A DNA stretch of 64,000 nucleotides from Azoarcus sp. Aa7 (GTDB lineage: Bacteria > Pseudomonadota > Gammaproteobacteria > Burkholderiales > Rhodocyclaceae). The notes below the pieces were generated by a model. The model was not told the DNA's origin. It saw only the letters and a list, made by a program, of their open reading frames with translations, and did no database searches. Each line of letters starts with the position of its first letter. Within the stretch, counting starts at the first letter, position 1. The stretch lies in assembly GCF_014822185.1 (NCBI RefSeq), contig NZ_QVLR01000041.1, forward strand, positions 1-64,000, read 5' to 3'. Position numbers and translations under genes: made by a program. Below are positions 1-64,000 of this stretch, piece after piece.

Positions 1-96
1 CAGCACGAATGCGATCAAATCGCGCATGAGCTGAATATCCGGCCGAGAAAAAGACACGGATATAAAACGCCGCTGGAGATTTATCATGCGTCCTGA
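1..96 (+). pseudogene. IS30-family transposase, C-terminal remnant
   Basis: Reading frame 1 is open from the window edge to a TGA at 94-96. Its end has the RPRKR-x-GYKTPLEIYH pattern typical of the C-terminus of IS30-family DDE transposases. Only the last 31 codons lie in the window, so whether the element is complete cannot be told. The gene runs off the left edge; a terminal repeat follows immediately. Confidence 0.7.
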
Positions 97-121
97 GAAC
101 TATTGCACTTCAACGTTGAAA
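97..121 (+). repeat. Probable right end of the IS30-type element
   Basis: Just after the transposase stop is a TTGCACTTCAACGTTGAA-like sequence, resembling IS30-family terminal repeats. The exact boundary is not determinable without the left end. The minus-strand gene 100-501 reads into this repeat and ends inside it. Confidence 0.4.
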
Positions 122-501
122 CTACGCTTCTCTTGTTCCTTTTTGTGCTTTGCGAGCAACTCGGCAAAAGTTGCTCTTATGGCCGCACTTGTGCTGATTT
201 GGATCTTACAACGCAACGCGAAAATCTTCGAAAATAAGCCGAGAACGCATGAGGCGCAGAGAAAAGCACCACATACGATGAAGCCAACTCTTCCGATAAA
301 CGGAATTAGCTTGTCGGCATTGCTGATAAAGAATGACGCGACTGCGGCGGTTCCCGCCAGCAGCCAAGTCGAGAACGATTCCATCGGCTCACTAGCTTTG
401 AATCCCGCTTCGAACATGCAAGAGACGATTGCGTTCTCTGCGTTCTGCTGCGCAAGGCGATTCCATTCGCGGAGAGGTTCAGTATTTGGAGCGTCGGACA
501 T
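100..501 (-). CDS. Hypothetical membrane protein, C-terminus altered by an IS end
   Basis: About 133 residues from the ATG at 501; a TTG at 543 would add 14. Two hydrophobic stretches (roughly residues 45-60 and 67-90) predict a two-pass membrane protein with a lysine/glutamate-rich cytoplasmic tail. The last residues (FNVEVQ) are encoded by the terminal repeat of the IS30-type element, so the native C-terminus is probably lost. It is last in a minus-strand set of three small genes (148-aa interrupted gene, 129-aa gene, this one). No family is recognised. Confidence 0.5.
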   Translation of the reverse strand: MSDAPNTEPLREWNRLAQQNAENAIVSCMFEAGFKASEPMESFSTWLLAGTAAVASFFISNADKLIPFIGRVGFIVCGAFLCASCVLGLFSKIFALRCKIQISTSAAIRATFAELLAKHKKEQEKRSFNVEVQ

Positions 502-545
502 GGGAAATCTAACGTGAAAGTGAGCGGGCCTGCGCGGCTTCAAGG

Positions 546-935
546 TTAGAGATCATCGTCATCTTCTCCAAGCAAGTTCTTCAGTATGCCGTCAACATCG
601 GCGACATTTGCCCTTACGGCATTGAACAAGGTATATAACGCACCTGAATGGGATCGATCTTCCCAGAGCACTCGACCGAAATGATCCAGAAATAGCAGAA
701 CAATTTGTTCATCCCAATAAATCCGATCACGATCCCCGTCATAGTTTTGGAATCGTTGCTGCGCCAACCCAATGATTTGCTCTTTGTATTCAACCTCAAA
801 ATAGATTGGGTACAGGTCATTTGTCCCATGCGTTAGCAATTCTGGCGGCTCCTTGACTCGCCAGTCGAGTTCTCCCTTGGCTGTAAGCTTCGTCAATTGT
901 GAGAGGAGGCGGATTATTTTCATTTCAGATGGCAT
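546..935 (-). CDS. Hypothetical 129-aa protein
   Basis: An acidic soluble protein ending in a run of aspartates (GEDDDDL). Charged and aromatic residues are spread throughout, with no signal peptide or membrane segment. It begins 3 nt after the stop of the gene interrupted by the ISL3 element and ends just before the small membrane protein, so the three were probably co-transcribed. With both flanking genes damaged it may no longer be expressed from its own promoter. No family is recognised. Confidence 0.5.
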   Translation of the reverse strand: MPSEMKIIRLLSQLTKLTAKGELDWRVKEPPELLTHGTNDLYPIYFEVEYKEQIIGLAQQRFQNYDGDRDRIYWDEQIVLLFLDHFGRVLWEDRSHSGALYTLFNAVRANVADVDGILKNLLGEDDDDL

Positions 936-1202
936 AGGTCACTCCCAAGTGGCGTCCTTTTGGCGCTGCTCAAGGCTAGCGATCACGCCTTGTAAATTTG
1001 CGAATATGTCCCACAAGTCGTTGTCGGTGTAATTCGAAACAGAGACAGAAGTAAATAGACCGCTTCGGCGACTACGCATCTCGGCTACAAGGCGGTCAAT
1101 AGATCCACGTTCCCCTCGGGGAAGTTTCGCGGAAAGATTTTCCAGCACAGCTCTGGCATTGGCCAGTTCCGCCAGCGTTTCGTTCCTTGTCTGCGGCCAA
1201 TC

Positions 1203-1210
1203 AGAAAGTA
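1203..1210. repeat. Target-site duplication, left copy
   Basis: AGAAAGTA, repeated at 2659-2666 on the other side of the ISL3 element. Removing one copy plus the element restores the host reading frame. Confidence 0.92.
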
Positions 1211-2658
1211 GGCTCTATGCCGTTTCCAGTGGAAATTGACTTCTCAACAAACATGACGATCGGTGGTACAACCGCCCACCGCTGACGCCGACCTTGCACC
1301 CCATGAGCACCCAGATCGAAGCCCTCTTCACCACCGCGCTTGGCTTGCAGCCGCCGTGGCACGTTGCCAAGGTCGAGCTCAACACGGGCAAGCGGCGCAT
1401 CGACTTCGAGGTCGAGCACATCGGCAAGCATGCAGCCTGCCCGGCGTGCGGGGTCGAGCACCAGTTGATCCATGACCGTGTGCGCCGCAGCTGGCGCCAT
1501 CTCGACTTCTTCCAGTTCGAGGCCTGGTTGCATGCCGAGATTCCGCGCGTGCAGTGCACGGGCTGCGGCAAGACCACGCAGTTGCCGGTGCCGTGGGCGC
1601 GCGAGGGCAGCGGCTTTACCTTGCTGTTCGAGGCGCTGGGCCTGTCGCTGTGCCGGGAGTTGCCGGTGCGGCAAGCCGCCCATCAGATGCGGGTAGCAGC
1701 CAAACGGTTGTGGCGGCGAGTCCGCTACTACGTCGAGATAGCCCGCGCCAAGGACAACATGTCGGGCGTGCGGTACGTGGGAATCGACGAGACCAGCGTC
1801 AAGCGTGGGCACCAGTACATCACCGTCGTGCATGACCTGGAGGCCAGGCGCTTGCTGTTTGCCTGCCCCGGCCGTGACCATCAGACCCTGAAGACGTTTG
1901 CCGAAGACATGCGTGCGCACGGCGGCGATCCGGCCACGATCGAACACGCCTGCATCGACATGAGCGCGGCCTACGCCAAGGGGATTGGCCGGTCGCTGCC
2001 CAACGCGCAGATCAGCTACGACCGCTTTCACGTCGTCGCGCTGGCCAATGCGGCGATGGATGAGGTGCGCCGCGAGGAGATGCGAAGCTCGGCGGCGGCG
2101 GTCCGCGAAGCGGTCGGCGCAAGCAGCAAGAAGACCCTTCGCCAGTTGCTGTGGGGCATGCGCAAGGATGCGGCGAGTTGGACCCGCGCGCAGTTCGAGG
2201 CGATGCACTGGCTGCAGCGCTCGAACCTGAAGAGCGCGCGGGCCTGGCGACTCAAGCAGGCCCTGCGGCTGGTCTACGGCGAGGCGCGTGACAGTAACAG
2301 CGAAGAGATCGCCCGCGGGGCGCTGACGAAGTGGATGAGCTGGGCGCGACGCTCGCGGCTCGAACCGTTCAAGCGGCTGGCTGCCACGTTGAAGGAACAC
2401 TTCGGTGGTGTCGTACGCGGCATGCTCGACGGTCGCAGCAACGCCTACGTCGAGGCGATGAACGGACTGCTGCAACAGGCAAAGACCGCCGCTCGAGGCT
2501 TCCGGGACCCCGAGAACTTCATCGCGATTGCCTACCTGCGCATGTCCAGGCTCGAGCATCTACCGCATAACCCCTTGCTGCCCGCCATCCCCCGCGACTA
2601 CGGGCGCTACCGTCATGTTTGTTGAGAAGTCAATTTCCACTGGAAACGGCATAGAGCC
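1211..2658 (+). mobile_element. ISL3-family insertion sequence, complete
   Basis: A 1448-bp element bounded by perfect 48-bp inverted repeats (1211-1258 and 2611-2658) and flanked by an 8-bp direct repeat, AGAAAGTA, at 1203-1210 and 2659-2666. An 8-bp duplication is characteristic of ISL3 elements. It carries one transposase gene that looks intact. Identity of the repeats and of the duplication suggests recent insertion. Confidence 0.95.
1303..2625 (+). CDS. ISL3-family transposase
   Basis: About 440 residues from the ATG at 1303. A TTG at 1294 would add three. The N-terminus has the zinc-finger cysteines usual in this family (CPACG near residue 46 and CTGCGK near residue 87). The catalytic DDE residues are visible as GIDET, CIDMS and the late NAYVEAMNG motif, followed by a KTAARGFRD block close to the C-terminus. 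Length is normal for ISL3 transposases and no frameshift is seen, so the element is probably active. Confidence 0.93.
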   Translation: MSTQIEALFTTALGLQPPWHVAKVELNTGKRRIDFEVEHIGKHAACPACGVEHQLIHDRVRRSWRHLDFFQFEAWLHAEIPRVQCTGCGKTTQLPVPWAREGSGFTLLFEALGLSLCRELPVRQAAHQMRVAAKRLWRRVRYYVEIARAKDNMSGVRYVGIDETSVKRGHQYITVVHDLEARRLLFACPGRDHQTLKTFAEDMRAHGGDPATIEHACIDMSAAYAKGIGRSLPNAQISYDRFHVVALANAAMDEVRREEMRSSAAAVREAVGASSKKTLRQLLWGMRKDAASWTRAQFEAMHWLQRSNLKSARAWRLKQALRLVYGEARDSNSEEIARGALTKWMSWARRSRLEPFKRLAATLKEHFGGVVRGMLDGRSNAYVEAMNGLLQQAKTAARGFRDPENFIAIAYLRMSRLEHLPHNPLLPAIPRDYGRYRHVC

Positions 2659-2859
2659 AGAAAGTAGCGCAGGCAACTTCTTTGCAGTGGCGGCGAGACA
2701 CCGCCGCAATTGCGGTGCGCGCGCTCGTAGGGCGAAACTGCGTTTCAAAGAATGGGTAACGATCAAGACCCAGATGGTCAAGCCAAACCCGATGACAGAT
2801 AACACATCTGCTACCGGGGAGAGCCAATCGGGCACGGACATGTCTTCGATGATCTCTAA

Positions 2860-4184
2860 CAGGGTGATGCAAAAACGGGCGACACGGCGTCAGCCGGGGT
2901 GTTCGGACTGATTTTCATGGCGACTTCCTCGCGGGAATTGGATTTTCAATTCGCTTCGAATTGCCGAAGCGGCTGCCGGCGTGTGCCGCGGGGGCCCTTT
3001 TCGCCCCCCGGTTCACGCCTTCACCTCCGAACCGCACAGTTTCGCGATTCTCAGCAGTTTGTACGCCGCACCGGAAATGAAGGCCGCCATCTGGGTCTTC
3101 GCCTGCCCGATGAATCGGGTTTTGCGCAGGCCGCCGACCGTCTTGAGCCAGCCGAAGATTTCTTCCACCCGTTTGCGCTTGCGTTGGCTGATCTGGTAGC
3201 CCTCGGTCCGCGTGGTGCGCCGGTCGAGCCCTGGTGTCTTGCGCCCCTCGATTCGCGCAATGTGCGGGCGGATTCGGTGCTCGCGCAGATGCCCCACAAA
3301 CTCCTTCACGTGGTAGCCCTTGTCGGCGGCGAGCGTCTTCGGGTGAATGCGGCGGCGTCGCGCCCGGGTGAGCATCGAGCGCGCGGCGCGGTGCTCGGCC
3401 TGCGTCGATTCGGTCACGAGGATGTCCACGCACAGTCCGTTGCGGTTTTCCATGAGCACGTGCCCGCCGTAGCTGAGCTTTGCCGGCTGGCCGTTACCTT
3501 TTCTCATGAGACGCGAGTCCGGATCGGTCGTGCTTTGATGCGTCGCGTTCGAACGCTTCTCACCCTTGAAGTCGACCATTCCAGTGCCGTCGCCACCATC
3601 CTTCGGCGGCTCGCCGTCCTTGCGCCTGAAGCTCTTGAACGAGGCCCAGGCATCGATCAGCGTGCCGTCGACAGTGAAATGGTCCGAGGACAACAAGTGC
3701 TGCCGCCGGGCCAGGCACACCACTTCATCGAAAAAGCGCCGCGCCACATCGGTCGCGACCAGGCGCTCGCGCAGCCGGCTGAAGTTCGACTGATCGAGGC
3801 TCGCGCTCTCCAGATCCATGTCGAGAAACCAGCGAAAGAGAATGTTGTAGTCGAGCTGCTCACAAAACTGGCGATCCGAGCGAATCGAGTACAGCGCGAT
3901 CAGCAATTGACCCTTGAGCAGGCGCTCGGGCGGGATCGACGGCCGTCCGACACTCGAATACAGCGCATTCAGATCCGCCGAAATCGCGGCGAGCGCCCGA
4001 TCTGCGAGTCTCTTCACCCGCCGCAGCGGATGGTCCGCAGGCACGCGCGACTCGGGCGAGAAGTAATGGAACATCGAGGACTGGGGATCGAGTTGGCCAC
4101 GCATCGCTGTCAGGACGGGAGTTTCGGAGACGTCTCTATGACAAAAACTTTTTCGGTTCGTTCACTGAGTTCTGCATCACCCTG
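2860..4184 (-). mobile_element. IS5-family insertion sequence, complete
   Basis: The ends are CAGGGTGATGCA at 2860-2871 and its reverse complement at 4173-4184, with weaker matching further in. The flanks are CTAA at 2856-2859 and 4185-4188. A 4-bp duplication of the form YTAR is typical of the IS5 subgroup. The 1325-bp element holds one transposase on the minus strand. It landed 18 nt upstream of the start codon of the 148-aa membrane-protein gene, cutting it off from its own promoter. Confidence 0.88.
3013..4104 (-). CDS. IS5-family transposase
   Basis: A 363-residue DDE transposase. The N-terminal DUF772-type region (HYFSPESRVPADHPLR and LLIALYSIRSDRQFCEQL, then NILFRWF) is followed by the catalytic aspartate in FTVDGTLIDAW, a second in ADKGYH and the glutamate in RVEEIFGWLK. 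It is uninterrupted and of normal length. It occupies most of the 2860-4184 element, in the opposite orientation to the neighbouring ISL3 and IS110 transposases. Confidence 0.92.
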   Translation of the reverse strand: MRGQLDPQSSMFHYFSPESRVPADHPLRRVKRLADRALAAISADLNALYSSVGRPSIPPERLLKGQLLIALYSIRSDRQFCEQLDYNILFRWFLDMDLESASLDQSNFSRLRERLVATDVARRFFDEVVCLARRQHLLSSDHFTVDGTLIDAWASFKSFRRKDGEPPKDGGDGTGMVDFKGEKRSNATHQSTTDPDSRLMRKGNGQPAKLSYGGHVLMENRNGLCVDILVTESTQAEHRAARSMLTRARRRRIHPKTLAADKGYHVKEFVGHLREHRIRPHIARIEGRKTPGLDRRTTRTEGYQISQRKRKRVEEIFGWLKTVGGLRKTRFIGQAKTQMAAFISGAAYKLLRIAKLCGSEVKA

Positions 4185-4353
4185 CTAACGTCAAGGTAAC
4201 AGGCGCCCGCGCGAGGCGGGTCGTTCCAGAGGCGCCCCGCATACCGGGCGTCCTGTTGACTGATGGGATGGACTCCCCCGTTTTTTCGGCGCCGAATAGG
4301 CGCCACCGGTGCTCATGGGGATGGGGATCGGTCATCGACGAGAGGAGTCCGAA

Positions 4354-5439
4354 ATGCATGCTACTACCGTTGCCGTTGATCTGGCCAAGAGTGTATTCCA
4401 GATTGCCGTTGCCGATGACAAGTGGAAAGTCGTCGAGCAGCATCGGCTGACCCGATTGCAGTTTGAACGCTGGTTCCAGAACCGCCAGGTGGATCTGGTG
4501 ATCATGGAAGCTTGCGGCTCGGCGCACCACTGGGCACGCTGGCTGGCGGGGCTCGGCATCGAGGCGCGCCTGTTGCCGGCGGGCTACATCCGGGCCTATG
4601 TGAAGCGCAATAAGACCGATGCCGCCGACGCCTGCGCGTTGCTCGAAGCGGCGCGCTGCGCCGACATCGAACCGGTGCGCATCAAATCCGTCGAACAACA
4701 GGCGCTGCAGGGCTTGCACCGCATCCGTTCGTTGTGGATGGCCACACGGACCTCGCGTATCAACGCGCTGCGGGGCTTCTGCCGCGAGTTCGGGCTGATG
4801 ATTCCGCAGGGCGCGCGCACGGGCATCGAGGCGATCAGCCGCGTGCTCGCCGATCCGCACTCGCCGGTCCCGATGCTCGTGCGCGGCGCGATGCGCTTGC
4901 TCGTCGAGGAGATCCGCCTGCTCGAGCAGCGCATCGCCGATCTGGAGAAAGAATTGACGGCGCTCGCACGCGAAAGCGCCGCCTGCAAGCTGCTGTTGTC
5001 GATTCCCGGGATCGGCCTCTTGACCGCGACGGCGATGGTCGCGGCCACCAGCGGCAAGGTCACGCACTTTAAGGACGCGCGGCATTTCGCGAGCTGGTTC
5101 GGGCTGACGCCGAAGGAATACTCGTCGGGCAGCACGCGCCGGCTTGGGCGCATCTCGAAGCGTGGCGACCGCTATCTGCGGATGCTGCTCACGCACGGGG
5201 CACGGGCAGTACTCCGAAGCGCGACACTGGCGCGCCAGGCCGGCCGCCAACTCGACGGCCTGCGTGCCTGGATCACGAACGTCGAAGCGCGCAGCAATCA
5301 CAACAAGGCCGCCTGCGCGCTGGCCAACAAACTCGCGCGCATCTGCTACGCCTGCCTGCGCGACGGCACGCCATTCGGCGAGCCGCAACCGCGCCCGATG
5401 AAGAAACTCGAACGCACCGCGTTCGCCGTGGCGGCCTGA
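4354..5439 (+). CDS. IS110-family (IS1111 group) DEDD transposase
   Basis: About 361 residues. The ATG at 4354 follows an AGAGGAG ribosome-binding site at 4341-4347. The RuvC-like N-terminal half shows VAVDLAKSVFQ, IMEACGSAHHWAR and NKTDAADACALL (the D-E-D-D residues). The C-terminal transposase_20 domain has LLSIPGIGLLTA, FASWFGLTP and SGSTRRLGRISKRG with its serine. These recombinases work with a structured bridge RNA. The gene appears intact. Confidence 0.92.
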   Translation: MHATTVAVDLAKSVFQIAVADDKWKVVEQHRLTRLQFERWFQNRQVDLVIMEACGSAHHWARWLAGLGIEARLLPAGYIRAYVKRNKTDAADACALLEAARCADIEPVRIKSVEQQALQGLHRIRSLWMATRTSRINALRGFCREFGLMIPQGARTGIEAISRVLADPHSPVPMLVRGAMRLLVEEIRLLEQRIADLEKELTALARESAACKLLLSIPGIGLLTATAMVAATSGKVTHFKDARHFASWFGLTPKEYSSGSTRRLGRISKRGDRYLRMLLTHGARAVLRSATLARQAGRQLDGLRAWITNVEARSNHNKAACALANKLARICYACLRDGTPFGEPQPRPMKKLERTAFAVAA

Positions 5440-5457
5440 GGACCGCGCCATGAACAC

Positions 5458-5522
5458 GACTTATCCACCGCGGCACGCGCGCCTGCGTGAGAGGCGCCAC
5501 GCGCGCGCCACCGTGGATAAGT
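5458..5522. repeat. Imperfect inverted repeat downstream of the IS110-type transposase
   Basis: GACTTATCCACCG near 5458 pairs with CGGTGGATAAGTC read on the other strand near 5522, and GC-rich arms lie between. The RNA would fold into a long hairpin. It could be the IS right end, part of a bridge RNA, or a terminator for the transposase; the sequence alone does not decide. Confidence 0.6.
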
Positions 5523-5870
5523 CTGCTGCCGTTGTTGTTCCCGCTGTTCCCGTCCCACGCTTGCACCGAGACTGATCGCCCATCATGGCAAACTGGGTCG
5601 CACCCACACGGATTGACGCCGATAACTCTGCCGGCAGCTTCACGCGTGCCGCTTGCATCGATTGGCGCACCGTGGGCAGATTCCATGTCGGCACGGACCA
5701 CTCAGAGTCCACACCAGATGCCGGATATACGACTGCATGCGTTTCCCTACGGCCAGAAAAATCGCTCAGTTTCCTTGCCTTCCGGGGGAGTCCATATACG
5801 TAATGTTAGATTCGAACTTTCAGAGCGCATACACCACTCGTTTCAATTTTCTAGCGGCGGCAACCCGTAA
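5523..5870. other. Non-coding stretch between the IS110 element and the lipoprotein gene
   Basis: No reading frame here has a credible start, composition or family resemblance. It probably contains the remaining right part of the IS110-type element and then native AT-richer sequence downstream of the lipoprotein gene. No terminator with a T-tract was seen. Confidence 0.5.
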
Positions 5871-6362
5871 TCATTCGAATTGCAATATCTTCGCTTTTTC
5901 TTGTTCGAACTCTTGCTGACTGAGCGCTCCACTATCCAACAACTTCTTTAGATTGGACAGTTTTACGAATTTCTTGTCTTCGTAATTTTTGTTCTGGCGT
6001 TCAACGCATATGAATGTAAGCTCGCTTCTTGGAAAATTGCCCAAGATATGCGCTCCAGTCGACCGACGTTCCTCAAGCACCTTTGATTTCATATCCCGGT
6101 CGTCGCAGAATTTTGCCGCCTGCTCTTCAGCATCCGATCTAACAGCGCGTTGGGGCACAAAGCCTGTTGCGCCCTGGACGAAGACCCGATAGCGCTCCGC
6201 CCCCGAATTGTCTTGGGCCAACGTCACTGTTTCGCCGGAATAGACGGCCCCGTCAAACTCAGACTTGCTTGTGGCGACTTTTTGAATAGGGGGATGGGAC
6301 GCACATCCTGACAAAATGCATGCACACCCTACGAGAAATACTGAGAATCTTGCGCTGACCAT
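5871..6362 (-). CDS. Lipoprotein with C-terminal SHOCT domain
   Basis: A 163-residue protein. The N-terminus is a lipoprotein signal peptide with a lipobox LSGC, giving acylated Cys20. The last 30 residues (LKKLLDSGALSQQEFEQEK) match the SHOCT short C-terminal domain, thought to mediate oligomerisation. The middle part has two or three cysteines and no recognised domain. It is a single gene, not in an operon, sitting between the IS cluster and the steroid operon. Biological role unknown. Confidence 0.75.
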   Translation of the reverse strand: MVSARFSVFLVGCACILSGCASHPPIQKVATSKSEFDGAVYSGETVTLAQDNSGAERYRVFVQGATGFVPQRAVRSDAEEQAAKFCDDRDMKSKVLEERRSTGAHILGNFPRSELTFICVERQNKNYEDKKFVKLSNLKKLLDSGALSQQEFEQEKAKILQFE

Positions 6363-6632
6363 ATCTGGCCCCTGAATGTAGATGTTGCAATTGCGATTTT
6401 GAGAAGACGCTTATGACCTAATGTGCCATTGCCGAGTGCATCCCAATGTTCTCAATCTAACGTGTTGTAGACAGCAAAGCTGACGTATATTCCGGCCGCT
6501 TGATGAATAAGTCAGATCACAGCGCAGCCTAAGCTATTGAATTTACGGGACAGCACGAACCACAAGTGGATTTATAGATCATCATACACAGCATGCCGTA
6601 TGGAACGCCACACGGGCATGTCCAAGGGGCCT

Positions 6633-6652
6633 GAACCGGCTGCAGCCGGTTC
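6633..6652. repeat. Perfect 20-bp palindrome
   Basis: GAACCGGCTGCAGCCGGTTC is self-complementary. It lies about 25 nt beyond the terminator hairpin, between convergent-free ends, so it may be part of the termination structure or a protein-binding site. No second copy was noticed. Confidence 0.6.
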
Positions 6653-6669
6653 TCGACGTACCTGCGTAC

Positions 6670-6709
6670 AAAAGGGAAATGCCACTCTTGGCCGCCAAGA
6701 GTGGCATTT
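6670..6709 (-). terminator. Probable terminator of the ring-degradation operon
   Basis: AAATGCCACTCTTGGC (6677-6692) pairs with its complement at 6694-6709, a long stem with a minimal loop. In the minus-strand direction it is followed by CCCTTTTGT. It lies about 70 nt past the stop of the last operon gene (6779). Confidence 0.65.
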
Positions 6710-6778
6710 CGAATCTTCCCGGCAACGAATCATTCGCGATGGCACCGATCCGCGTGCCATCGAGTGCCTCTCAGCCGC

Positions 6779-7657
6779 TCAGCTTCCCCAGACTTTCTGC
6801 GCCGGAACCGCCTCGGCGAGGATCGCGTCCACCGCCCCCCCCACTTCCGCAGGTTGCCAGCGCGCGCCCTTGTCGCGGGTGACGCCGGTGCGCCAGCCGT
6901 CGCATAGCGAGATGCGTCCGCCCTGGGCCTCGAACACCTGACCGGTGACGTGGCGCGACAGCGGGCTTCCGAGCCAGACGACGAGCGGTGCGACATTCTC
7001 CGCGGCCCACAGATCGAAGCTGCCGTCCTGGGGCTTCTTGACGACTTCCGCCATCGCGCTTTCCGTCATCGACGTGCGTGCAGACGGTGCCAGCGCGTTC
7101 GCCGTGACGCCGTAGCGGCCGAGTTCAGCCGCCTGGACGAGCGTCAGGGAAGCGATGCCGCCTTTCGCCGCGGAGTAGTTCGACTGCCCGATCGAGCCCT
7201 GCAGGCCGGCGCCGGAGCTGGTGTTGATGATGCGTGCATCGACGCTCTGCCCGGCCTTGACCTGGTCGCGCCAGCGGCGGCCGAGGATGTTGGCGAGGCA
7301 GAAGTGGCCCTTGAGGTGCACGCGCATGACCTCGTCCCAGTCGTCCTCGCCGAGGCTGACGAACATGCGGTCGCGCAGGATGCCGGCGTTGTTGACGACG
7401 ACGTGCACGTCGCCGAAGGCCTCGACTGCGGCATCGACGATGCCCTGTGCGGTTTCCATCCGGGTGATGTCGTTCGAGTCGGCGATCGCCTTGCCGCCGC
7501 TCTCGCGGATCTCGCTCGCCACGGCCACCGCCGCCTCGTTGCGGATGTCGTTGACGACGACATTCGCGCCCTCGGCGGCGAAGGCCAGCGCGTAGGCGCG
7601 CCCGAGGCCGCCGCCGGCACCGGTGATGATTACGGTGCGTCCGTCACAAATACCCAT
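6779..7657 (-). CDS. Short-chain dehydrogenase/reductase of the ring-degradation operon
   Basis: A 292-residue classical SDR. The NAD(P) motif TGAGGGLG lies at residues 12-19, followed by NNAG and the catalytic YSAAK. The C-terminus is longer than usual (about 40 extra residues), as in the 17-beta-HSD type 4 / Hsd4A-like group. It probably oxidises a 3-hydroxyacyl-CoA or steroid hydroxyl intermediate; the substrate is not deducible. It is the last gene of the operon, 16 nt after the thiolase, and a terminator follows. Confidence 0.8.
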   Translation of the reverse strand: MGICDGRTVIITGAGGGLGRAYALAFAAEGANVVVNDIRNEAAVAVASEIRESGGKAIADSNDITRMETAQGIVDAAVEAFGDVHVVVNNAGILRDRMFVSLGEDDWDEVMRVHLKGHFCLANILGRRWRDQVKAGQSVDARIINTSSGAGLQGSIGQSNYSAAKGGIASLTLVQAAELGRYGVTANALAPSARTSMTESAMAEVVKKPQDGSFDLWAAENVAPLVVWLGSPLSRHVTGQVFEAQGGRISLCDGWRTGVTRDKGARWQPAEVGGAVDAILAEAVPAQKVWGS

Positions 7658-7673
7658 TGAGAAGCCTCTTCTA

Positions 7674-8825
7674 TCAAAGTCGTTCGATGATCGTGACGTT
7701 GGCCTGACCGCCGCCCTCGCACATCGTCTGCAGGCCGAAGCGGCCGCCGGTGCGTTCGAGTTCGTGCAGCAGGGTCGTCATCAGGCGGGCTCCGGTCGCA
7801 CCGAGGGGGTGGCCGAGGGCGATGGCGCCGCCGTTGGCGTTGGTGCGGGCGGGGTCGCAGCCGGTCTCCTTCGCCCAGGCCATGACGACCGAGGCGAAGG
7901 CTTCGTTGATTTCGACGCGGTCGATGTCGCCGATCGTCATGCCGGCCTTCCTGAGGGCGGCCCTGGTCGCGGGGATCGGCGCGGTGAGGTGCCAGATCGG
8001 GTCGTCGGCAAGGACGCTGAGGTGGTGGATGCGCGCGCGCGGGGTGAGGCCGTAGCGCTTCAGCGCGGCTTCCGACACCACGAGCAGGGCGGCGGAGGCA
8101 TCGCAGGTCTGGCTCGACACCGCGGCGGTAATGCCGGGGAATTCGGGGGCGACCGGCTCCAGCTCGGCCATCTTTTCGAGCGTCGTCGCGCGCGGCGTCT
8201 CGTCGTGCTGGACGCCCTCCAGCGGAACGATCTCCTTCGCGAAGTACCCGGCCTCGATCGCGGCGCGGGCGCGGCGGTGGCTTTCGAGCGCAAAAACTTC
8301 CATGTCCTCGCGGCTGATGTGCCAGTGGTCGGCGATGCGCTGTGCGGCGTAGAACTGGTTCACCGGCTGGTCGCCGAAGCGGGCCTTCCAGCCGCGGCTG
8401 CCGGAGAACGGGTCCGGGAAGCCGAGCGGCTGGCCCGCGAGCATCGCGGACGAGATTGGAATCTGCGTCATGGTCTGCACGCCGCCGACCGCAACAACGT
8501 CCTGCGTGCCGCTCATGACCGCCTGCGCGGCGAAATGCAGGGCCTGCTGTGACGAGCCACACTGGCGGTCGACGGTGGTGCCGGGCACGTTGAGCGGCAG
8601 GCCCGCGGCGAGCCAGCTCGTGCGGGCGATGTCGCCGGCCTGCGAACCGATGGTGTCAACGCAGCCGAAGATCACGTCGTCGTATTCGTCCGCCGGAATC
8701 GCGTTGCGTTCGACGAGCGCCTTCAGAACATGCGCGCCGAGGTCGATCGCATGGACGTGGGCGAGACCGCCCTTGCGCTTGCCGGTCGGGCTGCGCAGGG
8801 CGTCGACGATAAAGGCTTCAGCCAT
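7674..8825 (-). CDS. fadA6: Acetyl-CoA acyltransferase, FadA6-like thiolase
   Basis: A 383-residue degradative thiolase. The nucleophilic cysteine is Cys89 in DRQCGSSQQA. The base is His339 in GGAIALGHPLGATGARL, and the second cysteine is Cys369 in QTMCEGGG. In actinobacteria FadA6 performs the thiolytic step of C/D-ring degradation after IpdAB. The same ipd neighbours here support that role. The gene is 3 nt from the upstream acyl-CoA dehydrogenase stop. The symbol is assigned by motif and context, not by a search. Confidence 0.85.
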   Translation of the reverse strand: MAEAFIVDALRSPTGKRKGGLAHVHAIDLGAHVLKALVERNAIPADEYDDVIFGCVDTIGSQAGDIARTSWLAAGLPLNVPGTTVDRQCGSSQQALHFAAQAVMSGTQDVVAVGGVQTMTQIPISSAMLAGQPLGFPDPFSGSRGWKARFGDQPVNQFYAAQRIADHWHISREDMEVFALESHRRARAAIEAGYFAKEIVPLEGVQHDETPRATTLEKMAELEPVAPEFPGITAAVSSQTCDASAALLVVSEAALKRYGLTPRARIHHLSVLADDPIWHLTAPIPATRAALRKAGMTIGDIDRVEINEAFASVVMAWAKETGCDPARTNANGGAIALGHPLGATGARLMTTLLHELERTGGRFGLQTMCEGGGQANVTIIERL

Positions 8826-8828
8826 TCT

Positions 8829-9887
8829 TCATTCCCCGAAAGTTCGGCCCGGGCCCAGTGCGGCGGCATCGCCGAGCACGAAGCCGGCCACGCGGGCCTT
8901 GTGGAAACCGCGATCGCCCCAGGACGCATCGAGCGCCCAGGCGCGCTTCATGAACATCTGCAGATCGACTTCCCACGTGTAGCCCATCGCGCCATGCACC
9001 TGGATGCCGTGGCGCCCGGCGAGCCACGCGGCCTCGCCGCAGGCGAGCTTGGCGTGCGACACGCGCACCGCGGCGTCCGCGTCGCCGCGGGCGACGGCAT
9101 GCGCGGCGCGGTACAGCACGGGTTTGGCGAATTCGATACGAGTCGCCACGTCGGCAAGGTGATGCTTCACGGCCTGGAAGCTGCCGATGGGCTTGCCGAA
9201 CTGCTTGCGCTGGGCGGTGTAGTCCACCGAGAGGTCGAGCATGCGCTGCGCGAGGCCCAGCAACTGGCCGGACACGGAGAGCACGCCGCGCTCCAAGGTC
9301 GCCGCCCACAGCGCACGTCCGGCCTCGCCCGCTGCAACGCGGGTCGCGGTATTCGGTTCCCATACGACGCGGCCGAGGCGGCGCGAGCGGTCGATGCTGG
9401 GATTGGCGACGACGTCGGCCAGCGAGCGCGGCACGGCATGCACCTCGTCGCCATGCGCAAGCAGCAGCACGTCGGCGGGATGCGCGTCGGCGACGAGCGG
9501 ATTGACCGGGTGGCCGACGGCGATGCGGATGCTGCCGTCGGTGATGCGACGCAACCAATCCTCGCGCGCAGGCACGCTATCGGGCAGCGCGGCGATGAGG
9601 CCGGCGGCGACGTAGGCGGTGTCGGCGAGGGAGTCGGGGATCGCGTAGTAGCCGAGCTCCTGCGTCATCAGCGACCACGCGACGTCGTCCATCCCGAGCC
9701 CGCCGCAGGACTCCGGCACGGATAGCGCCATGAGCCCCTGCTCGGCGATCCGGTGGCGCAGGTCGGGCGAGCGGCCGACGTCGGTTTCCCAGATCTCGCG
9801 CAGCATTTCGGGCGCCGCTTCGGTCATCAGGAAACGGCTCACCGCCTCCCGGAAGGCGAGCTGGTCATCGGAAAAGGTGAAGTCCAT
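8829..9887 (-). CDS. Acyl-CoA dehydrogenase, small subunit type
   Basis: About 352 residues from the ATG at 9887 (MDFTFSDDQ). A longer open frame upstream overlaps the previous gene and is rejected. It is shorter and more divergent than canonical ACADs. The C-terminal half keeps QRKQFGKPIGSFQAVKHHLAD and HGAMGYTWE. Such pairs of unequal ACAD genes typically form alpha2-beta2 heterotetramers in steroid degradation (FadE/ChsE type). Its partner would be the adjacent 388-aa gene, 11 nt upstream. Confidence 0.85.
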   Translation of the reverse strand: MDFTFSDDQLAFREAVSRFLMTEAAPEMLREIWETDVGRSPDLRHRIAEQGLMALSVPESCGGLGMDDVAWSLMTQELGYYAIPDSLADTAYVAAGLIAALPDSVPAREDWLRRITDGSIRIAVGHPVNPLVADAHPADVLLLAHGDEVHAVPRSLADVVANPSIDRSRRLGRVVWEPNTATRVAAGEAGRALWAATLERGVLSVSGQLLGLAQRMLDLSVDYTAQRKQFGKPIGSFQAVKHHLADVATRIEFAKPVLYRAAHAVARGDADAAVRVSHAKLACGEAAWLAGRHGIQVHGAMGYTWEVDLQMFMKRAWALDASWGDRGFHKARVAGFVLGDAAALGPGRTFGE

Positions 9888-9898
9888 GAGCGGCCCCT

Positions 9899-11065
9899 TC
9901 AGGATTTCGGCAGGCCGAGCATCCGCTCGGCGATGATGTTGCGCTGGATCTCGTTGGTGCCCGCGTAGATCGGCCCGGCCTGCGCGAACAGGAAGCCTTC
10001 GAGCCAGCTTGCGCCGTCCTCGGCCTCGGGCGCTTCGGCGACGAGCTCGCCGCGCGCGCCGAGGATGCGCATCGCGGTCTCGTGCATCTTCAGATCGAGT
10101 TCGGACCACACGATCTTGTTCGTACTGGCCTCGTCACCAATGCGCGCGCCTTTCGCCAGGCGCCCGACGGTGTGGTAGGCGGAGAGCGCGTAGGCCTCCG
10201 CGCCCATCCAGGACTCGCACACCGCATCGCGGATCGTCGGATCGCGGTCGGCGCTCTCGCGGTGCGCCTGGTACAGGGCCACGAGCCGTCGCGCGGTGTG
10301 CTGGAAGCGGCCGGGGGAACGCAGCAGCAGGCCGCGCTCGAAGCCGGCGGTCGCCATCGCGACGTGCCAGCCCTTGCCCTCGTCGCCAACCCGGTTCTCC
10401 ACCGGCACGCGCACGTCGTCGAAGAAGATCTCGGCGAAGGCATCCTTGCCGTTCAACGCGCGGATCGGGCGGATGGTGACGCCCGGCGAATCGAGTGGCA
10501 CAAGCAGGAAACTGAGGCCGTGATGACGGCTCGACGCCGGATCGCTGCGGAACAGGCCGAACAGCCAGTCGGCGTAGATCGCACGCGTCGACCACGTCTT
10601 CTGGCCGTTGAGCACGTAGTGGTCGCCCTCCCGGATGGCCTTGCTGGTGATCGCCGCCATGTCGGAGCCCGCGTTGGGCTCGGACCAGCCCTGTGCCCAC
10701 ATGTCCTCGCTGGCCGCCATGCGCGGCAGGAAACGCTGTTTCTGCGCCTCGGTGCCGAACTCCATCAGGGTCGGCCCGAGCAGCAGCTGGCCGTTCTGGT
10801 TCACGCGCAGCGGCGCGCCCGAGGCGTAATACTCCTCCTCGAAGATCAGCCACTCGATGAGATCGCAGCCGCGTCCGCCGAGGGCCTCGGGCCACATCAC
10901 CATCGACAGGCGGGCGTCGAACAGGCGCCGCTCCCATTCGCGGTGCTGCTCGAAGCCTTCGCGCGTGTCGTAGCTCGCGAGCGGCGTGCGCGGGACGTTG
11001 TCGGCGAGCCAGGCGCGGACCTCCGCGCGGAAGGCGCGCTGCTTGGGCGTGTACGCAAGATCCAT
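9899..11065 (-). CDS. Acyl-CoA dehydrogenase, large subunit type
   Basis: About 388 residues from the ATG at 11065 (MDLAYTPKQ). It contains the FAD/substrate signatures WAQGWSEPNAGSDMA, NGQKTWSTRA and the C-terminal YAGTNEIQRNIIAERMLGLP. Family and context suggest alpha,beta-dehydrogenation of a bicyclic CoA thioester from the C/D rings, in complex with the 352-aa neighbour. It follows the echA20-like gene by 11 nt within the same operon. Confidence 0.88.
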   Translation of the reverse strand: MDLAYTPKQRAFRAEVRAWLADNVPRTPLASYDTREGFEQHREWERRLFDARLSMVMWPEALGGRGCDLIEWLIFEEEYYASGAPLRVNQNGQLLLGPTLMEFGTEAQKQRFLPRMAASEDMWAQGWSEPNAGSDMAAITSKAIREGDHYVLNGQKTWSTRAIYADWLFGLFRSDPASSRHHGLSFLLVPLDSPGVTIRPIRALNGKDAFAEIFFDDVRVPVENRVGDEGKGWHVAMATAGFERGLLLRSPGRFQHTARRLVALYQAHRESADRDPTIRDAVCESWMGAEAYALSAYHTVGRLAKGARIGDEASTNKIVWSELDLKMHETAMRILGARGELVAEAPEAEDGASWLEGFLFAQAGPIYAGTNEIQRNIIAERMLGLPKS

Positions 11066-11076
11066 GATCTCCCCCC

Positions 11077-11829
11077 TCAGAATTTCGCGTCGCGTTTTTG
11101 GACGAAGGCCCGGCGCGTTTCCGCCGAATCCGGGCTGGTGTAGGCCTGCAGCGTGAAGCCCTGCTCCCAGCGGTACTTGTCCTCGAGGTTGCCGTCTTCG
11201 ATGCCGTTGAGCGCTTCCTTCGCGATGCGGATCATCGCGGGGCTCTTCGCGGCGATCTTCGCGGCGATGCCCAGTGCCGTCTCGCGCAGCTCGCCACGCG
11301 GCACGACGCGCTCGATGAAGCCGTAGCGTTCCGCTTCGCGCGCGCCGATCTTCTCGCCGGTGAAGAACAGGTAGCGCACCTTCTGCACGGGGAAGAGGCG
11401 CTGCAGGTGCGCACCGCCGCCCATCGCGCCGCGGTCGACCTCGGGCAGCGCGAAGGTCGCGCAGTCGGCGGCGACCACGATGTCGGCCGCGCCGGTGATG
11501 CCGATGCCGCCGCCCAGCACGAAGCCGTGCACGGCGACGATGACCGGTACGGGACTGCGGTGCACCGCCTTGAAGGTCGCGTAGTTTCCGGCGTTCACCG
11601 CGACGATGCGCTCGGGGTGGGCATCCAGTTCCTTGATATCCACGCCGGCGCAGAAGCCGCGGCCCTCGGCGCGGATCACGATGACGCGCACGTCGGGGTT
11701 GGCGCCGAGGTCGTCGATGGTGCGCGCGAGGGCGAACCATTCGGCGCTGTCCAGCGCGTTGACCGGCGGCTTGTCGATCACCAGTTCGGCGATGCCGGCA
11801 TCCAGCCGGGTGTGAATTGCGTTCGTCAC
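11077..11829 (-). CDS. echA20: Enoyl-CoA hydratase family protein, EchA20-like
   Basis: A 250-residue crotonase-fold protein. The oxyanion-hole region is GRGFCAGVDIKEL, and VHGFVLGGGIGITGAADIV plus LPEVDRGAMGGG follow. The VDIKE and GGGIG patterns and length fit EchA20, which in actinobacteria hydrolytically opens the D ring of a C/D-ring CoA intermediate before IpdAB acts. The neighbouring ipdABC genes make this assignment likely. About 50 nt separate it from the preceding ipdC stop. Confidence 0.82.
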   Translation of the reverse strand: MTNAIHTRLDAGIAELVIDKPPVNALDSAEWFALARTIDDLGANPDVRVIVIRAEGRGFCAGVDIKELDAHPERIVAVNAGNYATFKAVHRSPVPVIVAVHGFVLGGGIGITGAADIVVAADCATFALPEVDRGAMGGGAHLQRLFPVQKVRYLFFTGEKIGAREAERYGFIERVVPRGELRETALGIAAKIAAKSPAMIRIAKEALNGIEDGNLEDKYRWEQGFTLQAYTSPDSAETRRAFVQKRDAKF

Positions 11830-11880
11830 GTGATTGCCTCCAGTCTCTTCTGTGTGGTGCGGATGTTCTTCATTCGGGTG

Positions 11881-12999
11881 TCACGCCGTCGTGCGCTCCA
11901 GCGGCGCTTCGAGCCGGGCATACAGGCGCGCGAGGCAGGCCTCAGCCTCCGTGGCGATGCCGCGGATGACCTCTTCGCAGCTCTGCAGTTCGCCGATCGC
12001 CGCGGCGACCTGGCCGCTGGGGAGGATCCCTTCGTCGGGGAGCCCCTGGACCATCGAACGCTGCAGCAGCACCGGCTGGTTGGCCGACATCACGGTCTGC
12101 GACACGGCGCCGGCGTCTTCCTTGATCGCCTGGCGCAGCACGCCGAACATGTGCCCGAGGCTCATGCCGGTCTGGGCCTTCCACGCCCATGCGCTCTTCA
12201 ACGCGATGGCGAGGCGCCCGACGGGTCCGGCCGCTTCGAGCCGGCGGATGAAGGGGTTGTCGATCATGCGGTGACGCATGCCGTCGACCGCGAGCGTGAC
12301 GCGGATCTTCTGCGGGTCGTCGACGGCGACGTAGCGCTCCAGCGTCGGCCGCGGCGTCGGCGCATCGGTGGTCATCAGGAAGCGCGTGCCCATCGCGATG
12401 CCGGCCGCACCGGCCGCGAGCGCCGCCGCGAGCCCGCGTCCGGTCGAGTAGCCACCGGCGGCGATGACGGGCACCTTCACCGCATCCAGCACCTGCGGCA
12501 GCAGGATCGTCGTCGGCACGCCGCCGGTATGGCCGCCGCCCTCGCCGCCCTGGATCGTGATCATGTCGGCGCCGAGCTCGATCGCCTTCACCGCATGCTT
12601 GAGCGCGCCGACCGTCGGGATGCACAGCACGCCGGCCTCCTTGAAGCGCGCGATGGTCTTCTTGTCCGGCCCGCGCCCGTAGCTCACCGCGCGTAGCCGG
12701 TACTTGATCGCGAGATCCACGCACTGCGCGGCGTTTTCCTGGAACATGTGGAAGTTGAGGCCGAAGTTGGTGCCGCCGGTCGCGGCGACCACCTTGCGGA
12801 TCTCCTCTTCGAGCTTGTGCGCCTCGATCGTCGCGCCGGCGAGGAAGCCGAAGCCGCCGGCACGTGTCGTCGCGATCACGAGGTTCGCATCGGCGACCCA
12901 GCCCATCGCGGTCTGCACGATGGGGTAACGGCAGCCCAGCGCCTGCGTGAGCGGCGTGCTCAGAAGCGCGGAGCAGTCAGGCATCGCTTCGCGGTTCAT
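11881..12999 (-). CDS. ipdC: Flavin-dependent NMO-like oxidoreductase, IpdC-like
   Basis: About 372 residues from the ATG at 12999. Its first codons overlap the stop of the upstream hydratase by 4 nt, indicating translational coupling. It is a nitronate-monooxygenase-type TIM barrel with PIVQTAMGWVA near the N-terminus, ITIQGGEGGGHTGG for FMN phosphate binding, and AAGGYSTGRGLAAALAAGA. In the HIP pathway IpdC is the oxidoreductase of this fold acting on the C/D-ring CoA thioesters. The longer upstream open frame is a shadow of the previous gene. Confidence 0.85.
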   Translation of the reverse strand: MNREAMPDCSALLSTPLTQALGCRYPIVQTAMGWVADANLVIATTRAGGFGFLAGATIEAHKLEEEIRKVVAATGGTNFGLNFHMFQENAAQCVDLAIKYRLRAVSYGRGPDKKTIARFKEAGVLCIPTVGALKHAVKAIELGADMITIQGGEGGGHTGGVPTTILLPQVLDAVKVPVIAAGGYSTGRGLAAALAAGAAGIAMGTRFLMTTDAPTPRPTLERYVAVDDPQKIRVTLAVDGMRHRMIDNPFIRRLEAAGPVGRLAIALKSAWAWKAQTGMSLGHMFGVLRQAIKEDAGAVSQTVMSANQPVLLQRSMVQGLPDEGILPSGQVAAAIGELQSCEEVIRGIATEAEACLARLYARLEAPLERTTA

Positions 13000-13934
13000 G
13001 CGTCCTCCCCGGCCTGCACGGCCGCCTGCTTGTTGGCCTGCGCCATGGCCTTCGCGTCGTAGCCGCCGAGCTTGTCGCCCGACAGGAGTTCGTTGTGGGC
13101 GTGTGCGAAGTGGTGCCAGCCGAAGGCGGCATCCATCGCGGTGCGCTTGCCCTGCAGATCCTCGACGTGGTTGATCGCCTGCTTCGTGAGCGCCAGCCCC
13201 ATGCGCGGCTGTTGCGCGATGCGTGCCGCGATCACGTATGTCGCCGCCTCGAGTTCGTCGCGCGGAACGACGCGATTGACCATCCCCATCTGGTACGCGC
13301 GCTCGGCCCCCATGCGGTCGCCGACGAAGAGGAATTCCTTCGCGATGCGCGGATGGAGTTCGAACGGGTGGGCGAAGTACTCGACGCCCGGAATGCCCAT
13401 GCGCACGACCGGATCCTGGAAGAAGGCATCGTCGGACGCGACAATCAGGTCGCACACCCACGCCAGCATCAGCCCGCCCGCGACGCAGGCACCCTGCACC
13501 ATCGCGATCGTCGGCTTGGGCAGTTCGCGCCAGCGCCGGCACATGCCGAGGTACACCTCCTGCTCGCGCGCATACAGGTATTCGCCGCCGGGCTTGTTGG
13601 TGTGATCCCACCACAGGTGCACGCGGTCGAAGGGCTTGTTGATGTCGCGCCCCGGGGTGCCGATGTCGTGCCCGGCGGAGAAGTGCTTGCCCTCGCCACG
13701 CAGCACGATCACCTTGACCGCATCGTCATCGACCGCGCGCCGCAGGGCTGCGTCCAGCGCGTAGGTCATCTGCGAGTTCTGCGCGTTGTTGAACTCCGGC
13801 CGGCACATCGTGACGGTCGCGATGCCGTCCTGCACGGAATACTTCACCGGCGTGTCGGTCTCGTAGGACGAGGTGTCGGCGCGGCTCACGAAGGCGCCTG
13901 CCGTGGGGGGCGTAGGGGGCGTCGGGGCTGTCAT
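12996..13934 (-). CDS. Enoyl-CoA hydratase/isomerase family protein
   Basis: A 312-residue crotonase-fold protein, longer than usual. A proline- and threonine-rich 30-residue N-terminal extension precedes the domain. Core motifs are GEGKHFSAGHDIG, QGACVAGGLMLAWVCDLI and MGIPGVEYFAHPFELHPR. The WWDH and GYDAKAMAQANKQA segments recur in a steroid-cluster subgroup of crotonases. Substrate unknown, presumably a ring-derived enoyl-CoA. It lies between ipdB (19 nt) and ipdC (overlap). Confidence 0.8.
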   Translation of the reverse strand: MTAPTPPTPPTAGAFVSRADTSSYETDTPVKYSVQDGIATVTMCRPEFNNAQNSQMTYALDAALRRAVDDDAVKVIVLRGEGKHFSAGHDIGTPGRDINKPFDRVHLWWDHTNKPGGEYLYAREQEVYLGMCRRWRELPKPTIAMVQGACVAGGLMLAWVCDLIVASDDAFFQDPVVRMGIPGVEYFAHPFELHPRIAKEFLFVGDRMGAERAYQMGMVNRVVPRDELEAATYVIAARIAQQPRMGLALTKQAINHVEDLQGKRTAMDAAFGWHHFAHAHNELLSGDKLGGYDAKAMAQANKQAAVQAGEDA

Positions 13935-13953
13935 TGTCGTTGTCCTTGCCGTA

Positions 13954-14754
13954 TCAGGCCGCCGGACGGATGCCGGGAGGATTGCCCTTGATCGCCGTCG
14001 CGCGCAGTTCGTGCGGATCGAGACGGCGGATCAGCGCGAGCTGTGCGGCGGTCGGATGGGGCGTCTCGCGCAGATCCGGCGCCGCGATGAGCGGGAAACC
14101 GGTCTTCTCCTGCACCTCGCCGAAGCTCACGCCCGGATGCAGCGAGCGCACGCGCGCCGCGCGCGAGGGCCCGTCGAAGTCCATCACGCACAGGTCGGTG
14201 ACGACGATTCGGATCTCCATCAGGTCGTTGCGCTCGCCCTCGTTCCAGCGTTCGGGCTTGAAGCCGACGCCCGACACCATGTCGACCTCGCCTTCGACGA
14301 ACACCCGCTTGCTGTGCGCCGGCACGAAGAAGGAGTTGATGTGGTTGATGCTGTTGCCCGGCAGGCCGCGCACGCCCAGCATCGCGGACTTGGGCTTGGC
14401 GTAGTCGCCGACGCACGAGAGGTTGGACTGGCCCCAGCGGTCCACCTGGGTCGGTCCGACCATCGCGTGCCGGCGCCCGCCCCATACGCACTCGAAGACA
14501 CGTTCGAAGGGCATGTAACCGGAATAGCGCGGCTGGTAGTCGCCACGCGGCCCGAGCGGAATCGGCTCCTCGACGAGGAAGGCTTCGCTGTCGGTCATCA
14601 ACAGGCCCTCGCTGTGCGTGAGCTTCGCGAGGCTCGCGCCGAGGCGCGGGATCACGCCGAGGCCGGACGCGAGGACTTCGCCGTCGCCGCGCCACGCTTC
14701 GGAGGCGGCGACGATCATCAGTTCGGCGAGGGTGAATTCAACTTTGTCGGTCAT
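13954..14754 (-). CDS. ipdB: CoA-transferase family I beta-like subunit, IpdB
   Basis: A 266-residue protein beginning MTDKVEFTLAELM. It resembles the beta half of class I CoA-transferases. Together with IpdA it forms a heteromeric hydrolase (COCHEA-CoA hydrolase) that opens the last ring of the steroid nucleus rather than transferring CoA. Visible segments are ASGLGVIPRLGASLAKLTHSEGL, RYSGYMPFERVFECVWGGRRHAMVG-type and FVEGEVDMVSGVGF. It is 12 nt from ipdA and in the expected ipdA-ipdB order. Confidence 0.88.
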   Translation of the reverse strand: MTDKVEFTLAELMIVAASEAWRGDGEVLASGLGVIPRLGASLAKLTHSEGLLMTDSEAFLVEEPIPLGPRGDYQPRYSGYMPFERVFECVWGGRRHAMVGPTQVDRWGQSNLSCVGDYAKPKSAMLGVRGLPGNSINHINSFFVPAHSKRVFVEGEVDMVSGVGFKPERWNEGERNDLMEIRIVVTDLCVMDFDGPSRAARVRSLHPGVSFGEVQEKTGFPLIAAPDLRETPHPTAAQLALIRRLDPHELRATAIKGNPPGIRPAA

Positions 14755-14766
14755 CGCGCAATCTCC

Positions 14767-15645
14767 TCAGAACACCGGCAGCGGCAGCTTCGCGAGCCGC
14801 TCCGTGCCGCCGTTCCTTTCCTGGTAAGCGGCTTCGCCGCCGGCGACGAATTCGTCGACATAGGCCTGCCAGCCGCCCTCCTCGCCCGCACTCGCGGCGT
14901 AGCGCTTGAAATGGCTCATGTCCCAGCCGTAGTCCGACGGGCACGAGGTCGGGTGCGCACCGAAGGGCGCCTCGACGACGCCGGTCACCAGATAGCGCTC
15001 GAAGGTGTTGCTGCGCGCCGCGGCGGCATCGAGCTGGAGCCGTTCCTCGACGCGCTCGGCGGACACGTAGCACTGGTCGGCGGCGCGCGCGAAGAGGTGG
15101 TCGAAGTAGGGATCGGGTCCGGTGACGAGCGTGTTGCCGAGTCGGTCGGCGACATTCACGTGCAGCAGCGCGACGTCGAGCTTCAACGCCGGCATCGCGA
15201 TCAGCACTTCGCCGTCGTCATAGGGAGAGCGGATCGTACGCAGTTCCGGGTTGAGCTTCACGACATCGGTCGCGAGGCCGCAGCGGGTCGGCAGGAAGGG
15301 CAGGCGCATGCCCGCCGCGCGCAGCCCCCACTGGAACATCCCTTCGTCGAGCTCCATCAGCTCCTTCAGCTCGCCCGCCTCGCGCGCCTTGCGGTAATAG
15401 GGCTCGAGCGGGATCGCGTCGAGCGTCGCGAAACCGAACACAAGTTTTCTCACCTTGCCCGCCGCGCACAGCATCCCGACCTCCGGGCCGCCATAGGCGA
15501 CCACCGTCAGGTCCTTCACCGGCGAGCGCAGGATCTCGCGCACGATTGCCATCGGCTTGCGCCGCGGCCCCCACCCACCGAAGCCGATCGTCATGCCGTC
15601 GCGCAAGGCGCCGACGACATCGGCCGTAGTCATCCGCTTGTCCAT
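14767..15645 (-). CDS. ipdA: CoA-transferase family I alpha-like subunit, IpdA
   Basis: About 292 residues from the ATG at 15645 (MDKRMTTADVV), with AAGGAC upstream as ribosome-binding site. An open frame extends upstream into the dioxygenase gene and is rejected. The GGWGPRRKPM motif near the N-terminus and AYGGPEVGMLCAAGKV are characteristic of IpdA. The length matches the actinobacterial protein. It works with IpdB in ring opening of the C/D-ring CoA thioester. It lies 11 nt after hsaC. Confidence 0.9.
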   Translation of the reverse strand: MDKRMTTADVVGALRDGMTIGFGGWGPRRKPMAIVREILRSPVKDLTVVAYGGPEVGMLCAAGKVRKLVFGFATLDAIPLEPYYRKAREAGELKELMELDEGMFQWGLRAAGMRLPFLPTRCGLATDVVKLNPELRTIRSPYDDGEVLIAMPALKLDVALLHVNVADRLGNTLVTGPDPYFDHLFARAADQCYVSAERVEERLQLDAAAARSNTFERYLVTGVVEAPFGAHPTSCPSDYGWDMSHFKRYAASAGEEGGWQAYVDEFVAGGEAAYQERNGGTERLAKLPLPVF

Positions 15646-15656
15646 ATGTGGCGTCC

Positions 15657-16547
15657 TTATTTCTGTCCGGCCGAGAAGTCGTGACCCCAGAGGCTCACGC
15701 GCGTGAATTCGAAGGCGGTGTGGCGCGACCAATCGACCTGCAGTCCGCCGAAGCCGTATTCAAGATCGAAGTCCGACGGCGTCTTCATGTAGAAGGAGAT
15801 CATCCGGTCATTGAGGTGCTGGCCCAGCGTTGCCGACAACGGCACCTGGTGCGCGATGCGGCGATCGTGCGCGCGGCCGACCTCGGTCATGGAGTCGACC
15901 TCGACCATCACATGCACACAGCCGCTCGGTACCGGGTACTCGGCCAACGCGAGGCTGTGGTGGCGCGCATTCGCGCAGTGCAGGAAGTGGATGCGCACCG
16001 CCGGAGCGGACGGATCGGGGCGGAAGTTGAAGATGTCCGACACACCGAAGCCGAGTACGTCGCGATGGAAGGCCACGGTCTCGTCGAAATTCGGGGCCGG
16101 CAGCACCGTGTGGCCAAGCCCCATGTCGCCGGTGACGAAACGCGGCACGGCCTGCGGCGAGACGAAGGGCTGGCAGTCCGAGCGATGGCCCCAGCCGAGT
16201 TCGTGCCGGTTGCCCGCGGGGTCGGTGACGATTGCGATCGCCTGCATGCCGCGCTGCTCGCACAGCCCCGCCGAGGCAGCTTCCCACTTCGCACGCTTCT
16301 GTTCGAGCACGGTGATCGCGGCGTCGAAGGCCCGCTCGTCGGCGAGTTCCCAGCCCGACGCGAGGTAACGGCGCTCCGGCCCCTCGACGACCAGCATGCG
16401 GAACGGACGCTCGTCCATCTTCACGTACAGGCCGCCGCCGGGCGCCGGCGTCGTCATCATGCCCAGCACGTCCTGCGCGTAGCTCTGCCATTGGGCAGGC
16501 TGATCGGTTTGAGCGACGATATAGCCCAGACCGCGAATATCGATCAT
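15657..16547 (-). CDS. hsaC: Extradiol dioxygenase, HsaC-like (3,4-DHSA dioxygenase type)
   Basis: About 296 residues. The start at 16547 (MIDIRGLGYI) is preferred because it aligns with the family N-terminus and has a purine-rich GAGCCAGAGAG upstream. It is a two-domain vicinal-oxygen-chelate protein. The iron ligands His146 (GLGHTVL), His212 (VHVMVEV) and Glu263 (DFDLEYG) lie at BphC/HsaC spacing. A catalytic histidine sits in the HHSLALAEY segment. It would cleave the aromatised A ring of the 9,10-seco steroid with O2. First gene of the ring operon, just downstream of an operator-like site. Confidence 0.9.
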   Translation of the reverse strand: MIDIRGLGYIVAQTDQPAQWQSYAQDVLGMMTTPAPGGGLYVKMDERPFRMLVVEGPERRYLASGWELADERAFDAAITVLEQKRAKWEAASAGLCEQRGMQAIAIVTDPAGNRHELGWGHRSDCQPFVSPQAVPRFVTGDMGLGHTVLPAPNFDETVAFHRDVLGFGVSDIFNFRPDPSAPAVRIHFLHCANARHHSLALAEYPVPSGCVHVMVEVDSMTEVGRAHDRRIAHQVPLSATLGQHLNDRMISFYMKTPSDFDLEYGFGGLQVDWSRHTAFEFTRVSLWGHDFSAGQK

Positions 16548-16618
16548 CTCTCTGGCTCCCATGAGCCCGGCACTTGCCGGTATGGGAAGCATTTTCGCGA
16601 GGGCCCGCAGGGCGCTCA

Positions 16619-16634
16619 TCGTCCGTTGAGACTA
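16619..16634. promoter_or_regulatory. Operator-like site 1, before the hsaC-ipd operon
   Basis: TCGTCC-gttg-AGACTA, an imperfect palindrome. The same 18-nt core ATCGTCCGTTGAGACTAA also occurs at about 29063 and 59022. Confidence 0.8.
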
Positions 16635-16815
16635 AGGGGCGCCACAGAAGGGGAAGATGCAGCTTGCCGGCCGCGTCCGGGCGTTGCCGATCGGACATGG
16701 ACCGCGTGCGGCCGGCGCACATCAGTCACTCCGACAAACGCGCCGGACCTTTCGCACATCGCTATTCGCGGACCCGCCTTGGTCTGAAGTGCGCGATCAA
16801 TTGCAAGGAAGCGGA

Positions 16816-16850
16816 CAAAAAAAGGCCGCTCACCCGAGGGCAGAGCGGCC
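16816..16850 (-). terminator. Rho-independent terminator of the aldolase operon
   Basis: GGCCGCT (16824-16830) and AGCGGCC (16844-16850) form the stem. On the minus strand it is followed by a run of seven T (complement of 16817-16823). It lies about 25 nt after the stop of the DUF35-MaoC gene. Confidence 0.88.
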
Positions 16851-16875
16851 GACAAGGAGAGGACCACGAGAGCAA

Positions 16876-17838
16876 CTACATATAAAGAATCACGAGATCG
16901 TTGATGACCGAGGGCCGTTCGTTGCCAACGACATGGGTCGTCACTTCCAGCGTCAGCTGCATGCCTTTCGCGAGCTTCTCGACCGACTTCACTCGCGCCC
17001 TTGCGTGGATGCGAGACCCCGCGGGCACCGGAGAAGGGAAGCGCAGGCGGTCGGAGCCGTAATTCACCATGTTGTTGAAGCCGGTGACCTCGAAACCGAG
17101 CGGCATCTTCAGGCGCGACTGCAGGATCTGCACCAATGCGCCATGTGCGATGGTTCCGCCGAAGGGGCTCTGTCTGGCAGCGCGCTCCGGGTCCGTGTGG
17201 ATCCAGTAGTCGTCGCCCGAGAGTTTCGCGAATTCGTCGATCAGCGCCTGGTCGACGACGACCTGCGTGCTCCACGGCGTGAAGACATCGCTCACCAGCG
17301 ACTTCATCGCCGCCTCGTCGTCGAATCGCACCTGCCGCACGCTGGTCGCGGCGATTTCCGCGGCGACTTTCGCTTCGGCCTCTGCCGCGAGCGCCTCGGG
17401 CGTGCTGTCGACACGGGCGGGAAAGTCTTTCTCCGCCGCCGTGAAGCGCAACAGCGTGGCACCATCCGCACGTACCTTGTCGAACACCGGCTTCACACGC
17501 ATGCCGATGCGAATCTCGGCTTCATCCAGTCCGACCAGTGTCGTGTTGATGCGCACGCCCTCGTCCAGTTCGACCACCGCGAGCTTCTGCGGCATCTCGT
17601 CGGCGAAGTCGGGCAAGGTCGGGATGCGCGCCACGGTGTAAGAGTAAAGCTGGCCCGCACCCGACACGTCCCGCCATTCGACGTCATGCGAAAAGCAGCG
17701 GTCGCAGTGGCGGCGCGGGTAGAAGATCCAGTGCCCGCACGCGTTGCAATGCGGGATCCGGAGCACGCCCTCCTTCAGGGCGTTCCAGAAGGGTGCCGAG
17801 ATCTCGGTCGGGGCCGGCATCGGTTTGTTCATCGACAT
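16876..17838 (-). CDS. DUF35 (zinc ribbon/OB-fold) - MaoC fusion protein, aldolase partner
   Basis: About 320 residues from the ATG at 17838, with AGGGAG upstream. The N-terminal part is a DUF35 protein: a zinc ribbon with Cys31, Cys34, Cys45 and Cys48, then an OB-fold to about residue 130. The C-terminal part is a MaoC-like hot-dog domain with YWIHTDPERA and GGTIAHGALVQIL. Steroid side-chain aldolases need a DUF35 partner, and MaoC proteins hydrate the enoyl-CoA substrate, so one protein may do both jobs. It begins 5 nt after the aldolase gene. In mycobacterial ChsH2 the MaoC domain comes first. Confidence 0.85.
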   Translation of the reverse strand: MSMNKPMPAPTEISAPFWNALKEGVLRIPHCNACGHWIFYPRRHCDRCFSHDVEWRDVSGAGQLYSYTVARIPTLPDFADEMPQKLAVVELDEGVRINTTLVGLDEAEIRIGMRVKPVFDKVRADGATLLRFTAAEKDFPARVDSTPEALAAEAEAKVAAEIAATSVRQVRFDDEAAMKSLVSDVFTPWSTQVVVDQALIDEFAKLSGDDYWIHTDPERAARQSPFGGTIAHGALVQILQSRLKMPLGFEVTGFNNMVNYGSDRLRFPSPVPAGSRIHARARVKSVEKLAKGMQLTLEVTTHVVGNERPSVINDLVILYM

Positions 17839-17843
17839 GTTCG

Positions 17844-19055
17844 TCACGCTCCCTGCAGGATCAAGGCGCCCTGCTCGCTCATCACGCCGCCGGTGCCGGA
17901 GACATAGACCCGGTCGCAACGCTTCAACTGACGATCGCCCGAGCGGCCCGCGAGCTGGGTGAAGGCCTCGATCACCTGCGACATGCCGCCGGCCGAACCG
18001 GCCTGGCCGAAGCTCAATTGACCGCCGTGCGTGTTCATCGGGAAATTCCCGCGCCAGGTCAGGTCGTGCTCGCGCACGAAGCGCATGCCCTCGCCCTTTT
18101 CGCAGAAGCCCGCGTCCTCGAGCGTCAGCAGCACGGTGATCGTGTAGCAGTCATAGATCTGCGCGGCATCGACGTCGCCCGGCTTGAGCCCGGCCATCTC
18201 GAAGGCGCGGCGCGATGCGGGGCCGATCGGCGTCTCGGTCATCTCGGCCGCATAGGACGGCGACTTGAACGCGAGGTGTTCGCCGAAGCCCGTGACGAAG
18301 GCCGGCCGGTTGCGCGCACGGGCCGCGACCTCCTTCGACGCGACGATCACTGCCGCCCCGCCCGCCACCGGCATCACGATCTCCAGCACATGCAGCGGGT
18401 CGGCCACCATCTTGCTCCCGAGCACCTCTTCGGCCGTCAGCGGCTTGCCGAAGAACATCGCATCGGGGTTCGTCAGCGCATTGGTGCGCTGGTCGACGGC
18501 GATCTTCGCCATCGCAGCCGGATCGTAGCCGTAACGGGCCGCATAGCGCTGCGCGATCATCGCGTAGCCGGTGTTCTGGCCCATGTGACCGTAGGGTAAA
18601 TCGAACTCCGCCTCGGGCGCGCCGAACGCAGTGCTGTGCCCGCCGAAACGCATCGCCCGCGCCATCCAGGCCGGATCCTCTTCGGGGCCGAAAGGCGCCA
18701 TGCGCGCCGGCAGCACGCACAGCACCGCCTGGCACAGGCCAAGTTCGATCGCCGCCGCTGCGCGCCAGATCATCCCGACTGAAGTCGTACCACCGAGATC
18801 GACCACCTCGGCGAAGTTGAGCCGCATCCCGAGGTATTCGGCGGCCATCGCCGGCACGAAGACGGAGGCCTCGTGGAACTGCGGCCCGTTGATGACCAGG
18901 CCGTCGAGATCCGACGCCTTCAACCCCGCATCCTGCAGTGCGCGCGCCGCGAGATCCGCCACCTGCTCGAGGTGGAACATGCGCGGCGCGGTCGCGTACT
19001 TTTCCGGCTTGTACTGCGCCGCCCCGACGATCGCGGCCTGTCCTTTCAGTCCCAT
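17844..19055 (-). CDS. Thiolase-fold steroid side-chain aldolase, Ltp2/SCP-x-like
   Basis: A 403-residue thiolase-superfamily protein of the lipid-transfer group. The usual nucleophilic cysteine position reads DLGGTTSVGM, so it is not a normal thiolase. Other signatures are IYDCYTITVLLTLEDAGFC and NTHGGQLSFGQAGSAGGM. Ltp2 cleaves a 17-hydroxy-C22 CoA ester to a 17-keto steroid and propionyl-CoA. Adjacency to a DUF35-MaoC gene supports this retro-aldol role. An operator-like site lies about 80 nt upstream. Confidence 0.85.
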   Translation of the reverse strand: MGLKGQAAIVGAAQYKPEKYATAPRMFHLEQVADLAARALQDAGLKASDLDGLVINGPQFHEASVFVPAMAAEYLGMRLNFAEVVDLGGTTSVGMIWRAAAAIELGLCQAVLCVLPARMAPFGPEEDPAWMARAMRFGGHSTAFGAPEAEFDLPYGHMGQNTGYAMIAQRYAARYGYDPAAMAKIAVDQRTNALTNPDAMFFGKPLTAEEVLGSKMVADPLHVLEIVMPVAGGAAVIVASKEVAARARNRPAFVTGFGEHLAFKSPSYAAEMTETPIGPASRRAFEMAGLKPGDVDAAQIYDCYTITVLLTLEDAGFCEKGEGMRFVREHDLTWRGNFPMNTHGGQLSFGQAGSAGGMSQVIEAFTQLAGRSGDRQLKRCDRVYVSGTGGVMSEQGALILQGA

Positions 19056-19134
19056 GTCAGCCCCTGTTCGCGATTCTTGCCATTGCCGTTACCGGCGATG
19101 GAGGAACGATGCCATAGGCCGAGGCAGCCGGTAA

Positions 19135-19150
19135 TCGTCCAGATCGACTA
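19135..19150. promoter_or_regulatory. Operator-like site 2, before the aldolase operon
   Basis: TCGTCC-agat-CGACTA. One position departs from the consensus (C instead of R at the start of the right half-site). Confidence 0.65.
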
Positions 19151-19260
19151 GGCGCGCCGATGTGTGGTGCCCGTCGGTATGAGTCTAGTCCGCATGAATG
19201 ATGCGTCGCCGGCGGGGTACCGGAAACTCCGTTCACGATCTACGCGACGGAGAACAGCAA

Positions 19261-19548
19261 GTGGAGAAGCTCATACCCTTGATCGGCCTCATCGGCCTGA
19301 TCGGTCTTGCCGGACTCGCCGGCATCAAGTCGCCGGTCGCACGCTCGCGTCCGGGCGCAGCGATTCGCCTGCTGGGGATACTCGGCCTGGCGGGCTTGAG
19401 CGGCATCTGGATTCCGGGGGCGGGCGCAATGGGAGCCTTCGGCGCGCTCGGACTGTGGAACCATCAGTCCGAGCGCCTCGCCCTGTGGGGGCGCCTGGGC
19501 TGGGCGGGGCTGTTCGGCGTGCCTTTCGCGCTGGCTGCCGTCGTCTAA
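19261..19548 (+). CDS. Small hydrophobic membrane protein
   Basis: About 95 residues from a GTG at 19261 preceded by CGGAGAA. A longer frame from 19198 is possible but lacks a ribosome-binding site. Leu/Ile/Gly-rich segments near residues 4-20, 35-55 and 75-93 suggest three membrane passes. It stands alone between the aldolase operon and the convergent GMC oxidoreductase. No family recognised; function unknown. Confidence 0.5.
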   Translation: MEKLIPLIGLIGLIGLAGLAGIKSPVARSRPGAAIRLLGILGLAGLSGIWIPGAGAMGAFGALGLWNHQSERLALWGRLGWAGLFGVPFALAAVV

Positions 19549-19566
19549 CCGGCTGGCGGAGACCGC

Positions 19567-21171
19567 CTAGTTTCGCTCGGCGCGGATAAATCCGGCCGCG
19601 CGTTCGCCGATCATGATGGCCGCCGCGTTGGTGTTGCCGGAGATCAGCCGCGGCATCACCGAAGCGTCCGCCACGCGCAGGCCGGCGACGCCGCGCACCG
19701 CGAGCTGCGGGTCGACCACTGCCGCCTCGTCGTCACCCATGCGGCAGGTGCCCACCGGATGGTGTCCGGTAGTTCCGGCGCGCCGGGCGTAGTCGGCAAG
19801 CTGCTCCGGCGTCGCGGCACCCATGCCGGGATAGACCTCGCTCGCGGTGATCGCGGCCAGCTCCGGCGCCGCGGCGATGCGCCGCGCCCACGCCATGCCG
19901 GCGAGCGTGAGCTCCAGGTCGTGCTCGGTGCTCAGGTAGTTCATGCGCACGAGCGGCTTGTCGGCCGGATCGGCGGACGCCAGCGCGATCGACCCGCGCG
20001 AAGTGGGACGGCAGACGTTCGGCGCGAGCGTGTAGCCGGGGAAGGCGTGCAGCGACTTCTTCTCGCCATCCAGATCGCCCGACAGCGGCAGTACGTGGAA
20101 CTGGATGTCCGGCCGCAGGACCTCCGGTCGGCTGCGCAGGAAGATCCCGACCTCGGCGGCGGGCATGGTCATCGCCCCGCGCTTGCGCAGCAGATACTGC
20201 AGCACCTCGAGCAGCACCCGCGCGCCGCCGAGCCGGCCGTTCATCGATGGCTGCCCGTCCCTGAGGCGCCACATCAGCGGCACGACGAGGTGGTCCTGCA
20301 GGTTTCGGCCGACGCCGGGCGAATCGACGCGCACCGCGATGCCGTGGCGGGCGAGTTCGCTGCCTGGCCCGATCCCGGAGAGCATGAGGATCTGCGGCGT
20401 GACGATCGCGCCGGCGCACAGGATCACCTCGGCCCGCGCGCGGGCTTCACGCACCACGCTCCCGACGCGGTAAGACACGCCGACCGTCCGCTGTCCCTCG
20501 ATGAGCACGCGGTTCACCGCCGCGCCGGTGCGGATCTCCAAATTCGCGCGGTTGCGCGCCGGCCGCAGGTAGCCGTGTGCAGCCGAGCATCGGCGCGCCC
20601 CGGACAGGGTCGCCTGGTACGGCCCGACTCCTTCCTGGCTTGCGCCGTTGAAGTCGCGCGTGCGCGGAATTCCGGCCTGTTCGGCAGCCCGCATCAGGAC
20701 TGCGGCGAGCGGTGACGGATCGACCAGGTCGGACACGACGATCGGCCCGTCATCGCCATGATGCGCGTCGGTGATGGCGACGTTGCGCTCCATGCGCAGG
20801 AAATGCGGCGCCACGTCCTCCCAGCCCCAGCCTCGCGCGCCATCCGCCAACCAGTCGTCGTAGTCCTCGCGCTGGCCGCGGATGTACAACAGGCCGTTGA
20901 TCGCGGAGCTGCCGCCGAGCACCTTTCCGCGCGGCAGCGGAATCCTGCGCCCCCCGAGGCCGGGCTCGGCCGCCGTCTCGTAGGCCCAATTGAACGCGCT
21001 GTCCGGCTCCTGCGTCTTGCCCCAGCCGGCGGGCATGTCGATCATCAGGTTGTTGTCGCGCCCACCGGCTTCCAGCAGCAACACGCGACAGGCCACATCC
21101 TCCGAGAGGCGGGCGGCCACAGCGCACCCGGCACTCCCGCCGCCGACGACGATGTAGTCGAATAGCTCCAC
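19567..21171 (-). CDS. GMC-family FAD-dependent alcohol oxidoreductase
   Basis: A 534-residue protein. The FAD dinucleotide-binding motif GGGSAGCAVAARLSED is at the N-terminus. The GMC signature PRGKVLGGSSAINGLLYIRG follows near residue 80, and a C-terminal catalytic His is in TTGHHPVGTCRMG with a partner in SGNTNAAAIMIGERAA. Such enzymes oxidise primary or secondary alcohols. In this setting a terminal side-chain alcohol or ring hydroxyl is a reasonable guess. It is cotranscribed with the nitroreductase, 1 nt apart. Confidence 0.85.
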   Translation of the reverse strand: MELFDYIVVGGGSAGCAVAARLSEDVACRVLLLEAGGRDNNLMIDMPAGWGKTQEPDSAFNWAYETAAEPGLGGRRIPLPRGKVLGGSSAINGLLYIRGQREDYDDWLADGARGWGWEDVAPHFLRMERNVAITDAHHGDDGPIVVSDLVDPSPLAAVLMRAAEQAGIPRTRDFNGASQEGVGPYQATLSGARRCSAAHGYLRPARNRANLEIRTGAAVNRVLIEGQRTVGVSYRVGSVVREARARAEVILCAGAIVTPQILMLSGIGPGSELARHGIAVRVDSPGVGRNLQDHLVVPLMWRLRDGQPSMNGRLGGARVLLEVLQYLLRKRGAMTMPAAEVGIFLRSRPEVLRPDIQFHVLPLSGDLDGEKKSLHAFPGYTLAPNVCRPTSRGSIALASADPADKPLVRMNYLSTEHDLELTLAGMAWARRIAAAPELAAITASEVYPGMGAATPEQLADYARRAGTTGHHPVGTCRMGDDEAAVVDPQLAVRGVAGLRVADASVMPRLISGNTNAAAIMIGERAAGFIRAERN

Positions 21172-21172
21172 C

Positions 21173-21865
21173 TCAGCCCTCCCGGATCACGGTGCAGGCC
21201 TCCACATCCCGTGGCAGGCGCAGCGCATTGACCGGCGCGGCAGGATCGGGGCGACCGAAGGACATCCCGAACAGAAGCTGCCACCCCGGTTCGATCCCGA
21301 ACTCGGCGCGAACGAGGTCGGGATGGAAGCTCAACGCCGTCTGCGGGCAGCTGGCGTAGCCCATGCTGGTCAGCGCGAGCATGAAGGTCTGCGCGCACAT
21401 GCCCAGATCGGCCGCTTCGCGGGTGCCGGCACCGGGCGAGAGGAAGAAGAAGGCCGCGTGCGGCGCGTCGAAGAAGCGGTAGTTGCGCATGAACTGCGCC
21501 AATCGCCCCGCCTTGTCCTCGCGTGGGATGCCCGCGGCGCGGTACAAGGCGTCGGCGGCCGCGAACTGGCGCGCCTGCTGGACGCCCTCGTAGCGACCGT
21601 CGTACGGGAAATCCGGCTTCATGCGCCCGGCGCCCATGGCCTCGCTGATCGCCGCAGCCAGCCGGTCGCGCAGCGCCCCGCCGGCGACCACGATTTTCCA
21701 CGGCTGCGTGTTGCAATTCGAGGGCGCGCGGCAGGCCAGGCTCAGTGCGCGCTCGATGTCGACGCGGGGCAGCGGCACGGACAGGAAGGCGCGCGTGGAC
21801 ACGCGGCGCCCGACGAGTTCGGCAAAGCTCGTGGCGAACGATTCTTTTGACTCAGAGTTCAGCAT
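21173..21865 (-). CDS. Nitroreductase-family flavoprotein
   Basis: A 230-residue protein with the FMN-binding pattern RRVSTRAF near the N-terminus, CRAPSNCNTQPWK and a C-terminal MSFGRPDPAAPVN segment. This matches NAD(P)H-dependent nitroreductases such as NfsB/BluB relatives. The physiological substrate could be an enone or quinone; nothing in the sequence fixes it. It is last but one in a three-gene minus-strand set with an enoyl-CoA hydratase and the GMC enzyme. Confidence 0.82.
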   Translation of the reverse strand: MLNSESKESFATSFAELVGRRVSTRAFLSVPLPRVDIERALSLACRAPSNCNTQPWKIVVAGGALRDRLAAAISEAMGAGRMKPDFPYDGRYEGVQQARQFAAADALYRAAGIPREDKAGRLAQFMRNYRFFDAPHAAFFFLSPGAGTREAADLGMCAQTFMLALTSMGYASCPQTALSFHPDLVRAEFGIEPGWQLLFGMSFGRPDPAAPVNALRLPRDVEACTVIREG

Positions 21866-21889
21866 CGGAGGATTCCTCGTCGTCGGCAG

Positions 21890-22681
21890 TCAGCGGCCTT
21901 CCCAGACCGGCGCGCGCTTCTCGTTGAAGGCCATGATGCCTTCGACGACGTCGCGACTCGCGCGCATCGCCTCGATCGCCGTGAAGCCACCCGCATCCTG
22001 GCGGCGGATCGCCTCGTCCAGAGGCAGCGCGAGGCCTTCGCGCACGGCCGCCTTGGTGGCGCGCAAGGCAAGCGGCGCGTTCGCGCACAGCAGATCGCAC
22101 CACCGCGCCACCGCCGCATCCATGCCTCCCTCGTCGACCACCTCGTTGATCAGCCCCCACGCCTCGGCCTGGCTGGCACCGATGGTGCGCCCCGTCAGCA
22201 GGAGATCCGTCGCGCGCTTGATGCCGATCTGGCGGGGCAGCCGGTGCATGCCGCCAGCGTAGGCAACGGCGCCGATGCGCGGCTCGGGCAGGGCAAAGCT
22301 GGAATTACGCGTCGCGAGAACGATGTCGCAGGCGAGCGCGACTTCGAACCCGCCGCCCATCGCAATGCCTTCGACGGCCGCGATGACGGGCTTGTCGAGG
22401 CTGAAGCGGCTGGTGAGCCCGCCGTAGCCGCTGTCGGGAATCTTGTAGGGCGCCCCACCCTCCAGCGCCGTGCGCATCGCGCGGATGTCCCCGCCCGCCG
22501 AGAATGCGCGCCCGCCCGCACCACGGACGACGGCGATCCAGAGTTCATCATTACCCGCGAAGGCGTCGAAGGCTTCCGCCATGAGCGCCTGCGTTTCCGG
22601 ATCGAGGGCGTTCATCGCCTCGGGACGGTTGATGGTGACAGTCATCACGCGACCGTCGATGCGGGTCAGTACCTTGCTCAT
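21890..22681 (-). CDS. Enoyl-CoA hydratase/isomerase, EchA19-like
   Basis: A 263-residue crotonase-fold protein with GGRAFSAGGDIRAM, VEGIAMGGGFEVALACDI and LPEPRIGAVAYAGGMHRLPR. It keeps the first catalytic glutamate position (GGGFE). A hydratase role in side-chain beta-oxidation is likely from context, by analogy with EchA19. It is the first gene of the set with the nitroreductase (24 nt) and GMC genes. About 186 nt separate it from the TetR gene end. Confidence 0.82.
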   Translation of the reverse strand: MSKVLTRIDGRVMTVTINRPEAMNALDPETQALMAEAFDAFAGNDELWIAVVRGAGGRAFSAGGDIRAMRTALEGGAPYKIPDSGYGGLTSRFSLDKPVIAAVEGIAMGGGFEVALACDIVLATRNSSFALPEPRIGAVAYAGGMHRLPRQIGIKRATDLLLTGRTIGASQAEAWGLINEVVDEGGMDAAVARWCDLLCANAPLALRATKAAVREGLALPLDEAIRRQDAGGFTAIEAMRASRDVVEGIMAFNEKRAPVWEGR

Positions 22682-22867
22682 CAGGGCAACCTCGGGGATT
22701 CATTGGGATCGGACGAGCCCAGTATAGGGAGCCACGCGGGTAACCGTGACTCGCATTCCCGGCAGTGCCGGAATCGATGCAAGCAGCTGGTTTTACGAAA
22801 AAAAATTGGTAAATGTCGCAATTCGGCCGCGACGCTGTCGCGTTCTGCGGATGCAATCTGCGGCCTT

Positions 22868-23545
22868 TCAGGGCGTCGCTGCGAATCCGAGCGCGCCGAG
22901 CGCCATCCCCTGCAGGCAATCGAGGAACGCAGACTGGCTGACGCGTTCGGGCGCATCCTCCAGTGCCACCCGTATCGTTGCGCGCATGGCCATGCCCAGC
23001 ATGTAGGCGGCCATGTCGCTGTGGGCAGAATCGAGAGCGGGAACGTACAGCCTCACGAATGCCCCCCACGCCTCATCGACGTACTCACTGGTGTTTTGGT
23101 AGGGCCCGAGCCGGAGCCCGACCTGAAGCTCGGGGTGATACTTGAGGTGGAATTCGCGGTTCAGTCGCTGAAGGCGGAGTTCCTGCCGGATCATGTTGGC
23201 GAGGATCTCGCGCAGAGCGGCGGCCAGCGGCAGGCCGACGACACGCTCACGCAGCGCCGGTATATGGACCGTAGCCTCTTCGTGCAGGATGTGGTCGAAG
23301 GCGAGGCTGACGACCGCGTCCTTGTTGGGGAAATACTGGTAGATCGAACCGACGGCGACCCCGGAAACCTCGGCGAGGCGATTGACCGTCAAGGCGTCGG
23401 CCCCCTCCTTCTCCAGAATCTGCAGGCATGCTTCGACCAGCGCAGCCACAAGCGAGCGCGAACGCGACTGCGATGGCAGTTTGCGCGGCGCCGGCAGCGC
23501 GGCCTTCGCCTTCTCGTCTTCACGGATGGACTTCCTGTTTGCCAT
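22868..23545 (-). CDS. TetR-family transcriptional regulator
   Basis: About 225 residues from the ATG at 23545 (MANRKSIRED). The longer frame upstream has no family support. The helix-turn-helix lies near residues 40-75, with LTVNRLAEVSGVAVGSIYQYFPNKDAVV. The C-terminal ligand domain is longer than average and resembles regulators of fatty-acid or steroid CoA genes. It is divergent from the sulfatase-maturation operon and upstream of the hydratase-nitroreductase-GMC set, which are candidate targets. Confidence 0.85.
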   Translation of the reverse strand: MANRKSIREDEKAKAALPAPRKLPSQSRSRSLVAALVEACLQILEKEGADALTVNRLAEVSGVAVGSIYQYFPNKDAVVSLAFDHILHEEATVHIPALRERVVGLPLAAALREILANMIRQELRLQRLNREFHLKYHPELQVGLRLGPYQNTSEYVDEAWGAFVRLYVPALDSAHSDMAAYMLGMAMRATIRVALEDAPERVSQSAFLDCLQGMALGALGFAATP

Positions 23546-23747
23546 GAGAATGCGAGGCCTCCCTGAGCCTATTCCGGGGTCGCCTCGTATCCCACGGAAA
23601 ATCAGATAGTTGAAGCACAAACGCAGGCCCCGGCAATGCGAATTCCGGCGCGGCGCGGCGGCTCCCATACTTTCCCTCACTGCTGCGGCGGCGTAAATCC
23701 TGTCGCCGCGAACAATGCGATCAACTCTAGCAAACGGGGGACGATGC

Positions 23748-25121
23748 GTGAGCACGACCGGAATTGCGGCAGCCCGACGATATGCTCCGGCGCCAGCTAG
23801 CTTGAGCGGGAGCGCGGACCCATCCGCTGCGGCATCCCGGCAGCCCCGCTGTAACCTCCCTCCGCTGCCCCCGGGCCGGCACTACCGCTTCCACGTTATG
23901 GTGAAGCCGGCCGGTGCGCTGTGCAATCTCGACTGCCCGTACTGCTTCTACCTGCACAAGAGCGAGCTGCTCGGCCACGCCCGAAACGCGCGCATCGACG
24001 ACGCGCTGCTCGAGGCGCATATCCGCCAGTACATCGAGGCGCAGACGGGCGACGAGGTGGTCTTCTCGTGGCAGGGCGGCGAACCCACCGTGATGGGCCT
24101 GGACTTCTTCCGCCGTGTGATCGAGCTGCAGGCCCGCCACCGCAAGCCCGGCCAGCGGATCGAGAACGACCTGCAGACCAACGGCCTGCTCCTCGACGAC
24201 GAGTGGGTCGCCTTTCTGAAAGCGCACGGCTTCGCTGTGGGCCTGAGCGTCGACGGCACGCGCGAACTGCATGACCGCTACCGGCCGACCAAGGGCGGCG
24301 AGCCGACCTTCGATCGCGTGATCGCCGCCGCGGAGCGACTGGCGGCCGCCGAGGTGCCCTTCGCGCTGCTGTGCGTCGTCAATCGCGACGTCGCCCGCGC
24401 GCCGCTGGACGTCTATCGCGGCCTGCGCGCGATTCCCGGCACCTTCCGCATCCAGTTCACGCCCTGCGTCGAGACGCGGGACTTCACCCTGCGCGCGCCC
24501 GGCCTGCAACGCGACGCCGCGATGCCGCCCCTCGGCGCCCCGCGCACGCGGCCGGAACACCCGCTGTCCATCGTCACCGAGTGGTCCGTCGATGCACGCG
24601 ACTACGGCGACTTCCTTACAACCGTGTGGCGTGAGTGGCTCGCGCACGACTTCGGGCGCGTGCACATCAACGTCTTCGAGACGGCCGTCGCGCAATCGCT
24701 CGGTCTGCCGGCGCAGATGTGCACGAGCGCCCCGGTCTGCGGCAAGGCGATGGCGCTGGAGCACGACGGCGAACTCTACGCCTGCGATCACTTCGTCTAT
24801 CCCGAATTCCGCCTCGGCAACATCCGCGAGATCAATGAAGGCGACCTCGCATTCTCGCAGCGGCAGACCGACTTCGGCCTCGCCAAGCACGACAGCCTGC
24901 CCGGGTTCTGCCGCCGCTGCCCACACCTGAACCTGTGCTGGGGCGAGTGCCCCAAGAACCGCCTGCTGCGCACACCCGACGGCGAAGTGGGCCTCAACTA
25001 CCTGTGCGAGGGGCTGCAGGCCTTCTACGCGCAGGTTGCCCAGAACATGCCGGAAATCCGGCGCCGGCTCGGCGTCCCGACGCCGAGCGCCATACCCCCA
25101 ACCAGAGGAGACACCCGATGA
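23748..25121 (+). CDS. Radical SAM anaerobic sulfatase-maturating enzyme (anSME/AtsB-like)
   Basis: About 457 residues from the GTG at 23748, which has GGGGGAC upstream; an ATG at 23715 is the alternative. The radical-SAM cluster motif CNLDCPYC places Cys59, Cys63 and Cys66. The C-terminal SPASM-type region carries many cysteines (CTSAPVCGK, YACDHFVYPEFRLGN, FCRRCPHLNLCWGECPKNR). anSMEs oxidise the active-site Ser or Cys of a sulfatase to formylglycine without O2. Its stop overlaps the start of the sulfatase by 4 nt. Confidence 0.9.
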   Translation: MSTTGIAAARRYAPAPASLSGSADPSAAASRQPRCNLPPLPPGRHYRFHVMVKPAGALCNLDCPYCFYLHKSELLGHARNARIDDALLEAHIRQYIEAQTGDEVVFSWQGGEPTVMGLDFFRRVIELQARHRKPGQRIENDLQTNGLLLDDEWVAFLKAHGFAVGLSVDGTRELHDRYRPTKGGEPTFDRVIAAAERLAAAEVPFALLCVVNRDVARAPLDVYRGLRAIPGTFRIQFTPCVETRDFTLRAPGLQRDAAMPPLGAPRTRPEHPLSIVTEWSVDARDYGDFLTTVWREWLAHDFGRVHINVFETAVAQSLGLPAQMCTSAPVCGKAMALEHDGELYACDHFVYPEFRLGNIREINEGDLAFSQRQTDFGLAKHDSLPGFCRRCPHLNLCWGECPKNRLLRTPDGEVGLNYLCEGLQAFYAQVAQNMPEIRRRLGVPTPSAIPPTRGDTR

Positions 25122-26680
25122 CAGACGTGCGCCCCAAGCGGGCAGAAGGACGGCGAAGATCGCCGCACCGCCACCTGCTCGCGACACTGATCGCTGCGGC
25201 CTTCGCGGGCATCGCGCCCGCGCAGGCCGAAACTCAGAACAAGCCGCCCAACATCCTCGTGATCATGAGCGACGACGTCGGCTACGCCAACGTCGGCCTC
25301 TACACGCACGGCATGATGGTGCCGACGCCGAACATCGACCGCATCGGCCGCGAAGGCATCCTATTCACCGACCACTACGCCCATCCAAGCTCGACCGCCG
25401 GCCGCGCGGCCTTCATCACCGGCCAGCTGCCGATCCGCACCGGACTCACCACGGTGGGACTGCCGGGCTCCCCAGTCGGTCTCGACGGACGCGACCCGAC
25501 GCTGGCCGAAGTCCTCAAGAGCGCCGGTTACCGCACCGGCCAGTTCGGCAAGAACCACCTCGGCGACCGCAACGAACACCTGCCCACGGTGCACGGCTTC
25601 GACGAATTCTTCGGCAATCTTTACCATCTCCATTCGGAGTCGGAACCGGAACTGGCGATGTGGTCGAAGGATCCCGGCTTCAACCGCCGCTACCGGCCGC
25701 GCGGCGTTCTCGACTGCGTGGCCACCGCCGCCGACGAGGGGAACGACGATCCGCGCTTCGGCCGATGGGGCAGGCAGCGCTGCAAGGACACCGGCCCCCT
25801 CACCACGAAGCGCATGGAGACGGTCGACGAGGAGTTCGTCGGCCACACCGAGCGCTTCATCCGTAACTCGGTCGATGCGGGCCAGCCCTTCTTCGCCTGG
25901 TTCAGCCCCACCCGGATGCACATCTATACCCATCTGAAGGAAGCGTCGCGCGGACTCGCCAACGACATCTCGTCCGAGTTCGACGTGTTCGGCAGTGGCC
26001 TGATGGAGCACGACGGCCACGTCGGTCAGCTGCTCGCCCTGCTCGACAAGCTGAAGATCGCCGACAACACCATCGTCGTGTATACGGCGGATAACGGCGC
26101 GATGAGCTCTTGGTGGCCGGACGGCGGCGCGACGCCGTTCCGCGGGGAAAAGGCAACGACCTGGGAAGGCGGGGTGCGGGTGCCCATGCTCGTGCGCTGG
26201 CCGTCCGCAATCCGCGCAGGTTCGGTCTCCAACGGCATCCAGACGCACGAGGACCTGTTCACGACCCTGGCTGCGGCAGCGGGTCAGCACGACGTGCCGG
26301 AGCGTCTGCGCGCCAGCCACCAGGTGTGCATCGACGGAGTCGACAACCTCGAGCACTGGCGCGGCAAATCGCCGTCAGCTCGGAGTTCGGTGATCTACTA
26401 CAACGAGAGCGAACTAACGGCGGTGCGCATCGGTCCTTGGAAATCGCACCTGAAGACGCGCGAGGGCTTCTTCGATCATCTGCAGCCCAGCGCGCTGACC
26501 TTCAACCTGCGCATGGATCCCTACGAGCGCCACGACGGCCACAAGGCCAACGAGATGTCGATGCGCTTGGGCGTCGCGTGGGGCGGGCAGGTCTACGACC
26601 TGATCGGCGCCCACATGCGCTCGCTCAAGGAATGCCCGCCCCGGCAGAAGGGCGGAACGTTGGGCGTCAGGACCAACTGA
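25118..26680 (+). CDS. Secreted sulfatase with Ser-type formylglycine site
   Basis: About 520 residues from the ATG at 25118, with AGAGGAG at 25104-25110. The signal peptide ends near AQA-ET (residue 37). The sulfatase core has PNILVIMSDDVGYAN (metal aspartates 52 and 53) and the modification motif S92-T-A-G-R96, i.e. S-x-A-x-R with Ser in place of Cys. This type depends on an anSME. Later motifs are TGQFGKNHLGD and YTADNGA. It hydrolyses sulfate esters in the periplasm; steroid or bile-acid sulfates are an attractive but unproven substrate. Confidence 0.9.
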   Translation: MTDVRPKRAEGRRRSPHRHLLATLIAAAFAGIAPAQAETQNKPPNILVIMSDDVGYANVGLYTHGMMVPTPNIDRIGREGILFTDHYAHPSSTAGRAAFITGQLPIRTGLTTVGLPGSPVGLDGRDPTLAEVLKSAGYRTGQFGKNHLGDRNEHLPTVHGFDEFFGNLYHLHSESEPELAMWSKDPGFNRRYRPRGVLDCVATAADEGNDDPRFGRWGRQRCKDTGPLTTKRMETVDEEFVGHTERFIRNSVDAGQPFFAWFSPTRMHIYTHLKEASRGLANDISSEFDVFGSGLMEHDGHVGQLLALLDKLKIADNTIVVYTADNGAMSSWWPDGGATPFRGEKATTWEGGVRVPMLVRWPSAIRAGSVSNGIQTHEDLFTTLAAAAGQHDVPERLRASHQVCIDGVDNLEHWRGKSPSARSSVIYYNESELTAVRIGPWKSHLKTREGFFDHLQPSALTFNLRMDPYERHDGHKANEMSMRLGVAWGGQVYDLIGAHMRSLKECPPRQKGGTLGVRTN

Positions 26681-26708
26681 CGCCGCCCGTTTCGCGTCGG
26701 CCGGCTGA

Positions 26709-26730
26709 CGGCCGGCGCGGAAGCCGGCCG
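26709..26730. terminator. Stem-loop between convergent genes
   Basis: CGGCCGGC pairs with GCCGGCCG around a GCGGAA loop, between the sulfatase stop and the small minus-strand gene. It has no T-tract, so termination is only a possibility. Confidence 0.35.
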
Positions 26731-26739
26731 GGGGCGTGC

Positions 26740-26922
26740 CTAGCGCACCATCTGCGCACCGAAGAACTGATCCGGCGATATCCGCCCGAGAACGATGGCA
26801 CCGGGACAGTGATCAACCGATGCGGCGCAGGACGCGACATTGTCGTGGGAAGCGCCCCTGTTAAACCATTGGGAGCCGAGGAAGGCGCACAAGGCGCCGA
26901 ATACGAGCAGCTTGATCGTCAT
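26740..26922 (-). CDS. Small secreted or membrane-anchored peptide with two cysteines
   Basis: A 60-residue peptide with GGAGAGAG upstream of its ATG. The first 18 residues are hydrophobic (MTIKLLVFGALCAFLGSQ), a signal or anchor. The remainder holds CAASVDHCPG, two cysteines seven residues apart. It lies downstream of the FATP-like ligase on the same strand. An operator-like site sits about 130 nt upstream. No family is recognised; it may be a short accessory peptide of the steroid regulon. Confidence 0.5.
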   Translation of the reverse strand: MTIKLLVFGALCAFLGSQWFNRGASHDNVASCAASVDHCPGAIVLGRISPDQFFGAQMVR

Positions 26923-27048
26923 TGTCTCTCTCCAGTCGGGCCTCTGACGGGCCTCTCTACTGACCGACTCCGGTCCGCCGATCCCTGTGCGGGATTAAGG
27001 CGGCCGGCTCTATATGACGCAACTTGCGCTGCCGGGTAGCGGCGCACA

Positions 27049-27064
27049 TCGTCCAAACGGACTA
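27049..27064. promoter_or_regulatory. Operator-like site 3, overlapping the ligase stop codon
   Basis: TCGTCC-aaac-GGACTA. The last three bases are the complement of the TAG stop of the acyl-CoA ligase. It could control the small gene at 26922. Confidence 0.7.
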
Positions 27065-28930
27065 TATCGACGCCCCCGTTGTCTCGCTGAACACAGGAAG
27101 CCCCGCTTTCGCCAGCGCCTCGGCGGAATATGGCAGATAGGTGCGCTCGGTCTCGCTGCGGACGTACAGCGGATCGTCGAACGCCGTGGGGTCGTACCCT
27201 TGGCGCTGCAGGTCGACCTTGCGCAGTTTGAACGTGGTCGTGAGGTCAGCCGCCTGCGACACGCGCACGAACAGGGGCGCCGCGTAGCGCGGCAGGCGCT
27301 CCTCGGTCAGCGCGTAGAAGCCGGCCGGATCGAAACTGCGCCCTTCCTGCATAACGATTGCCGCCATCCCTGCACGACCCTCGTGTTCGGGCACCTTCAC
27401 GCCATAGATGTTGATCAGCTCGGCGCCAGGATAGTCGGACAGCGCGTCAGCCACTTCCATTGTCGACACGTTCTCGCTCTTCCAGCGGTAGGTGTCGCCG
27501 ATGCGGTCGACAAAGTAGAAGTAGCCGTCCTCGTCGTAGCGCAGCAGGTCGCCCGAACTCCAGTACGCGTCGCCCTCGACGAAGACGTTGCGCAGGATCT
27601 TCCTCTCCGTGGCATCCGCCGAGGTGTAGCCCTCGAATCGTCCGCCCCCGATCTCGGGATGATCGACGATATAGCCGATGCCCTCCCCCACCTCGCCCGG
27701 CTGGCACAGCAGATAGAAGCCGCGCGCGTCGCGCACGTGCTCGCCGCATTCGACGTCGTAGCGCACGAGGCGGAAATTCGTCTTTTCCCAATACGGCACG
27801 CGGCCGCAGGAACCGATGCGGTTGTCGACGTTGATCAGGTTGGTGTTCGCCTCCGTCGATCCCCATCCTTCGAAGATCTGGATCGGACCGAAGCGCTCCA
27901 CCCAGCGCTGCCAGGATTCGGGCGTCAGGCCCGCCCCCATCATGCAGCGCAAGCCGTGGTCGCGGTCGCGCTCCGTTGCGGGCAGGTTGAGCAGATAACG
28001 GCAGATCTCGCCGATGTACTGGCACACGGTGATGCCGTAGCGGCGCACGTCGTTCCAGAACTCGCGCGTGCTGAATTTCCGCCGCACCACGATCGTCGCA
28101 CCGGCCTTCAGCGCGGTGGACGTGACCGAGGTCGCCGCCGCACCGTGGTAAAGCGGCAGAAAGCAGTAGAAGACGTCATTCGGGCCGGCGTCGACGGTGT
28201 CGACCATCACGTCGCCCGACGACATCCAGCGCATATGGCTGTAGCGCGCGGCCTTCGGCAGGCCCGTGGTGCCTGACGTGAAGATCAGCAGGGCCGGAGT
28301 CTCCGCAGTCAGCGGCGCGCGCAGTTCGCGTGGAAAGGCGTTGCGCGGCGCGCGCTCGAGCGCATCCGCGAAATCGGTGTCGCCGGAGCATCGCAGGCTC
28401 GCCGGGGCCGGTTTCTCGGTATCCGGCAGCAGCCATTGCATGACATCCAGGATCCCGTCCGTCGCGGCGAAATTCGCCAGGCACTCCTCGCCGATCAGTA
28501 CCGCCTTGGCGCCGGTGGTCTCGATCGCATGGGCCAACGGCCTGCCGCTCACCTGAGTGTTAATGAATGCTGCAACGGCGCCGAGCTTGGCCAGGCCGAA
28601 CCAGGCGAAGAAGAATTCGGGCCGGTTCTCGATCGCCATCGCGCAGACGTCCCCCGGACCCAGTCCGCGGGCGTGCATCGCATGTGCGTATTGATTGGCG
28701 CGCGCATCGACTTCGGCATAGCTGAAGTGGGCATCGCCGTAGACCAGGAAAGGTCGCCGGCCTTGCACCGCCGCCTGCGCCTCGACGCGGTCGGCGATCG
28801 TATACAGGTCGCGCGGTTTGATCAGTGCACTGCTCTGCGCGCGGCGATCCAGCTTGGCCTGGGTCTCATCCCGCGACACGATGTCCATCGATGGCTGCGA
28901 TGCGTTGCGGGCCGCGATGCCGTTATCCAT
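27062..28930 (-). CDS. Acyl-CoA synthetase, FATP/very-long-chain type
   Basis: About 622 residues from the ATG at 28930 (MDNGIAARN). The AMP-binding P-loop is FTSGTTGLPKAARYSH. The FATP-type signature is IFEGWGSTEANTNLI with a following NVDNRIGSCGRVP. Later come YWSSGDLLRYDEDGYFYFVDRIGDTYRWKSEN-type residues. FATP-like ligases (FadD17/FadD6 group) activate steroid side-chain carboxylates such as bile acids. Two operator-like sites lie 130-210 nt upstream. The longer frame to 29179 is not credible. Confidence 0.86.
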   Translation of the reverse strand: MDNGIAARNASQPSMDIVSRDETQAKLDRRAQSSALIKPRDLYTIADRVEAQAAVQGRRPFLVYGDAHFSYAEVDARANQYAHAMHARGLGPGDVCAMAIENRPEFFFAWFGLAKLGAVAAFINTQVSGRPLAHAIETTGAKAVLIGEECLANFAATDGILDVMQWLLPDTEKPAPASLRCSGDTDFADALERAPRNAFPRELRAPLTAETPALLIFTSGTTGLPKAARYSHMRWMSSGDVMVDTVDAGPNDVFYCFLPLYHGAAATSVTSTALKAGATIVVRRKFSTREFWNDVRRYGITVCQYIGEICRYLLNLPATERDRDHGLRCMMGAGLTPESWQRWVERFGPIQIFEGWGSTEANTNLINVDNRIGSCGRVPYWEKTNFRLVRYDVECGEHVRDARGFYLLCQPGEVGEGIGYIVDHPEIGGGRFEGYTSADATERKILRNVFVEGDAYWSSGDLLRYDEDGYFYFVDRIGDTYRWKSENVSTMEVADALSDYPGAELINIYGVKVPEHEGRAGMAAIVMQEGRSFDPAGFYALTEERLPRYAAPLFVRVSQAADLTTTFKLRKVDLQRQGYDPTAFDDPLYVRSETERTYLPYSAEALAKAGLPVFSETTGASI

Positions 28931-29063
28931 GCATTTGTCTCCGTTATTTCTGTTCTCTCGCCCCCTCGTGCGCTGCGATGTCACGTGGGGACAGGAGGGC
29001 CGGCGGTGTGAGACACCGGCACTCTGACGGAGCCAATCATTCACCCGGCGGAAAAGTGGAACA

Positions 29064-29079
29064 TCGTCCGTTGAGACTA
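29064..29079. promoter_or_regulatory. Operator-like site 4, before the FATP-like ligase
   Basis: TCGTCC-gttg-AGACTA. Its centre is 60 bp from site 5, which is in inverted orientation. The same pair arrangement occurs before the MFS operon. Confidence 0.8.
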
Positions 29080-29123
29080 ATGCGCGTGACGGCGGCGGAC
29101 CGGCCCTTGGAGTACCCGGACCA

Positions 29124-29139
29124 CCGTCTGAATGGACGA
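29124..29139. promoter_or_regulatory. Operator-like site 5, between the ligase and the folE2 remnant
   Basis: CCGTCT-gaat-GGACGA, read in reverse as TCGTCC-attc-AGACGG. Its neighbour site 4 is inverted relative to it. Confidence 0.75.
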
Positions 29140-29195
29140 TGATGCGGCCGGCGTGGCGGCGGACGATGCACACGAGCACTCACCGGAACGACACG

Positions 29196-29596
29196 ATGAA
29201 ACTCAACGACATCCCGGACGTGCAGTCCGCACCCGACGCGCGCGCGATATCGATCGACAAGGTCGGCATCCGCTCGATCCGCCACCCGGTGCGCACAACC
29301 AGCGCTCGCACGTGACCGTCACGGCAACGTTGCGCGAGCACGTGTGGATCGAGGAGATCATCGCCCTGGTCGAAGGCCTCGCCTCGTGCGAGCTGTACGG
29401 CCTCCTGAAGCGCGCGGACGAGAAGCTCGTCACCGAGCGCGCCTACGACAACCCGAAGTTCGTCGAGGATACCGTCCGCGACATCGCCGGCGCGCTGGGA
29501 GCGGACCCGCGCATCGGCCACTTCGTTGTCGAGGCCGAGAACTTCGAATCCATCCACAACCATTCCGCCTACGCCCTGATCGAGCGCACGGCCTGA
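29196..29596 (+). pseudogene. folE2: folE2 (GTP cyclohydrolase FolE2) pseudogene with internal deletion
   Basis: The N-terminal end reads [10 protein letters not shown] then [14 protein letters not shown] and shifts to a stop about 39 codons in. A second frame continues [13 protein letters not shown]...REHVWIEEI through [21 protein letters not shown] and ends with [19 protein letters not shown]. Both ends are plain FolE2 sequence, but roughly the central 120-130 residues are missing. The two parts meet in different frames around the short GGTGCGCAC sequence, which suggests microhomology deletion. Not functional. Confidence 0.85.
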
Positions 29597-29598
29597 GG

Positions 29599-30237
29599 TC
29601 AGTTGCGCTCGAGCACGTGACGGACCGCGTCCATCACTTCCCGCTTCAGGAGGGCGTGGTCCACCTCGATGCCGCGCACGGCGCGGGCGGTGATTCCGAA
29701 AAGGATCGCGCTGATCAGTTCGTACTGCGCTGCAATCCGCGCCTCCAGGGCCTCGCCCGCCAGCCCTGCGTTGACCAAGCGTAGACTCTGGTAAGCGCTT
29801 TCGCGCGCGCGCCGGTCGAGCGCATGCACACGCGCGGAAATGCACGGATTGCGTGCGCTCTCCGCGAGAATCTCCAGACGCAGCCGCGAGTTTTCCGGAT
29901 CCGCGTAATTGAGGGCGATGTCACCCGAGCGTGCGACGATCGCGTCCACAACGTTGTGTTCGAGGCGCACCGCGTCGTGTATTTCGAGCAGGGCGTCGAG
30001 CTCCGCCTCCGCGATCGCGGTGATGATCTCTTCTTTATTCTTGAAGTAGTAGTAGATGTGGCCGGCGCTGACGCCCGCCACCGCGGAGATGTCCGCGATG
30101 CTCGCGCCGTGGAACCCCTTGTCGCGGAAGCACTCCTCGGCCGCCTCAAGGATCTGCCGGCGGCGAGCCCCCGGCCCGCTCCCCGGCGCATCGCCCGCTT
30201 CCGCCTGGACCAGTCCGGTGTGCGCGTCGAGCTTCAC
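29599..30237 (-). CDS. TetR-family transcriptional regulator next to hsdA
   Basis: A 212-residue regulator. The helix-turn-helix (ARRRQILEAAEECFRDKGF, ADISAVAGVSAGHIYYYFKNKEEII) lies at residues 25-70. The C-terminal domain is helical. It starts 46 nt after the stop of hsdA on the same strand, so it may be cotranscribed and control hsdA or the wider steroid regulon. It is a candidate to bind the TCGTCY-N4-RGACKA sites; the sequence does not prove this. Confidence 0.88.
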   Translation of the reverse strand: MKLDAHTGLVQAEAGDAPGSGPGARRRQILEAAEECFRDKGFHGASIADISAVAGVSAGHIYYYFKNKEEIITAIAEAELDALLEIHDAVRLEHNVVDAIVARSGDIALNYADPENSRLRLEILAESARNPCISARVHALDRRARESAYQSLRLVNAGLAGEALEARIAAQYELISAILFGITARAVRGIEVDHALLKREVMDAVRHVLERN

Positions 30238-30283
30238 GCTTACGGCAGCCTCAAGGGAACCTTCATCGCCCAGCGCGGCGCAC

Positions 30284-31051
30284 TCAGAAGCGCTCCGGGC
30301 GGGTCAGCGCATCCATGCCGCCGTCGACGAACACCACCGTGCCGTGCATGAAGCTCGCCTGCTCCGACTGCATGAAACCAACCACCCGGGCGATTTCGTC
30401 GGGGCTGCCGTTGCGGCCCAGCGGCGAAACAAAGTTCCGGATCGCCTCGCCGTAGCGCGGATCCGACAGCGAGGCCTGCAGCAGCGGCGTCTCGACCGCG
30501 CCGGGCGCAACGACGTTCAGGCGAATACCACGGCGGCCCCATTCGACCGCCTTGCGGCGCGCGAACACGGTGATCGCGTACTTAGAACCGGCATACGCGG
30601 CCTGCGGATTGGCCATGGCGTCGGCCTGCGCCTTCGCCGCCTCCTCGTCGCGCGCGAGCATCAGCTCGACCATCGGTAGCTTGTCGATGCCGGGGTGGGC
30701 CGAAGCCACCGAGCCTATCAGCAGCGCTGCGGATTTGTCGCCCCGTGCGAGGGCGTCGCCCAAACCGTCGACGAGCTCGCTCATGCCGAAATAATTGACG
30801 GAGACGATCAGCCCGCAGGAGCTCGCCGTCGGCCCCAGGCCGGCGCAGCACACCAGTCCGTCGAGCACGCCGTTGCAGGCCTCGAGCGCGGCGGCGACCG
30901 CTGCCTGCCGCCCCTCGGTGGTGGAGAGATCGGCCACGATGTCCGCATCGCGCCGGTCGATGCCGATCACGCGATGTCCGGCCTGCTGCAGCTGGGCGCT
31001 GACGGCGGCCCCGATGCCCGACGCCGAGCCGGTAACGACGGTTACAGTCAT
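30284..31051 (-). CDS. hsdA: 3-alpha-hydroxysteroid dehydrogenase, HsdA type
   Basis: About 255 residues from the ATG at 31051. It is a classical SDR with the cofactor motif GSASGIG (residues 8-14) and catalytic Ser114, Tyr153 and Lys157. The stretches IGIDRRDADIVADLSTTEGR, SVNYFG and ETPLLQASLSDPRYGE closely resemble Comamonas testosteroni HsdA, as recalled from memory. It oxidises the 3-alpha-hydroxyl of steroids to the ketone. An operator-like site lies 80 nt upstream, shared with the divergent Cache gene. Confidence 0.88.
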   Translation of the reverse strand: MTVTVVTGSASGIGAAVSAQLQQAGHRVIGIDRRDADIVADLSTTEGRQAAVAAALEACNGVLDGLVCCAGLGPTASSCGLIVSVNYFGMSELVDGLGDALARGDKSAALLIGSVASAHPGIDKLPMVELMLARDEEAAKAQADAMANPQAAYAGSKYAITVFARRKAVEWGRRGIRLNVVAPGAVETPLLQASLSDPRYGEAIRNFVSPLGRNGSPDEIARVVGFMQSEQASFMHGTVVFVDGGMDALTRPERF

Positions 31052-31128
31052 GCAATGCTCCTTGTGATGACGACGATGCCGGGAATGGTCCTTTGCCAGA
31101 GTATCCGGTCCCCGTCGACGCTGCGACA

Positions 31129-31144
31129 TCGTCCAGCCGGACTA
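31129..31144. promoter_or_regulatory. Operator-like site 6, between hsdA and the Cache protein gene
   Basis: TCGTCC-agcc-GGACTA. It sits midway in a 159-nt divergent promoter region, so one site could control both directions. Confidence 0.8.
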
Positions 31145-31210
31145 CGAACGCGCTCGCGGACCGCCCTACAATGAGCCTCGCCGCAATCTTCTTTGGGAGG
31201 ACGTCGCGAC

Positions 31211-32089
31211 ATGGCTCCGCTGAGAACACTCATCCTCGCCGCAGTGCTGGGCATTGCTTTGAACACCATGTCGCTCCATGCGGAGAATGCACCGCCGCGC
31301 GGCGAGCAGGAACGAATGGCCGTCGCGCGCACGCAGGCGCTGCTGGATCGCGCCGAGCGCTACATGCGCGAGAAGGGCGAACAGGCGTTATCGACCTTCA
31401 GCCAGGCCGGCGAATTCCAGGACGGCGATCTCTACGTCTACGTGCTCGGCATGGACGGCAGCTTCGTCGCCAGCGGCGGCTCGTCGGCCGCGCTCATCGG
31501 CCGCAACGTGCGCGAGATGACCGACTCGGACGGCCGCCCCTTCTTCCGCGAGATACTGGACGGCGCCAAGGCCGCCAAGAGCGGCACCGTCAAATACCGC
31601 TGGTACAACCCGGTGCGCAACCGTGCCGAACCGAAGATCGCGACCTATCGCGTCGTGGGCGACCGCATTCTGGTCGTCGGCTACTACGCGCCGAATGCGT
31701 CGATCGAGCTTGCCAAGTCCATGCTCTGGCGCGCCGTGCATGAGCTGAAGCTACATGGCGAGCGCGCCTTCGAGCGGTTCAACAGCCTGGACGGCGGCTT
31801 CGCCCAGGACGACTTGTACGTCTTCGTCGTGGGCCTGGAGGACGAACTCGTTTATGCCCACGGCGGCAGCCCGCGTCAGGTCGGACGCAAGGCGGGCGAA
31901 CTCGTCGACGCCAAGGGCAAGTACTTCATACGCGAGATGATCGCGCTGGCCAAGAGCAAGGGCGAGGGCGACGTGCACTATGCCTGGCGCAACCCGGCCA
32001 ACCTGAAGGTCGAGAACAAGCACAGCTACATCGTGCGCGTCGGCAAGTACCTCGTCGGCGCGGGCACCTATACCGGACCTGTCCGCTGA
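31211..32089 (+). CDS. Periplasmic protein with two tandem Cache-like domains
   Basis: About 292 residues from the ATG at 31211, with GGGAGGA upstream. A signal peptide of about 27 residues ends near LHA-EN. Two repeats follow: DLYVYVLGMDGSFVASGG...GRPFFREIL...KYRWYNP (about residues 75-165) and DLYVFVVGLEDELVYAHGG...GKYFIREMI...HYAWRNP (about 195-285). These resemble single Cache domains, usually ligand sensors. No membrane or signalling domain follows. It is 76 nt from the RND gene, suggesting a ligand-binding partner. Confidence 0.75.
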   Translation: MAPLRTLILAAVLGIALNTMSLHAENAPPRGEQERMAVARTQALLDRAERYMREKGEQALSTFSQAGEFQDGDLYVYVLGMDGSFVASGGSSAALIGRNVREMTDSDGRPFFREILDGAKAAKSGTVKYRWYNPVRNRAEPKIATYRVVGDRILVVGYYAPNASIELAKSMLWRAVHELKLHGERAFERFNSLDGGFAQDDLYVFVVGLEDELVYAHGGSPRQVGRKAGELVDAKGKYFIREMIALAKSKGEGDVHYAWRNPANLKVENKHSYIVRVGKYLVGAGTYTGPVR

Positions 32090-32165
32090 AACCGTCGGAA
32101 GCCATTGAGCCGCAGCGAGCATCGGATCGCTACCCAGCCAAACGCCAGAATCACGGAGTCGCCTC

Positions 32166-34625
32166 ATGAACACCCCCCACGCCCTGTCCAGAACCGACGC
32201 ACTGGTCGCAGTGCTCGCCCGCATGCTCATTCGCTGGCGCAAACCGCTGGGGGCCTTCTTCCTGCTTGTGACGATCGGCCTCGGCTACTCGGCCCTGAGC
32301 ACCCGGCTGGATCCCGGCTTCAACAAGCTGATTCCCCTCAAGCACGAATACATGGCGGCCTTTCTGAAGCATTCGACCACTTTCTCGGGGGCCAACCGGA
32401 TCCTCGTGAACGTGCAGTGGAAGGGCGAAGGCGACATCTACAATGCCGAGTTCCTGCCGCTCCTGCGCAAGGTGAACGATGAAGTCTTCTTCACCCCTGG
32501 CGTGAACCGCGCCAGCGTGCGCTCGATCTTCACGCCGAATGTGCGATATATCGAGGTGACGGAAGAAGGCTTCACGGGCGACGTCGTGATTCCCGCGCGC
32601 TTCGAGACCGACGAGCGGGGACTCAATCAGGTCCGCGCCAACGTCGCGAAGTCCGGCCAGATCGGCCGCCTCGTCGCCAATGATCTGAAATCCGCCCTCG
32701 TGCAGGCCGACCTGCTGGAGGTCAACCCCGACACCGGCGCAAAGCTCGACTACGCCGAGGTCGCCCGCAAGCTCGAGGCCATCCGCACCCAATTCGACAG
32801 CGACAAGGTCGACATCCAGATCGTGGGCTTCGCCAAGGTCATGGGCGACGTGATGGAAGGCCTCTCCACCGTCGTCGCCTTCTTCGCCATCGCCTTCGTG
32901 ATCACCTCGCTGCTGCTGTGGGCGTACTCGCGCTCGCTCAAGCTCACCGTGCTGGCCATCGCCGTGGCGCTGCTGCCGGTGATCTGGCTGCTGGGCCTGC
33001 TGCCCCTGCTCGGCTACGGCATCGATCCGATGTCGGTGCTGGTACCCTTCCTGATCTTCTCGATCGGCGTTTCCCATGCGGTGCAGATGACCAACGCCTG
33101 GAAGCAGGACGTGCTCGCGGGCGAGACCGCGATGGAGGCAGCCGAGGGCGCGTTCCGCAAGCTCGCCGTACCGGGCATCATGGCCCTGCTGGCCAACGCG
33201 CTCGGCTTCCTCGTGATCATGGTGATCGACATCCCCATCGTGCATGAACTGGGCCTCACCGCTTGCCTGGGCGTCGGGCTGATGATCATGACCAACAAGA
33301 TGTTCATGCCCATCATCCTGTCGCACCTTCACCTCGAGCGCATGGCGCTGAACCAGCCGGTGGACAACAAGGAAAAGCACCCGGCCTGGTGGAAACTGTC
33401 GGCCCTGTCGGAGCCGCGCCCGGCACTGGTCACCTTCGGCGTGATGCTGGCGCTCCTCGCCGCCGCCACCTATTACTCGCGCCAACTGCAGACCGGCGAC
33501 ATCGGCAGCGGCGTGCCGGAACTGCGTGCCGACTCGCGCTACAACCAGGACAACGAGACGATCATCAGCAACTACTCGATTGGCATGGACGTGCTGTCAG
33601 TCTATGTCGAGACCGAGAACCTGACCGAGGCCTGCCTCAACTGGGAGGTCATGAACGCCGTCGAGCGCTTCGATTTCCACATGCGCGGCGTCGATGGAGT
33701 CCAGTCAGTGAATACCGTCGCCGGGCTGGCGAAGCTCTTCGCCGCCGGCAACAACGAGGCCAATCCGCGCTGGGCCGCCCTGCAACGCACCGAAGCCGCG
33801 CTGCGCACCGGCAGCCGCGCCGCAAACCCGGAGCTGGGCTTCAACTCGGCCGGTTGCAAAACCATCCATCTGGCCGTCTATCTCAACGATCACCAGGGCC
33901 CGACGCTCAAGCACGTGGTCGATGAGGTGAGCAAGTTCATCGCCGAGGACAAGACCCCCAACGTCACCTTCCGCCTCGCGGGCGGCAATGCCGGCGTGGC
34001 GGTGGCGACGAACGAGGCCGTCGAGCGGGCCGAGGTGCAGATGCTGGCCTCGATCTTCGCGTCGATCTCGTTCCTGTGCTGGCTCACCTTCCGCTCCTGG
34101 CGAGCGGTGTTGTGCGTGGTCGTGCCGCTGACGCTCGTGACGATCATGTGCAATGCGCTGATGGCCTTGCTCGGCATCGGCCTCAAGGTCGCCACCCTGC
34201 CGGTGATTGCGCTGGGCGTGGGCGTAGGTGTCGACTACGGCATCTACATCTACGAGCGCATGCAGCACGAGCTGGCCGATCGCGGCTACACCCTGCGCGA
34301 GGCCTTCTACGAGGCGATGCGCCAGCGCGGTACGGCGGCGGTCTTCACGGCGGTGACGATGTCGATCGGGGTAGGCACCTGGGCGTTCTCGGCACTGAAA
34401 TTCCAGGCCGACATGGGCGTGCTGCTCGCCTTCATGTTTTTGGTGAACGTGCTCGGAGCGATCTTCCTGCTCCCCGCCCTTGCCTGCTGGCTTGGCGTGG
34501 GCCGCCGCGAAACTGCCGGCGCCGCTCAGCCCTCGCCCGCAGCTTCCGCCCGTGCCGAAGCGTTCGGGACGCGAATGAACCGCAGCACCGACAAAGGCGT
34601 GGTGGCGCAGCCCCTGCGCCCCTGA
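32166..34625 (+). CDS. RND superfamily / MMPL-type transporter
   Basis: An 819-residue inner-membrane protein. One TM segment near residues 28-45 precedes a large periplasmic loop. TM segments cluster near residues 230-390, then a second loop and a second cluster near 620-780. The motif GVGVGVDYGIYIYERMQ in the second half is typical of MMPL/RND-type proteins. DUF1302 and DUF1329 genes, commonly found with such exporters, lie at 50-53 kb. Direction of transport and substrate are unproven; steroids are likely by context. Confidence 0.88.
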   Translation: MNTPHALSRTDALVAVLARMLIRWRKPLGAFFLLVTIGLGYSALSTRLDPGFNKLIPLKHEYMAAFLKHSTTFSGANRILVNVQWKGEGDIYNAEFLPLLRKVNDEVFFTPGVNRASVRSIFTPNVRYIEVTEEGFTGDVVIPARFETDERGLNQVRANVAKSGQIGRLVANDLKSALVQADLLEVNPDTGAKLDYAEVARKLEAIRTQFDSDKVDIQIVGFAKVMGDVMEGLSTVVAFFAIAFVITSLLLWAYSRSLKLTVLAIAVALLPVIWLLGLLPLLGYGIDPMSVLVPFLIFSIGVSHAVQMTNAWKQDVLAGETAMEAAEGAFRKLAVPGIMALLANALGFLVIMVIDIPIVHELGLTACLGVGLMIMTNKMFMPIILSHLHLERMALNQPVDNKEKHPAWWKLSALSEPRPALVTFGVMLALLAAATYYSRQLQTGDIGSGVPELRADSRYNQDNETIISNYSIGMDVLSVYVETENLTEACLNWEVMNAVERFDFHMRGVDGVQSVNTVAGLAKLFAAGNNEANPRWAALQRTEAALRTGSRAANPELGFNSAGCKTIHLAVYLNDHQGPTLKHVVDEVSKFIAEDKTPNVTFRLAGGNAGVAVATNEAVERAEVQMLASIFASISFLCWLTFRSWRAVLCVVVPLTLVTIMCNALMALLGIGLKVATLPVIALGVGVGVDYGIYIYERMQHELADRGYTLREAFYEAMRQRGTAAVFTAVTMSIGVGTWAFSALKFQADMGVLLAFMFLVNVLGAIFLLPALACWLGVGRRETAGAAQPSPAASARAEAFGTRMNRSTDKGVVAQPLRP

Positions 34626-34651
34626 GCACCGGCCCGGCCGGATCGGACAAG

Positions 34652-34683
34652 GGGCGCCGCCGCAAGGTCGGCGCCCTTTTCAT
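34652..34683 (+). terminator. Rho-independent terminator after the RND gene
   Basis: GGGCGCCG (34652-34659) pairs with CGGCGCCC (34669-34676), followed by TTTTCATTT. It lies 26 nt past the RND stop codon. Confidence 0.9.
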
Positions 34684-34686
34684 TTC

Positions 34687-35388
34687 TCAAGGCACCTGCC
34701 GGCCGGATTCCTCCACCCCCTCGCGCGAGTTGTTGATCGCACGCGCGATGCGCACCAGCATCGGCACCAGCGATGGCGACTGCAGCAATTCCGGGCGCTC
34801 TTCGACGAGGGTCGCGAGGATGCTGCGCATGCCGCGCACGAGCATGAATGACGCCAGTTGCGTGTCGGCCTCGCCAACCACGTCCGCATGCTGCTTGAGC
34901 AGCATTTCCGCGCTCGCGACGAGCTGCTCGGAGGTGCGCGAGCCGCGGCCCAGCCCCTGCGCGCGGCCGAACTGCATGTGGCGAGCGTAGCGCTGGTAGA
35001 AGTCCCGCCCCAGCGAGTACAGGCGTGTTTCGGTGCGCACCGTATTGCGGAACAGCGCCTGCAGCATCTCGTCGAGCGACTTGCGGTGCAGGCGGAAGAG
35101 TTCCGGTGACGCCGCCTCGGACTCCTCGTCCATCACGCGCTTGCTGATCTCGATGAGGATCGCCTCCTTGTTCGGGAAGTACTGATACACCGCACCGACG
35201 GAGACGCCGGCCCGCGCCGCGATCTTGCGCGTCGTCACCGCATCGACCCCCTGGACCCGCAGGATCTCGCTCGCCGCCTCGAGGATGGTTTCCACCGTGA
35301 AGCGTGCTCGCGCCTGGGACGGCGTGGCGCGCGGTGCAGCGCTGTCGGCGCCCGCAGGCGTTGTCGCCCGCCCTGCCCCCTTGCTCAT
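34687..35388 (-). CDS. TetR-family transcriptional regulator
   Basis: About 233 residues from the ATG at 35388 (MSKGAGRATT), with AAGGGAGA upstream. The helix-turn-helix is VTTRKIAARAGVSVGAVYQYFPNKEAIL, near residues 50-77. The ligand domain is helical. It is divergent from the thiolase-led beta-oxidation operon that starts at 35660, the natural target. A spaced inverted repeat (CAGTGCT...AGCACTG) at 35477-35506 may be its operator. It carries no copy of the TCGTCY-N4-RGACKA motif. Confidence 0.87.
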   Translation of the reverse strand: MSKGAGRATTPAGADSAAPRATPSQARARFTVETILEAASEILRVQGVDAVTTRKIAARAGVSVGAVYQYFPNKEAILIEISKRVMDEESEAASPELFRLHRKSLDEMLQALFRNTVRTETRLYSLGRDFYQRYARHMQFGRAQGLGRGSRTSEQLVASAEMLLKQHADVVGEADTQLASFMLVRGMRSILATLVEERPELLQSPSLVPMLVRIARAINNSREGVEESGRQVP

Positions 35389-35476
35389 GGTGATGTCTCC
35401 CTTTCTCTCCGCTGCGGAGGCTATCCGGCCGCGCAATCTGTTCGGTTTTCTGCAACGCACAAAACGCATTGCACTT

Positions 35477-35506
35477 CAGTGCTTTACGAATTATAGCGGA
35501 GCACTG
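35477..35506. promoter_or_regulatory. Inverted repeat in the divergent TetR/thiolase promoter
   Basis: CAGTGCT at 35477-35483 and AGCACTG at 35500-35506 are exact complements separated by 16 AT-rich bases. A binding site for the TetR protein encoded next door is plausible. Confidence 0.5.
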
Positions 35507-35659
35507 TTCGGCTTATTGCTCACATTTACATGGCGCGACCACACCTGCCATACGATTGCCCCGTACCCCCGATCGACGCTTGGCCTGCACCGCAGCGCGA
35601 CGGCTTCAAGGCGACGACGGGCGAGCATCTTCGACTCACGAACCGAACAAAGGACTGTC

Positions 35660-36868
35660 ATGACGGACGTCTTCATCTACGACCACGTGCGCACCCCCCG
35701 CGGCAAGGGCAAGGCCGACGGCGCGCTCGCCGAGATCACCCCGGTGCAACTTGCCGCGCAGATGCTGCAGGCCGTGCGCGACCGCAACCAGCTCGACTCC
35801 GCGCTCGTCGAGGACGTGTTCCTCGGCTGCGTGTGCCCGGTCGGCGAACAGGGGGGCAACATCGCCCGCGTCGCGGCGCTCGTCGCAGGTTTCGACCACG
35901 GCGTGCCCGGCGTCCAGGTTAACCGCTACTGCGGTTCGGGCCTCGAGGCGGTGAACTTCGCGGCCGCGAAAGTCGCCAGCGGGCAGATCGACATGGCGAT
36001 CGGCGGGGGCGTCGAGAGCATGTCGCGTGTGCCGATGGGCAGCGACGGCGGCGCGATGGCGCTCGACCCGCAGGTGGCCTTCAAGATGTACTTCACGATG
36101 CAGGGCGTGAGCGCCGACCTGCTGTCGACGCTGCACGGCTTCACGCGCGAACAATGCGACGCCTACGCGGTGGAGAGCCAGCGGCGCGCCGCGCAGGCGT
36201 GGGCGAACGGCTGGTTCGCCCGCTCGGTGGTGCCGGTGAAGGATGTGCTCGGCCTGCCCGTACTCTCTCAGGACGAGGCGATCCGCCCCGAGACCACACA
36301 CGAATCGCTGGCCGCGCTCAAGCCCTCCTTCCTCGACATGGGCACGCAGTACGGCTTCGACGGCGTCGCGCTGCTGAAGTACCCGCAGCTCGAAGCGATC
36401 GATCACATGCATCACGCCGGCAACAGCTCCGGCATCGTCGATGGCGCCGCGGCGGTGCTCGTCGGCAACCGCGAGATCGGCGCACGCACGGGCCTCAAGC
36501 CGCGCGCTCGCATCCGCTCGGTTGCGACGGTCGGTTCGGAGCCGACGCTGATGCTCGACGCGCCAAGCTTCGCGGCGCAGAAGGCGCTGAAAAAGGCCGG
36601 CATGAACGCTTCGGACATCGGCTTGTGGGAGCTGAACGAGGCCTTCTCGTCGGTCGTCCTGTGCCTGATGGAGCGCCTCGACGTGCCGCACGAGCGGATC
36701 AACGTGAATGGCGGGGCGATCGCGATGGGACACCCGCTGGGTGCGACCGGCGCCATGATCCTCGGCACCCTCCTCGACGAGATGGAGCGCCGCCAGGTCG
36801 GCACCGGCCTCGTCACGTTGTGCGAGGCCGCCGGCATGGGCACGGCGACCATCATCGAGCTCGTCTAA
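35660..36868 (+). CDS. Acetyl-CoA acetyltransferase (thiolase)
   Basis: A 402-residue degradative thiolase. The nucleophile is Cys91 (NRYCGSGLEA), the base His358 (MGHPLGATGA) and the second cysteine Cys388 (TLCEAAGMG). The ATG at 35660 has AAAGGA upstream. It is the first gene of the plus-strand operon running to 45474. It fits the thiolytic release step of side-chain beta-oxidation. A family member closer to FadA5 cannot be ruled out here. Confidence 0.88.
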   Translation: MTDVFIYDHVRTPRGKGKADGALAEITPVQLAAQMLQAVRDRNQLDSALVEDVFLGCVCPVGEQGGNIARVAALVAGFDHGVPGVQVNRYCGSGLEAVNFAAAKVASGQIDMAIGGGVESMSRVPMGSDGGAMALDPQVAFKMYFTMQGVSADLLSTLHGFTREQCDAYAVESQRRAAQAWANGWFARSVVPVKDVLGLPVLSQDEAIRPETTHESLAALKPSFLDMGTQYGFDGVALLKYPQLEAIDHMHHAGNSSGIVDGAAAVLVGNREIGARTGLKPRARIRSVATVGSEPTLMLDAPSFAAQKALKKAGMNASDIGLWELNEAFSSVVLCLMERLDVPHERINVNGGAIAMGHPLGATGAMILGTLLDEMERRQVGTGLVTLCEAAGMGTATIIELV

Positions 36869-36908
36869 TACCTCGGCAATCAACAATATGACATCTGCTC
36901 GGGCACGG

Positions 36909-37010
36909 TATTCCTCCCCCTTCAAGGGGGAGGTTAGGAGGGGGATGGGTTTCTGCGGCGTGTGCTTAACCCATCCCCACCCCAACCCTCCCCTTGAAGG
37001 GGAGGGAGTG
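36909..37010. repeat. MITE-like intergenic repeat, copy 1
   Basis: A 102-bp fold-back sequence. It begins with a near-palindrome CCTCCCCCTTCAAGGGGGAGG and ends with CCTCCCCTTGAAGGGGAGG, with complementary inner arms (GGATGGGTT and AACCCATCC). A longer copy lies at 63586-63752. It sits between the thiolase and FadB genes, both on the plus strand, and could affect the mRNA between them. Confidence 0.8.
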
Positions 37011-37051
37011 ACGTGCAGCACATCGGAATAAATTAAGGAATCGCCCCCATC

Positions 37052-39232
37052 ATGACTGAAGTCATCCATATCTCGGTGGACGCCGACGGCATCGCCACCC
37101 TCCTCTTCGACCGCACGGACAGTGCCATGAACACGATGGACATGAAGTTCATGGACGAGATGGAGGCGGCGGTCGAGCGCCTCGTCAAGGACGACAGCAT
37201 CAAGGGCGCCATCTTCACCTCCGGCAAGCCCGTATTCGCCGCCGGAGCAGACCTGAAGGGAATCGAGGCCTCGCTCGAAGCGCAAGACACGCCGGTAGCC
37301 GAGCGCCTCGCACGCAATGCCTCATTGTCGAAGCTGCTGCGTCGCATGGAAACCTGCGGCAAGCCGGTCGCCTGCGCGATCAACGGCACCGCACTGGGCG
37401 GCGGAACCGAAATCGCACTCGCCTGCCATTACCGCGTCGTCGCCGACAGCAAGGGTATCCAGCTCGGCCTGCCCGAGGTCCAGGTCGGCCTGCTGCCCGG
37501 CGGCGGCGGCACCCAGCGCGTGTCGCGCCTCGTCGGCATCCAGGCGGCCGTGCCCGTGCTGATAGAAGGCCAGGCCCTCAGTGCGGAGAAGGCGCTCAAG
37601 ATGGGGCTGGTGCACAAGGTCGTGCCGGCCGAGGAGCTACTGGCGGAGGCCCGCCGCTGGCTGGTCGAAGAAGGCGACCCCGTGCAGCCGTGGGACAAGA
37701 AGGGTTTCAAGGTGCCGGGCGGCGCCGGGCCGACGACGCCGGCGATCGCGCAGATGCTCGTCGTGAGCAACGCGATGCTGCAAGCCAAGACCTTTCACAA
37801 CCTGCCCGCGCCGAAGGCCATCCTCTCGTGCCTGTACGAGGGGCCGCAGCTACCGATGGACAAGGCGCTCGAGGTCGAGGCCAAGTACTTCACGCTGCTG
37901 CAGCTCGACCCCGTGTCGCGCAACATGATCCGCACCCTGTTCATCAACAAGGGCAAGGCGGACAAGCTGATGCACCGCCCGGAAGGCGTCCCGAAGACCA
38001 CCTTCCGCAAGATCGGCGTCGTCGGCGCGGGGCTCATGGGGGCGGGTATCGCCTACCACTGTGCCAAGCTAGGCATCGAGACGGTGCTCATCGACCGTGA
38101 CCAGGCCGGCGCCGACAAGGGCAAGGCCTACTCGGTGAAGCGCCTCGAAAAGGACATCGCCAAGGGGCGCATGACGCAGGAGAAGGCCGACGCGATCCTC
38201 GCCCGCATCCATCCGACCACCGATTACGCCGGTCTCGCCGACGTCGACCTCGTCGTCGAGGCGGTCTTCGAGGACCGGGCGATCAAGGCGGAGGTCACGC
38301 GCAGGCTGGAGGCCGTGCTGCCCAAAGATGCCGTGATCGCCTCGAACACCTCGGGCCTGCCGATCACCGAACTCGCCGAGGCCGGCGCGCGCCCGGAAAA
38401 CTTCATCGGCATGCACTTCTTCTCGCCGGTCGAGCGCATGCCCCTCGTCGAGATCATCCGCGGCCGCAAGACCTCCGCGGAAACGTTGGCGCGCGCGCTG
38501 GATCTGGTGCAGGCGATGAAGAAGACTCCCATCGTCGTCAATGACGGGCCCGGCTTCTTCACCAGCCGCTTCATCGGTGCCTACGTCAACGAGAGCCTCG
38601 CGATGGTCACCGAGGGCGTGAATCCCGCGCTGATCGAGAACGCCGCGAAGATGGCCGGCATCCCGGTCGGCCCGCTCACGGTGTCGGACGAGATCGGTCT
38701 AGACACTGCCTACCACGCGAGCCAGCAACGCAAGAAGGATGAAGGCGCCGCATTCAGGGAGACGCCCACCTTCCTTCTCGTCGAGAAGCTGGTCGGCGAA
38801 CTGGGCCGCCACGGGCGCAAGAACGGCAAGGGCTTCTTCGACTATGCCGCCGACGGTAGCAAACGCCTGTGGAAGGGGCTGGCCGAACTGTTCCCGCCGC
38901 TCGCCGAGCAGCCGACGGTCGACGAGGTCAAGGCGCGCATGCTCTACGCACAACTCGTCGATGCCGCCAAGGCGATGGCCGACGGCATCGTGATCGACCC
39001 GGCCGACGGTGATGTCGGGGCAATTCTCGGCGTCGGCTTCCCGGCCTACCTCGGTGGCCCGTTCTCGATGATGGACACCATCGGCATCGAACGTGTGGTC
39101 AGCGAATGCGACCGCCTCGCGGCATGCTACGGCAATCAGTACGCCGCCCCGCAACTGTTGCGCGACATGGCCGCGGAAGGCCTGAGCTTCTACGGCGCGC
39201 GCCGGGTGACACCGCCCGCCGCGGCACGCTGA
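37052..39232 (+). CDS. Multifunctional FadB-like enoyl-CoA hydratase / 3-hydroxyacyl-CoA dehydrogenase
   Basis: A 726-residue fusion. The N-terminal crotonase domain carries the two catalytic glutamates Glu120 (GGGTE) and Glu142 (LPEVQVGLLPGGGG). The NAD-binding domain begins near residue 325 with GVVGAGLMGAGIA, followed by NTSGLPI and HFFSPVERMPLVEII. The C-terminal dehydrogenase domain reaches GPFSMMDTIG near the end. Full length for the family. It supplies hydration and oxidation of side-chain or ring-fragment acyl-CoAs. Confidence 0.92.
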   Translation: MTEVIHISVDADGIATLLFDRTDSAMNTMDMKFMDEMEAAVERLVKDDSIKGAIFTSGKPVFAAGADLKGIEASLEAQDTPVAERLARNASLSKLLRRMETCGKPVACAINGTALGGGTEIALACHYRVVADSKGIQLGLPEVQVGLLPGGGGTQRVSRLVGIQAAVPVLIEGQALSAEKALKMGLVHKVVPAEELLAEARRWLVEEGDPVQPWDKKGFKVPGGAGPTTPAIAQMLVVSNAMLQAKTFHNLPAPKAILSCLYEGPQLPMDKALEVEAKYFTLLQLDPVSRNMIRTLFINKGKADKLMHRPEGVPKTTFRKIGVVGAGLMGAGIAYHCAKLGIETVLIDRDQAGADKGKAYSVKRLEKDIAKGRMTQEKADAILARIHPTTDYAGLADVDLVVEAVFEDRAIKAEVTRRLEAVLPKDAVIASNTSGLPITELAEAGARPENFIGMHFFSPVERMPLVEIIRGRKTSAETLARALDLVQAMKKTPIVVNDGPGFFTSRFIGAYVNESLAMVTEGVNPALIENAAKMAGIPVGPLTVSDEIGLDTAYHASQQRKKDEGAAFRETPTFLLVEKLVGELGRHGRKNGKGFFDYAADGSKRLWKGLAELFPPLAEQPTVDEVKARMLYAQLVDAAKAMADGIVIDPADGDVGAILGVGFPAYLGGPFSMMDTIGIERVVSECDRLAACYGNQYAAPQLLRDMAAEGLSFYGARRVTPPAAAR

Positions 39233-39280
39233 CGGACGCCCCCAGGCCCCCATGCACGCCCCCATAGCCAGGAGCACAAC

Positions 39281-40369
39281 GTGAATTTCGATTTTTCCGA
39301 CGACCAGCGCCTCCTGCAGGAAGCGGTACGCACCATGCTCGCCGAGAACAGCACCTCGCAGGCCGTACGCGAGGTCCTCGAAGGGCGAGCGACCCACTCG
39401 GCCAAGGTCTGGCAGAACCTCATCGAGATGGGCGCCGCCGCAGCCGCAATCCCCGAGTCCTATGGCGGCGCCGGTCTCGGCTATCTGGAACTATGCCTGG
39501 TGGCAGAGGAAGCCGGACGCCACCTCGCCGCCGTGCCGCTGTCGTCCAGCATCTACCTGGCCGCCGAGGCCTTGCAGCGGGCGGGCAGCGAAGCGCAGAA
39601 GCGGCGCTGGCTACCCGGGATCGCACAGGGCGAAGTGATCGCCACCGCGGCCTTCACCAGCGCCGAGCGCTACCGCGCACCGAGTCCCCTCAGCTTCGAC
39701 GGCCAGCGCCTGACTGGCACCAGTCCGGTCCTGCCCGACGGCGCCATCGCGCAGCTCGCGGTCCTGCAGGTCGGCAAGGATCTCGTCGTGGTCGACCTCA
39801 ACGGACCCGGCGTGCGCCGCACGGCGCTGCCGACCATCGACCCGACGCGCCCGCTGGCGCAGATCGAGTTTGCCGGGACGCCGGCAGAAAGGCTGGAGGC
39901 CGCCGATGGCGCGGCCGTCGCCGCCCGCGTGCTCGACGCGGCGGCGGTCCTGCTCGCCTTCGAGCAGGTCGGCGGCGCCGCCCGAATCCTCGAACTCGCA
40001 CGCGACTACTCGCTCGAGCGCAAGGCCTTCGGCCGCCAGATCGGCAGCTTCCAGGCACTCAAACACAAGATGGCCGACATCTATACGCGCATCGAGCTGG
40101 CGCGCGCGCACGCCTACTACGGCGCGTGGGCGTTGTCGTCCGACGCGCCGGAGCTGCCCCGCGCGGCCGCCGCCGCCCGCGTCGCGGCGACCCGCGCCTT
40201 CCTGATCGCGGCAGAGGAAGGCATCGAACTGCATGGCGGAATCGGTTTCACGTGGGAGATGGACTGCCACCTCTACTACCGCAGGGCGCGCCACCTCGCG
40301 CAACTGATCGGCAGCGAACACGCCTGGCGCGCGCGCCTCGCCGATGAACTGATCAAGGAGGCCGCGTAA
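39281..40369 (+). CDS. Acyl-CoA dehydrogenase, small subunit type
   Basis: A 362-residue ACAD starting MNFDFSDDQRLLQEAV. It has the shortened, divergent FAD region of beta-type subunits and the conserved SLERKAFGRQIGSFQALKHKMADI and EGIELHGGIGFTWEMD blocks. It is paired with the adjacent 409-aa gene 15 nt later. In steroid degraders such pairs form heterotetrameric ACADs for side-chain dehydrogenation (ChsE type). A GTG at 39281 starts the gene after AGGAGC. Confidence 0.87.
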   Translation: MNFDFSDDQRLLQEAVRTMLAENSTSQAVREVLEGRATHSAKVWQNLIEMGAAAAAIPESYGGAGLGYLELCLVAEEAGRHLAAVPLSSSIYLAAEALQRAGSEAQKRRWLPGIAQGEVIATAAFTSAERYRAPSPLSFDGQRLTGTSPVLPDGAIAQLAVLQVGKDLVVVDLNGPGVRRTALPTIDPTRPLAQIEFAGTPAERLEAADGAAVAARVLDAAAVLLAFEQVGGAARILELARDYSLERKAFGRQIGSFQALKHKMADIYTRIELARAHAYYGAWALSSDAPELPRAAAAARVAATRAFLIAAEEGIELHGGIGFTWEMDCHLYYRRARHLAQLIGSEHAWRARLADELIKEAA

Positions 40370-40384
40370 GCGGAGCACCGACAC

Positions 40385-41614
40385 ATGGACTTCAACGATT
40401 CCCCCGACGAAGCCGCTTTCCGCGAGGAAGTGCGCGGCTGGCTGGCGGCCAACGGCCGACGCCGCACGCGTCCCGACGAAGTATTCGGCGAAGGCCTCGA
40501 CGAGGCCGCGAAGCTCGCCCTCGCCAAGACCTGGCAGGCGAAGAAGGCCGCCGCCGGCTACGCCGCGATCACCTGGCCGCGCGAAGCGGGCGGGATGGGC
40601 GGCACGGCGATGCAGCAGGTGATCTATCAGCAGGAGGAAGCCGCCTACCTCGTGCCGCAGATGATCTTCGAGGTCAGCATCGGCATGGGCCTGCCCACCG
40701 TTCTGCGCTGGGCCGCGCCCGAGCTGAAGGCGCGCTTCCTGCGCCCGGGCCTCGCGGGCGAGGAGATCTGGTGCCAGCTCTTCTCCGAGCCCGGCGCCGG
40801 CTCGGACACCGGCGCGGTGCGCACGCGCGCGGTGCGCGACGGCGACGAGTGGCTCATCAACGGCCAGAAGGTGTGGACCTCGTCGGCGCATTTCGGCGAC
40901 TTCGGCATCCTCCTCGCGCGTACCGACTGGGACAAGCCCAAGCAGGACGGGCTCACGATGTTCATCGTCGACCTGAAGGCACCGGGCGTCGAGATCCGCC
41001 CGATCCACCAGATGTCCGGCGATTCCGAGTTCAACGAGGTGTTCTTCACCGACGTGCGCATCCCGGACCAATACCGCCTCGGCCCCGAGGGCGGCGGCTG
41101 GAAGGTGATGCTGAGCACGCTGATGCAGGAACGCCTGTCGGTCGGCGGCAACCTGCCGACCGACCTGCACCGGCACCTCATCGACCTTGCCCGGACCTGC
41201 GTCTGGGACGAGCGCCCCGCGATCGAGGATGCGCGGGTGCGCGCCCGCATCGCCGACGCCTACCTCGACCAGCAGGGCGTGTCACTGATCATCTCGCGCG
41301 GCCTGACCGCCCTGTCGAAGGGCAAGACGCCCGGACCCGAGATGTCCATCACCAAGCTCGTCGCCGCCAAGGCGATGCAGGAGATCTCGTCCTTCGCCAT
41401 GGAGCTGGCCGGTCCCGAAGGGTTGCTCGCATCGGAAGCGCTGGGCGGCGACTGGCCCTACCTGCAGCGCCTGTGGCTGGGCTCGCCGGGCGCGCGCATC
41501 GCGGGCGGCACGGACGAAGTCCTGCGGAACGTCATCGCCGAACGCGTGCTCGGCCTTCCCGGCGAGATCCGCACGGACCGCAAGGTGCCGTTCCGCGAGC
41601 TCGATCGCACCTGA
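40385..41614 (+). CDS. Acyl-CoA dehydrogenase, large subunit type
   Basis: A 409-residue ACAD with LFSEPGAGSDTGAV (FAD binding), NGQKVWTSSAHFGDFGILLART, and the C-terminal GGTDEVLRNVIAERVLGLP. It should carry the main FAD-binding residues of the pair with the 362-aa neighbour. Its place in a FadD-AMACR-FadB operon points to dehydrogenation of a steroid side-chain CoA ester. Spacing to both neighbours is under 20 nt. Confidence 0.9.
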   Translation: MDFNDSPDEAAFREEVRGWLAANGRRRTRPDEVFGEGLDEAAKLALAKTWQAKKAAAGYAAITWPREAGGMGGTAMQQVIYQQEEAAYLVPQMIFEVSIGMGLPTVLRWAAPELKARFLRPGLAGEEIWCQLFSEPGAGSDTGAVRTRAVRDGDEWLINGQKVWTSSAHFGDFGILLARTDWDKPKQDGLTMFIVDLKAPGVEIRPIHQMSGDSEFNEVFFTDVRIPDQYRLGPEGGGWKVMLSTLMQERLSVGGNLPTDLHRHLIDLARTCVWDERPAIEDARVRARIADAYLDQQGVSLIISRGLTALSKGKTPGPEMSITKLVAAKAMQEISSFAMELAGPEGLLASEALGGDWPYLQRLWLGSPGARIAGGTDEVLRNVIAERVLGLPGEIRTDRKVPFRELDRT

Positions 41615-41632
41615 GATGCAGAAGGACGCCCC

Positions 41633-42811
41633 ATGACAACAAAACCCCTCAGCGGCATCAAGGTGCTCGACTTCACCCAGCTCCTGCCCGGCCCGATGTG
41701 CACGCTGCACTTGGCGGACATGGGCGCCGAAGTGATCAAGGTCGAACCGCCCGGCGCGGGCGAGGCCGCACGCGGCCCGCACGGCACGCCCATTTCGCAC
41801 TTCTTCCTCGCGGTCAATCGCAACAAGCGCTCGCTCGCCATCGACCTGAGGGCGTCCGGCGCGCGCGAGGTGATCCTGGCGCTGGTGCGCGACGCGGACA
41901 TCCTCGTCGAAGGCTTCCGCCCCGGCGTAATGGCGCGGCTCGGGCTCGGCTACGACGCGCTGCAGGCGATCAACCCGCGGCTCGTTTACTGCGCGATCAG
42001 CGGCTACGGGCAGGACGGACCGCTCGCGGCCCTGGGCGGCCACGACATCAACTACCAGAGCTACGCGGGCATCCTCGAACAAAGCGCCCCCGCAGCCGGC
42101 AGCCCGCATCCGGGCAACTTCCCGATCGCGGATCTCGCCGGCGGCGCGCTTTCCGCCGCGATGGCGATCCTCGCCGCGCTGTTCGATGCGCAGCGCAAGG
42201 GCGAAGGGCGCTACATCGACGTGTCGATGACCGACTGCGCGATGGCCCTCAACGTTCAGCCCCTCGCCGGCCTGCACACCTACCAGCGTGCGATACCGGC
42301 CGGACACGACACCCTCAGCGGCGCCCTGCCCTGCTACGGGACGTACGAGACGGCCGACGGCCGGCATCTCGCGGTCGGCGCCCTGGAGCCGAAGTTCTGG
42401 CAGAACTTCTGCCAGACCGCAGGCTGCCCTGAACTCATGAAGAGCGGCTGGGCATCCGGCAAGGCCGGGCCCGCAGTCAAGGCTCAGGTCGCCGCGATCA
42501 TCAAGGAGCGCACGCTCGCCGACTGGCTGGCCGCCTTCGACGGCGTCGATGCCTGCGTCAGCCCCGTGCTGCGCATCGACGAGGTACTCGCGCACCCGCA
42601 CACCCGCGCGCGCGGGATGACCGTGGACACCCCGCTCCCCGACGGCGGCAGCGCGCCCTACTTCGCCTTCCCGGTGAAGATGAGCAATTACCGCTTCAGC
42701 CTCGACCGCCGACCGCCAGCCGTGGGCGAACACAACGACGAAATCCTGCGCGAACTGTGCTGGGCCGACGAGGCCATCGCACGACTCAAGGCCGACGGCG
42801 CGATCGCCTGA
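41633..42811 (+). CDS. Alpha-methylacyl-CoA racemase-like CoA-transferase family III protein
   Basis: A 392-residue CaiB/BaiF-fold protein. The pattern GGHDINYQSYAG (His137) and PIADLAGG (Asp167) gives a His-Asp spacing of 30. This equals that of the catalytic pair His126/Asp156 of mycobacterial AMACR. AMACR epimerises the 25-methyl branch so that dehydrogenases can act on the side-chain CoA ester, a known need in sterol and bile-acid catabolism. Racemase is therefore favoured over CoA transfer. It lies 18 nt after the ACAD gene. Confidence 0.82.
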   Translation: MTTKPLSGIKVLDFTQLLPGPMCTLHLADMGAEVIKVEPPGAGEAARGPHGTPISHFFLAVNRNKRSLAIDLRASGAREVILALVRDADILVEGFRPGVMARLGLGYDALQAINPRLVYCAISGYGQDGPLAALGGHDINYQSYAGILEQSAPAAGSPHPGNFPIADLAGGALSAAMAILAALFDAQRKGEGRYIDVSMTDCAMALNVQPLAGLHTYQRAIPAGHDTLSGALPCYGTYETADGRHLAVGALEPKFWQNFCQTAGCPELMKSGWASGKAGPAVKAQVAAIIKERTLADWLAAFDGVDACVSPVLRIDEVLAHPHTRARGMTVDTPLPDGGSAPYFAFPVKMSNYRFSLDRRPPAVGEHNDEILRELCWADEAIARLKADGAIA

Positions 42812-42843
42812 TCGGCCGGAACAACGATTACACCGGAGACACC

Positions 42844-44451
42844 ATGACCCCTCGCAGCTTCAGCCTGGCCGATCTCTTCGCGATCACGGCCGAAACCGTA
42901 CCGGAGCGGGACGCGCTCGTGATCGGCGACAGCCGCCACACCTACGGCCAGATGGCCGAGCGCGTCGAGCGCCTGGCCGCCTGGCTGCACGGACAGGGGA
43001 TCGGCCCGGGGGATGTGGTCGGTCTGCAGATGTACAACTCGGCCGAATACCTCGAGGCCTTCCTCGCCGCCTGCCGCGTGCGCGCCGTACCCGCCAACAT
43101 CAACTACCGCTACGTCGCGGACGAACTGCGCTACCTCTACGACAACGGCGGCCTGAAGGCGCTGTTCTACAGCGGCGAACTCGAAGCGGCCGTCGTCGAC
43201 GCCCTCGATGCCGCTCCCGCACTGCGGGTGAAGGTGCGCACCGGCGGCGGCACGCCTGCGCTTGCCAGTGCGACGCCCTATGACGAAACGCTGACCGCCG
43301 ATCCGTCGGTGCTGCGCGACGTGCACTGCCGCGACGACGACATCTCCCTCCTCTACACGGGCGGCACCACGGGCAAGCCGAAAGGCGTGATGTGGCCGCA
43401 CAAGGACCTCTTCTTCGGCAGCCTCGGTGGCGGCGCGTCCTACGTCCCGGCCGAAGGGCCGATCACCACACCCGCGCAGCTTGCCGATCGCATTCGCAAG
43501 TGCGCGCCCCTGCGCTTCATGCCGGTGGCGCCCCTCATGCACGGTGCCGCCCATTGGGCGACGATGGTGTCGCTGTTCGCCGGCCACACCGTGGTCCTCA
43601 ATGAGCAGCGTCACTTCAATGCCGAACACCTTCTCGACCTCATCGTGCGCGAAGGGGTGAACGGCCTCACCATCGTCGGCGACGCGATGGCCTTGCCCCT
43701 GCTGGACGCGCTCAACGCAAATCCGACGCGCTGGGATCTCTCGACCCTCTTCATCTTCGGCAACGGCGGAGCGGTACTCTCGAATCACCACAAGGAAGCG
43801 CTCAAAGCCTATCTGCCCCAAAACGTCTTCTTCAGCGACGGAATGGGGTCTTCGGAAGGTGGACAGCTCGGACTCGGGAGCAAACCCGCGGACGGCGGCA
43901 TGATCAGAATCGCGGCCCGCCCCGACCTCGCGGTGATCGTCGACGGCAATCGCCTCGCCGCACCGGGAGAACAAGGCATCCTCGCGCGCAGCGGCTACCT
44001 GCCGCTCGGCTACTACGGCGATCCGGAGAAGACCGCCCAAACCTTCGTCACGCTCGACGGCAGGCGCTATGTCCTCACCGGCGATGCCGCGACGCTCGCT
44101 GATGATGGTGCGATCGTCATCTACGGGCGCGGTTCGAACTGCATCAACACCGGCGGCGAAAAAGTCTTCCCCGAAGAGGTCGAGGAAGTCCTGCGCATGA
44201 GCCCGGACGTCTTCGATGCCATCGTCGTCGGCCTTCCCGATCCGCGCTGGGGGCAGAAGGTCGTCGCCGTGGTCGCCCCCCGCCCCGGCCTGTGCGTCGA
44301 CCCCCAACAATTGCGGGCCTTGTGCCAGCAGCACATGGCCAACTACAAGATCCCCAAGGACATCGTCCTCGTGCCGGAGGTCAAGCGTTCGGCGGCCGGC
44401 AAGGCGAACTATCCCTGGGCGCGCGACGTCGCCGCCGGCGCCCTGCAGTGA
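42844..44451 (+). CDS. Steroid-type acyl-CoA synthetase, FadD19-like
   Basis: About 535 residues from the ATG at 42844. The AMP-binding motif YTGGTTGKPKGVMWPH resembles FadD19 (C26 sterol side-chain ligase). A second motif SDGMGSSEGG and GRGSNCINTGGEKVFPEEVEEVL (late AMP-binding, with hinge) follow. The reactive lysine is near KRSAAGKANYPWA. It activates a steroid side-chain carboxylate, placing this operon at the entry of side-chain oxidation. It follows the racemase by 32 nt. Confidence 0.87.
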   Translation: MTPRSFSLADLFAITAETVPERDALVIGDSRHTYGQMAERVERLAAWLHGQGIGPGDVVGLQMYNSAEYLEAFLAACRVRAVPANINYRYVADELRYLYDNGGLKALFYSGELEAAVVDALDAAPALRVKVRTGGGTPALASATPYDETLTADPSVLRDVHCRDDDISLLYTGGTTGKPKGVMWPHKDLFFGSLGGGASYVPAEGPITTPAQLADRIRKCAPLRFMPVAPLMHGAAHWATMVSLFAGHTVVLNEQRHFNAEHLLDLIVREGVNGLTIVGDAMALPLLDALNANPTRWDLSTLFIFGNGGAVLSNHHKEALKAYLPQNVFFSDGMGSSEGGQLGLGSKPADGGMIRIAARPDLAVIVDGNRLAAPGEQGILARSGYLPLGYYGDPEKTAQTFVTLDGRRYVLTGDAATLADDGAIVIYGRGSNCINTGGEKVFPEEVEEVLRMSPDVFDAIVVGLPDPRWGQKVVAVVAPRPGLCVDPQQLRALCQQHMANYKIPKDIVLVPEVKRSAAGKANYPWARDVAAGALQ

Positions 44452-44502
44452 CAATGGTGCAAGCGGCCTGACCTCCGATCCCCCGCCCCTCCGAGACCCG
44501 TC

Positions 44503-45474
44503 ATGCCCATTCCCGAGATCCTGGCAGGGCGCCTGTCGCTGCCCCTCATCTGCTCTCCGATGTTCCTCGCCAGCGGCCCGGAACTCGTGATCGCCCAGTG
44601 CAAGGCGGGCGTCGTCGGCACCTTCCCCACCCTCAACGCCCGCCCCTCGGAAGGCCTCGACGACTGGCTCGATCAGATCCACGCCGAGCTCGACGCATGG
44701 AACGACGCGCATCCGGACAATCCCGCCGCACCCCATGGCGTGAACCTCATCCTGCACAAGTCCAATCCGCGGCAGGAAGAAGACCTCGGCCGCGTCGTCG
44801 CCCACAGAGTCCCGATTGTCATCACCTCGGTCGGTCGCCCGGACAAGGTCGTCGAAAAGGTCCACGGCTATGGAGGGATCGTGCTGCACGACGTCATCAA
44901 CGTCGCGCACGCGCGCAAGGCCATCGAATCCGGCGTCGACGCGCTGATCCTCGTCTGCGCCGGCGCCGGCGGCCACGGCGGCACCCTGTCACCGTTCGCC
45001 TTCGTCTCCGAGGTGCGCGAGTTCTGGGACGGCCCGCTGGTACTCGCCGGCGCGCTGTCGTCCGGCCGCAGCCTGCGCGCCGCCGAAGTCCTCGGTGCCG
45101 ATCTCGGCTACATGGGCACCCGCTTCATCGCCACCCGCGAATCGGCGGCCGATCCAGACCACAAGGCAATGATCGTCCGCGACACCGCCGCCGACATCCT
45201 CTACACCCCCGCCTTCAGCGGCATTTCGGCCAACTACCTCAAGAACAGCGTGCTTGCAGCGGGTATCGACCCGGACGGACTCATCGGGCGGGAAAACGGC
45301 GGCAAGGACGACCTGTTCGCCGGGATCGAGCACAAGCCCAAGGCGTGGAAGGACGTGTGGTCAGCCGGCCAGGGTATCGGCACCATCCACGACGTCCCCA
45401 CGGTCGCTGAACTGATCGCACGCCTGCGCAGGGAATATTCCGCGGCGGCGACAGCATCGGTGCATACGCGCTAG
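44503..45474 (+). CDS. Nitronate monooxygenase-like flavoprotein
   Basis: A 323-residue FMN-dependent TIM barrel with PLICSPMFLASGPELVIAQCKAG near the N-terminus, GVDALILVCAGAGGHGG (phosphate loop) and LAGALSSGRSLRAAEVLGAD. It differs from the ipdC-like protein and lacks its GEGGGHTGG pattern. Enoyl-reductase or alkyl nitronate activity is typical of the family; a steroid role is suggested by being the last gene of the operon. No function is claimed beyond the fold. Confidence 0.8.
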   Translation: MPIPEILAGRLSLPLICSPMFLASGPELVIAQCKAGVVGTFPTLNARPSEGLDDWLDQIHAELDAWNDAHPDNPAAPHGVNLILHKSNPRQEEDLGRVVAHRVPIVITSVGRPDKVVEKVHGYGGIVLHDVINVAHARKAIESGVDALILVCAGAGGHGGTLSPFAFVSEVREFWDGPLVLAGALSSGRSLRAAEVLGADLGYMGTRFIATRESAADPDHKAMIVRDTAADILYTPAFSGISANYLKNSVLAAGIDPDGLIGRENGGKDDLFAGIEHKPKAWKDVWSAGQGIGTIHDVPTVAELIARLRREYSAAATASVHTR

Positions 45475-45766
45475 CTATCCGCCTTCCAATGATGGCCGCC
45501 TAGCGGTCCGCGCATGTGCTCAACCAGACTGGGAACTTGCGATCGCGACCGCAGCCGTCTGGGAAAAGCATGTTCGTCCGTGAGCAACAGGCAGCGAGCG
45601 ACAGCTACTGAATCGGTAAGCCGGCGTTTGCGCCTGTTGGGCTGGCCGTCTGAGCCTCGGCCTTTACAGCCGTTGGCCTGAGGCTCTGCATCCGGCAGCA
45701 ATATGCCGTTAACCTGCCGTTCCGCCATGAGAGGTTGCCTGATGTAGGGCTGGAGCTTGCATCACG
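45475..45766. other. Intergenic region between the beta-oxidation operon and the accessory block
   Basis: A 292-nt gap between two convergent gene sets. A weak stem at 45654-45684 (GCCTCGGCC against GGCCTGAGGC) may terminate either. An 85-codon minus-strand frame here lacks support. It marks the junction where steroid genes give way to unrelated DNA. Confidence 0.5.
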
Positions 45767-46927
45767 CTATCCGGAGATGCCGGGGGCAGACAAGACCCGC
45801 TGTTCTCCTCGCTGGATCATTTCATCGATCGACACGGGTGAATTTGCTTGTCGCTGCTTGCGGTTTTTGTCATTGAGATCAGCCAAGAGCTTGATCAAGG
45901 ACTTCGCTATCTGTTCGGCTTGGGCACGGCTCCACCATGGTACGAACGCATCAACCAGCAGCGCCTCGGAAAGCTCTTCGGCCGAAACATGGAATAACAG
46001 GGCGGCCAAGGTGCGCAGCCCCTTATCGAAACTAGCGAAGAGTAGGCGGATCTGGCTGTCGTTCGCTTCGTTCACCTTCCCGATCATCTCGCTCAAGTGC
46101 GTCAAGTCCCAGGTCGTGTTTCGCACGCCGTCGACAGCTCGTAGCCTGTTGGGGGAGAAAAGTTGCTTAAAGAGGCGCTTACGGGGCGGAGAATTGGGGG
46201 CGAAGTAGATGCTGGCAAGCAAAGCCGCAGGCCCTGCGATTATGAAGTCGTCTCGCATCCAAGACAGCAACGCCAGCATCCGATCCAAGTTGGGTCGGCC
46301 GGATAATTCGAGTTCGGCAATCTTTAAGGCAGCGATGTAGTTGCGCCGCCAGCGGCGCAATGGGAAAGCCAGATCGTGGGCCTCTGGCGAATGTTGAGGT
46401 TCCATCGGGTCCAGCGCATTCAGATCGCCAAAGGCCAGATCCAGCCACGGGTAGGGATCGGCATTGTCGGCGTCCCGAAATCGGACTAGCTCCAGGTTTG
46501 CCGCATCGTTGCCTTGTAGTTGGGCGAGCTCATGGAAGGCAATGGAGGGCTCTATCTGAATGTCGAGGAAATGGCAGAAGGCCTTGATCGCGGCGATCTT
46601 CCGAAGCGTTTCATCCATCGGTGCGCCGGCCACGATCTTGGCCATTCGGGAAGCGATGTTCCGATCCGGTAGAAGTATGGTCTGGATATTTTCGAACTGT
46701 GCCTCGAAGATGAAGGCATCGGGGTGGCAGAGTCCCACGGGAGGAGGTTGGTAGCCAGGGACAAACACGCCTTCGGCTTCCAACATTTCACCGAGGGCAC
46801 GTAGCTCCATGTAAGGGAAGTCGGGCGGGAGGATGACAGTTCGCTCGATGCGTTCGGGGTCGTCATCGTCGGGCCCGAAACTCAGAGCGATGCGTTCGGG
46901 ACTTTGGGGGCGGCGAGATAGGCTCAT
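45767..46927 (-). CDS. Hypothetical protein of the PIN/ImmA accessory block
   Basis: About 386 residues from the ATG at 46927; the frame opens 18 codons earlier inside the PIN gene. A disordered acidic N-terminus (FGPDDDDPERIERT) leads into helical, leucine-rich sequence such as LRRWRRNYIAALKIAELEL and LFKQLFSPNRLR, with no signal peptide. No catalytic motif was found. It starts 8 nt after the PIN stop, so it probably forms a unit with the PIN and ImmA/IrrE genes, possibly as an antitoxin, sensor or effector. Confidence 0.65.
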   Translation of the reverse strand: MSLSRRPQSPERIALSFGPDDDDPERIERTVILPPDFPYMELRALGEMLEAEGVFVPGYQPPPVGLCHPDAFIFEAQFENIQTILLPDRNIASRMAKIVAGAPMDETLRKIAAIKAFCHFLDIQIEPSIAFHELAQLQGNDAANLELVRFRDADNADPYPWLDLAFGDLNALDPMEPQHSPEAHDLAFPLRRWRRNYIAALKIAELELSGRPNLDRMLALLSWMRDDFIIAGPAALLASIYFAPNSPPRKRLFKQLFSPNRLRAVDGVRNTTWDLTHLSEMIGKVNEANDSQIRLLFASFDKGLRTLAALLFHVSAEELSEALLVDAFVPWWSRAQAEQIAKSLIKLLADLNDKNRKQRQANSPVSIDEMIQRGEQRVLSAPGISG

Positions 46928-46934
46928 CCCTAAG

Positions 46935-47516
46935 TTAGGCTCGAACCGTCGAATTGAGCCTGCATTGCAGGGCCATCTCATAGGCCGTTTGCAGGTGCTG
47001 AGCGATATGCCGTCCCGCTTCCACGTGCTGGGCGATGACTATATCCTTGTCGCCGTCACCCAGCCTGCAGGTGAAGATGAGCCACGAGAAGAGGTGCGGG
47101 GTCGTCTGCGAATAGGGGTGGCCCGAGTCCTTCGCCAACTGCCAAGCCTTCCTGTCATCGGTGATGAATCCTTGGCGGATTTTCATGGCGAAGGCAATCG
47201 ACGAAAGCTCCCCTTTGCCTAGCTTCTTGCGCCTCTCCAAGGTCTCGATGGCTTGAAGGTCCTCGATGCTGCACGAGTGGGCTATGAAGGCACCGCGCCG
47301 CTGCTCACCTCGCAGGCGATCCATCAAGATTTGCTCGCTCGGCAAGATCGACTTTCGTGGCTTGATCAGGCATTCGTATTGGACGAAGCTGGTCACGCAG
47401 AAGTCGCATCGTGCCTCTTGGGCAGCTACGTTCAGCCGAGGGGACGACAGGATGTTCCATACCGCGCACGTGTCGGCGACGTTGATCGGATGGAAGTTTG
47501 ACGGGTCAATGGCCAT
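46935..47516 (-). CDS. PIN-domain ribonuclease-like protein
   Basis: A 193-residue protein. The acidic residues typical of PIN nucleases are visible in order: Asp15 (ADTCAVWNIL), Glu48 (VQYECL), Glu103 (GKGELSSIAFA) and Asp120/Asp121 (FITDDRKAWQLA). PIN domains cut RNA with divalent metal and are common toxins. The gene overlaps the 3-prime end of the ImmA/IrrE gene by 11 nt, indicating coupling, and a large unknown gene follows. No small antitoxin is adjacent. Confidence 0.8.
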   Translation of the reverse strand: MAIDPSNFHPINVADTCAVWNILSSPRLNVAAQEARCDFCVTSFVQYECLIKPRKSILPSEQILMDRLRGEQRRGAFIAHSCSIEDLQAIETLERRKKLGKGELSSIAFAMKIRQGFITDDRKAWQLAKDSGHPYSQTTPHLFSWLIFTCRLGDGDKDIVIAQHVEAGRHIAQHLQTAYEMALQCRLNSTVRA

Positions 47517-48648
47517 GGAGCGTACGGCCGTAAAGGCTGGCTAGCTCAAGTAATTCCGCGTGGCTGCACAGCAGTGCCTCGGTTAGCCGGCCTTGACTGA
47601 TTACGCCAGAGCTGTGGGCCTCAAAGCAGAGCGCGACATAGTGGTCTGAGAGGCCTCGCTCCAGCAACTGCTCCTTGCGCGCGCGCTGTGCGGGATTGAG
47701 CGACGCGGGAAGCTCCGGGTCGATCTTGACACCCATGGGGATGCGGAGTCGTGAAATTCGGATGTAGGTGGGTTGATCGACAAGCTTTGCCTCTCGCAAC
47801 GCGATGGCCAGGGCCGAGCAACTCACCCGTAACTTGTTGGCCCAATCGATCGCATCGGAATCGCTCCAAGCGTTCGGGTTCGGCAGCTTTGACAGGAACG
47901 CCGGAGGCATGAGGTAGCAGGAGGCGAATCGGTTCGCACGGACTTCGACGAGATCAGCGCCCTCTGGGCGCTCGAAGCTAACAGTGGCTCCTTTGTTGGC
48001 ATCGAAGATGGCGTGGGCCATTTCGTGTGCCGCGCTGAATCGCTGCCGGTAGATGTCCTCGCTGTAGTTCACCAAGGCGCACTTGCCAGCGACTGGGTGC
48101 GCAATGAACAGCCCGGAGATGTTCGAGTTGCCTAGCTTTCGCCGAAAGACATGAACCCCTACGCTTCGGAACTCGGCATACACATCCCGGGGAACAGCAT
48201 TGTCCGCATGGCCCATCACCGAACGCAGTCGAGTCGCGGCCGCCTCGGCGTGTCCCTTGAAGTAGTCACCGGCGGGTGAGAATACGAATGAGCCAGGCGC
48301 ACGGCCTATCTCTCGCATCAAGAAGTCCTCGGTTTCACAGAGATAGAGAAAGTCTTGGACCGCCCGTCGATCTTCCTTGGAGAAGTCGGCACCGTGCGCA
48401 CGGTAGAGTGTCTCAGTCTGTTCGAAGGGCGCGACCTGTTCGTTGGAAATGAAGAATTTGAAGTCGCAGCGATAGTGGTCAGAAAGGATCAAGACCTCAT
48501 CGCCTGTGGGTTCGATTTGCCCATTTTCGATTTGTGCGAGCCGAGCCACGTCGATCCCGGTCGAGCATGCAACATCGATTTTGGATTCTTGCAACTGCTC
48601 TCGATATTTCGCGAGCTTGCTGCCTAACAAGCGAAGATCAATGGCCAT
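47506..48648 (-). CDS. HTH (XRE) - ImmA/IrrE metallopeptidase
   Basis: A 380-residue protein. An XRE-like helix-turn-helix occupies about residues 10-60 (DVARLAQIENGQIEPTGDEVL). An ImmA/IrrE zinc peptidase follows with His208-Glu209-x-x-His212 (AAHEMAHAIF) and a third ligand Glu235 (VEVRANRFASCYLMP). Members cleave repressors or antitoxins, for example to trigger phage or mobile-element responses. It is first in a compact operon with the PIN and unknown genes. An intergenic stretch of 244 nt precedes it. Confidence 0.88.
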   Translation of the reverse strand: MAIDLRLLGSKLAKYREQLQESKIDVACSTGIDVARLAQIENGQIEPTGDEVLILSDHYRCDFKFFISNEQVAPFEQTETLYRAHGADFSKEDRRAVQDFLYLCETEDFLMREIGRAPGSFVFSPAGDYFKGHAEAAATRLRSVMGHADNAVPRDVYAEFRSVGVHVFRRKLGNSNISGLFIAHPVAGKCALVNYSEDIYRQRFSAAHEMAHAIFDANKGATVSFERPEGADLVEVRANRFASCYLMPPAFLSKLPNPNAWSDSDAIDWANKLRVSCSALAIALREAKLVDQPTYIRISRLRIPMGVKIDPELPASLNPAQRARKEQLLERGLSDHYVALCFEAHSSGVISQGRLTEALLCSHAELLELASLYGRTLHGH

Positions 48649-48892
48649 GGTTGGTGGCTATAGACCGTCGATGCGGTGCAGTCGCTCGCCTTGCAGGCAG
48701 CCTATGGGGTTCGGGACATTGCGCCCGTTTAGCACCTGGAGGAGTGACAGGGTCAGTGCAGAGACCATCCCGGACTCATAGCTTTGTGACTGGTAGCCCG
48801 TTCCGTGAAGGACTTCTGGTAGTGAAAAGAAGGCTTGCTCAACAAGCATCTGTCGAATCACTCATGTATCTGATATCGGCTTATATTACTTT

Positions 48893-49906
48893 TCAAAGCC
48901 TACATTGTTGCTGCAAAAAGTCCGGCATGGCATGAGGCTGAAAGTAGAAAACGTGGGATACCACCTTCTGCCGGAACGCAGCATCCAGCGCGGCTGAAAA
49001 GCTCGCCACGTTCGCGGTGACCTGTTCCTTCCGCAGCAACCCGCGCCAGTGCGGCCGGTTATCGTGGGGCGATTCCCAGTTCAGCAGTCGGACCAAGGCA
49101 GTATGGGCGAACTGCATTCCCTCGCCTCCTGCGATGAAGTGCATGTGGACGTGGGAGTCGGTGTGCTCCTCCTTGTCCTCCAGGTCCCATGTGGTGAACA
49201 GCGACTGGACATCGCCGTCAAGGTCTGTGCGACAGGCACCCTCGCGGTCGGTGAAGCTCACATCGTCAATGGTCATTGCCCACTGCTCAGAGTAGCCCTC
49301 GTCGGACTTCTCGATCCCGAGCAGCTTGTCCTTGCGAAAGCGTAAATGTATCCCCGCGCCGGCGCCGATCTTGTAAGCGACGTCGCCGGCCAGGGCGCCG
49401 AGCAGGTTCTCCTGCATCGCAGTATTCAGCGTGATGTTGAAGTTCTTGGCAGCCTTCTTCATGTGCCGCACCTCGAAAAGCATCCATACGCTGTGGAACT
49501 TCCACGCGATTAGTAGAGGCATGCCCACTAGGTCGGCGTAGTTCTGCAGGCGTTCCAGGTAGTCGGGCCTAAACGACAGACGGGGCTCGTTCTTTGATTT
49601 CACCTCGATCAACATGGGGGACTTACTGGTCTGGGTCGAGAACTTGGCCAGCAGGTCAGGCACCTGAAACTTCTGCTTGGAGGCTATGGGCACCTGGTGC
49701 TGGTCGAGTTTGTGCAGGAGCTGGCACTTCCCGAGCCAAGCGCAAACGACCGAGAACTCGTCCTCGACCGGCAGGCCGATGTCGAGGCGGCGCACCTGCT
49801 CAGCTACTGCGGCGGCATCTGCGTCATACCCCAGCTCAGCCAAGACGTCTTGGATGAGTCGCGGCAGGTCGGGCGGTGTGCCCCGCTTCTTGGGCTCAAT
49901 TTCCAT
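48893..49906 (-). CDS. PD-(D/E)XK-like nuclease-related protein
   Basis: About 337 residues from the ATG at 49906, with GGAGGA upstream. The frame to 49963 is rejected. The pattern VPDLLAKFS...LIEVKSK places Asp84, Glu101 and Lys103 in the PD-(D/E)XK arrangement of restriction-like nucleases. The N-terminal and C-terminal regions are of unknown type; VHMHFIAGGEGM and LRKEQVTANVASF are conserved-looking. It stands apart from the ImmA operon by 244 nt, but in the same orientation. Likely a defence or DNA-processing protein. Confidence 0.6.
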   Translation of the reverse strand: MEIEPKKRGTPPDLPRLIQDVLAELGYDADAAAVAEQVRRLDIGLPVEDEFSVVCAWLGKCQLLHKLDQHQVPIASKQKFQVPDLLAKFSTQTSKSPMLIEVKSKNEPRLSFRPDYLERLQNYADLVGMPLLIAWKFHSVWMLFEVRHMKKAAKNFNITLNTAMQENLLGALAGDVAYKIGAGAGIHLRFRKDKLLGIEKSDEGYSEQWAMTIDDVSFTDREGACRTDLDGDVQSLFTTWDLEDKEEHTDSHVHMHFIAGGEGMQFAHTALVRLLNWESPHDNRPHWRGLLRKEQVTANVASFSAALDAAFRQKVVSHVFYFQPHAMPDFLQQQCRL

Positions 49907-50363
49907 GGCGCTTCCTCCAATGACAAAATTGAGGAGCATATCCCCCAATTCGGACGGCATCAAAAGATGCGATGCGTCCCCTCTAGGACGCCTCCTCGAC
50001 CTCGCCAGACGAACTGTACCGCGTCCGGATGCGTCGGCCTAGACGCTGTGCCACGCGGAACCGGCCATTGAACAGACCAAGATGCATTCGCCGGTTTGGG
50101 TCAGGTCCGGCTGCAACTCGAAGTGAAAAGCCGATATTGACTTCGGCCAACGACTGAACGGCAGTTGACTGGCGCATTGCAAGCGGAAAAAACGTTGGAT
50201 GCCAACGACCGCTCGGGCCGACCTTCAGTCCCTCATCGCCCCGCACGCGACAGACGGCTGACTGTTCTCTTTGCCGCCCTTCCTTGCGTTCAAGATCCGC
50301 GGATCACCTACAAATAAAAAACCGGGCGCAAGGCCCGGTTTCTCTTCCCCTGGATCAGGAGAT
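49907..50363. other. Intergenic region between nuclease and outer-membrane genes
   Basis: About 457 nt. It holds the terminator at 50305-50341 and otherwise no supported gene. An 87-codon minus-strand frame at 49983-50246 has no ribosome-binding site and no family resemblance and is set aside as probable remnant. Confidence 0.6.
50305..50341 (-). terminator. Rho-independent terminator of the DUF1329/DUF1302 operon
   Basis: AAACCGGGC (50319-50327) pairs with GCCCGGTTT (50333-50341); on the minus strand a TTTTTATTTG tract follows. It lies 23 nt after the DUF1302 stop. Confidence 0.92.
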
Positions 50364-52055
50364 TCAGAACGAGTACTTCACCACGAGGGACAGCTGATCC
50401 CGGTCCGTGAGCGGACGGTACTCCACCGGATCCAGGCTCGCCGACCCCAGGTAGCCGAGATACGTCAGGCCGATCTGCAGGTTGCGCTGGTAGGTGAAGT
50501 TCGCGCCGATGCTCAACCTGCGGTCGCCCTCGCCGCCGACGCCGCCCAGCAGGGTGCGACCCTGCAACTGATGCGCGTAGCTGATGGGAATGGCCAGATC
50601 CAGGCCCTCGGCGATGCCGGGATAGGTCAGCGTGAGCGTCGACGAGAAGGCGAGGCCGTGGTTTCCGAACGTCAGGTCGGACGATGCCGGGAAGAAGGCG
50701 GCGGCAGGCCCCATCGCCCCTACGCCGACAGCCTTCCTCGAATCGACGTTCGAGACGTCTACATAAGAGAACTCGGCGAGGAACAGGGTCTGCGGCGCCA
50801 GCATGGTGCGGCCGAAGTTGATGAAGGTGTTGAGGTTGGTCTGCATCACGTCGGCGCGGGTCGGCGTAGGCAGACTGGCACCCGTGCGGGGATTAATGAC
50901 GGTATTGACCAGCGCCGGCGCACCCTGCTTGTACGAGAACTCGCCAGCGACCGCGGCGATGCCGACCATCGTGCTGAAGGACGCGCCGACCAGCTTGATG
51001 TCGTCGAAATAACGGATGCGATAGCTGCCCCGGCCGAGCGCAGCGCCGCCCATGGCCGGCGGCAGCGTGACCACCGGCGGCGTGAAGGCGTTGATTTCGG
51101 GCAGAGGCGTACGGTCGTGGTAATTGAGGTAATAGAATCCCAGTTCCGTCTCGTCCGTTATCCGGTAACGCGTTCCGACGCCCCATTGCCCCGTGTCGTC
51201 GGGACGGATGTCCTTGCCGCGCCTGCCGAAGGAGCAGCCGTTGTACCCGCCGAATCCAAGTGCCGGCACGGCCGGGATGCTGACGTAGGACTGCAGGCAA
51301 GAAGCGCCCGGCCCGACGCTGTCGCCGGTGCTCAGGAAGGCACCCGGAGCCTGCGCGATGGTCTTGTGCCAGCCGTACTGGGCATGGGCAAGGAGGGACC
51401 ATTTGTCATTGACCTCGTACTGCCCGGAGATCTGGTCTTCAGGCAGGAGCTGGTCCTTGGTCTCGGTACCGGGAATGCCGGTTTTGGTGCCGTCCGCAGG
51501 CCCCTGCGCCAGTGCAATGCCCGGGAGAAAAAGCGCCTCGCCCCAGGACACCGCGTGTTTTCCGATACGGACGGTCGCCCGTCCCTGGTCGCCTACGCCG
51601 AAGCTGGTGTAGCCGTACAAGTCCAGGATCCGGCTGTAGCCACCATGATATTTTTTGGCATCGCTCGTGAATTCGTCGACGTCCCCCGGCTTATTGACGG
51701 GGAAGGAATTGTCGTTCGAGCGGTGGTAGACGTCGTCATAAAAACTGCTCGCCGAGAGCACGAGTCCGCTTTCCCCTTTGAACAAATGCGCGTCCAGCAG
51801 GACACCAATGCGATTCGACGTGAGCGACCCACGATCGAAGTTGTTGTTGCCGTCATTGCCACCGGGGTTGGAAGTACCGCTCAACAACCGATCTCGCGAT
51901 TCGAGGCGCGTCGACAGGGTGTAGGTCGTATTCACCCGCCAATCGAGCGTCATGCCGTTGTCGAACTTGATCGCCTCGCCGGCGATCGCGGGACTCGCAA
52001 GGCCGGCGCACATCAGTGCCGCGACCAGCGGGGACAAGCTGCGCTTCTGATTCAT
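50364..52055 (-). CDS. DUF1302 outer-membrane protein
   Basis: A 563-residue protein with a Sec signal peptide (SPLVAALMCAGLASPAIA-GE). Alternating hydrophobic and aromatic strands and a C-terminal phenylalanine (KYSF) indicate an outer-membrane beta-barrel. Visible segments include KHAVSWGEALFLPG and GKDIRPDDTGQWG. DUF1302 genes recur beside DUF1329 and RND genes in catabolic clusters for hydrophobic compounds, probably for uptake or export. It is 28 nt after the DUF1329 gene. Confidence 0.87.
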   Translation of the reverse strand: MNQKRSLSPLVAALMCAGLASPAIAGEAIKFDNGMTLDWRVNTTYTLSTRLESRDRLLSGTSNPGGNDGNNNFDRGSLTSNRIGVLLDAHLFKGESGLVLSASSFYDDVYHRSNDNSFPVNKPGDVDEFTSDAKKYHGGYSRILDLYGYTSFGVGDQGRATVRIGKHAVSWGEALFLPGIALAQGPADGTKTGIPGTETKDQLLPEDQISGQYEVNDKWSLLAHAQYGWHKTIAQAPGAFLSTGDSVGPGASCLQSYVSIPAVPALGFGGYNGCSFGRRGKDIRPDDTGQWGVGTRYRITDETELGFYYLNYHDRTPLPEINAFTPPVVTLPPAMGGAALGRGSYRIRYFDDIKLVGASFSTMVGIAAVAGEFSYKQGAPALVNTVINPRTGASLPTPTRADVMQTNLNTFINFGRTMLAPQTLFLAEFSYVDVSNVDSRKAVGVGAMGPAAAFFPASSDLTFGNHGLAFSSTLTLTYPGIAEGLDLAIPISYAHQLQGRTLLGGVGGEGDRRLSIGANFTYQRNLQIGLTYLGYLGSASLDPVEYRPLTDRDQLSLVVKYSF

Positions 52056-52083
52056 TCTGTTTACTCCCTCGAGATCGGTCAGA

Positions 52084-53469
52084 TCAGTTGCCGCCGGCGC
52101 GGATCGCGGCCGGAGTGAACATGTCCCGCGTCATGTCGCCCTTGTTCAGGATCGGACCGGTTTCGCGTTCCTGGAAAAGGTTGTAGCCGACGTAACCACC
52201 CGAGTTGAGGTCGTGGTAGAAGCTGCTGCCGGCATGCCACGCGTTGAGATCGAAGGCGTAGTAGTGGTTGATGAAGGCGTGCTGCCAGAGTTGCCCGCGC
52301 TGGTCGTAGAAGTCCGACATCGAGGCCTGCCAGGTGTCCTCGTCGATGAACATCACGCGCCTGCCGAAGACGTGGCGGAAGCCTTCCTTCAGGTTCCCTT
52401 CCAGCACCCACACCCGGCGCAATTCATAGCGCATGAGGTCCGGATTGGCGTGCCCCTTCTTGAGGAGATCCGCATATTTGACGCTCTTGGCGTGGATGCG
52501 GTAGGCATTGGCGGGGATGAACATTTCGCGCTTGCCGAGCACTTTCCACTCGTAGCGGCTCGGATCGCCGTTCATCAGGCGGTCCTGGTCGATGGTCATC
52601 TTGCCGGAGGTTCCGCTCAGGGGCGTATCGAAGCCGAAAACCGGCAGCTGGCGCACGCGCCGGGTTCCCGGGTCGTACTGCCATGCGAGGCGTTTGCCCT
52701 GCGCAAAATTGACCGGCTCCTGGGTGGCAGTCAGGCCGCCGCGTTCGCGTTCCGGAAGCAAGGTCGCGGTCCGCGCAAAAGCCATCACCCCATCCATCGG
52801 CTTGCCGATCTCGTCCGGTTGCGTGACGACGTTGTAATTGCGGTTCCACTGCCGTCCCCACGACGATACGGTGCCGTCGGATCCGACGTCGGCGATGTCG
52901 CGGGTTGTGTTTTCCGTGAAGGCGCGGTAGGGGAAGTTCATGTTCGCGAGCAGTTCCATCGCCCCCTTCGGGACCGGGAAGCCGATCGCGCCCTTGTATC
53001 CCTTGTAGCCCAGGCCGTCATCCACGAGTTCGGCTTCGAGCGCATTCTTCTTCGCGATTTCACAGACGAAGTCGGGATACCGGAAATCTCGACGCGTCGT
53101 ATAGACGGGAATGCGAAAGGTCTCGGGATACTTCTGGAACATCGCCTTCTGCCCGTCGCTGAGCTTGTCGGCATGCTTGCTCATGTTCGACGCGGTGATC
53201 TCGTAGAGCGGCTTGTCGTCCGGATAGACGTCCACGGGATGCTGCCCGACGTGCGGGGTGTATTTCACTCCCGGGGGAGTGCCCAGCCACTTGCCCGAAA
53301 AGGCCGGAATAGTGCCGTCCTTGTTGCCGGCCGCCTCGGCGCCGACGCAGGTCAGCTCCTTGCCCAGCTTGGCTGCCTCAGCTTCGCTGATCTTGGCGAC
53401 CGCTGGTCCCGCAGTCACAGAGAGCGCTACTGTCGCCATGACCGGTATCCAGATACGGTTCTTCATCAT
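52084..53469 (-). CDS. DUF1329 periplasmic protein
   Basis: A 461-residue protein with a signal peptide (MATVALSVTAGPAVA-KI) and typical DUF1329 blocks: LTCVGAEAAGNKDGTIPAFSGKW, RREFRYPDF-like and DRNQ/RGQLWQHAFINHYYAFD. The fold resembles LolB-type lipid carriers. It is first in a two-gene operon with DUF1302; the pair could shuttle hydrophobic substrates such as steroids across the periplasm. An operator-like site lies 129 nt upstream of the start, linking it to the steroid regulon. Confidence 0.87.
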   Translation of the reverse strand: MMKNRIWIPVMATVALSVTAGPAVAKISEAEAAKLGKELTCVGAEAAGNKDGTIPAFSGKWLGTPPGVKYTPHVGQHPVDVYPDDKPLYEITASNMSKHADKLSDGQKAMFQKYPETFRIPVYTTRRDFRYPDFVCEIAKKNALEAELVDDGLGYKGYKGAIGFPVPKGAMELLANMNFPYRAFTENTTRDIADVGSDGTVSSWGRQWNRNYNVVTQPDEIGKPMDGVMAFARTATLLPERERGGLTATQEPVNFAQGKRLAWQYDPGTRRVRQLPVFGFDTPLSGTSGKMTIDQDRLMNGDPSRYEWKVLGKREMFIPANAYRIHAKSVKYADLLKKGHANPDLMRYELRRVWVLEGNLKEGFRHVFGRRVMFIDEDTWQASMSDFYDQRGQLWQHAFINHYYAFDLNAWHAGSSFYHDLNSGGYVGYNLFQERETGPILNKGDMTRDMFTPAAIRAGGN

Positions 53470-53779
53470 CGATGTCTCCTGCCTGTTCGGCGTCTTTATT
53501 CTGTGTTTCGGTTAAACACTTGTGTAGATGCCATCGGTCGTTGTTTTACGGTCCCGCGCATCTGTTGCCATTTTTTTCGTGTTGACCAGCCCTCACATCG
53601 TCCGTTGGGACTAAACGGTGCTGACTATGCCCAAAGTAATAGTCCTCGCGGCACAGTCAATCACGGTCGGCGCTGGGTGACGTAGCTCGACATGCATGCC
53701 GACCGATCGATATCGACGCGACCGGAAAGAGTTTTCGGTAGTCCGTTCCACACTCGGCTCGGCGGCTCATGTCGCCTCC
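53470..53779. other. Promoter region of the DUF1329 operon
   Basis: A 310-nt region between the DUF1329 start and the end of the thiolase operon. It contains operator-like site 7 and a TTTTTTTCGTG T-rich patch near 53570. No gene. Confidence 0.7.
53598..53613. promoter_or_regulatory. Operator-like site 7, before the DUF1329/DUF1302 operon
   Basis: TCGTCC-gttg-GGACTA, almost identical to site 1. Confidence 0.8.
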
Positions 53780-54982
53780 TCACAGCACCTCGAAGAGGCC
53801 CGCCGCCCCCATCCCGCCGCCAATGCACATCGACACGACGACGTATTTCACGCCGCGGCGGCGACCTTCGAGCAGGGCGTGGCCGACCATGCGCGCCCCG
53901 GACATGCCGAACGGGTGGCCGATGGCGATCGCTCCGCCATTGACGTTCAGGCGCTCATTGGGGATGCCCAGCTTGTCGCGGCTGTAGAGCACTTGGCAGG
54001 CGAAGGCCTCGTTGATCTCCCACAGGCCGATGTCGCTCACCTTGAGGCCGAAGCGGTCGAGGAGCTTGGGGATCGCGAAGACCGGCCCGATGCCCATCTC
54101 ATCGGGCGCGCAGCCGGCGACGGCGATGCCGCGGTAGGCTCCCAGCGGTGCGATGCCGCGGCGTTCGGCTTCGGCGCGGCTCATCACGAGCGCCGCCGAG
54201 GCGCCGTCGGACAGCTGCGAGGCGTTGCCGGCGGTGATGTATTCGCCCTGCTTCACCCACTGGCCGTCCTTGAACACCGGCTGCAGCTTCGCGAGGTCTT
54301 CCAGCGTCGTCGAGGCGCGGTTGCACTCGTCGCGGCTGGCGACGACGTCCTCGTGACCGGCCGGCTTGCCTTCCTTGTCGAACAGCAGCTTCTTCGCCGC
54401 GAGCGGGACGATCTCGTCGTCGAAGAGGCCCGCCGCCTGAGCGGCCGCGGTGCGCTGCTGACTCTGCAACGAGAACTCGTCCTGCGCCGCACGCGTGATG
54501 CCGTAACGGCTGGAGACGATCTCGGCCGTCTCCAGCATCGGGATGTAGGCGGCCGGAACAATCGCCTTCACCGCCTCGGACTGGGCGCGATAGGTGTTCT
54601 TGTGCTTGGTCTGCGTCAGCGACAGCGACTCGACGCCGCCCGCCACCGCGATCTTCATCTCGCCGGCGAGGATGTTCTTGGCGGCGACGCCTATGGTCAT
54701 CAGGCCGGATGCGCACATGCGGTCTAGCGCCATGCCCGGCACGCTGTCCGGCAGGCCACCGGTGTAGGCGCACAGGCGCCCGATGTTGTACGCCTGGGTG
54801 CCCTGCTGCACGGCGGCCCCCATGATGACGTCCTCGACCGCTTCCGGCTCGATGCCGGCGCGTTCGACCACGGCACGCACGACATGGCCGCCGAGCACCG
54901 GCGCCTCGGTGTCGTTGAAGGAACCTCGGAAGGATTTGGTCAGCGCGGTACGCGCGGTGGATACGATGACGGCTTCGCTCAT
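53780..54982 (-). CDS. Acetyl-CoA acyltransferase, FadA5/AcaA-like thiolase
   Basis: A 400-residue thiolase. The active Cys90 is in DRMCASGLM, the base His356 in [12 protein letters not shown] and Cys386 in [12 protein letters not shown]. It is the last gene of a minus-strand set of MaoC, IpdF and two other enzymes. FadA5 cleaves the steroid side chain in actinobacteria; this paralogue is one of three thiolases in the window, so the exact step is open. It follows the MaoC gene by 79 nt. Confidence 0.85.
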
Positions 54983-55061
54983 GTCTGCTTTGCTCCCTGG
55001 TTTCGTCTCGAATGGGTGGGCCGGCTTGGGCGCCGGCCCTGCTGCATGGGGGAAAGGACCT

Positions 55062-55523
55062 TCAGTCCTCGAAGGTGTAGCGGCTGATGGTGTCGACGAC
55101 GCAGCCGGGGCGATCGCTGCCCTCGATCTCGATCGTCACGCGCACGATGGACTGCACCGCGTCGCGGATGCGCTCGACCTTGAGGACCTCGCCGCGGCCG
55201 CGGATGCGCGAGCCCACCTTGACCGCGGCGGGAAAACGCACGCGTTCGCAGCCGACATTGACGCCCATCTTCAGGCGCTCGGCGCGGAGCAGTTGCGGCA
55301 GAAAGAGATTCGCGAGCGCGAGCGTCAGGTAGCCGTGCGCGATGCAGGCGCCGAACGGGCCGTCCTTGGCGCGCGCGGGATCGACGTGGATCCACTGATG
55401 ATCGTCGGTCGCATCGGCGAAGCGGTTCACACGCTCCTGCGTCAGCTCGATCCAGTCGGTGGCGCCCAGCTCGCTCCCCTCGGCGGCGACAAGTTCGCCG
55501 ACACTGGTAACAACCAAAGTCAT
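55062..55523 (-). CDS. MaoC-type enoyl-CoA hydratase
   Basis: A 153-residue hot-dog protein. The hydratase motif is [18 protein letters not shown] with [13 protein letters not shown]. This is the NodN/MaoC group of R-specific 2-enoyl-CoA hydratases. A single-domain member usually dimerises. It lies 10 nt after ipdF and could hydrate a ring-derived enoyl-CoA. No second MaoC half is present nearby. Confidence 0.87.
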
Positions 55524-55533
55524 TGCGCCCCCC

Positions 55534-56352
55534 TCAGGCGTGCTGCGAGCTGACGGAGAGCACTTCGCCCGTCATGTAGGAGGCGTAGTCGCTGGCGAGG
55601 AACACCATGACGTTCGCAACTTCCCACACTTCGGCCGCGCGCCCGAAGGCTTCGCGGCTCGTGAGCTGCGCGAGCAGCTCCTCGCTGGAGGCCTTTTTCA
55701 GGAAGTCGTGCAGCGCGATCGAGGGCGATACGGCGTTGATGCGTACGCCGTGTTCGGCGGCTTCCAGCGCCGAGCAGCGGGTAAGCGCCATCACGCCGGC
55801 CTTGGCGGCCGCGTAGTGCGCCTGGCCCTTCTGCGCGCGCCAGCCCAGCACGGACGCGTTATTGACGATCGCGCCGCGCCCGCGCCGCTCCATGTGCGGC
55901 AGCATCGCCCGCGTCATGCGGAAGGTGCCCGTCAGCGTGATGTCGAGGACGCGGGTCCATTCCTCGTCGCTCATCTCGGTGACGCGCTTCTCGCCACCCA
56001 GGCCGGCGTTGTTGATCAGGACGTCGACGCCGCCGAGCCTATCCTCGGCCGCCGCGACCAGCGCCTGGACCTCCTCCTCGTTCGTGACGTTGCACAGCTG
56101 GCCCCAGACGTCCTGCAGGCCGGTTTCGGCCTTCAGCCGCGCGACCGCCTCTTCCAGGCGTCGCGAGTGGATGTCCGAGATCATCAGCGCGCGGCCCCCC
56201 TCCTCGGCGCACTTGCGCGCTGCGGCAAAGCCGATGCCGGCCCCCGCTGCGGCGGTGATGAGGACGGACTTGCCGGCAAGCAGCTGATGGCCGGGCACGT
56301 AGGAAGGCACTTGTCTCACGGCGTAAACCTCGAAGGATGGATACGCCGCCAT
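55534..56352 (-). CDS. ipdF: SDR, IpdF-like (HIP-CoA reductase type)
   Basis: About 272 residues from the ATG at 56352. The start is chosen because an operator-like site lies 27 nt upstream and the longer frame overlaps it. The cofactor motif is AAAGAGIG, followed by ISDIHSRRLEEAV, NNAGLGGEK and the catalytic serine in NNASVLGWRAQ with YAAAK. The YMTGEVLSVSSQHA C-terminus is characteristic of IpdF, which oxidises the 5-hydroxyl of the indene CoA intermediate. It is away from ipdABC here. Confidence 0.82.
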   Translation of the reverse strand: MAAYPSFEVYAVRQVPSYVPGHQLLAGKSVLITAAAGAGIGFAAARKCAEEGGRALMISDIHSRRLEEAVARLKAETGLQDVWGQLCNVTNEEEVQALVAAAEDRLGGVDVLINNAGLGGEKRVTEMSDEEWTRVLDITLTGTFRMTRAMLPHMERRGRGAIVNNASVLGWRAQKGQAHYAAAKAGVMALTRCSALEAAEHGVRINAVSPSIALHDFLKKASSEELLAQLTSREAFGRAAEVWEVANVMVFLASDYASYMTGEVLSVSSQHA

Positions 56353-56378
56353 TCTTAGGGTCGCCCGGCAGGGCCGCA

Positions 56379-56394
56379 TCGTCAAAACGGACGG
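56379..56394. promoter_or_regulatory. Operator-like site 8, before ipdF
   Basis: TCGTCA-aaac-GGACGG, 27 nt upstream of the ipdF start. Two positions differ from the consensus. Confidence 0.6.
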
Positions 56395-56407
56395 GATGCG
56401 GGGAGTC

Positions 56408-57289
56408 TCAGGCGACGCGTGCGGGGTGGTAGTCGCGCGGCGCGCCGAGGGTGGCGCGCCAGGACGGCGGCTGGCGCCCGTCCCCGTCACGGATGCCGTA
56501 GCGCAGCGCGAGCTCGGCCACGATCAGGGTCTGACCCGACAGGCTCGCAAGCTCCGGGTCGCGCCACAAGGCATCGATGACCCGTCCGGTGAACTGCGGG
56601 CTTTCGCTGCGCGTGCCGATGCCGCCATAGGCGTCCGGGCGACGGCGGGCGGCGAACTCGGTGCGCTCGGTGCGCTGCATCCCCAGCCACAGCGACACGG
56701 CTGCGACGCCCGTGCCCTCGAAATCGACCGCCATGTCCGCGGCCATCTTGTCGCAACCGGCCTTCTGCGCGCCATAGGCCGGGCCGTGCATGTAGCAGCC
56801 CGCACCGTAGGACGACGTGAAGGCGATGAGCCCATGCCCGCTCTTCAGCAACAGCGGCGCGGCGCAATGTGCGGCGATGTAGCTCGAGCGCAGGCCGACC
56901 TCCAGGATGCGCACCTGGCTGCGCGGCTTGGTCCAGAACGGGCCGGGCTCGATGAGGCTGTCGTCGATGTAGATCGCGTTATTGACGAGGACCTCGAGCC
57001 GACCCTGTTCGCGCCCGACGCGCTCGAACAGCGCCTCGACCTGCGGGTCGTCGGCATGGTCGCAGTGCACGGCGATCCCCCGCCCGCCGGCGGCCGTGAC
57101 GGCCGCAGCGGTGGCGTGGATGGTGCCGCCGAGGCGCGCGTCTCCCACCCGACAGTCACCCTCCCGCTCGCTGCGGCCGGTGACATACACGGTCATGCCG
57201 GCCGCGCCGAGCGCTTCAGCCACGCCGCGGCCCACGCCGCGACTGGCTCCGGTGACGACGGCAATGCCTCTTGAGTGCGATGCGCTCAT
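56408..57289 (-). CDS. Short-chain dehydrogenase/reductase, DHRS1-like
   Basis: A 293-residue SDR with the cofactor motif TGASRGVGRGVAEALG, VNNAIYIDDS and a catalytic YGAQKAGCDKMA. The long C-terminal part (FTGRVIDALWRDPELASLSGQTLIVAELALRYG) resembles DHRS1-like proteins. Substrate unknown; a hydroxysteroid is possible by context. It lies between the amidase (16 nt) and ipdF. Confidence 0.82.
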   Translation of the reverse strand: MSASHSRGIAVVTGASRGVGRGVAEALGAAGMTVYVTGRSEREGDCRVGDARLGGTIHATAAAVTAAGGRGIAVHCDHADDPQVEALFERVGREQGRLEVLVNNAIYIDDSLIEPGPFWTKPRSQVRILEVGLRSSYIAAHCAAPLLLKSGHGLIAFTSSYGAGCYMHGPAYGAQKAGCDKMAADMAVDFEGTGVAAVSLWLGMQRTERTEFAARRRPDAYGGIGTRSESPQFTGRVIDALWRDPELASLSGQTLIVAELALRYGIRDGDGRQPPSWRATLGAPRDYHPARVA

Positions 57290-57305
57290 GCGATGCGATC
57301 CAATG

Positions 57306-58874
57306 TCACGCCAGCGCGGGCGGGCGGCGGTCGGCCCACGGCGCGGCCCTTTCCAGCTGCGCGGCCAGCGCGATGAGCCGCGCCTCCCCGCCGTAGGGGG
57401 CGGCGAACTGCGCGCCGATCGGCAGCCCGTCCGCGCTCCAGTGCAGCGGAACCGACATGGCCGGGTGACCGCTCATGTTGAACATCGCGGTGAAGGGCGA
57501 GGCGAGCACGGCGCGCTTCGCGAAATCGTCGAACGGCTGGTCCAGCGACAGCTCGCCCAGCTTCGGGGGCAGTGCGGCGGTGGTGGGCGAGAGGATCAGG
57601 TCGTAGCGCCCGAACACCTCGTCGAAGATCCGCCCCGCCTGATCGAACACCGAACGCGCCGCATAGAGCTGTTCGGCAGAGTATTTCTGCGCCTTTTGCT
57701 GGGAGAGCCAGTTGATCGGCTCGAATTCGTCCTCGCGCGCCTGACGCCCGAGGAGTTTCTCCCGCGCCCGCACCGTGTACAGCATGCCGGTGGCGGTCAT
57801 CACGCCCATGCCCCCGAACATCTCGAGGAAGGGCAGTTGCTGCAGCGAGAGCGGTTCGACGTGGTGGCCGAGCCCGGCGCACAGGGTCGCCGCCTTCTGC
57901 ACGGCTTCGAGACACTCGGGATGCACGCCCATGCCGAAGAGATTGGTCTCGAAGAGGCCGATCTTGAGCCCCTTCGGGAACTTGCCGAGCGCTTTCAAGA
58001 GGTCCGAGGTGGCGGGCGCCGCACGCGTTCCCGCCTCCGGGCCCTGGCTCAGCTGCATCAGCAGCGCGGTATCGCGCACGCTGCGGCTGATGACGTTGTG
58101 AGCCGAAAGTCCCATCCAGCCTTCCAGCGCCCCCGGCCCCATCGGGATCAGGCCGCGGCTGGGCTTGAGCCCGAACAGCCCGCAGTGCGAGGCCGGGATG
58201 CGGATGGATCCGCCGCCGTCGCTGGCATGCGCAACGGGCACCACGCCCGCCGCAACGGCTGCGGAGGCGCCGCCGGACGAGCCGCCCGAGCTGCGGCCGA
58301 GGTCCCACGGGTTGCGCGTGGGGCCGAACAGACGCGATTCGGTGGTCCCGGTCTGGCCGAACTCGGGTGACGCGAGCTTGGCGAAGATGTTCAGCCCCGC
58401 CGCCTTGTAGCGCTGCACCAGCGTCGAGTCGTGGTCGGCGAGCGCATCCTTGAAGAAGGCGCAGCCGTTGGTGGTCACCGTCCCCTTCATCGCGACGGAC
58501 AAGTCCTTCAGTGCGAAGGGCACGCCGGAAAGCGGCGGACGGGCCTCGCGTTCGGCCTTGCCGGCTGCGTCGAGTGCCCTCGCCTGCTCGCGCGCAAGAT
58601 CGAAGTGCGGGACCGTCAAGGCGTTGATGGCCGAATAGGCTTCCGCCCGCGCGATGGCCGCCTCCAGCGCCTCGCTCGGCTTCACGTCGCCACACCGGAT
58701 CAGGCGCGCGATCTCGGTCGCATCCCAGCGCTCGTACTCGGGCAGCGGCAGCGAGGATTGCGGCCGCGCCGCAGCCGGTGCGCTGACGCCCAGCCCCATC
58801 GCCGCAGCGCCGCCCAGCGCAGCGCCCGCTCTCAGGAAGTCACGGCGCCCCTGCGCCACGTCGTGTTGATCCAT
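57306..58874 (-). CDS. Tat-exported amidase-signature hydrolase
   Basis: A 522-residue protein. The twin-arginine signal [12 protein letters not shown] with an alanine-rich tail indicates periplasmic export by Tat. The amidase-signature triad is Lys123 (FALKDLS), cis-Ser199 (GGSSGGAS) and Ser223 ([10 protein letters not shown]), with FAAH-like spacing (76 and 24). Such enzymes cleave amide bonds. In a steroid cluster, removal of glycine or taurine from a conjugate is an attractive but untested role. It heads the operon with the SDRs and thiolase. Confidence 0.85.
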
Positions 58875-59022
58875 TCCACTTCCCCCAGATAATCCGTGCA
58901 GGCATCCGTAGCCCGGCAGTTCGCAAACGATAGCAGCGGCGCGCGCCTCGCAAGCGCTCTACCCTGCAAGAAAAGCCGCCGCCAAGGCCGATGCATTGTC
59001 CGAAGCTCACCGTGCAGGCTCA

Positions 59023-59038
59023 TCGTCCGTTGAGACTA
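59023..59038. promoter_or_regulatory. Operator-like site 9, divergent amidase/MFS promoter
   Basis: TCGTCC-gttg-AGACTA, identical in its core to sites 1 and 4. Confidence 0.82.
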
Positions 59039-59077
59039 AACACTTCATCATCGGCGACGGCGGCGCGGCAGCGCGAT

Positions 59078-59093
59078 TCGTCTGAATGGACGA
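59078..59093. promoter_or_regulatory. Operator-like site 10, divergent amidase/MFS promoter
   Basis: TCGTCT-gaat-GGACGA, the most symmetric of the ten. It is the inverted partner of site 9. Confidence 0.8.
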
Positions 59094-59182
59094 TGTCCCT
59101 CCTCAGGGGAGCGGGACAATTGCGGCCACGGATGCGGAGCGAGCCGCTCGCCCGGCACACAGACAATGCAAGGAGACAGGCA

Positions 59183-60523
59183 GTGAGCACGAGCCCCGCT
59201 ACCCCGCAGCGCGTGACCTGGCATTCGCACTACGCCCTGTTCATGCTGGCGACGATCTACGTCTTCAACTACATCGACCGGCTCGTGGTCTCGATCCTGA
59301 TTGAGCCGATCAAGCAGGAGTTCGGCATTTCCGACATCCAGATCGGCCTGTTGTCGGGCGTGGCCTTCGCAATCTTCTACACCATTTTCGGTTTTCCCTT
59401 CGGCCGTCTCGCCGACCGCATCGGGCGCAAACCCGTCATCGCACTGGCCTGCATCGCCTGGAGTGCGATGACCATGCTGTGCGGTTTTGCGACAAGCTTC
59501 GCGATGCTGCTGTTGTTCCGCATTGGCGTCGCGGTAGGCGAGGCCGGCGGCACGGCGCCGTCGGTGGCAATGGTGTCCGAGCTCTATCCTCCGCAAAAGC
59601 GCTCGCGCGCCCTGTCGGTGTTCCTGATGGGCCCCAGTCTCGGGGCCGTGCTGGGTTTGGGCTTGGGCGGCTGGATTGCTGAAACCTACGGCTGGCGCAC
59701 GGCGTTCATCGTGATCGGAGCCCCCGGCGTGCTGCTCGGACTGATATTCCTGTTCACCGTGCGCAGCCCACGCATTGTCGTGCCACAACCGGGAACCGGC
59801 AGCACGCCCGACGAGCACTGGCGCAGCACACTGCGTTCGCTGCTGGCGACGCCGGCATTCCTGCTCGTCGTCGCTGCGGGCACGCTGGCCGCCGTGATGG
59901 GCTACGCCGTCGGCACCTGGAACCCCAGCTTTCTGATCCGTTCGCATGGCCTGACGGTGCAGCAGGCAGGACTGCTGGTCGGCCTCGGGGGAGGGATTTG
60001 CTCAACGATCGGGACACTGATGTGCGGCAGCCTCACCGACCGCATGGTGGCGCGCGATCCGGGCTGGCAGCTGATCATCCCGATGGTCGGCTGCCTGATC
60101 AGCGTGCCCCTGGGCCTCGCCTTCTACCTGTGGCCGACAGGCATCGCATTCAATATCGGCGCCCTGCCAGTTCCGGAAGCGTTCCTGTTCTACCTGGGAT
60201 TCAGCTTCACGGCGATCTGGTGGGCAGTACCCTGCTTCGGTGCCATCAGCCACCTCTTCCCTCCGAATCGCCTTGGCCAGGCCACGGCGCTTTTCGTCAT
60301 GAGCATGACGCTGTTCGGCGTCGGTCTCGGTCCGCTCGTCGTCGGCGGGCTGAGCGACCTCTTCACGGACCGCGTGGGCCACGAGGCGCTGCGCTACGCC
60401 CTGGCCAGCACGGTCGTGCTCTACGTTCTGACCGCCATATGCCTATTGAGCGCCCTGCCGCGGTATCGCCGCCGCCTGCTCGGCAGCACAGCGCTGATGG
60501 CGGGCGCCCCCGCTCGAGCCTGA
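59183..60523 (+). CDS. MFS transporter
   Basis: About 446 residues from a GTG at 59183, with AAGGAGA at 59170-59176 as ribosome-binding site. The long frame beginning near 58991 is rejected. It has 12 predicted TM segments, with the TM2-3 signature GRLADRIGRKPVIA and GVAVGEAGGTAPSVAMVSELYPPQKR. It resembles anion/organic-acid MFS members. Steroid or bile-acid uptake is a reasonable inference from the neighbours. It is first in a four-gene operon. Confidence 0.87.
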   Translation: MSTSPATPQRVTWHSHYALFMLATIYVFNYIDRLVVSILIEPIKQEFGISDIQIGLLSGVAFAIFYTIFGFPFGRLADRIGRKPVIALACIAWSAMTMLCGFATSFAMLLLFRIGVAVGEAGGTAPSVAMVSELYPPQKRSRALSVFLMGPSLGAVLGLGLGGWIAETYGWRTAFIVIGAPGVLLGLIFLFTVRSPRIVVPQPGTGSTPDEHWRSTLRSLLATPAFLLVVAAGTLAAVMGYAVGTWNPSFLIRSHGLTVQQAGLLVGLGGGICSTIGTLMCGSLTDRMVARDPGWQLIIPMVGCLISVPLGLAFYLWPTGIAFNIGALPVPEAFLFYLGFSFTAIWWAVPCFGAISHLFPPNRLGQATALFVMSMTLFGVGLGPLVVGGLSDLFTDRVGHEALRYALASTVVLYVLTAICLLSALPRYRRRLLGSTALMAGAPARA

Positions 60524-60573
60524 GAGTGCAACTCAAAAATACCGATAAACATGCCCCACCCGGAACCTTCTCG

Positions 60574-61404
60574 ATGACCTCGCCCGATCTGCCCATCCCC
60601 CTCGACCGCTTCGCCGAGCTCGAAAACGGCCTGCGCCTGCACTACCTCGACGTCGGCCAGGGGCCGGTGGTGGTCTGGCTCCATGGCAGCGGCCCGGGCG
60701 CGAGCGGCTACAGCAACTTCAAGGGCAATTACCCAGCCTTCGTCGAAGCGGGATTCCGTAACATTGTGCTCGATCTGCCCGGCTTCGGGCGTTCGGACAA
60801 GCCCGCTGACGCGCAGTACAACCTCGATTTCTTCATCGCCAACCTGCATGCCTTCCTGAAGGCGGTCGGGGTCGAACGCTGCACGCTGCTCGGCAACTCG
60901 CTCGGCGGCGCGATCGCGCTGGGCCAGGCGCTGGCGCATCCCGAGACGGTCGAGCGCCTGATCCTGATGGCGCCGGGCGGCGTCGAAGAGCGCGAGACCT
61001 ACTTCCGCATGGAAGGCATCGTGCGCATGGTCGAGACCTTCGCGAAAGGGCCGATGGGGCCTGCGGAGATGCGCCACGTAATGAGCCTGCAGGTGTTCGA
61101 TCCGGCGCTTCTGGACGATTCGATCATCGCCGAGCGCGCCGCCATCGCGCCCTTGCAGCCGGCCAACCTGTTCTCCACGATGCTGGTGCCGAACATGACC
61201 GAACGCCTGCGCGAGATCGCGGTGCCGATCTTCGGCTTCTGGGGCACCGACGACAAGTTCAACCCGCACAGCGGCGCGCTCAAGCTGATCGAGAACGCCC
61301 GCGATGCCCGCATGATCGTGCTCAACCGTTGCGGCCACTGGGTCCAGGTCGAGCATCGCGACCTCTTCAACCGCAGTTGCATCGATTTTCTGACCAAGGG
61401 GTAA
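60574..61404 (+). CDS. hsaD: Alpha/beta hydrolase, HsaD-like meta-cleavage product hydrolase
   Basis: About 276 residues from the ATG at 60574. The oxyanion-hole motif HGSGPGASGYSNF is typical of C-C hydrolases. The triad is Ser109 (LGNSLGG), Asp226/227 (WGTDDKFNP) and His255 (CGHWVQVEH). HsaD hydrolyses the product of HsaC, releasing the A/B ring fragment and HIP. It lies in a separate operon from hsaC, 9 nt before the reductase gene. An early MDFxE-like sequence is absent. Confidence 0.86.
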   Translation: MTSPDLPIPLDRFAELENGLRLHYLDVGQGPVVVWLHGSGPGASGYSNFKGNYPAFVEAGFRNIVLDLPGFGRSDKPADAQYNLDFFIANLHAFLKAVGVERCTLLGNSLGGAIALGQALAHPETVERLILMAPGGVEERETYFRMEGIVRMVETFAKGPMGPAEMRHVMSLQVFDPALLDDSIIAERAAIAPLQPANLFSTMLVPNMTERLREIAVPIFGFWGTDDKFNPHSGALKLIENARDARMIVLNRCGHWVQVEHRDLFNRSCIDFLTKG

Positions 61405-61412
61405 GCCGAGTC

Positions 61413-63548
61413 ATGGGAGATTTCGACAACCTGCTGCAACCGGGCCGCATCGGCCGCATGCAGCTCAGGAACCGCATCGTGATGGCCCCGATGGGGTCCA
61501 ATTTCGCCGAATCCGACGGTACTTGCGGCGAACGCATCCAGGCGTATTACGAGGCGCGCGCCGCCGGCGGGGCGGGCCTGATCACCATGGGGGTCGGCGC
61601 CATCGCCTATCCGCACGGCACGGCGGAGCCCTACCAGGTGGGCCTCTCGGACGACAAGTTCATTCCCGGCCTGATGGGGATCGTCGAGCGGGTGCACAAG
61701 CACGGCGCGAAGATCGCGATCCAGCTGCAGCACGCGGGCAAGACCGCGGTGCGCGATCTCGCCGAGGGGCGCGAGCTGTGGGTGCCGTCGATGCCGCCGG
61801 CGCTGAAGACGGACATGTTCGCCGCGCTGACGCAGGAGGAGATGGGCGCCTTCATCAGCTCGTCGAAGAGCCGCGAGAAAGCCGGCGTGAAGATTCGCGT
61901 GATGGACAAGGCGGACATCGCGCAGATGATCGAGTGGTTCGCCGCGGCGGCCGATCGCGCGCGGCGGGCCGGCTTCGACGGTGTCGAGATCCACGCCGCC
62001 CACACCTACATCATCGCCGGCTTCCTGTCCGGCTACTTCAACAAGCGCGACGACGAGTACGGCGGCTCGATCGAGAACCGTGGCCGCTTCCTGCGCGAAG
62101 TGATCGCCGCGGTGCGCGCCCGCGTCGGTGCCGACTACCCGGTGTGGCTGCGGCTCGACGCCTACGAGCTGCGCATGGACGGCGGCATCACGCTCGACGA
62201 GGCCAAGGTCTTCGCGAAGATGGGCGAGGACGCCGGCTGCGACGCGGTGAGCGTGTCCGCGTACGCCAACATCAGCACCGGCGTCGCCTTCACCGAGGCC
62301 CCGCTGGTGCAGCAGAAGGCCGGCTTCCTGCACTGGGCCGCCGAGATCAAGGAAGGGCTGAAGATCCCGGTGATCGCGGTCGGCCGGCTGGAGCCGGAAG
62401 TGGCGGATAACGCGATCGCGGCCGGCCAGTGCGACTTCGTCGCGATGGCGCGCAAGCTGCTCGCCGACCCGGAGTTGCCGAAGAAGCTCGCCGAGGGCCG
62501 CCCCGAGGACATCCGCCCCTGCATCTACTGCTACGCCTGTGTGAGCCAGATCTTCATCAATGAGCGCGTCAAGTGCGCGGTCAATCCGCTGACCGGTCAC
62601 GAGGCCGAGATCCCGCTCGCGCCGGCCGCGAAGCCTGGCCACGTCGTCGTGGTCGGCGGCGGTCCTGGCGGGATGGAGGCCGCGCGCGCGGCGGCACTGC
62701 GGGGCCACAAGGTCACGCTGCTCGAACGCAGCGGGCGACTGGGCGGCACGCTGTTCTTTGCCGCACTGGCCTATGCGGAAAACGGCGCCCTGCTCGACTA
62801 TCTCGTCACGCAGATGCGCAAGCTCGATATTGAAGTGCGCCTCAATACCGCGGCGACGCCGGAGCTGATCAAATCGCTGGGCGCCACATCGGTGATCGTC
62901 GCAAGCGGCGCCGAACGCAACGCCCCGCCGATCGCCGGTGCGGAGCTCGACCACGTGTGGTCGGGCGACGAACTGCGGCGCCTGATGACCGACGACCGCG
63001 CCGAGGAGATCGCCAAGCGCAAGCTCTCGCTCGCCCAGCGCGCGCTGATGAAGGCCGGCAGCCTGGTCGGCGTCACCGACAGCACCGACGCGATCCAGAA
63101 CCTGTCGCGGGTGTGGATGCCGCTCGGCAAGAAGGTGGCCATCATCGGCGGCGGCCTCGTAGGGGTCGAGCTGGCCGAGTTCCTCGTCGACCGCGGCCGC
63201 GAGGTCGTGGTGCTGGAGGAAGGCCCCAGCCTCGGACGCGAGCTCTCCATCGTGCGCCGCTGGCGCGTGCTCGACACCCTGCGCCAGCACGGGGTCGTGC
63301 TGCACACGAAGGCGAAGGTCGAATCGATCGACAAGAAGAAACTGACCTGGACCGACGCCGAAGGCAATCGCCACGAACTCGCGGCCGAGTCGGTGGTGCT
63401 GGCCGTGGGTGCGCGGCCCGACGACAGCCTGGCGCGCACGCTCGAAGCGGCCGGCGTGCCGGTGAGCGCCGTCGGCGATGGCGCTCAGCTCGGCTACATC
63501 GAGGGCGCAGTCAAGTCGGGCATGCTCGCCGGGCTGGCCGTCGGTTAA
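61413..63548 (+). CDS. Old-yellow-enzyme-type NADH:flavin oxidoreductase with Fe-S cluster (FadH/BaiCD-like)
   Basis: A 711-residue protein. The N-terminal FMN barrel has HAAHTYIIAGFLS (His194, His197, Tyr199) and the iron-sulfur ligands C-x2-C-x2-C-x11-C at Cys370, Cys373, Cys376 and Cys388. FAD/NAD domains follow with VVVVGGGPGGMEAA near 405 and AIIGGGLVGVELAEF near 575. This is the 2,4-dienoyl-CoA reductase / BaiCD family, including steroid enone reductases. A Delta-4 or dienone steroid reduction is plausible; dienoyl-CoA reduction is the alternative. Last complete gene of the window. Confidence 0.88.
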   Translation: MGDFDNLLQPGRIGRMQLRNRIVMAPMGSNFAESDGTCGERIQAYYEARAAGGAGLITMGVGAIAYPHGTAEPYQVGLSDDKFIPGLMGIVERVHKHGAKIAIQLQHAGKTAVRDLAEGRELWVPSMPPALKTDMFAALTQEEMGAFISSSKSREKAGVKIRVMDKADIAQMIEWFAAAADRARRAGFDGVEIHAAHTYIIAGFLSGYFNKRDDEYGGSIENRGRFLREVIAAVRARVGADYPVWLRLDAYELRMDGGITLDEAKVFAKMGEDAGCDAVSVSAYANISTGVAFTEAPLVQQKAGFLHWAAEIKEGLKIPVIAVGRLEPEVADNAIAAGQCDFVAMARKLLADPELPKKLAEGRPEDIRPCIYCYACVSQIFINERVKCAVNPLTGHEAEIPLAPAAKPGHVVVVGGGPGGMEAARAAALRGHKVTLLERSGRLGGTLFFAALAYAENGALLDYLVTQMRKLDIEVRLNTAATPELIKSLGATSVIVASGAERNAPPIAGAELDHVWSGDELRRLMTDDRAEEIAKRKLSLAQRALMKAGSLVGVTDSTDAIQNLSRVWMPLGKKVAIIGGGLVGVELAEFLVDRGREVVVLEEGPSLGRELSIVRRWRVLDTLRQHGVVLHTKAKVESIDKKKLTWTDAEGNRHELAAESVVLAVGARPDDSLARTLEAAGVPVSAVGDGAQLGYIEGAVKSGMLAGLAVG

Positions 63549-63585
63549 GGCGGCAGTCAAATACATGAAGCCTACTTGGCCACCT

Positions 63586-63752
63586 TATTCCTCCCCCTTC
63601 AAGGGGGAGGTTAGGAGGGGGATGGGTTTCTGCGGCGTCTGATAACCCATCCCCACCCCAACCCAGGAGTCTCCGCTTCGCTCCGCCGCTGCGGCGGCGC
63701 ACAGCGCTGCTCTGCGAAACCCCGCCTCCGCCCCCTTGAAGGGGAGGGAGTG
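63586..63752. repeat. MITE-like intergenic repeat, copy 2, enlarged
   Basis: Shares both ends with the copy at 36909-37010, but about 65 bp are inserted after CCCCAACCC, including a small GCCGCTGCGGC palindrome. It lies between the reductase and the NTF2-like gene, both plus strand. Confidence 0.8.
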
Positions 63753-63772
63753 GCTCTCAACCGGACACCCCG

Positions 63773-64000
63773 ATGAGCACCAGCACGCTCGACATCTGCA
63801 ACCTGCTCTACCGCTACGCTGAGGCCATCGACGAAGGCCGCCTCGAGGACGCCGCGGCGATGTTCCGCCATGCACGGGTGGAGACGGGCGCCGCGACGCT
63901 CGACGCCACGGGCCTGCTCGCGCTGTGGCGCCGCATCCTGATCATCCATCCCTGCGGCACGCCGCGCACGCGGCACCTGATCACCAATCCCATCCTCGAC
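63773..64000 (+). CDS. NTF2/SnoaL-like protein, truncated by the window edge
   Basis: 76 codons from the ATG at 63773 run off the right edge. The start STSTLDICNLLYRYAEAIDEGRLEDAAAMF and the later TPRTRHLITNPIL match the SnoaL/NTF2-like fold, a small cone-shaped domain that includes ketosteroid isomerases and dehydratases. Ketosteroid isomerase is suggested by location but the active-site residues are not visible. Probably the fourth gene of the MFS operon, unless the intervening repeat ends transcription. Confidence 0.7.
   Translation, partial: MSTSTLDICNLLYRYAEAIDEGRLEDAAAMFRHARVETGAATLDATGLLALWRRILIIHPCGTPRTRHLITNPILD

Follow-up and report, generated by a model that had tools for sequence, protein, structure and literature searches.

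For KstR and KstR2 of mycobacteria, one operator is common to many steroid-degradation operons. Both proteins are TetR repressors (PMC6678751). In Comamonas testosteroni, the LuxR-type protein TeiR/TesR is encoded in the steroid cluster and is described as a positive regulator that many steroid genes require (PMC6678751, PMC6895838, PMC8700777, PMC13101464); no DNA site for TeiR/TesR was found in the open papers searched. Pseudomonas stutzeri Chol1 carries two TeiR-like genes (C211_RS11295) in one steroid cluster, and deletion of one of them delayed cholate use, a result given as unpublished data (PMC8399759). The passages on these regulators name no DNA site, and the control of bile-acid degradation in Proteobacteria is described as still largely unknown (PMC8399759). 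In sphingomonads, LuxR-type regulators adjoin LLM genes (EGO55_13855 in C. tardaugens and SARO_RS18850 on pNL2 of N. aromaticivorans), and EGO55_13855 is induced by progesterone (PMC12239570). Among the literature matches listed, those for the half-site letters of the element described below were all unrelated by title, just one of those on promoter binding by TeiR named TeiR, and none of those for LuxR steroid regulons carried 'steroid degradation'.

Here, we analyzed a 64,000-nucleotide stretch of Azoarcus sp. Aa7 (the window), in which ten copies of a palindrome-like motif had been predicted as possible operators of a single regulator of steroid genes. The window's contig (C41) and contig C30 form one steroid island in Aromatoleum. 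Judged from sequence and placement, the ten motifs are very likely operators of a class II LuxR-type activator, not those of the TetR protein encoded at 29599 or of a repressor.

A shared palindrome across the steroid island

All ten predicted positions hold the motif TCGTCY-N4-RGACKA, exactly at seven (16619, 27049, 29064, 31129, 53598, 59023, and 59078), with one mismatch each at 19135 and 29124 and with two at 56379. The core that three copies (16619, 29064, and 59023) had been said to share over 18 nt in fact comprises 19 nt. By our own gene calls all ten copies start outside genes, in line with the predicted non-coding placement; called genes cover 82% of the 341,788 bases analyzed, and the 27049 site overlaps the final 5 nt of the FATP-like gene. 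A matrix built from the ten window sites and similar sites (17 seed sites) yielded the 20-bp palindrome CATCGTCC-N4-GGACKATG, present at 25 places on C41 and C30 outside called genes of more than 80 aa (window sites in Table 1). This set leaves out matrix hits below 16 bits and hits inside called genes of more than 80 aa, retains 92102 though it lies within a called 40-aa ORF, counts the overlapping 94304 and 94318 separately, and lacks 89817, which fell below threshold.

At a threshold of at least 12 bits, the matrix gave 53 hits versus 1 for the reversed matrix, with the 17 seeds included, palindromes able to score once per strand, and the stretches partly chosen because they contained matches. 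With two outer bases added (CATCGTCC-N5-GACKA), 12 matches were found in the bacterium's own genome versus 0 for the control, 11 of them on C41/C30, and CATCGTCC-N4-GGACKA with up to two mismatches gave 355 versus 145. Distinct exact loci in the genome numbered 18, comprising 13 intergenic loci on C41/C30 and five inside predicted genes. Exact matches on contigs C1, C24, C59, C60, and C62, as well as the window matches at 53216 and 36261, lie inside predicted genes and were not accepted as sites.

The loose pattern showed no enrichment genome-wide (25 matches versus 26 for the reversed control). This count would suit an artefact of chance or of coding bias in GC-rich sequence, but the matrix contrast, the intergenic location of all ten window sites, and conservation in genomes G012 and G013 and on a 45%-GC Vibrio plasmid stretch lead us to regard that explanation as refuted. 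The copies are, as had been claimed, beyond chance.

Table 1. Sites and associated genes (window coordinates unless C30 is given)
Feature	Position	Strand	Context	Predicted -10	Counterparts
Site	16617..16636	-	Upstream of hsaC-led operon; gene 15657-16547 (-), HsaC-like by NCBIfam with a score under the curated cut-off	GAAAAT 16591-16596	Kept in G012, G013
Weaker site	19133..19152	-	Upstream of thiolase/lipid-transfer-like gene 17844-19055 (-)	None clear at the usual offset	G012 and G013 (15.9)
Eleventh, weak site (16.0 bits), absent from the original prediction	19184..19203	+	Paired with 19133, facing the opposite way		G012 (20.4)
Small ORF, 60 aa	26740..26922	-	Downstream of 27047 site; missed by gene caller		59-aa counterpart called in G012
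Site	27047..27066	-	60-aa ORF downstream	CAAGTT 27021-27026	Kept in G012, G013
Site	29062..29081	-	Upstream of FATP-like acyl-CoA ligase 27062-28930 (-)	AATGAT 29036-29041	Kept in G012, G013
Paired site, rightward	29122..29141	+	Towards unassigned ORF ending 29596	GACGAT 29162-29167	None in G012
TetR regulator	29599..30237	-	Pfam TetR_N		
Site	31127..31146	-	Upstream of SDR (hsdA-like, 30284-31051) and TetR 29599-30237	GATACT 31100-31105	Kept in G012
Site	53596..53615	-	Upstream of DUF1329 gene 52084-53469 (-)	AAAAAT 53570-53575	G012, G013
Site	56377..56396	-	Upstream of SDR 55534-56310 (-)	AAGAAT 56351-56356	Kept in G012
Site	59021..59040	-	Upstream of amidase-family gene 57306-58874 (-)	GACAAT 58995-59000	Kept in G012
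Paired site, rightward	59076..59095	+	Upstream of MFS transporter 59183-60523 (+)	GACAAT 59115-59120	Kept in G012; next called gene there is the counterpart of 60574-61404
LuxA, 387 aa	C30 44339-45502		LuxR-type (GerE helix-turn-helix); outside the window		
LuxB, 399 aa	C30 86704-87903		LuxR-type (GerE helix-turn-helix); outside the window		

Promoter geometry

The intact half of the palindrome, GGACGATG when read towards the gene, is the gene-facing one, and a -10-like hexamer begins about 21 bp past the site. Across the 25 oriented sites, A/T letters peaked at positions 22 to 26 past the site (88 of 125 letters, against 45 in the mean window), a level reached in none of 20,000 rotations, and the best -10-like hexamer started at offset 21 in 15 sites and at offsets 20 to 22 in 22. 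The peak was also at offset 21 for 37 matrix hits from eight other sources, one of them a Vibrio plasmid (mean score, 4.68 versus 2.13; 0 of 10,000), a set taken with no intergenic filter and including a few hits homologous between sources. Sites 19133, 42752, 93070, 96297, and 96361 were without a good -10 at this offset in the orientation tested.

The palindrome centre is at -42.5 from the predicted transcription start, which is the geometry of class II activators, whose operators lie near -41.5 or -42.5 at a fixed distance to the -10. A dimer bound there would therefore lie over the -35 region, in contact with RNA polymerase. In a TetR repressor regulon, overlap with the core promoter or start would be expected; the sites stop about 20 bp short of the -10-like hexamer. 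The constant distance from motif to hexamer might also mark promoters read by an alternative sigma factor, with the conserved half and the hexamer as its two elements. This is extremely unlikely given that the motif is a 20-bp dyad, that GGAC begins 28 bp before the hexamer, too distant for a -35 element, and that the hexamer looks like a sigma-70 -10.

TetR and AraC candidates

Palindromes of about 20 bp suit TetR proteins, and the TetR encoded at 29599-30237, beside the hsdA-like SDR gene, had been put forward as one candidate regulator. In such a scheme it would repress the regulon until released by a steroid catabolite, like mycobacterial KstR, and the position of its gene behind site 31127 would fit autoregulation. 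However, genomes G013 and G002 both have conserved sites and no orthologue (best matches, 42 and 37%), and the G013 cluster stretches hold neither this TetR nor hsdA. No orthologue was found in the site-bearing stretches of Vibrio, Cupriavidus, Caballeronia, Burkholderia, G342, G152, and G303 either, the single match at E 1e-3 being a 43-residue partial one in G342 (E 4e-4); outside Aromatoleum, whole genomes were covered for G342, G152, and G303, and stretches elsewhere. The TetR gene is thus missing from places where its presumed operators occur. Because of this distribution and the -42.5 geometry, which holds the sites off the -10 and the start, TetR 29599 was rejected as the regulator, a role we consider very unlikely for it, and is read as a regulon member rather than its master. 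The wider proposal that one regulator coordinates the spread operons survives in that one site is shared across the steroid island, and the regulon exceeds the 43 kb first suggested, extending over more of C41 and contig C30.

Other regulators of the island that might read the sites are an AraC-type protein (C30 70337-71341) and the TetRs at 22868, 34687, and C41 74060. The AraC gene is kept in G012, G002, and G013 and adjoins a strong site, but outside Aromatoleum it was represented at E 1e-5 only by a 31% hit in G342 and was absent from the Vibrio plasmid; moreover, AraC proteins usually target direct repeats, whereas the element here is a palindrome. None of the three TetRs was detected at E 1e-5 in the non-Aromatoleum stretches. 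Reading of the sites by any of these proteins is therefore highly improbable.

LuxR-type candidates and their distribution

The most likely activators to read the sites are LuxA and/or LuxB, encoded on C30 among steroid-type genes and, in G012, contiguous with the hsa region. LuxA scored below (19.7) and LuxB above (26.3) the Pfam GerE cut-off of 23.5, and at E 0.01 the aligned LuxR set A1 had a GerE match in all eight proteins. Matches in the PDB were weak (E 0.0009-0.0045), and all were to C-terminal parts of regulators such as VraR and VpsT. In the helix-turn-helix, the eight aligned proteins share an invariant N-T-A-R-x-x-L-R-x-x-F-x-K-x-G (LuxA N354-G368).

Exactly eight of the 17 Aromatoleum genomes carry a LuxA orthologue (82-100%). 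CATCGTCC-N4-RGACTA was present in the same eight, with two to eight copies per genome, and absent from the remaining nine (counted by hand); this co-occurrence is partly linkage, as the LuxR genes and the sites share one island. Across the class, the search with LuxB gave matches at E 1e-20 in 15 of 369 genomes; those in G000 and G152 alone were close relatives, and the rest were at 22-36%.

Conservation extends across genera and across Beta- and Gammaproteobacteria. Relatives of 35-57% identity were found in site-bearing stretches of G342, G152, G303, Cupriavidus necator, Caballeronia, Burkholderia arboris, and Vibrio alfacsensis. Because LuxR hits served to select the loci outside Aromatoleum, the presence of LuxR there is built in, and what is informative is limited to the sites, their spacing, and the absence of the TetR; among the 58 plasmid records that carry a LuxA relative, the analysis covered 7. 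The complete 174-kb Vibrio plasmid gave 12 hits (control matrix, 5 hits), of which 11 were intergenic and upstream of steroid-type operons; one site precedes etfB-etfA-luxR. In whole genomes, the loose pattern was not enriched over the control in G342 (39/65), G152 (11/32), or G303 (9/15), and the site argument in these three rests on clustering. C. necator N-1 had three hits only (14.7-15.6 bits), and the stretch with a Sphingobium LuxR relative had two weak hits versus one for the control.

Seven g65 LuxR homologues (29-33% to LuxA) were considered as TesR. They carry S-T-V-R at the invariant N-T-A-R position. Their seven neighbourhoods (20 kb each for six, 11.7 kb for the seventh) contained no site of at least 12 bits and no hsa-type gene among the matches to C41/C30, and for these reasons they were not taken for TesR.

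Proposed regulon and its meaning

A steroid or steroid catabolite would activate LuxA and/or LuxB via the N-terminal part, and the activated proteins would bind the sites and switch on operons for ring degradation, side-chain degradation, and transport. One F420-biosynthesis operon would probably also come under their control; at one F420-biosynthesis locus, a site faces the locus. The operons holding luxA and luxB would be switched on as well, providing positive feedback.

More broadly, CATCGTCC-N4-GGACKATG is probably a steroid-response box of Beta- and Gammaproteobacteria, read by a LuxR-type activator family that travels with mobile steroid islands and plasmids; new modules, perhaps including F420 biosynthesis, would join the regulon via the box at -42.5. 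If so, because modules would join by gaining the same box at the same position, such proteobacterial steroid regulons would be readable from sequence. Given a defined site at a constant promoter position and a pair of named candidate activators, the question of bile-acid regulation becomes directly testable. Regulon prediction in further genomes should become possible, site-bearing promoters are on offer for steroid biosensors, and there is a hint that F420 biosynthesis is linked to steroid catabolism in a betaproteobacterium.

Comparison with known systems

The lux box is a 20-bp dyad at -42.5. Like it and other class II sites, the element described here is a dyad of 20 bp that has its centre at -42.5 and lies upstream of a -10; it differs in its half-site, GGACGATG, and the likeness implies neither luxI nor a quorum signal. 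On pNL2, SARO_RS18850 shares 32% identity with LuxA over 92% and adjoins steroid-type genes; unlike the Aromatoleum island, this locus has no site within 41 kb (three control hits). As in Chol1 with its two TeiR-like genes, two LuxR genes lie in the island. LuxA and LuxB resemble TeiR/TesR in being LuxR-type and encoded in a steroid cluster, and they may be its kin; TeiR has also been reported as a polar kinase. KstR and KstR2, in contrast, are TetR repressors, whereas geometry and distribution here point to a LuxR-type activator.

A conserved 20-bp operator in the steroid island

All ten sites of the predicted operator TCGTCY-N4-RGACKA (16619-59093) are present in the window, and all ten are intergenic by our own gene calls, with 27049 overlapping the final 5 nt of a gene. 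Seven match the pattern exactly, two with one mismatch and one with two. While the sites are real, the consensus was too short, since the loose pattern alone shows no genome-wide enrichment (25 matches versus 26 in the reversed control). The full site spans 20 bp, CATCGTCC-N4-GGACKATG, and with the outer bases included it has 12 matches in the genome versus 0 in the control, 11 of the 12 being on C41 or C30, the two contigs of the island. Allowing up to two mismatches, CATCGTCC-N4-GGACKA gave 355 matches versus 145 in the control. Over 341,788 bases, a position matrix at ≥12 bits gave 53 hits and its reversed form a single one; the former count includes the 17 seed sites, palindromes are countable on both strands, and the stretches were partly selected because they contained matches. 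Exact loci in the genome numbered 18, of which 13 were intergenic on C41/C30 and five elsewhere, inside predicted genes.

TetR matches in A. anaerobium (100%), A. toluolicum (96%), A. toluclasticum (92%), and A. evansii (85%) place the genome (5.39 Mb) in Aromatoleum. At ≥16 bits, 25 sites were counted that lie in no called gene of more than 80 aa, 14 on C41 (147 kb, the window being its first 64 kb) and 11 on C30. The 160 kb examined in the Aromatoleum genome G012 contain the counterparts of C41 and C30 together, and all but two of the 25 sites, 29122 and 64245, recur there at the corresponding place (23 of 25). The operator is real, well placed, and conserved, and the proposal of a regulon was right.

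Features of the steroid island and its counterpart in G012
Feature	Location	Content	Remarks
LuxA	C30 44339-45502	LuxR-type, 387 aa	
Partial second copy of LuxA C-terminal part	C30 47305-47943	92% over residues 164-387	Shortly downstream of LuxA; listed for G000 only among 17 genus genomes
LuxB	C30 86704-87903	LuxR-type, 399 aa	
60-aa ORF	window 26740-26922		Behind its own strong site, directly after FATP-like gene; counterpart in G012
F420 locus 1	C41 64354-70146	npdG-cofE-cofD-cofC-cofGH	Site 64245 faces the locus
F420 locus 2	C30 64213-67958	npdG-cofC-cofGH	Upstream site 64068
cysD-cysN homologs	C41 70238-73046		Inside the island; also in the Vibrio steroid plasmid, and in G342 beside LuxR relative and two sites
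Apparent insertion	G012:C1 2084640-2092235	Gene block without C41/C30 matches	Between counterparts of window 34687-35295 and 32166-34625

Site occurrence follows LuxR-type proteins within the genus

The original prediction named the TetR at 29599 (29599-30237, minus strand) as one candidate regulator. Orthologs (85 to 100%) occur in 6 of the 17 genus genomes examined and are missing from G013 and G002, which keep conserved sites, so this candidate is most likely wrong; the nearest relatives there (42% and 37%) are of a kind also present in site-free genomes. LuxA (82 to 100% identity) is encoded in exactly eight of the 17 (G000, G001, G002, G003, G005, G008, G012, and G013), and LuxB-like proteins (40 to 41% to LuxA) in the same eight. 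By hand count, CATCGTCC-N4-RGACTA is found in all eight, with two copies in G002, six in G013, and eight in each other genome, and has no copies in the nine without LuxA, although G010 comes close, with a C at the R position. These nine contain 0 to 6 matches each to the looser pattern, counted irrespective of position in genes. LuxA scores below the Pfam GerE threshold. Judged from distribution and geometry, a LuxR-type activator, LuxA and/or LuxB, is most likely the reader of the sites.

Predicted promoter geometry

Sites were oriented with the intact half, GGACGATG, at the right before downstream composition was read. Across our 25 sites, a single sharp A/T peak lies at positions 22-26 beyond the site (88 of 125 letters versus 45 in the mean window), reached by 0 of 20,000 rotations. 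The best hexamer (GAAAAT, AATAAT, GACAAT, GATACT, and similar) starts at offset 21 in 15 of the 25 and at offsets 20-22 in 22, and five have no good -10. Taking this hexamer as the predicted -12 to -7 puts the palindrome center at -42.5. The gene-proximal half is nearly invariant and the distal half mostly TAGTC or TCGTC, with orientation set by the matrix, which favors the invariant half being gene-proximal. For 37 matrix hits outside the genome, from eight sources (a Vibrio plasmid, two Cupriavidus, Caballeronia, Burkholderia arboris, and the non-Aromatoleum genomes G342, G152, and G303), the hexamer score likewise peaked at offset 21 (4.68 versus a mean of 2.13; 0 of 10,000 rotations), these being oriented by matrix only, intergenic and genic alike, and some homologous to one another. 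Divergent promoters sometimes carry two sites, one per direction (29062/29122, 59021/59076, and 93070/93141; in Vibrio, 13417/13462 and 27273/27316). Such geometry is what an activator adjoining RNA polymerase needs; a repressor would have no evident reason to keep it.

Sites beyond the genus

The best outside test of the site is the complete Vibrio alfacsensis plasmid NZ_CP140104.1 (174 kb; 45% GC in the stretch around LuxR). It has 12 matrix hits versus 5 for the control matrix, one inside a gene and 11 intergenic, the latter upstream of operons that are steroid-type by annotation (FATP ligase, DUF1329, flavin reductase, SDR-MaoC-thiolase, acyl-CoA dehydrogenase, VOC/hsaC, etfB-etfA-luxR, and others). 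The large steroid-degradation gene set of this plasmid adjoins exosortase/EPS genes. One Vibrio site and the Aromatoleum site at C30 96361, both upstream of an MBL-fold gene, have CATCGTCCTTTTGGACGT in common.

LuxA relatives occur in 21 of 399 genomes of an order-wide sample, the closest in G342, G152, and G303. The loose pattern shows no excess over the control in these three as whole genomes, but its matches are clustered: 7 of 10 distinct loci in G152 lie <100 kb from a LuxR gene, 4 of 8 in G303 are on the LuxR contig, and seven in G342 lie <45 kb from a LuxR gene, most others there not. Matrix sites are present in the LuxR neighborhoods of all three. A LuxA relative is encoded in 58 plasmid records, seven of which were examined for sites, with matrix versus control hits of 7 versus 0 (C. 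necator C39), 6 versus 0 (Caballeronia SBC2), 4 versus 0 (B. arboris), 3, weak, versus 0 (C. necator N-1), 3 versus 1 (the Vibrio alfacsensis stretch), 2 versus 1 (Sphingobium), and 0 versus 3 (N. aromaticivorans pNL2). Good sites were missing near the LuxR relatives in the stretches examined of pNL2 and Sphingobium. Because these outside loci were chosen through LuxR, its presence there is not itself evidence. In the site-bearing stretches outside Aromatoleum, neither the window TetRs (22868, 29599, and 34687) nor that at C41 74060 had a match, and the AraC-type protein of C30 (70337-71341) had only one of 31%, in G342.

Probable feedback and regulation of F420 biosynthesis

Vibrio site 141440 precedes etfB-etfA-luxR, a weak site at C30 89817 (12.0 bits; 18.5 in G012) precedes etfB-etfA-luxB, and the C30 42752 site lies before an aldehyde dehydrogenase gene followed by luxA; positive autoregulation of the LuxR genes is therefore likely. 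Site 31127 is common to the hsdA-like SDR and TetR. F420 biosynthesis is probably part of the regulon, and only probably, because site 64245 has a weak -10 and no counterpart in G012, and site 64068 faces a divergent acyl-CoA dehydrogenase gene. The same 18 letters of 64245 occur in G001 and G008. F420-type LLM oxidoreductases are encoded on both C41 and C30.

Relation to known regulators

In Comamonas testosteroni, steroid genes are positively regulated by the LuxR-type TeiR/TesR, and tesR-like genes are cited in one paper as confined to that species (PMC6678751, PMC6895838). According to a later review, Pseudomonas stutzeri Chol1 has two TeiR-like genes, deletion of one delays cholate use, and the mechanisms are still largely unknown (PMC8399759). 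No description of a TeiR/TesR binding site was found in the openly accessible literature searched, which did not cover the original TeiR paper. The site thus appears new, but activators acting through class II operators are a well-known kind of system.
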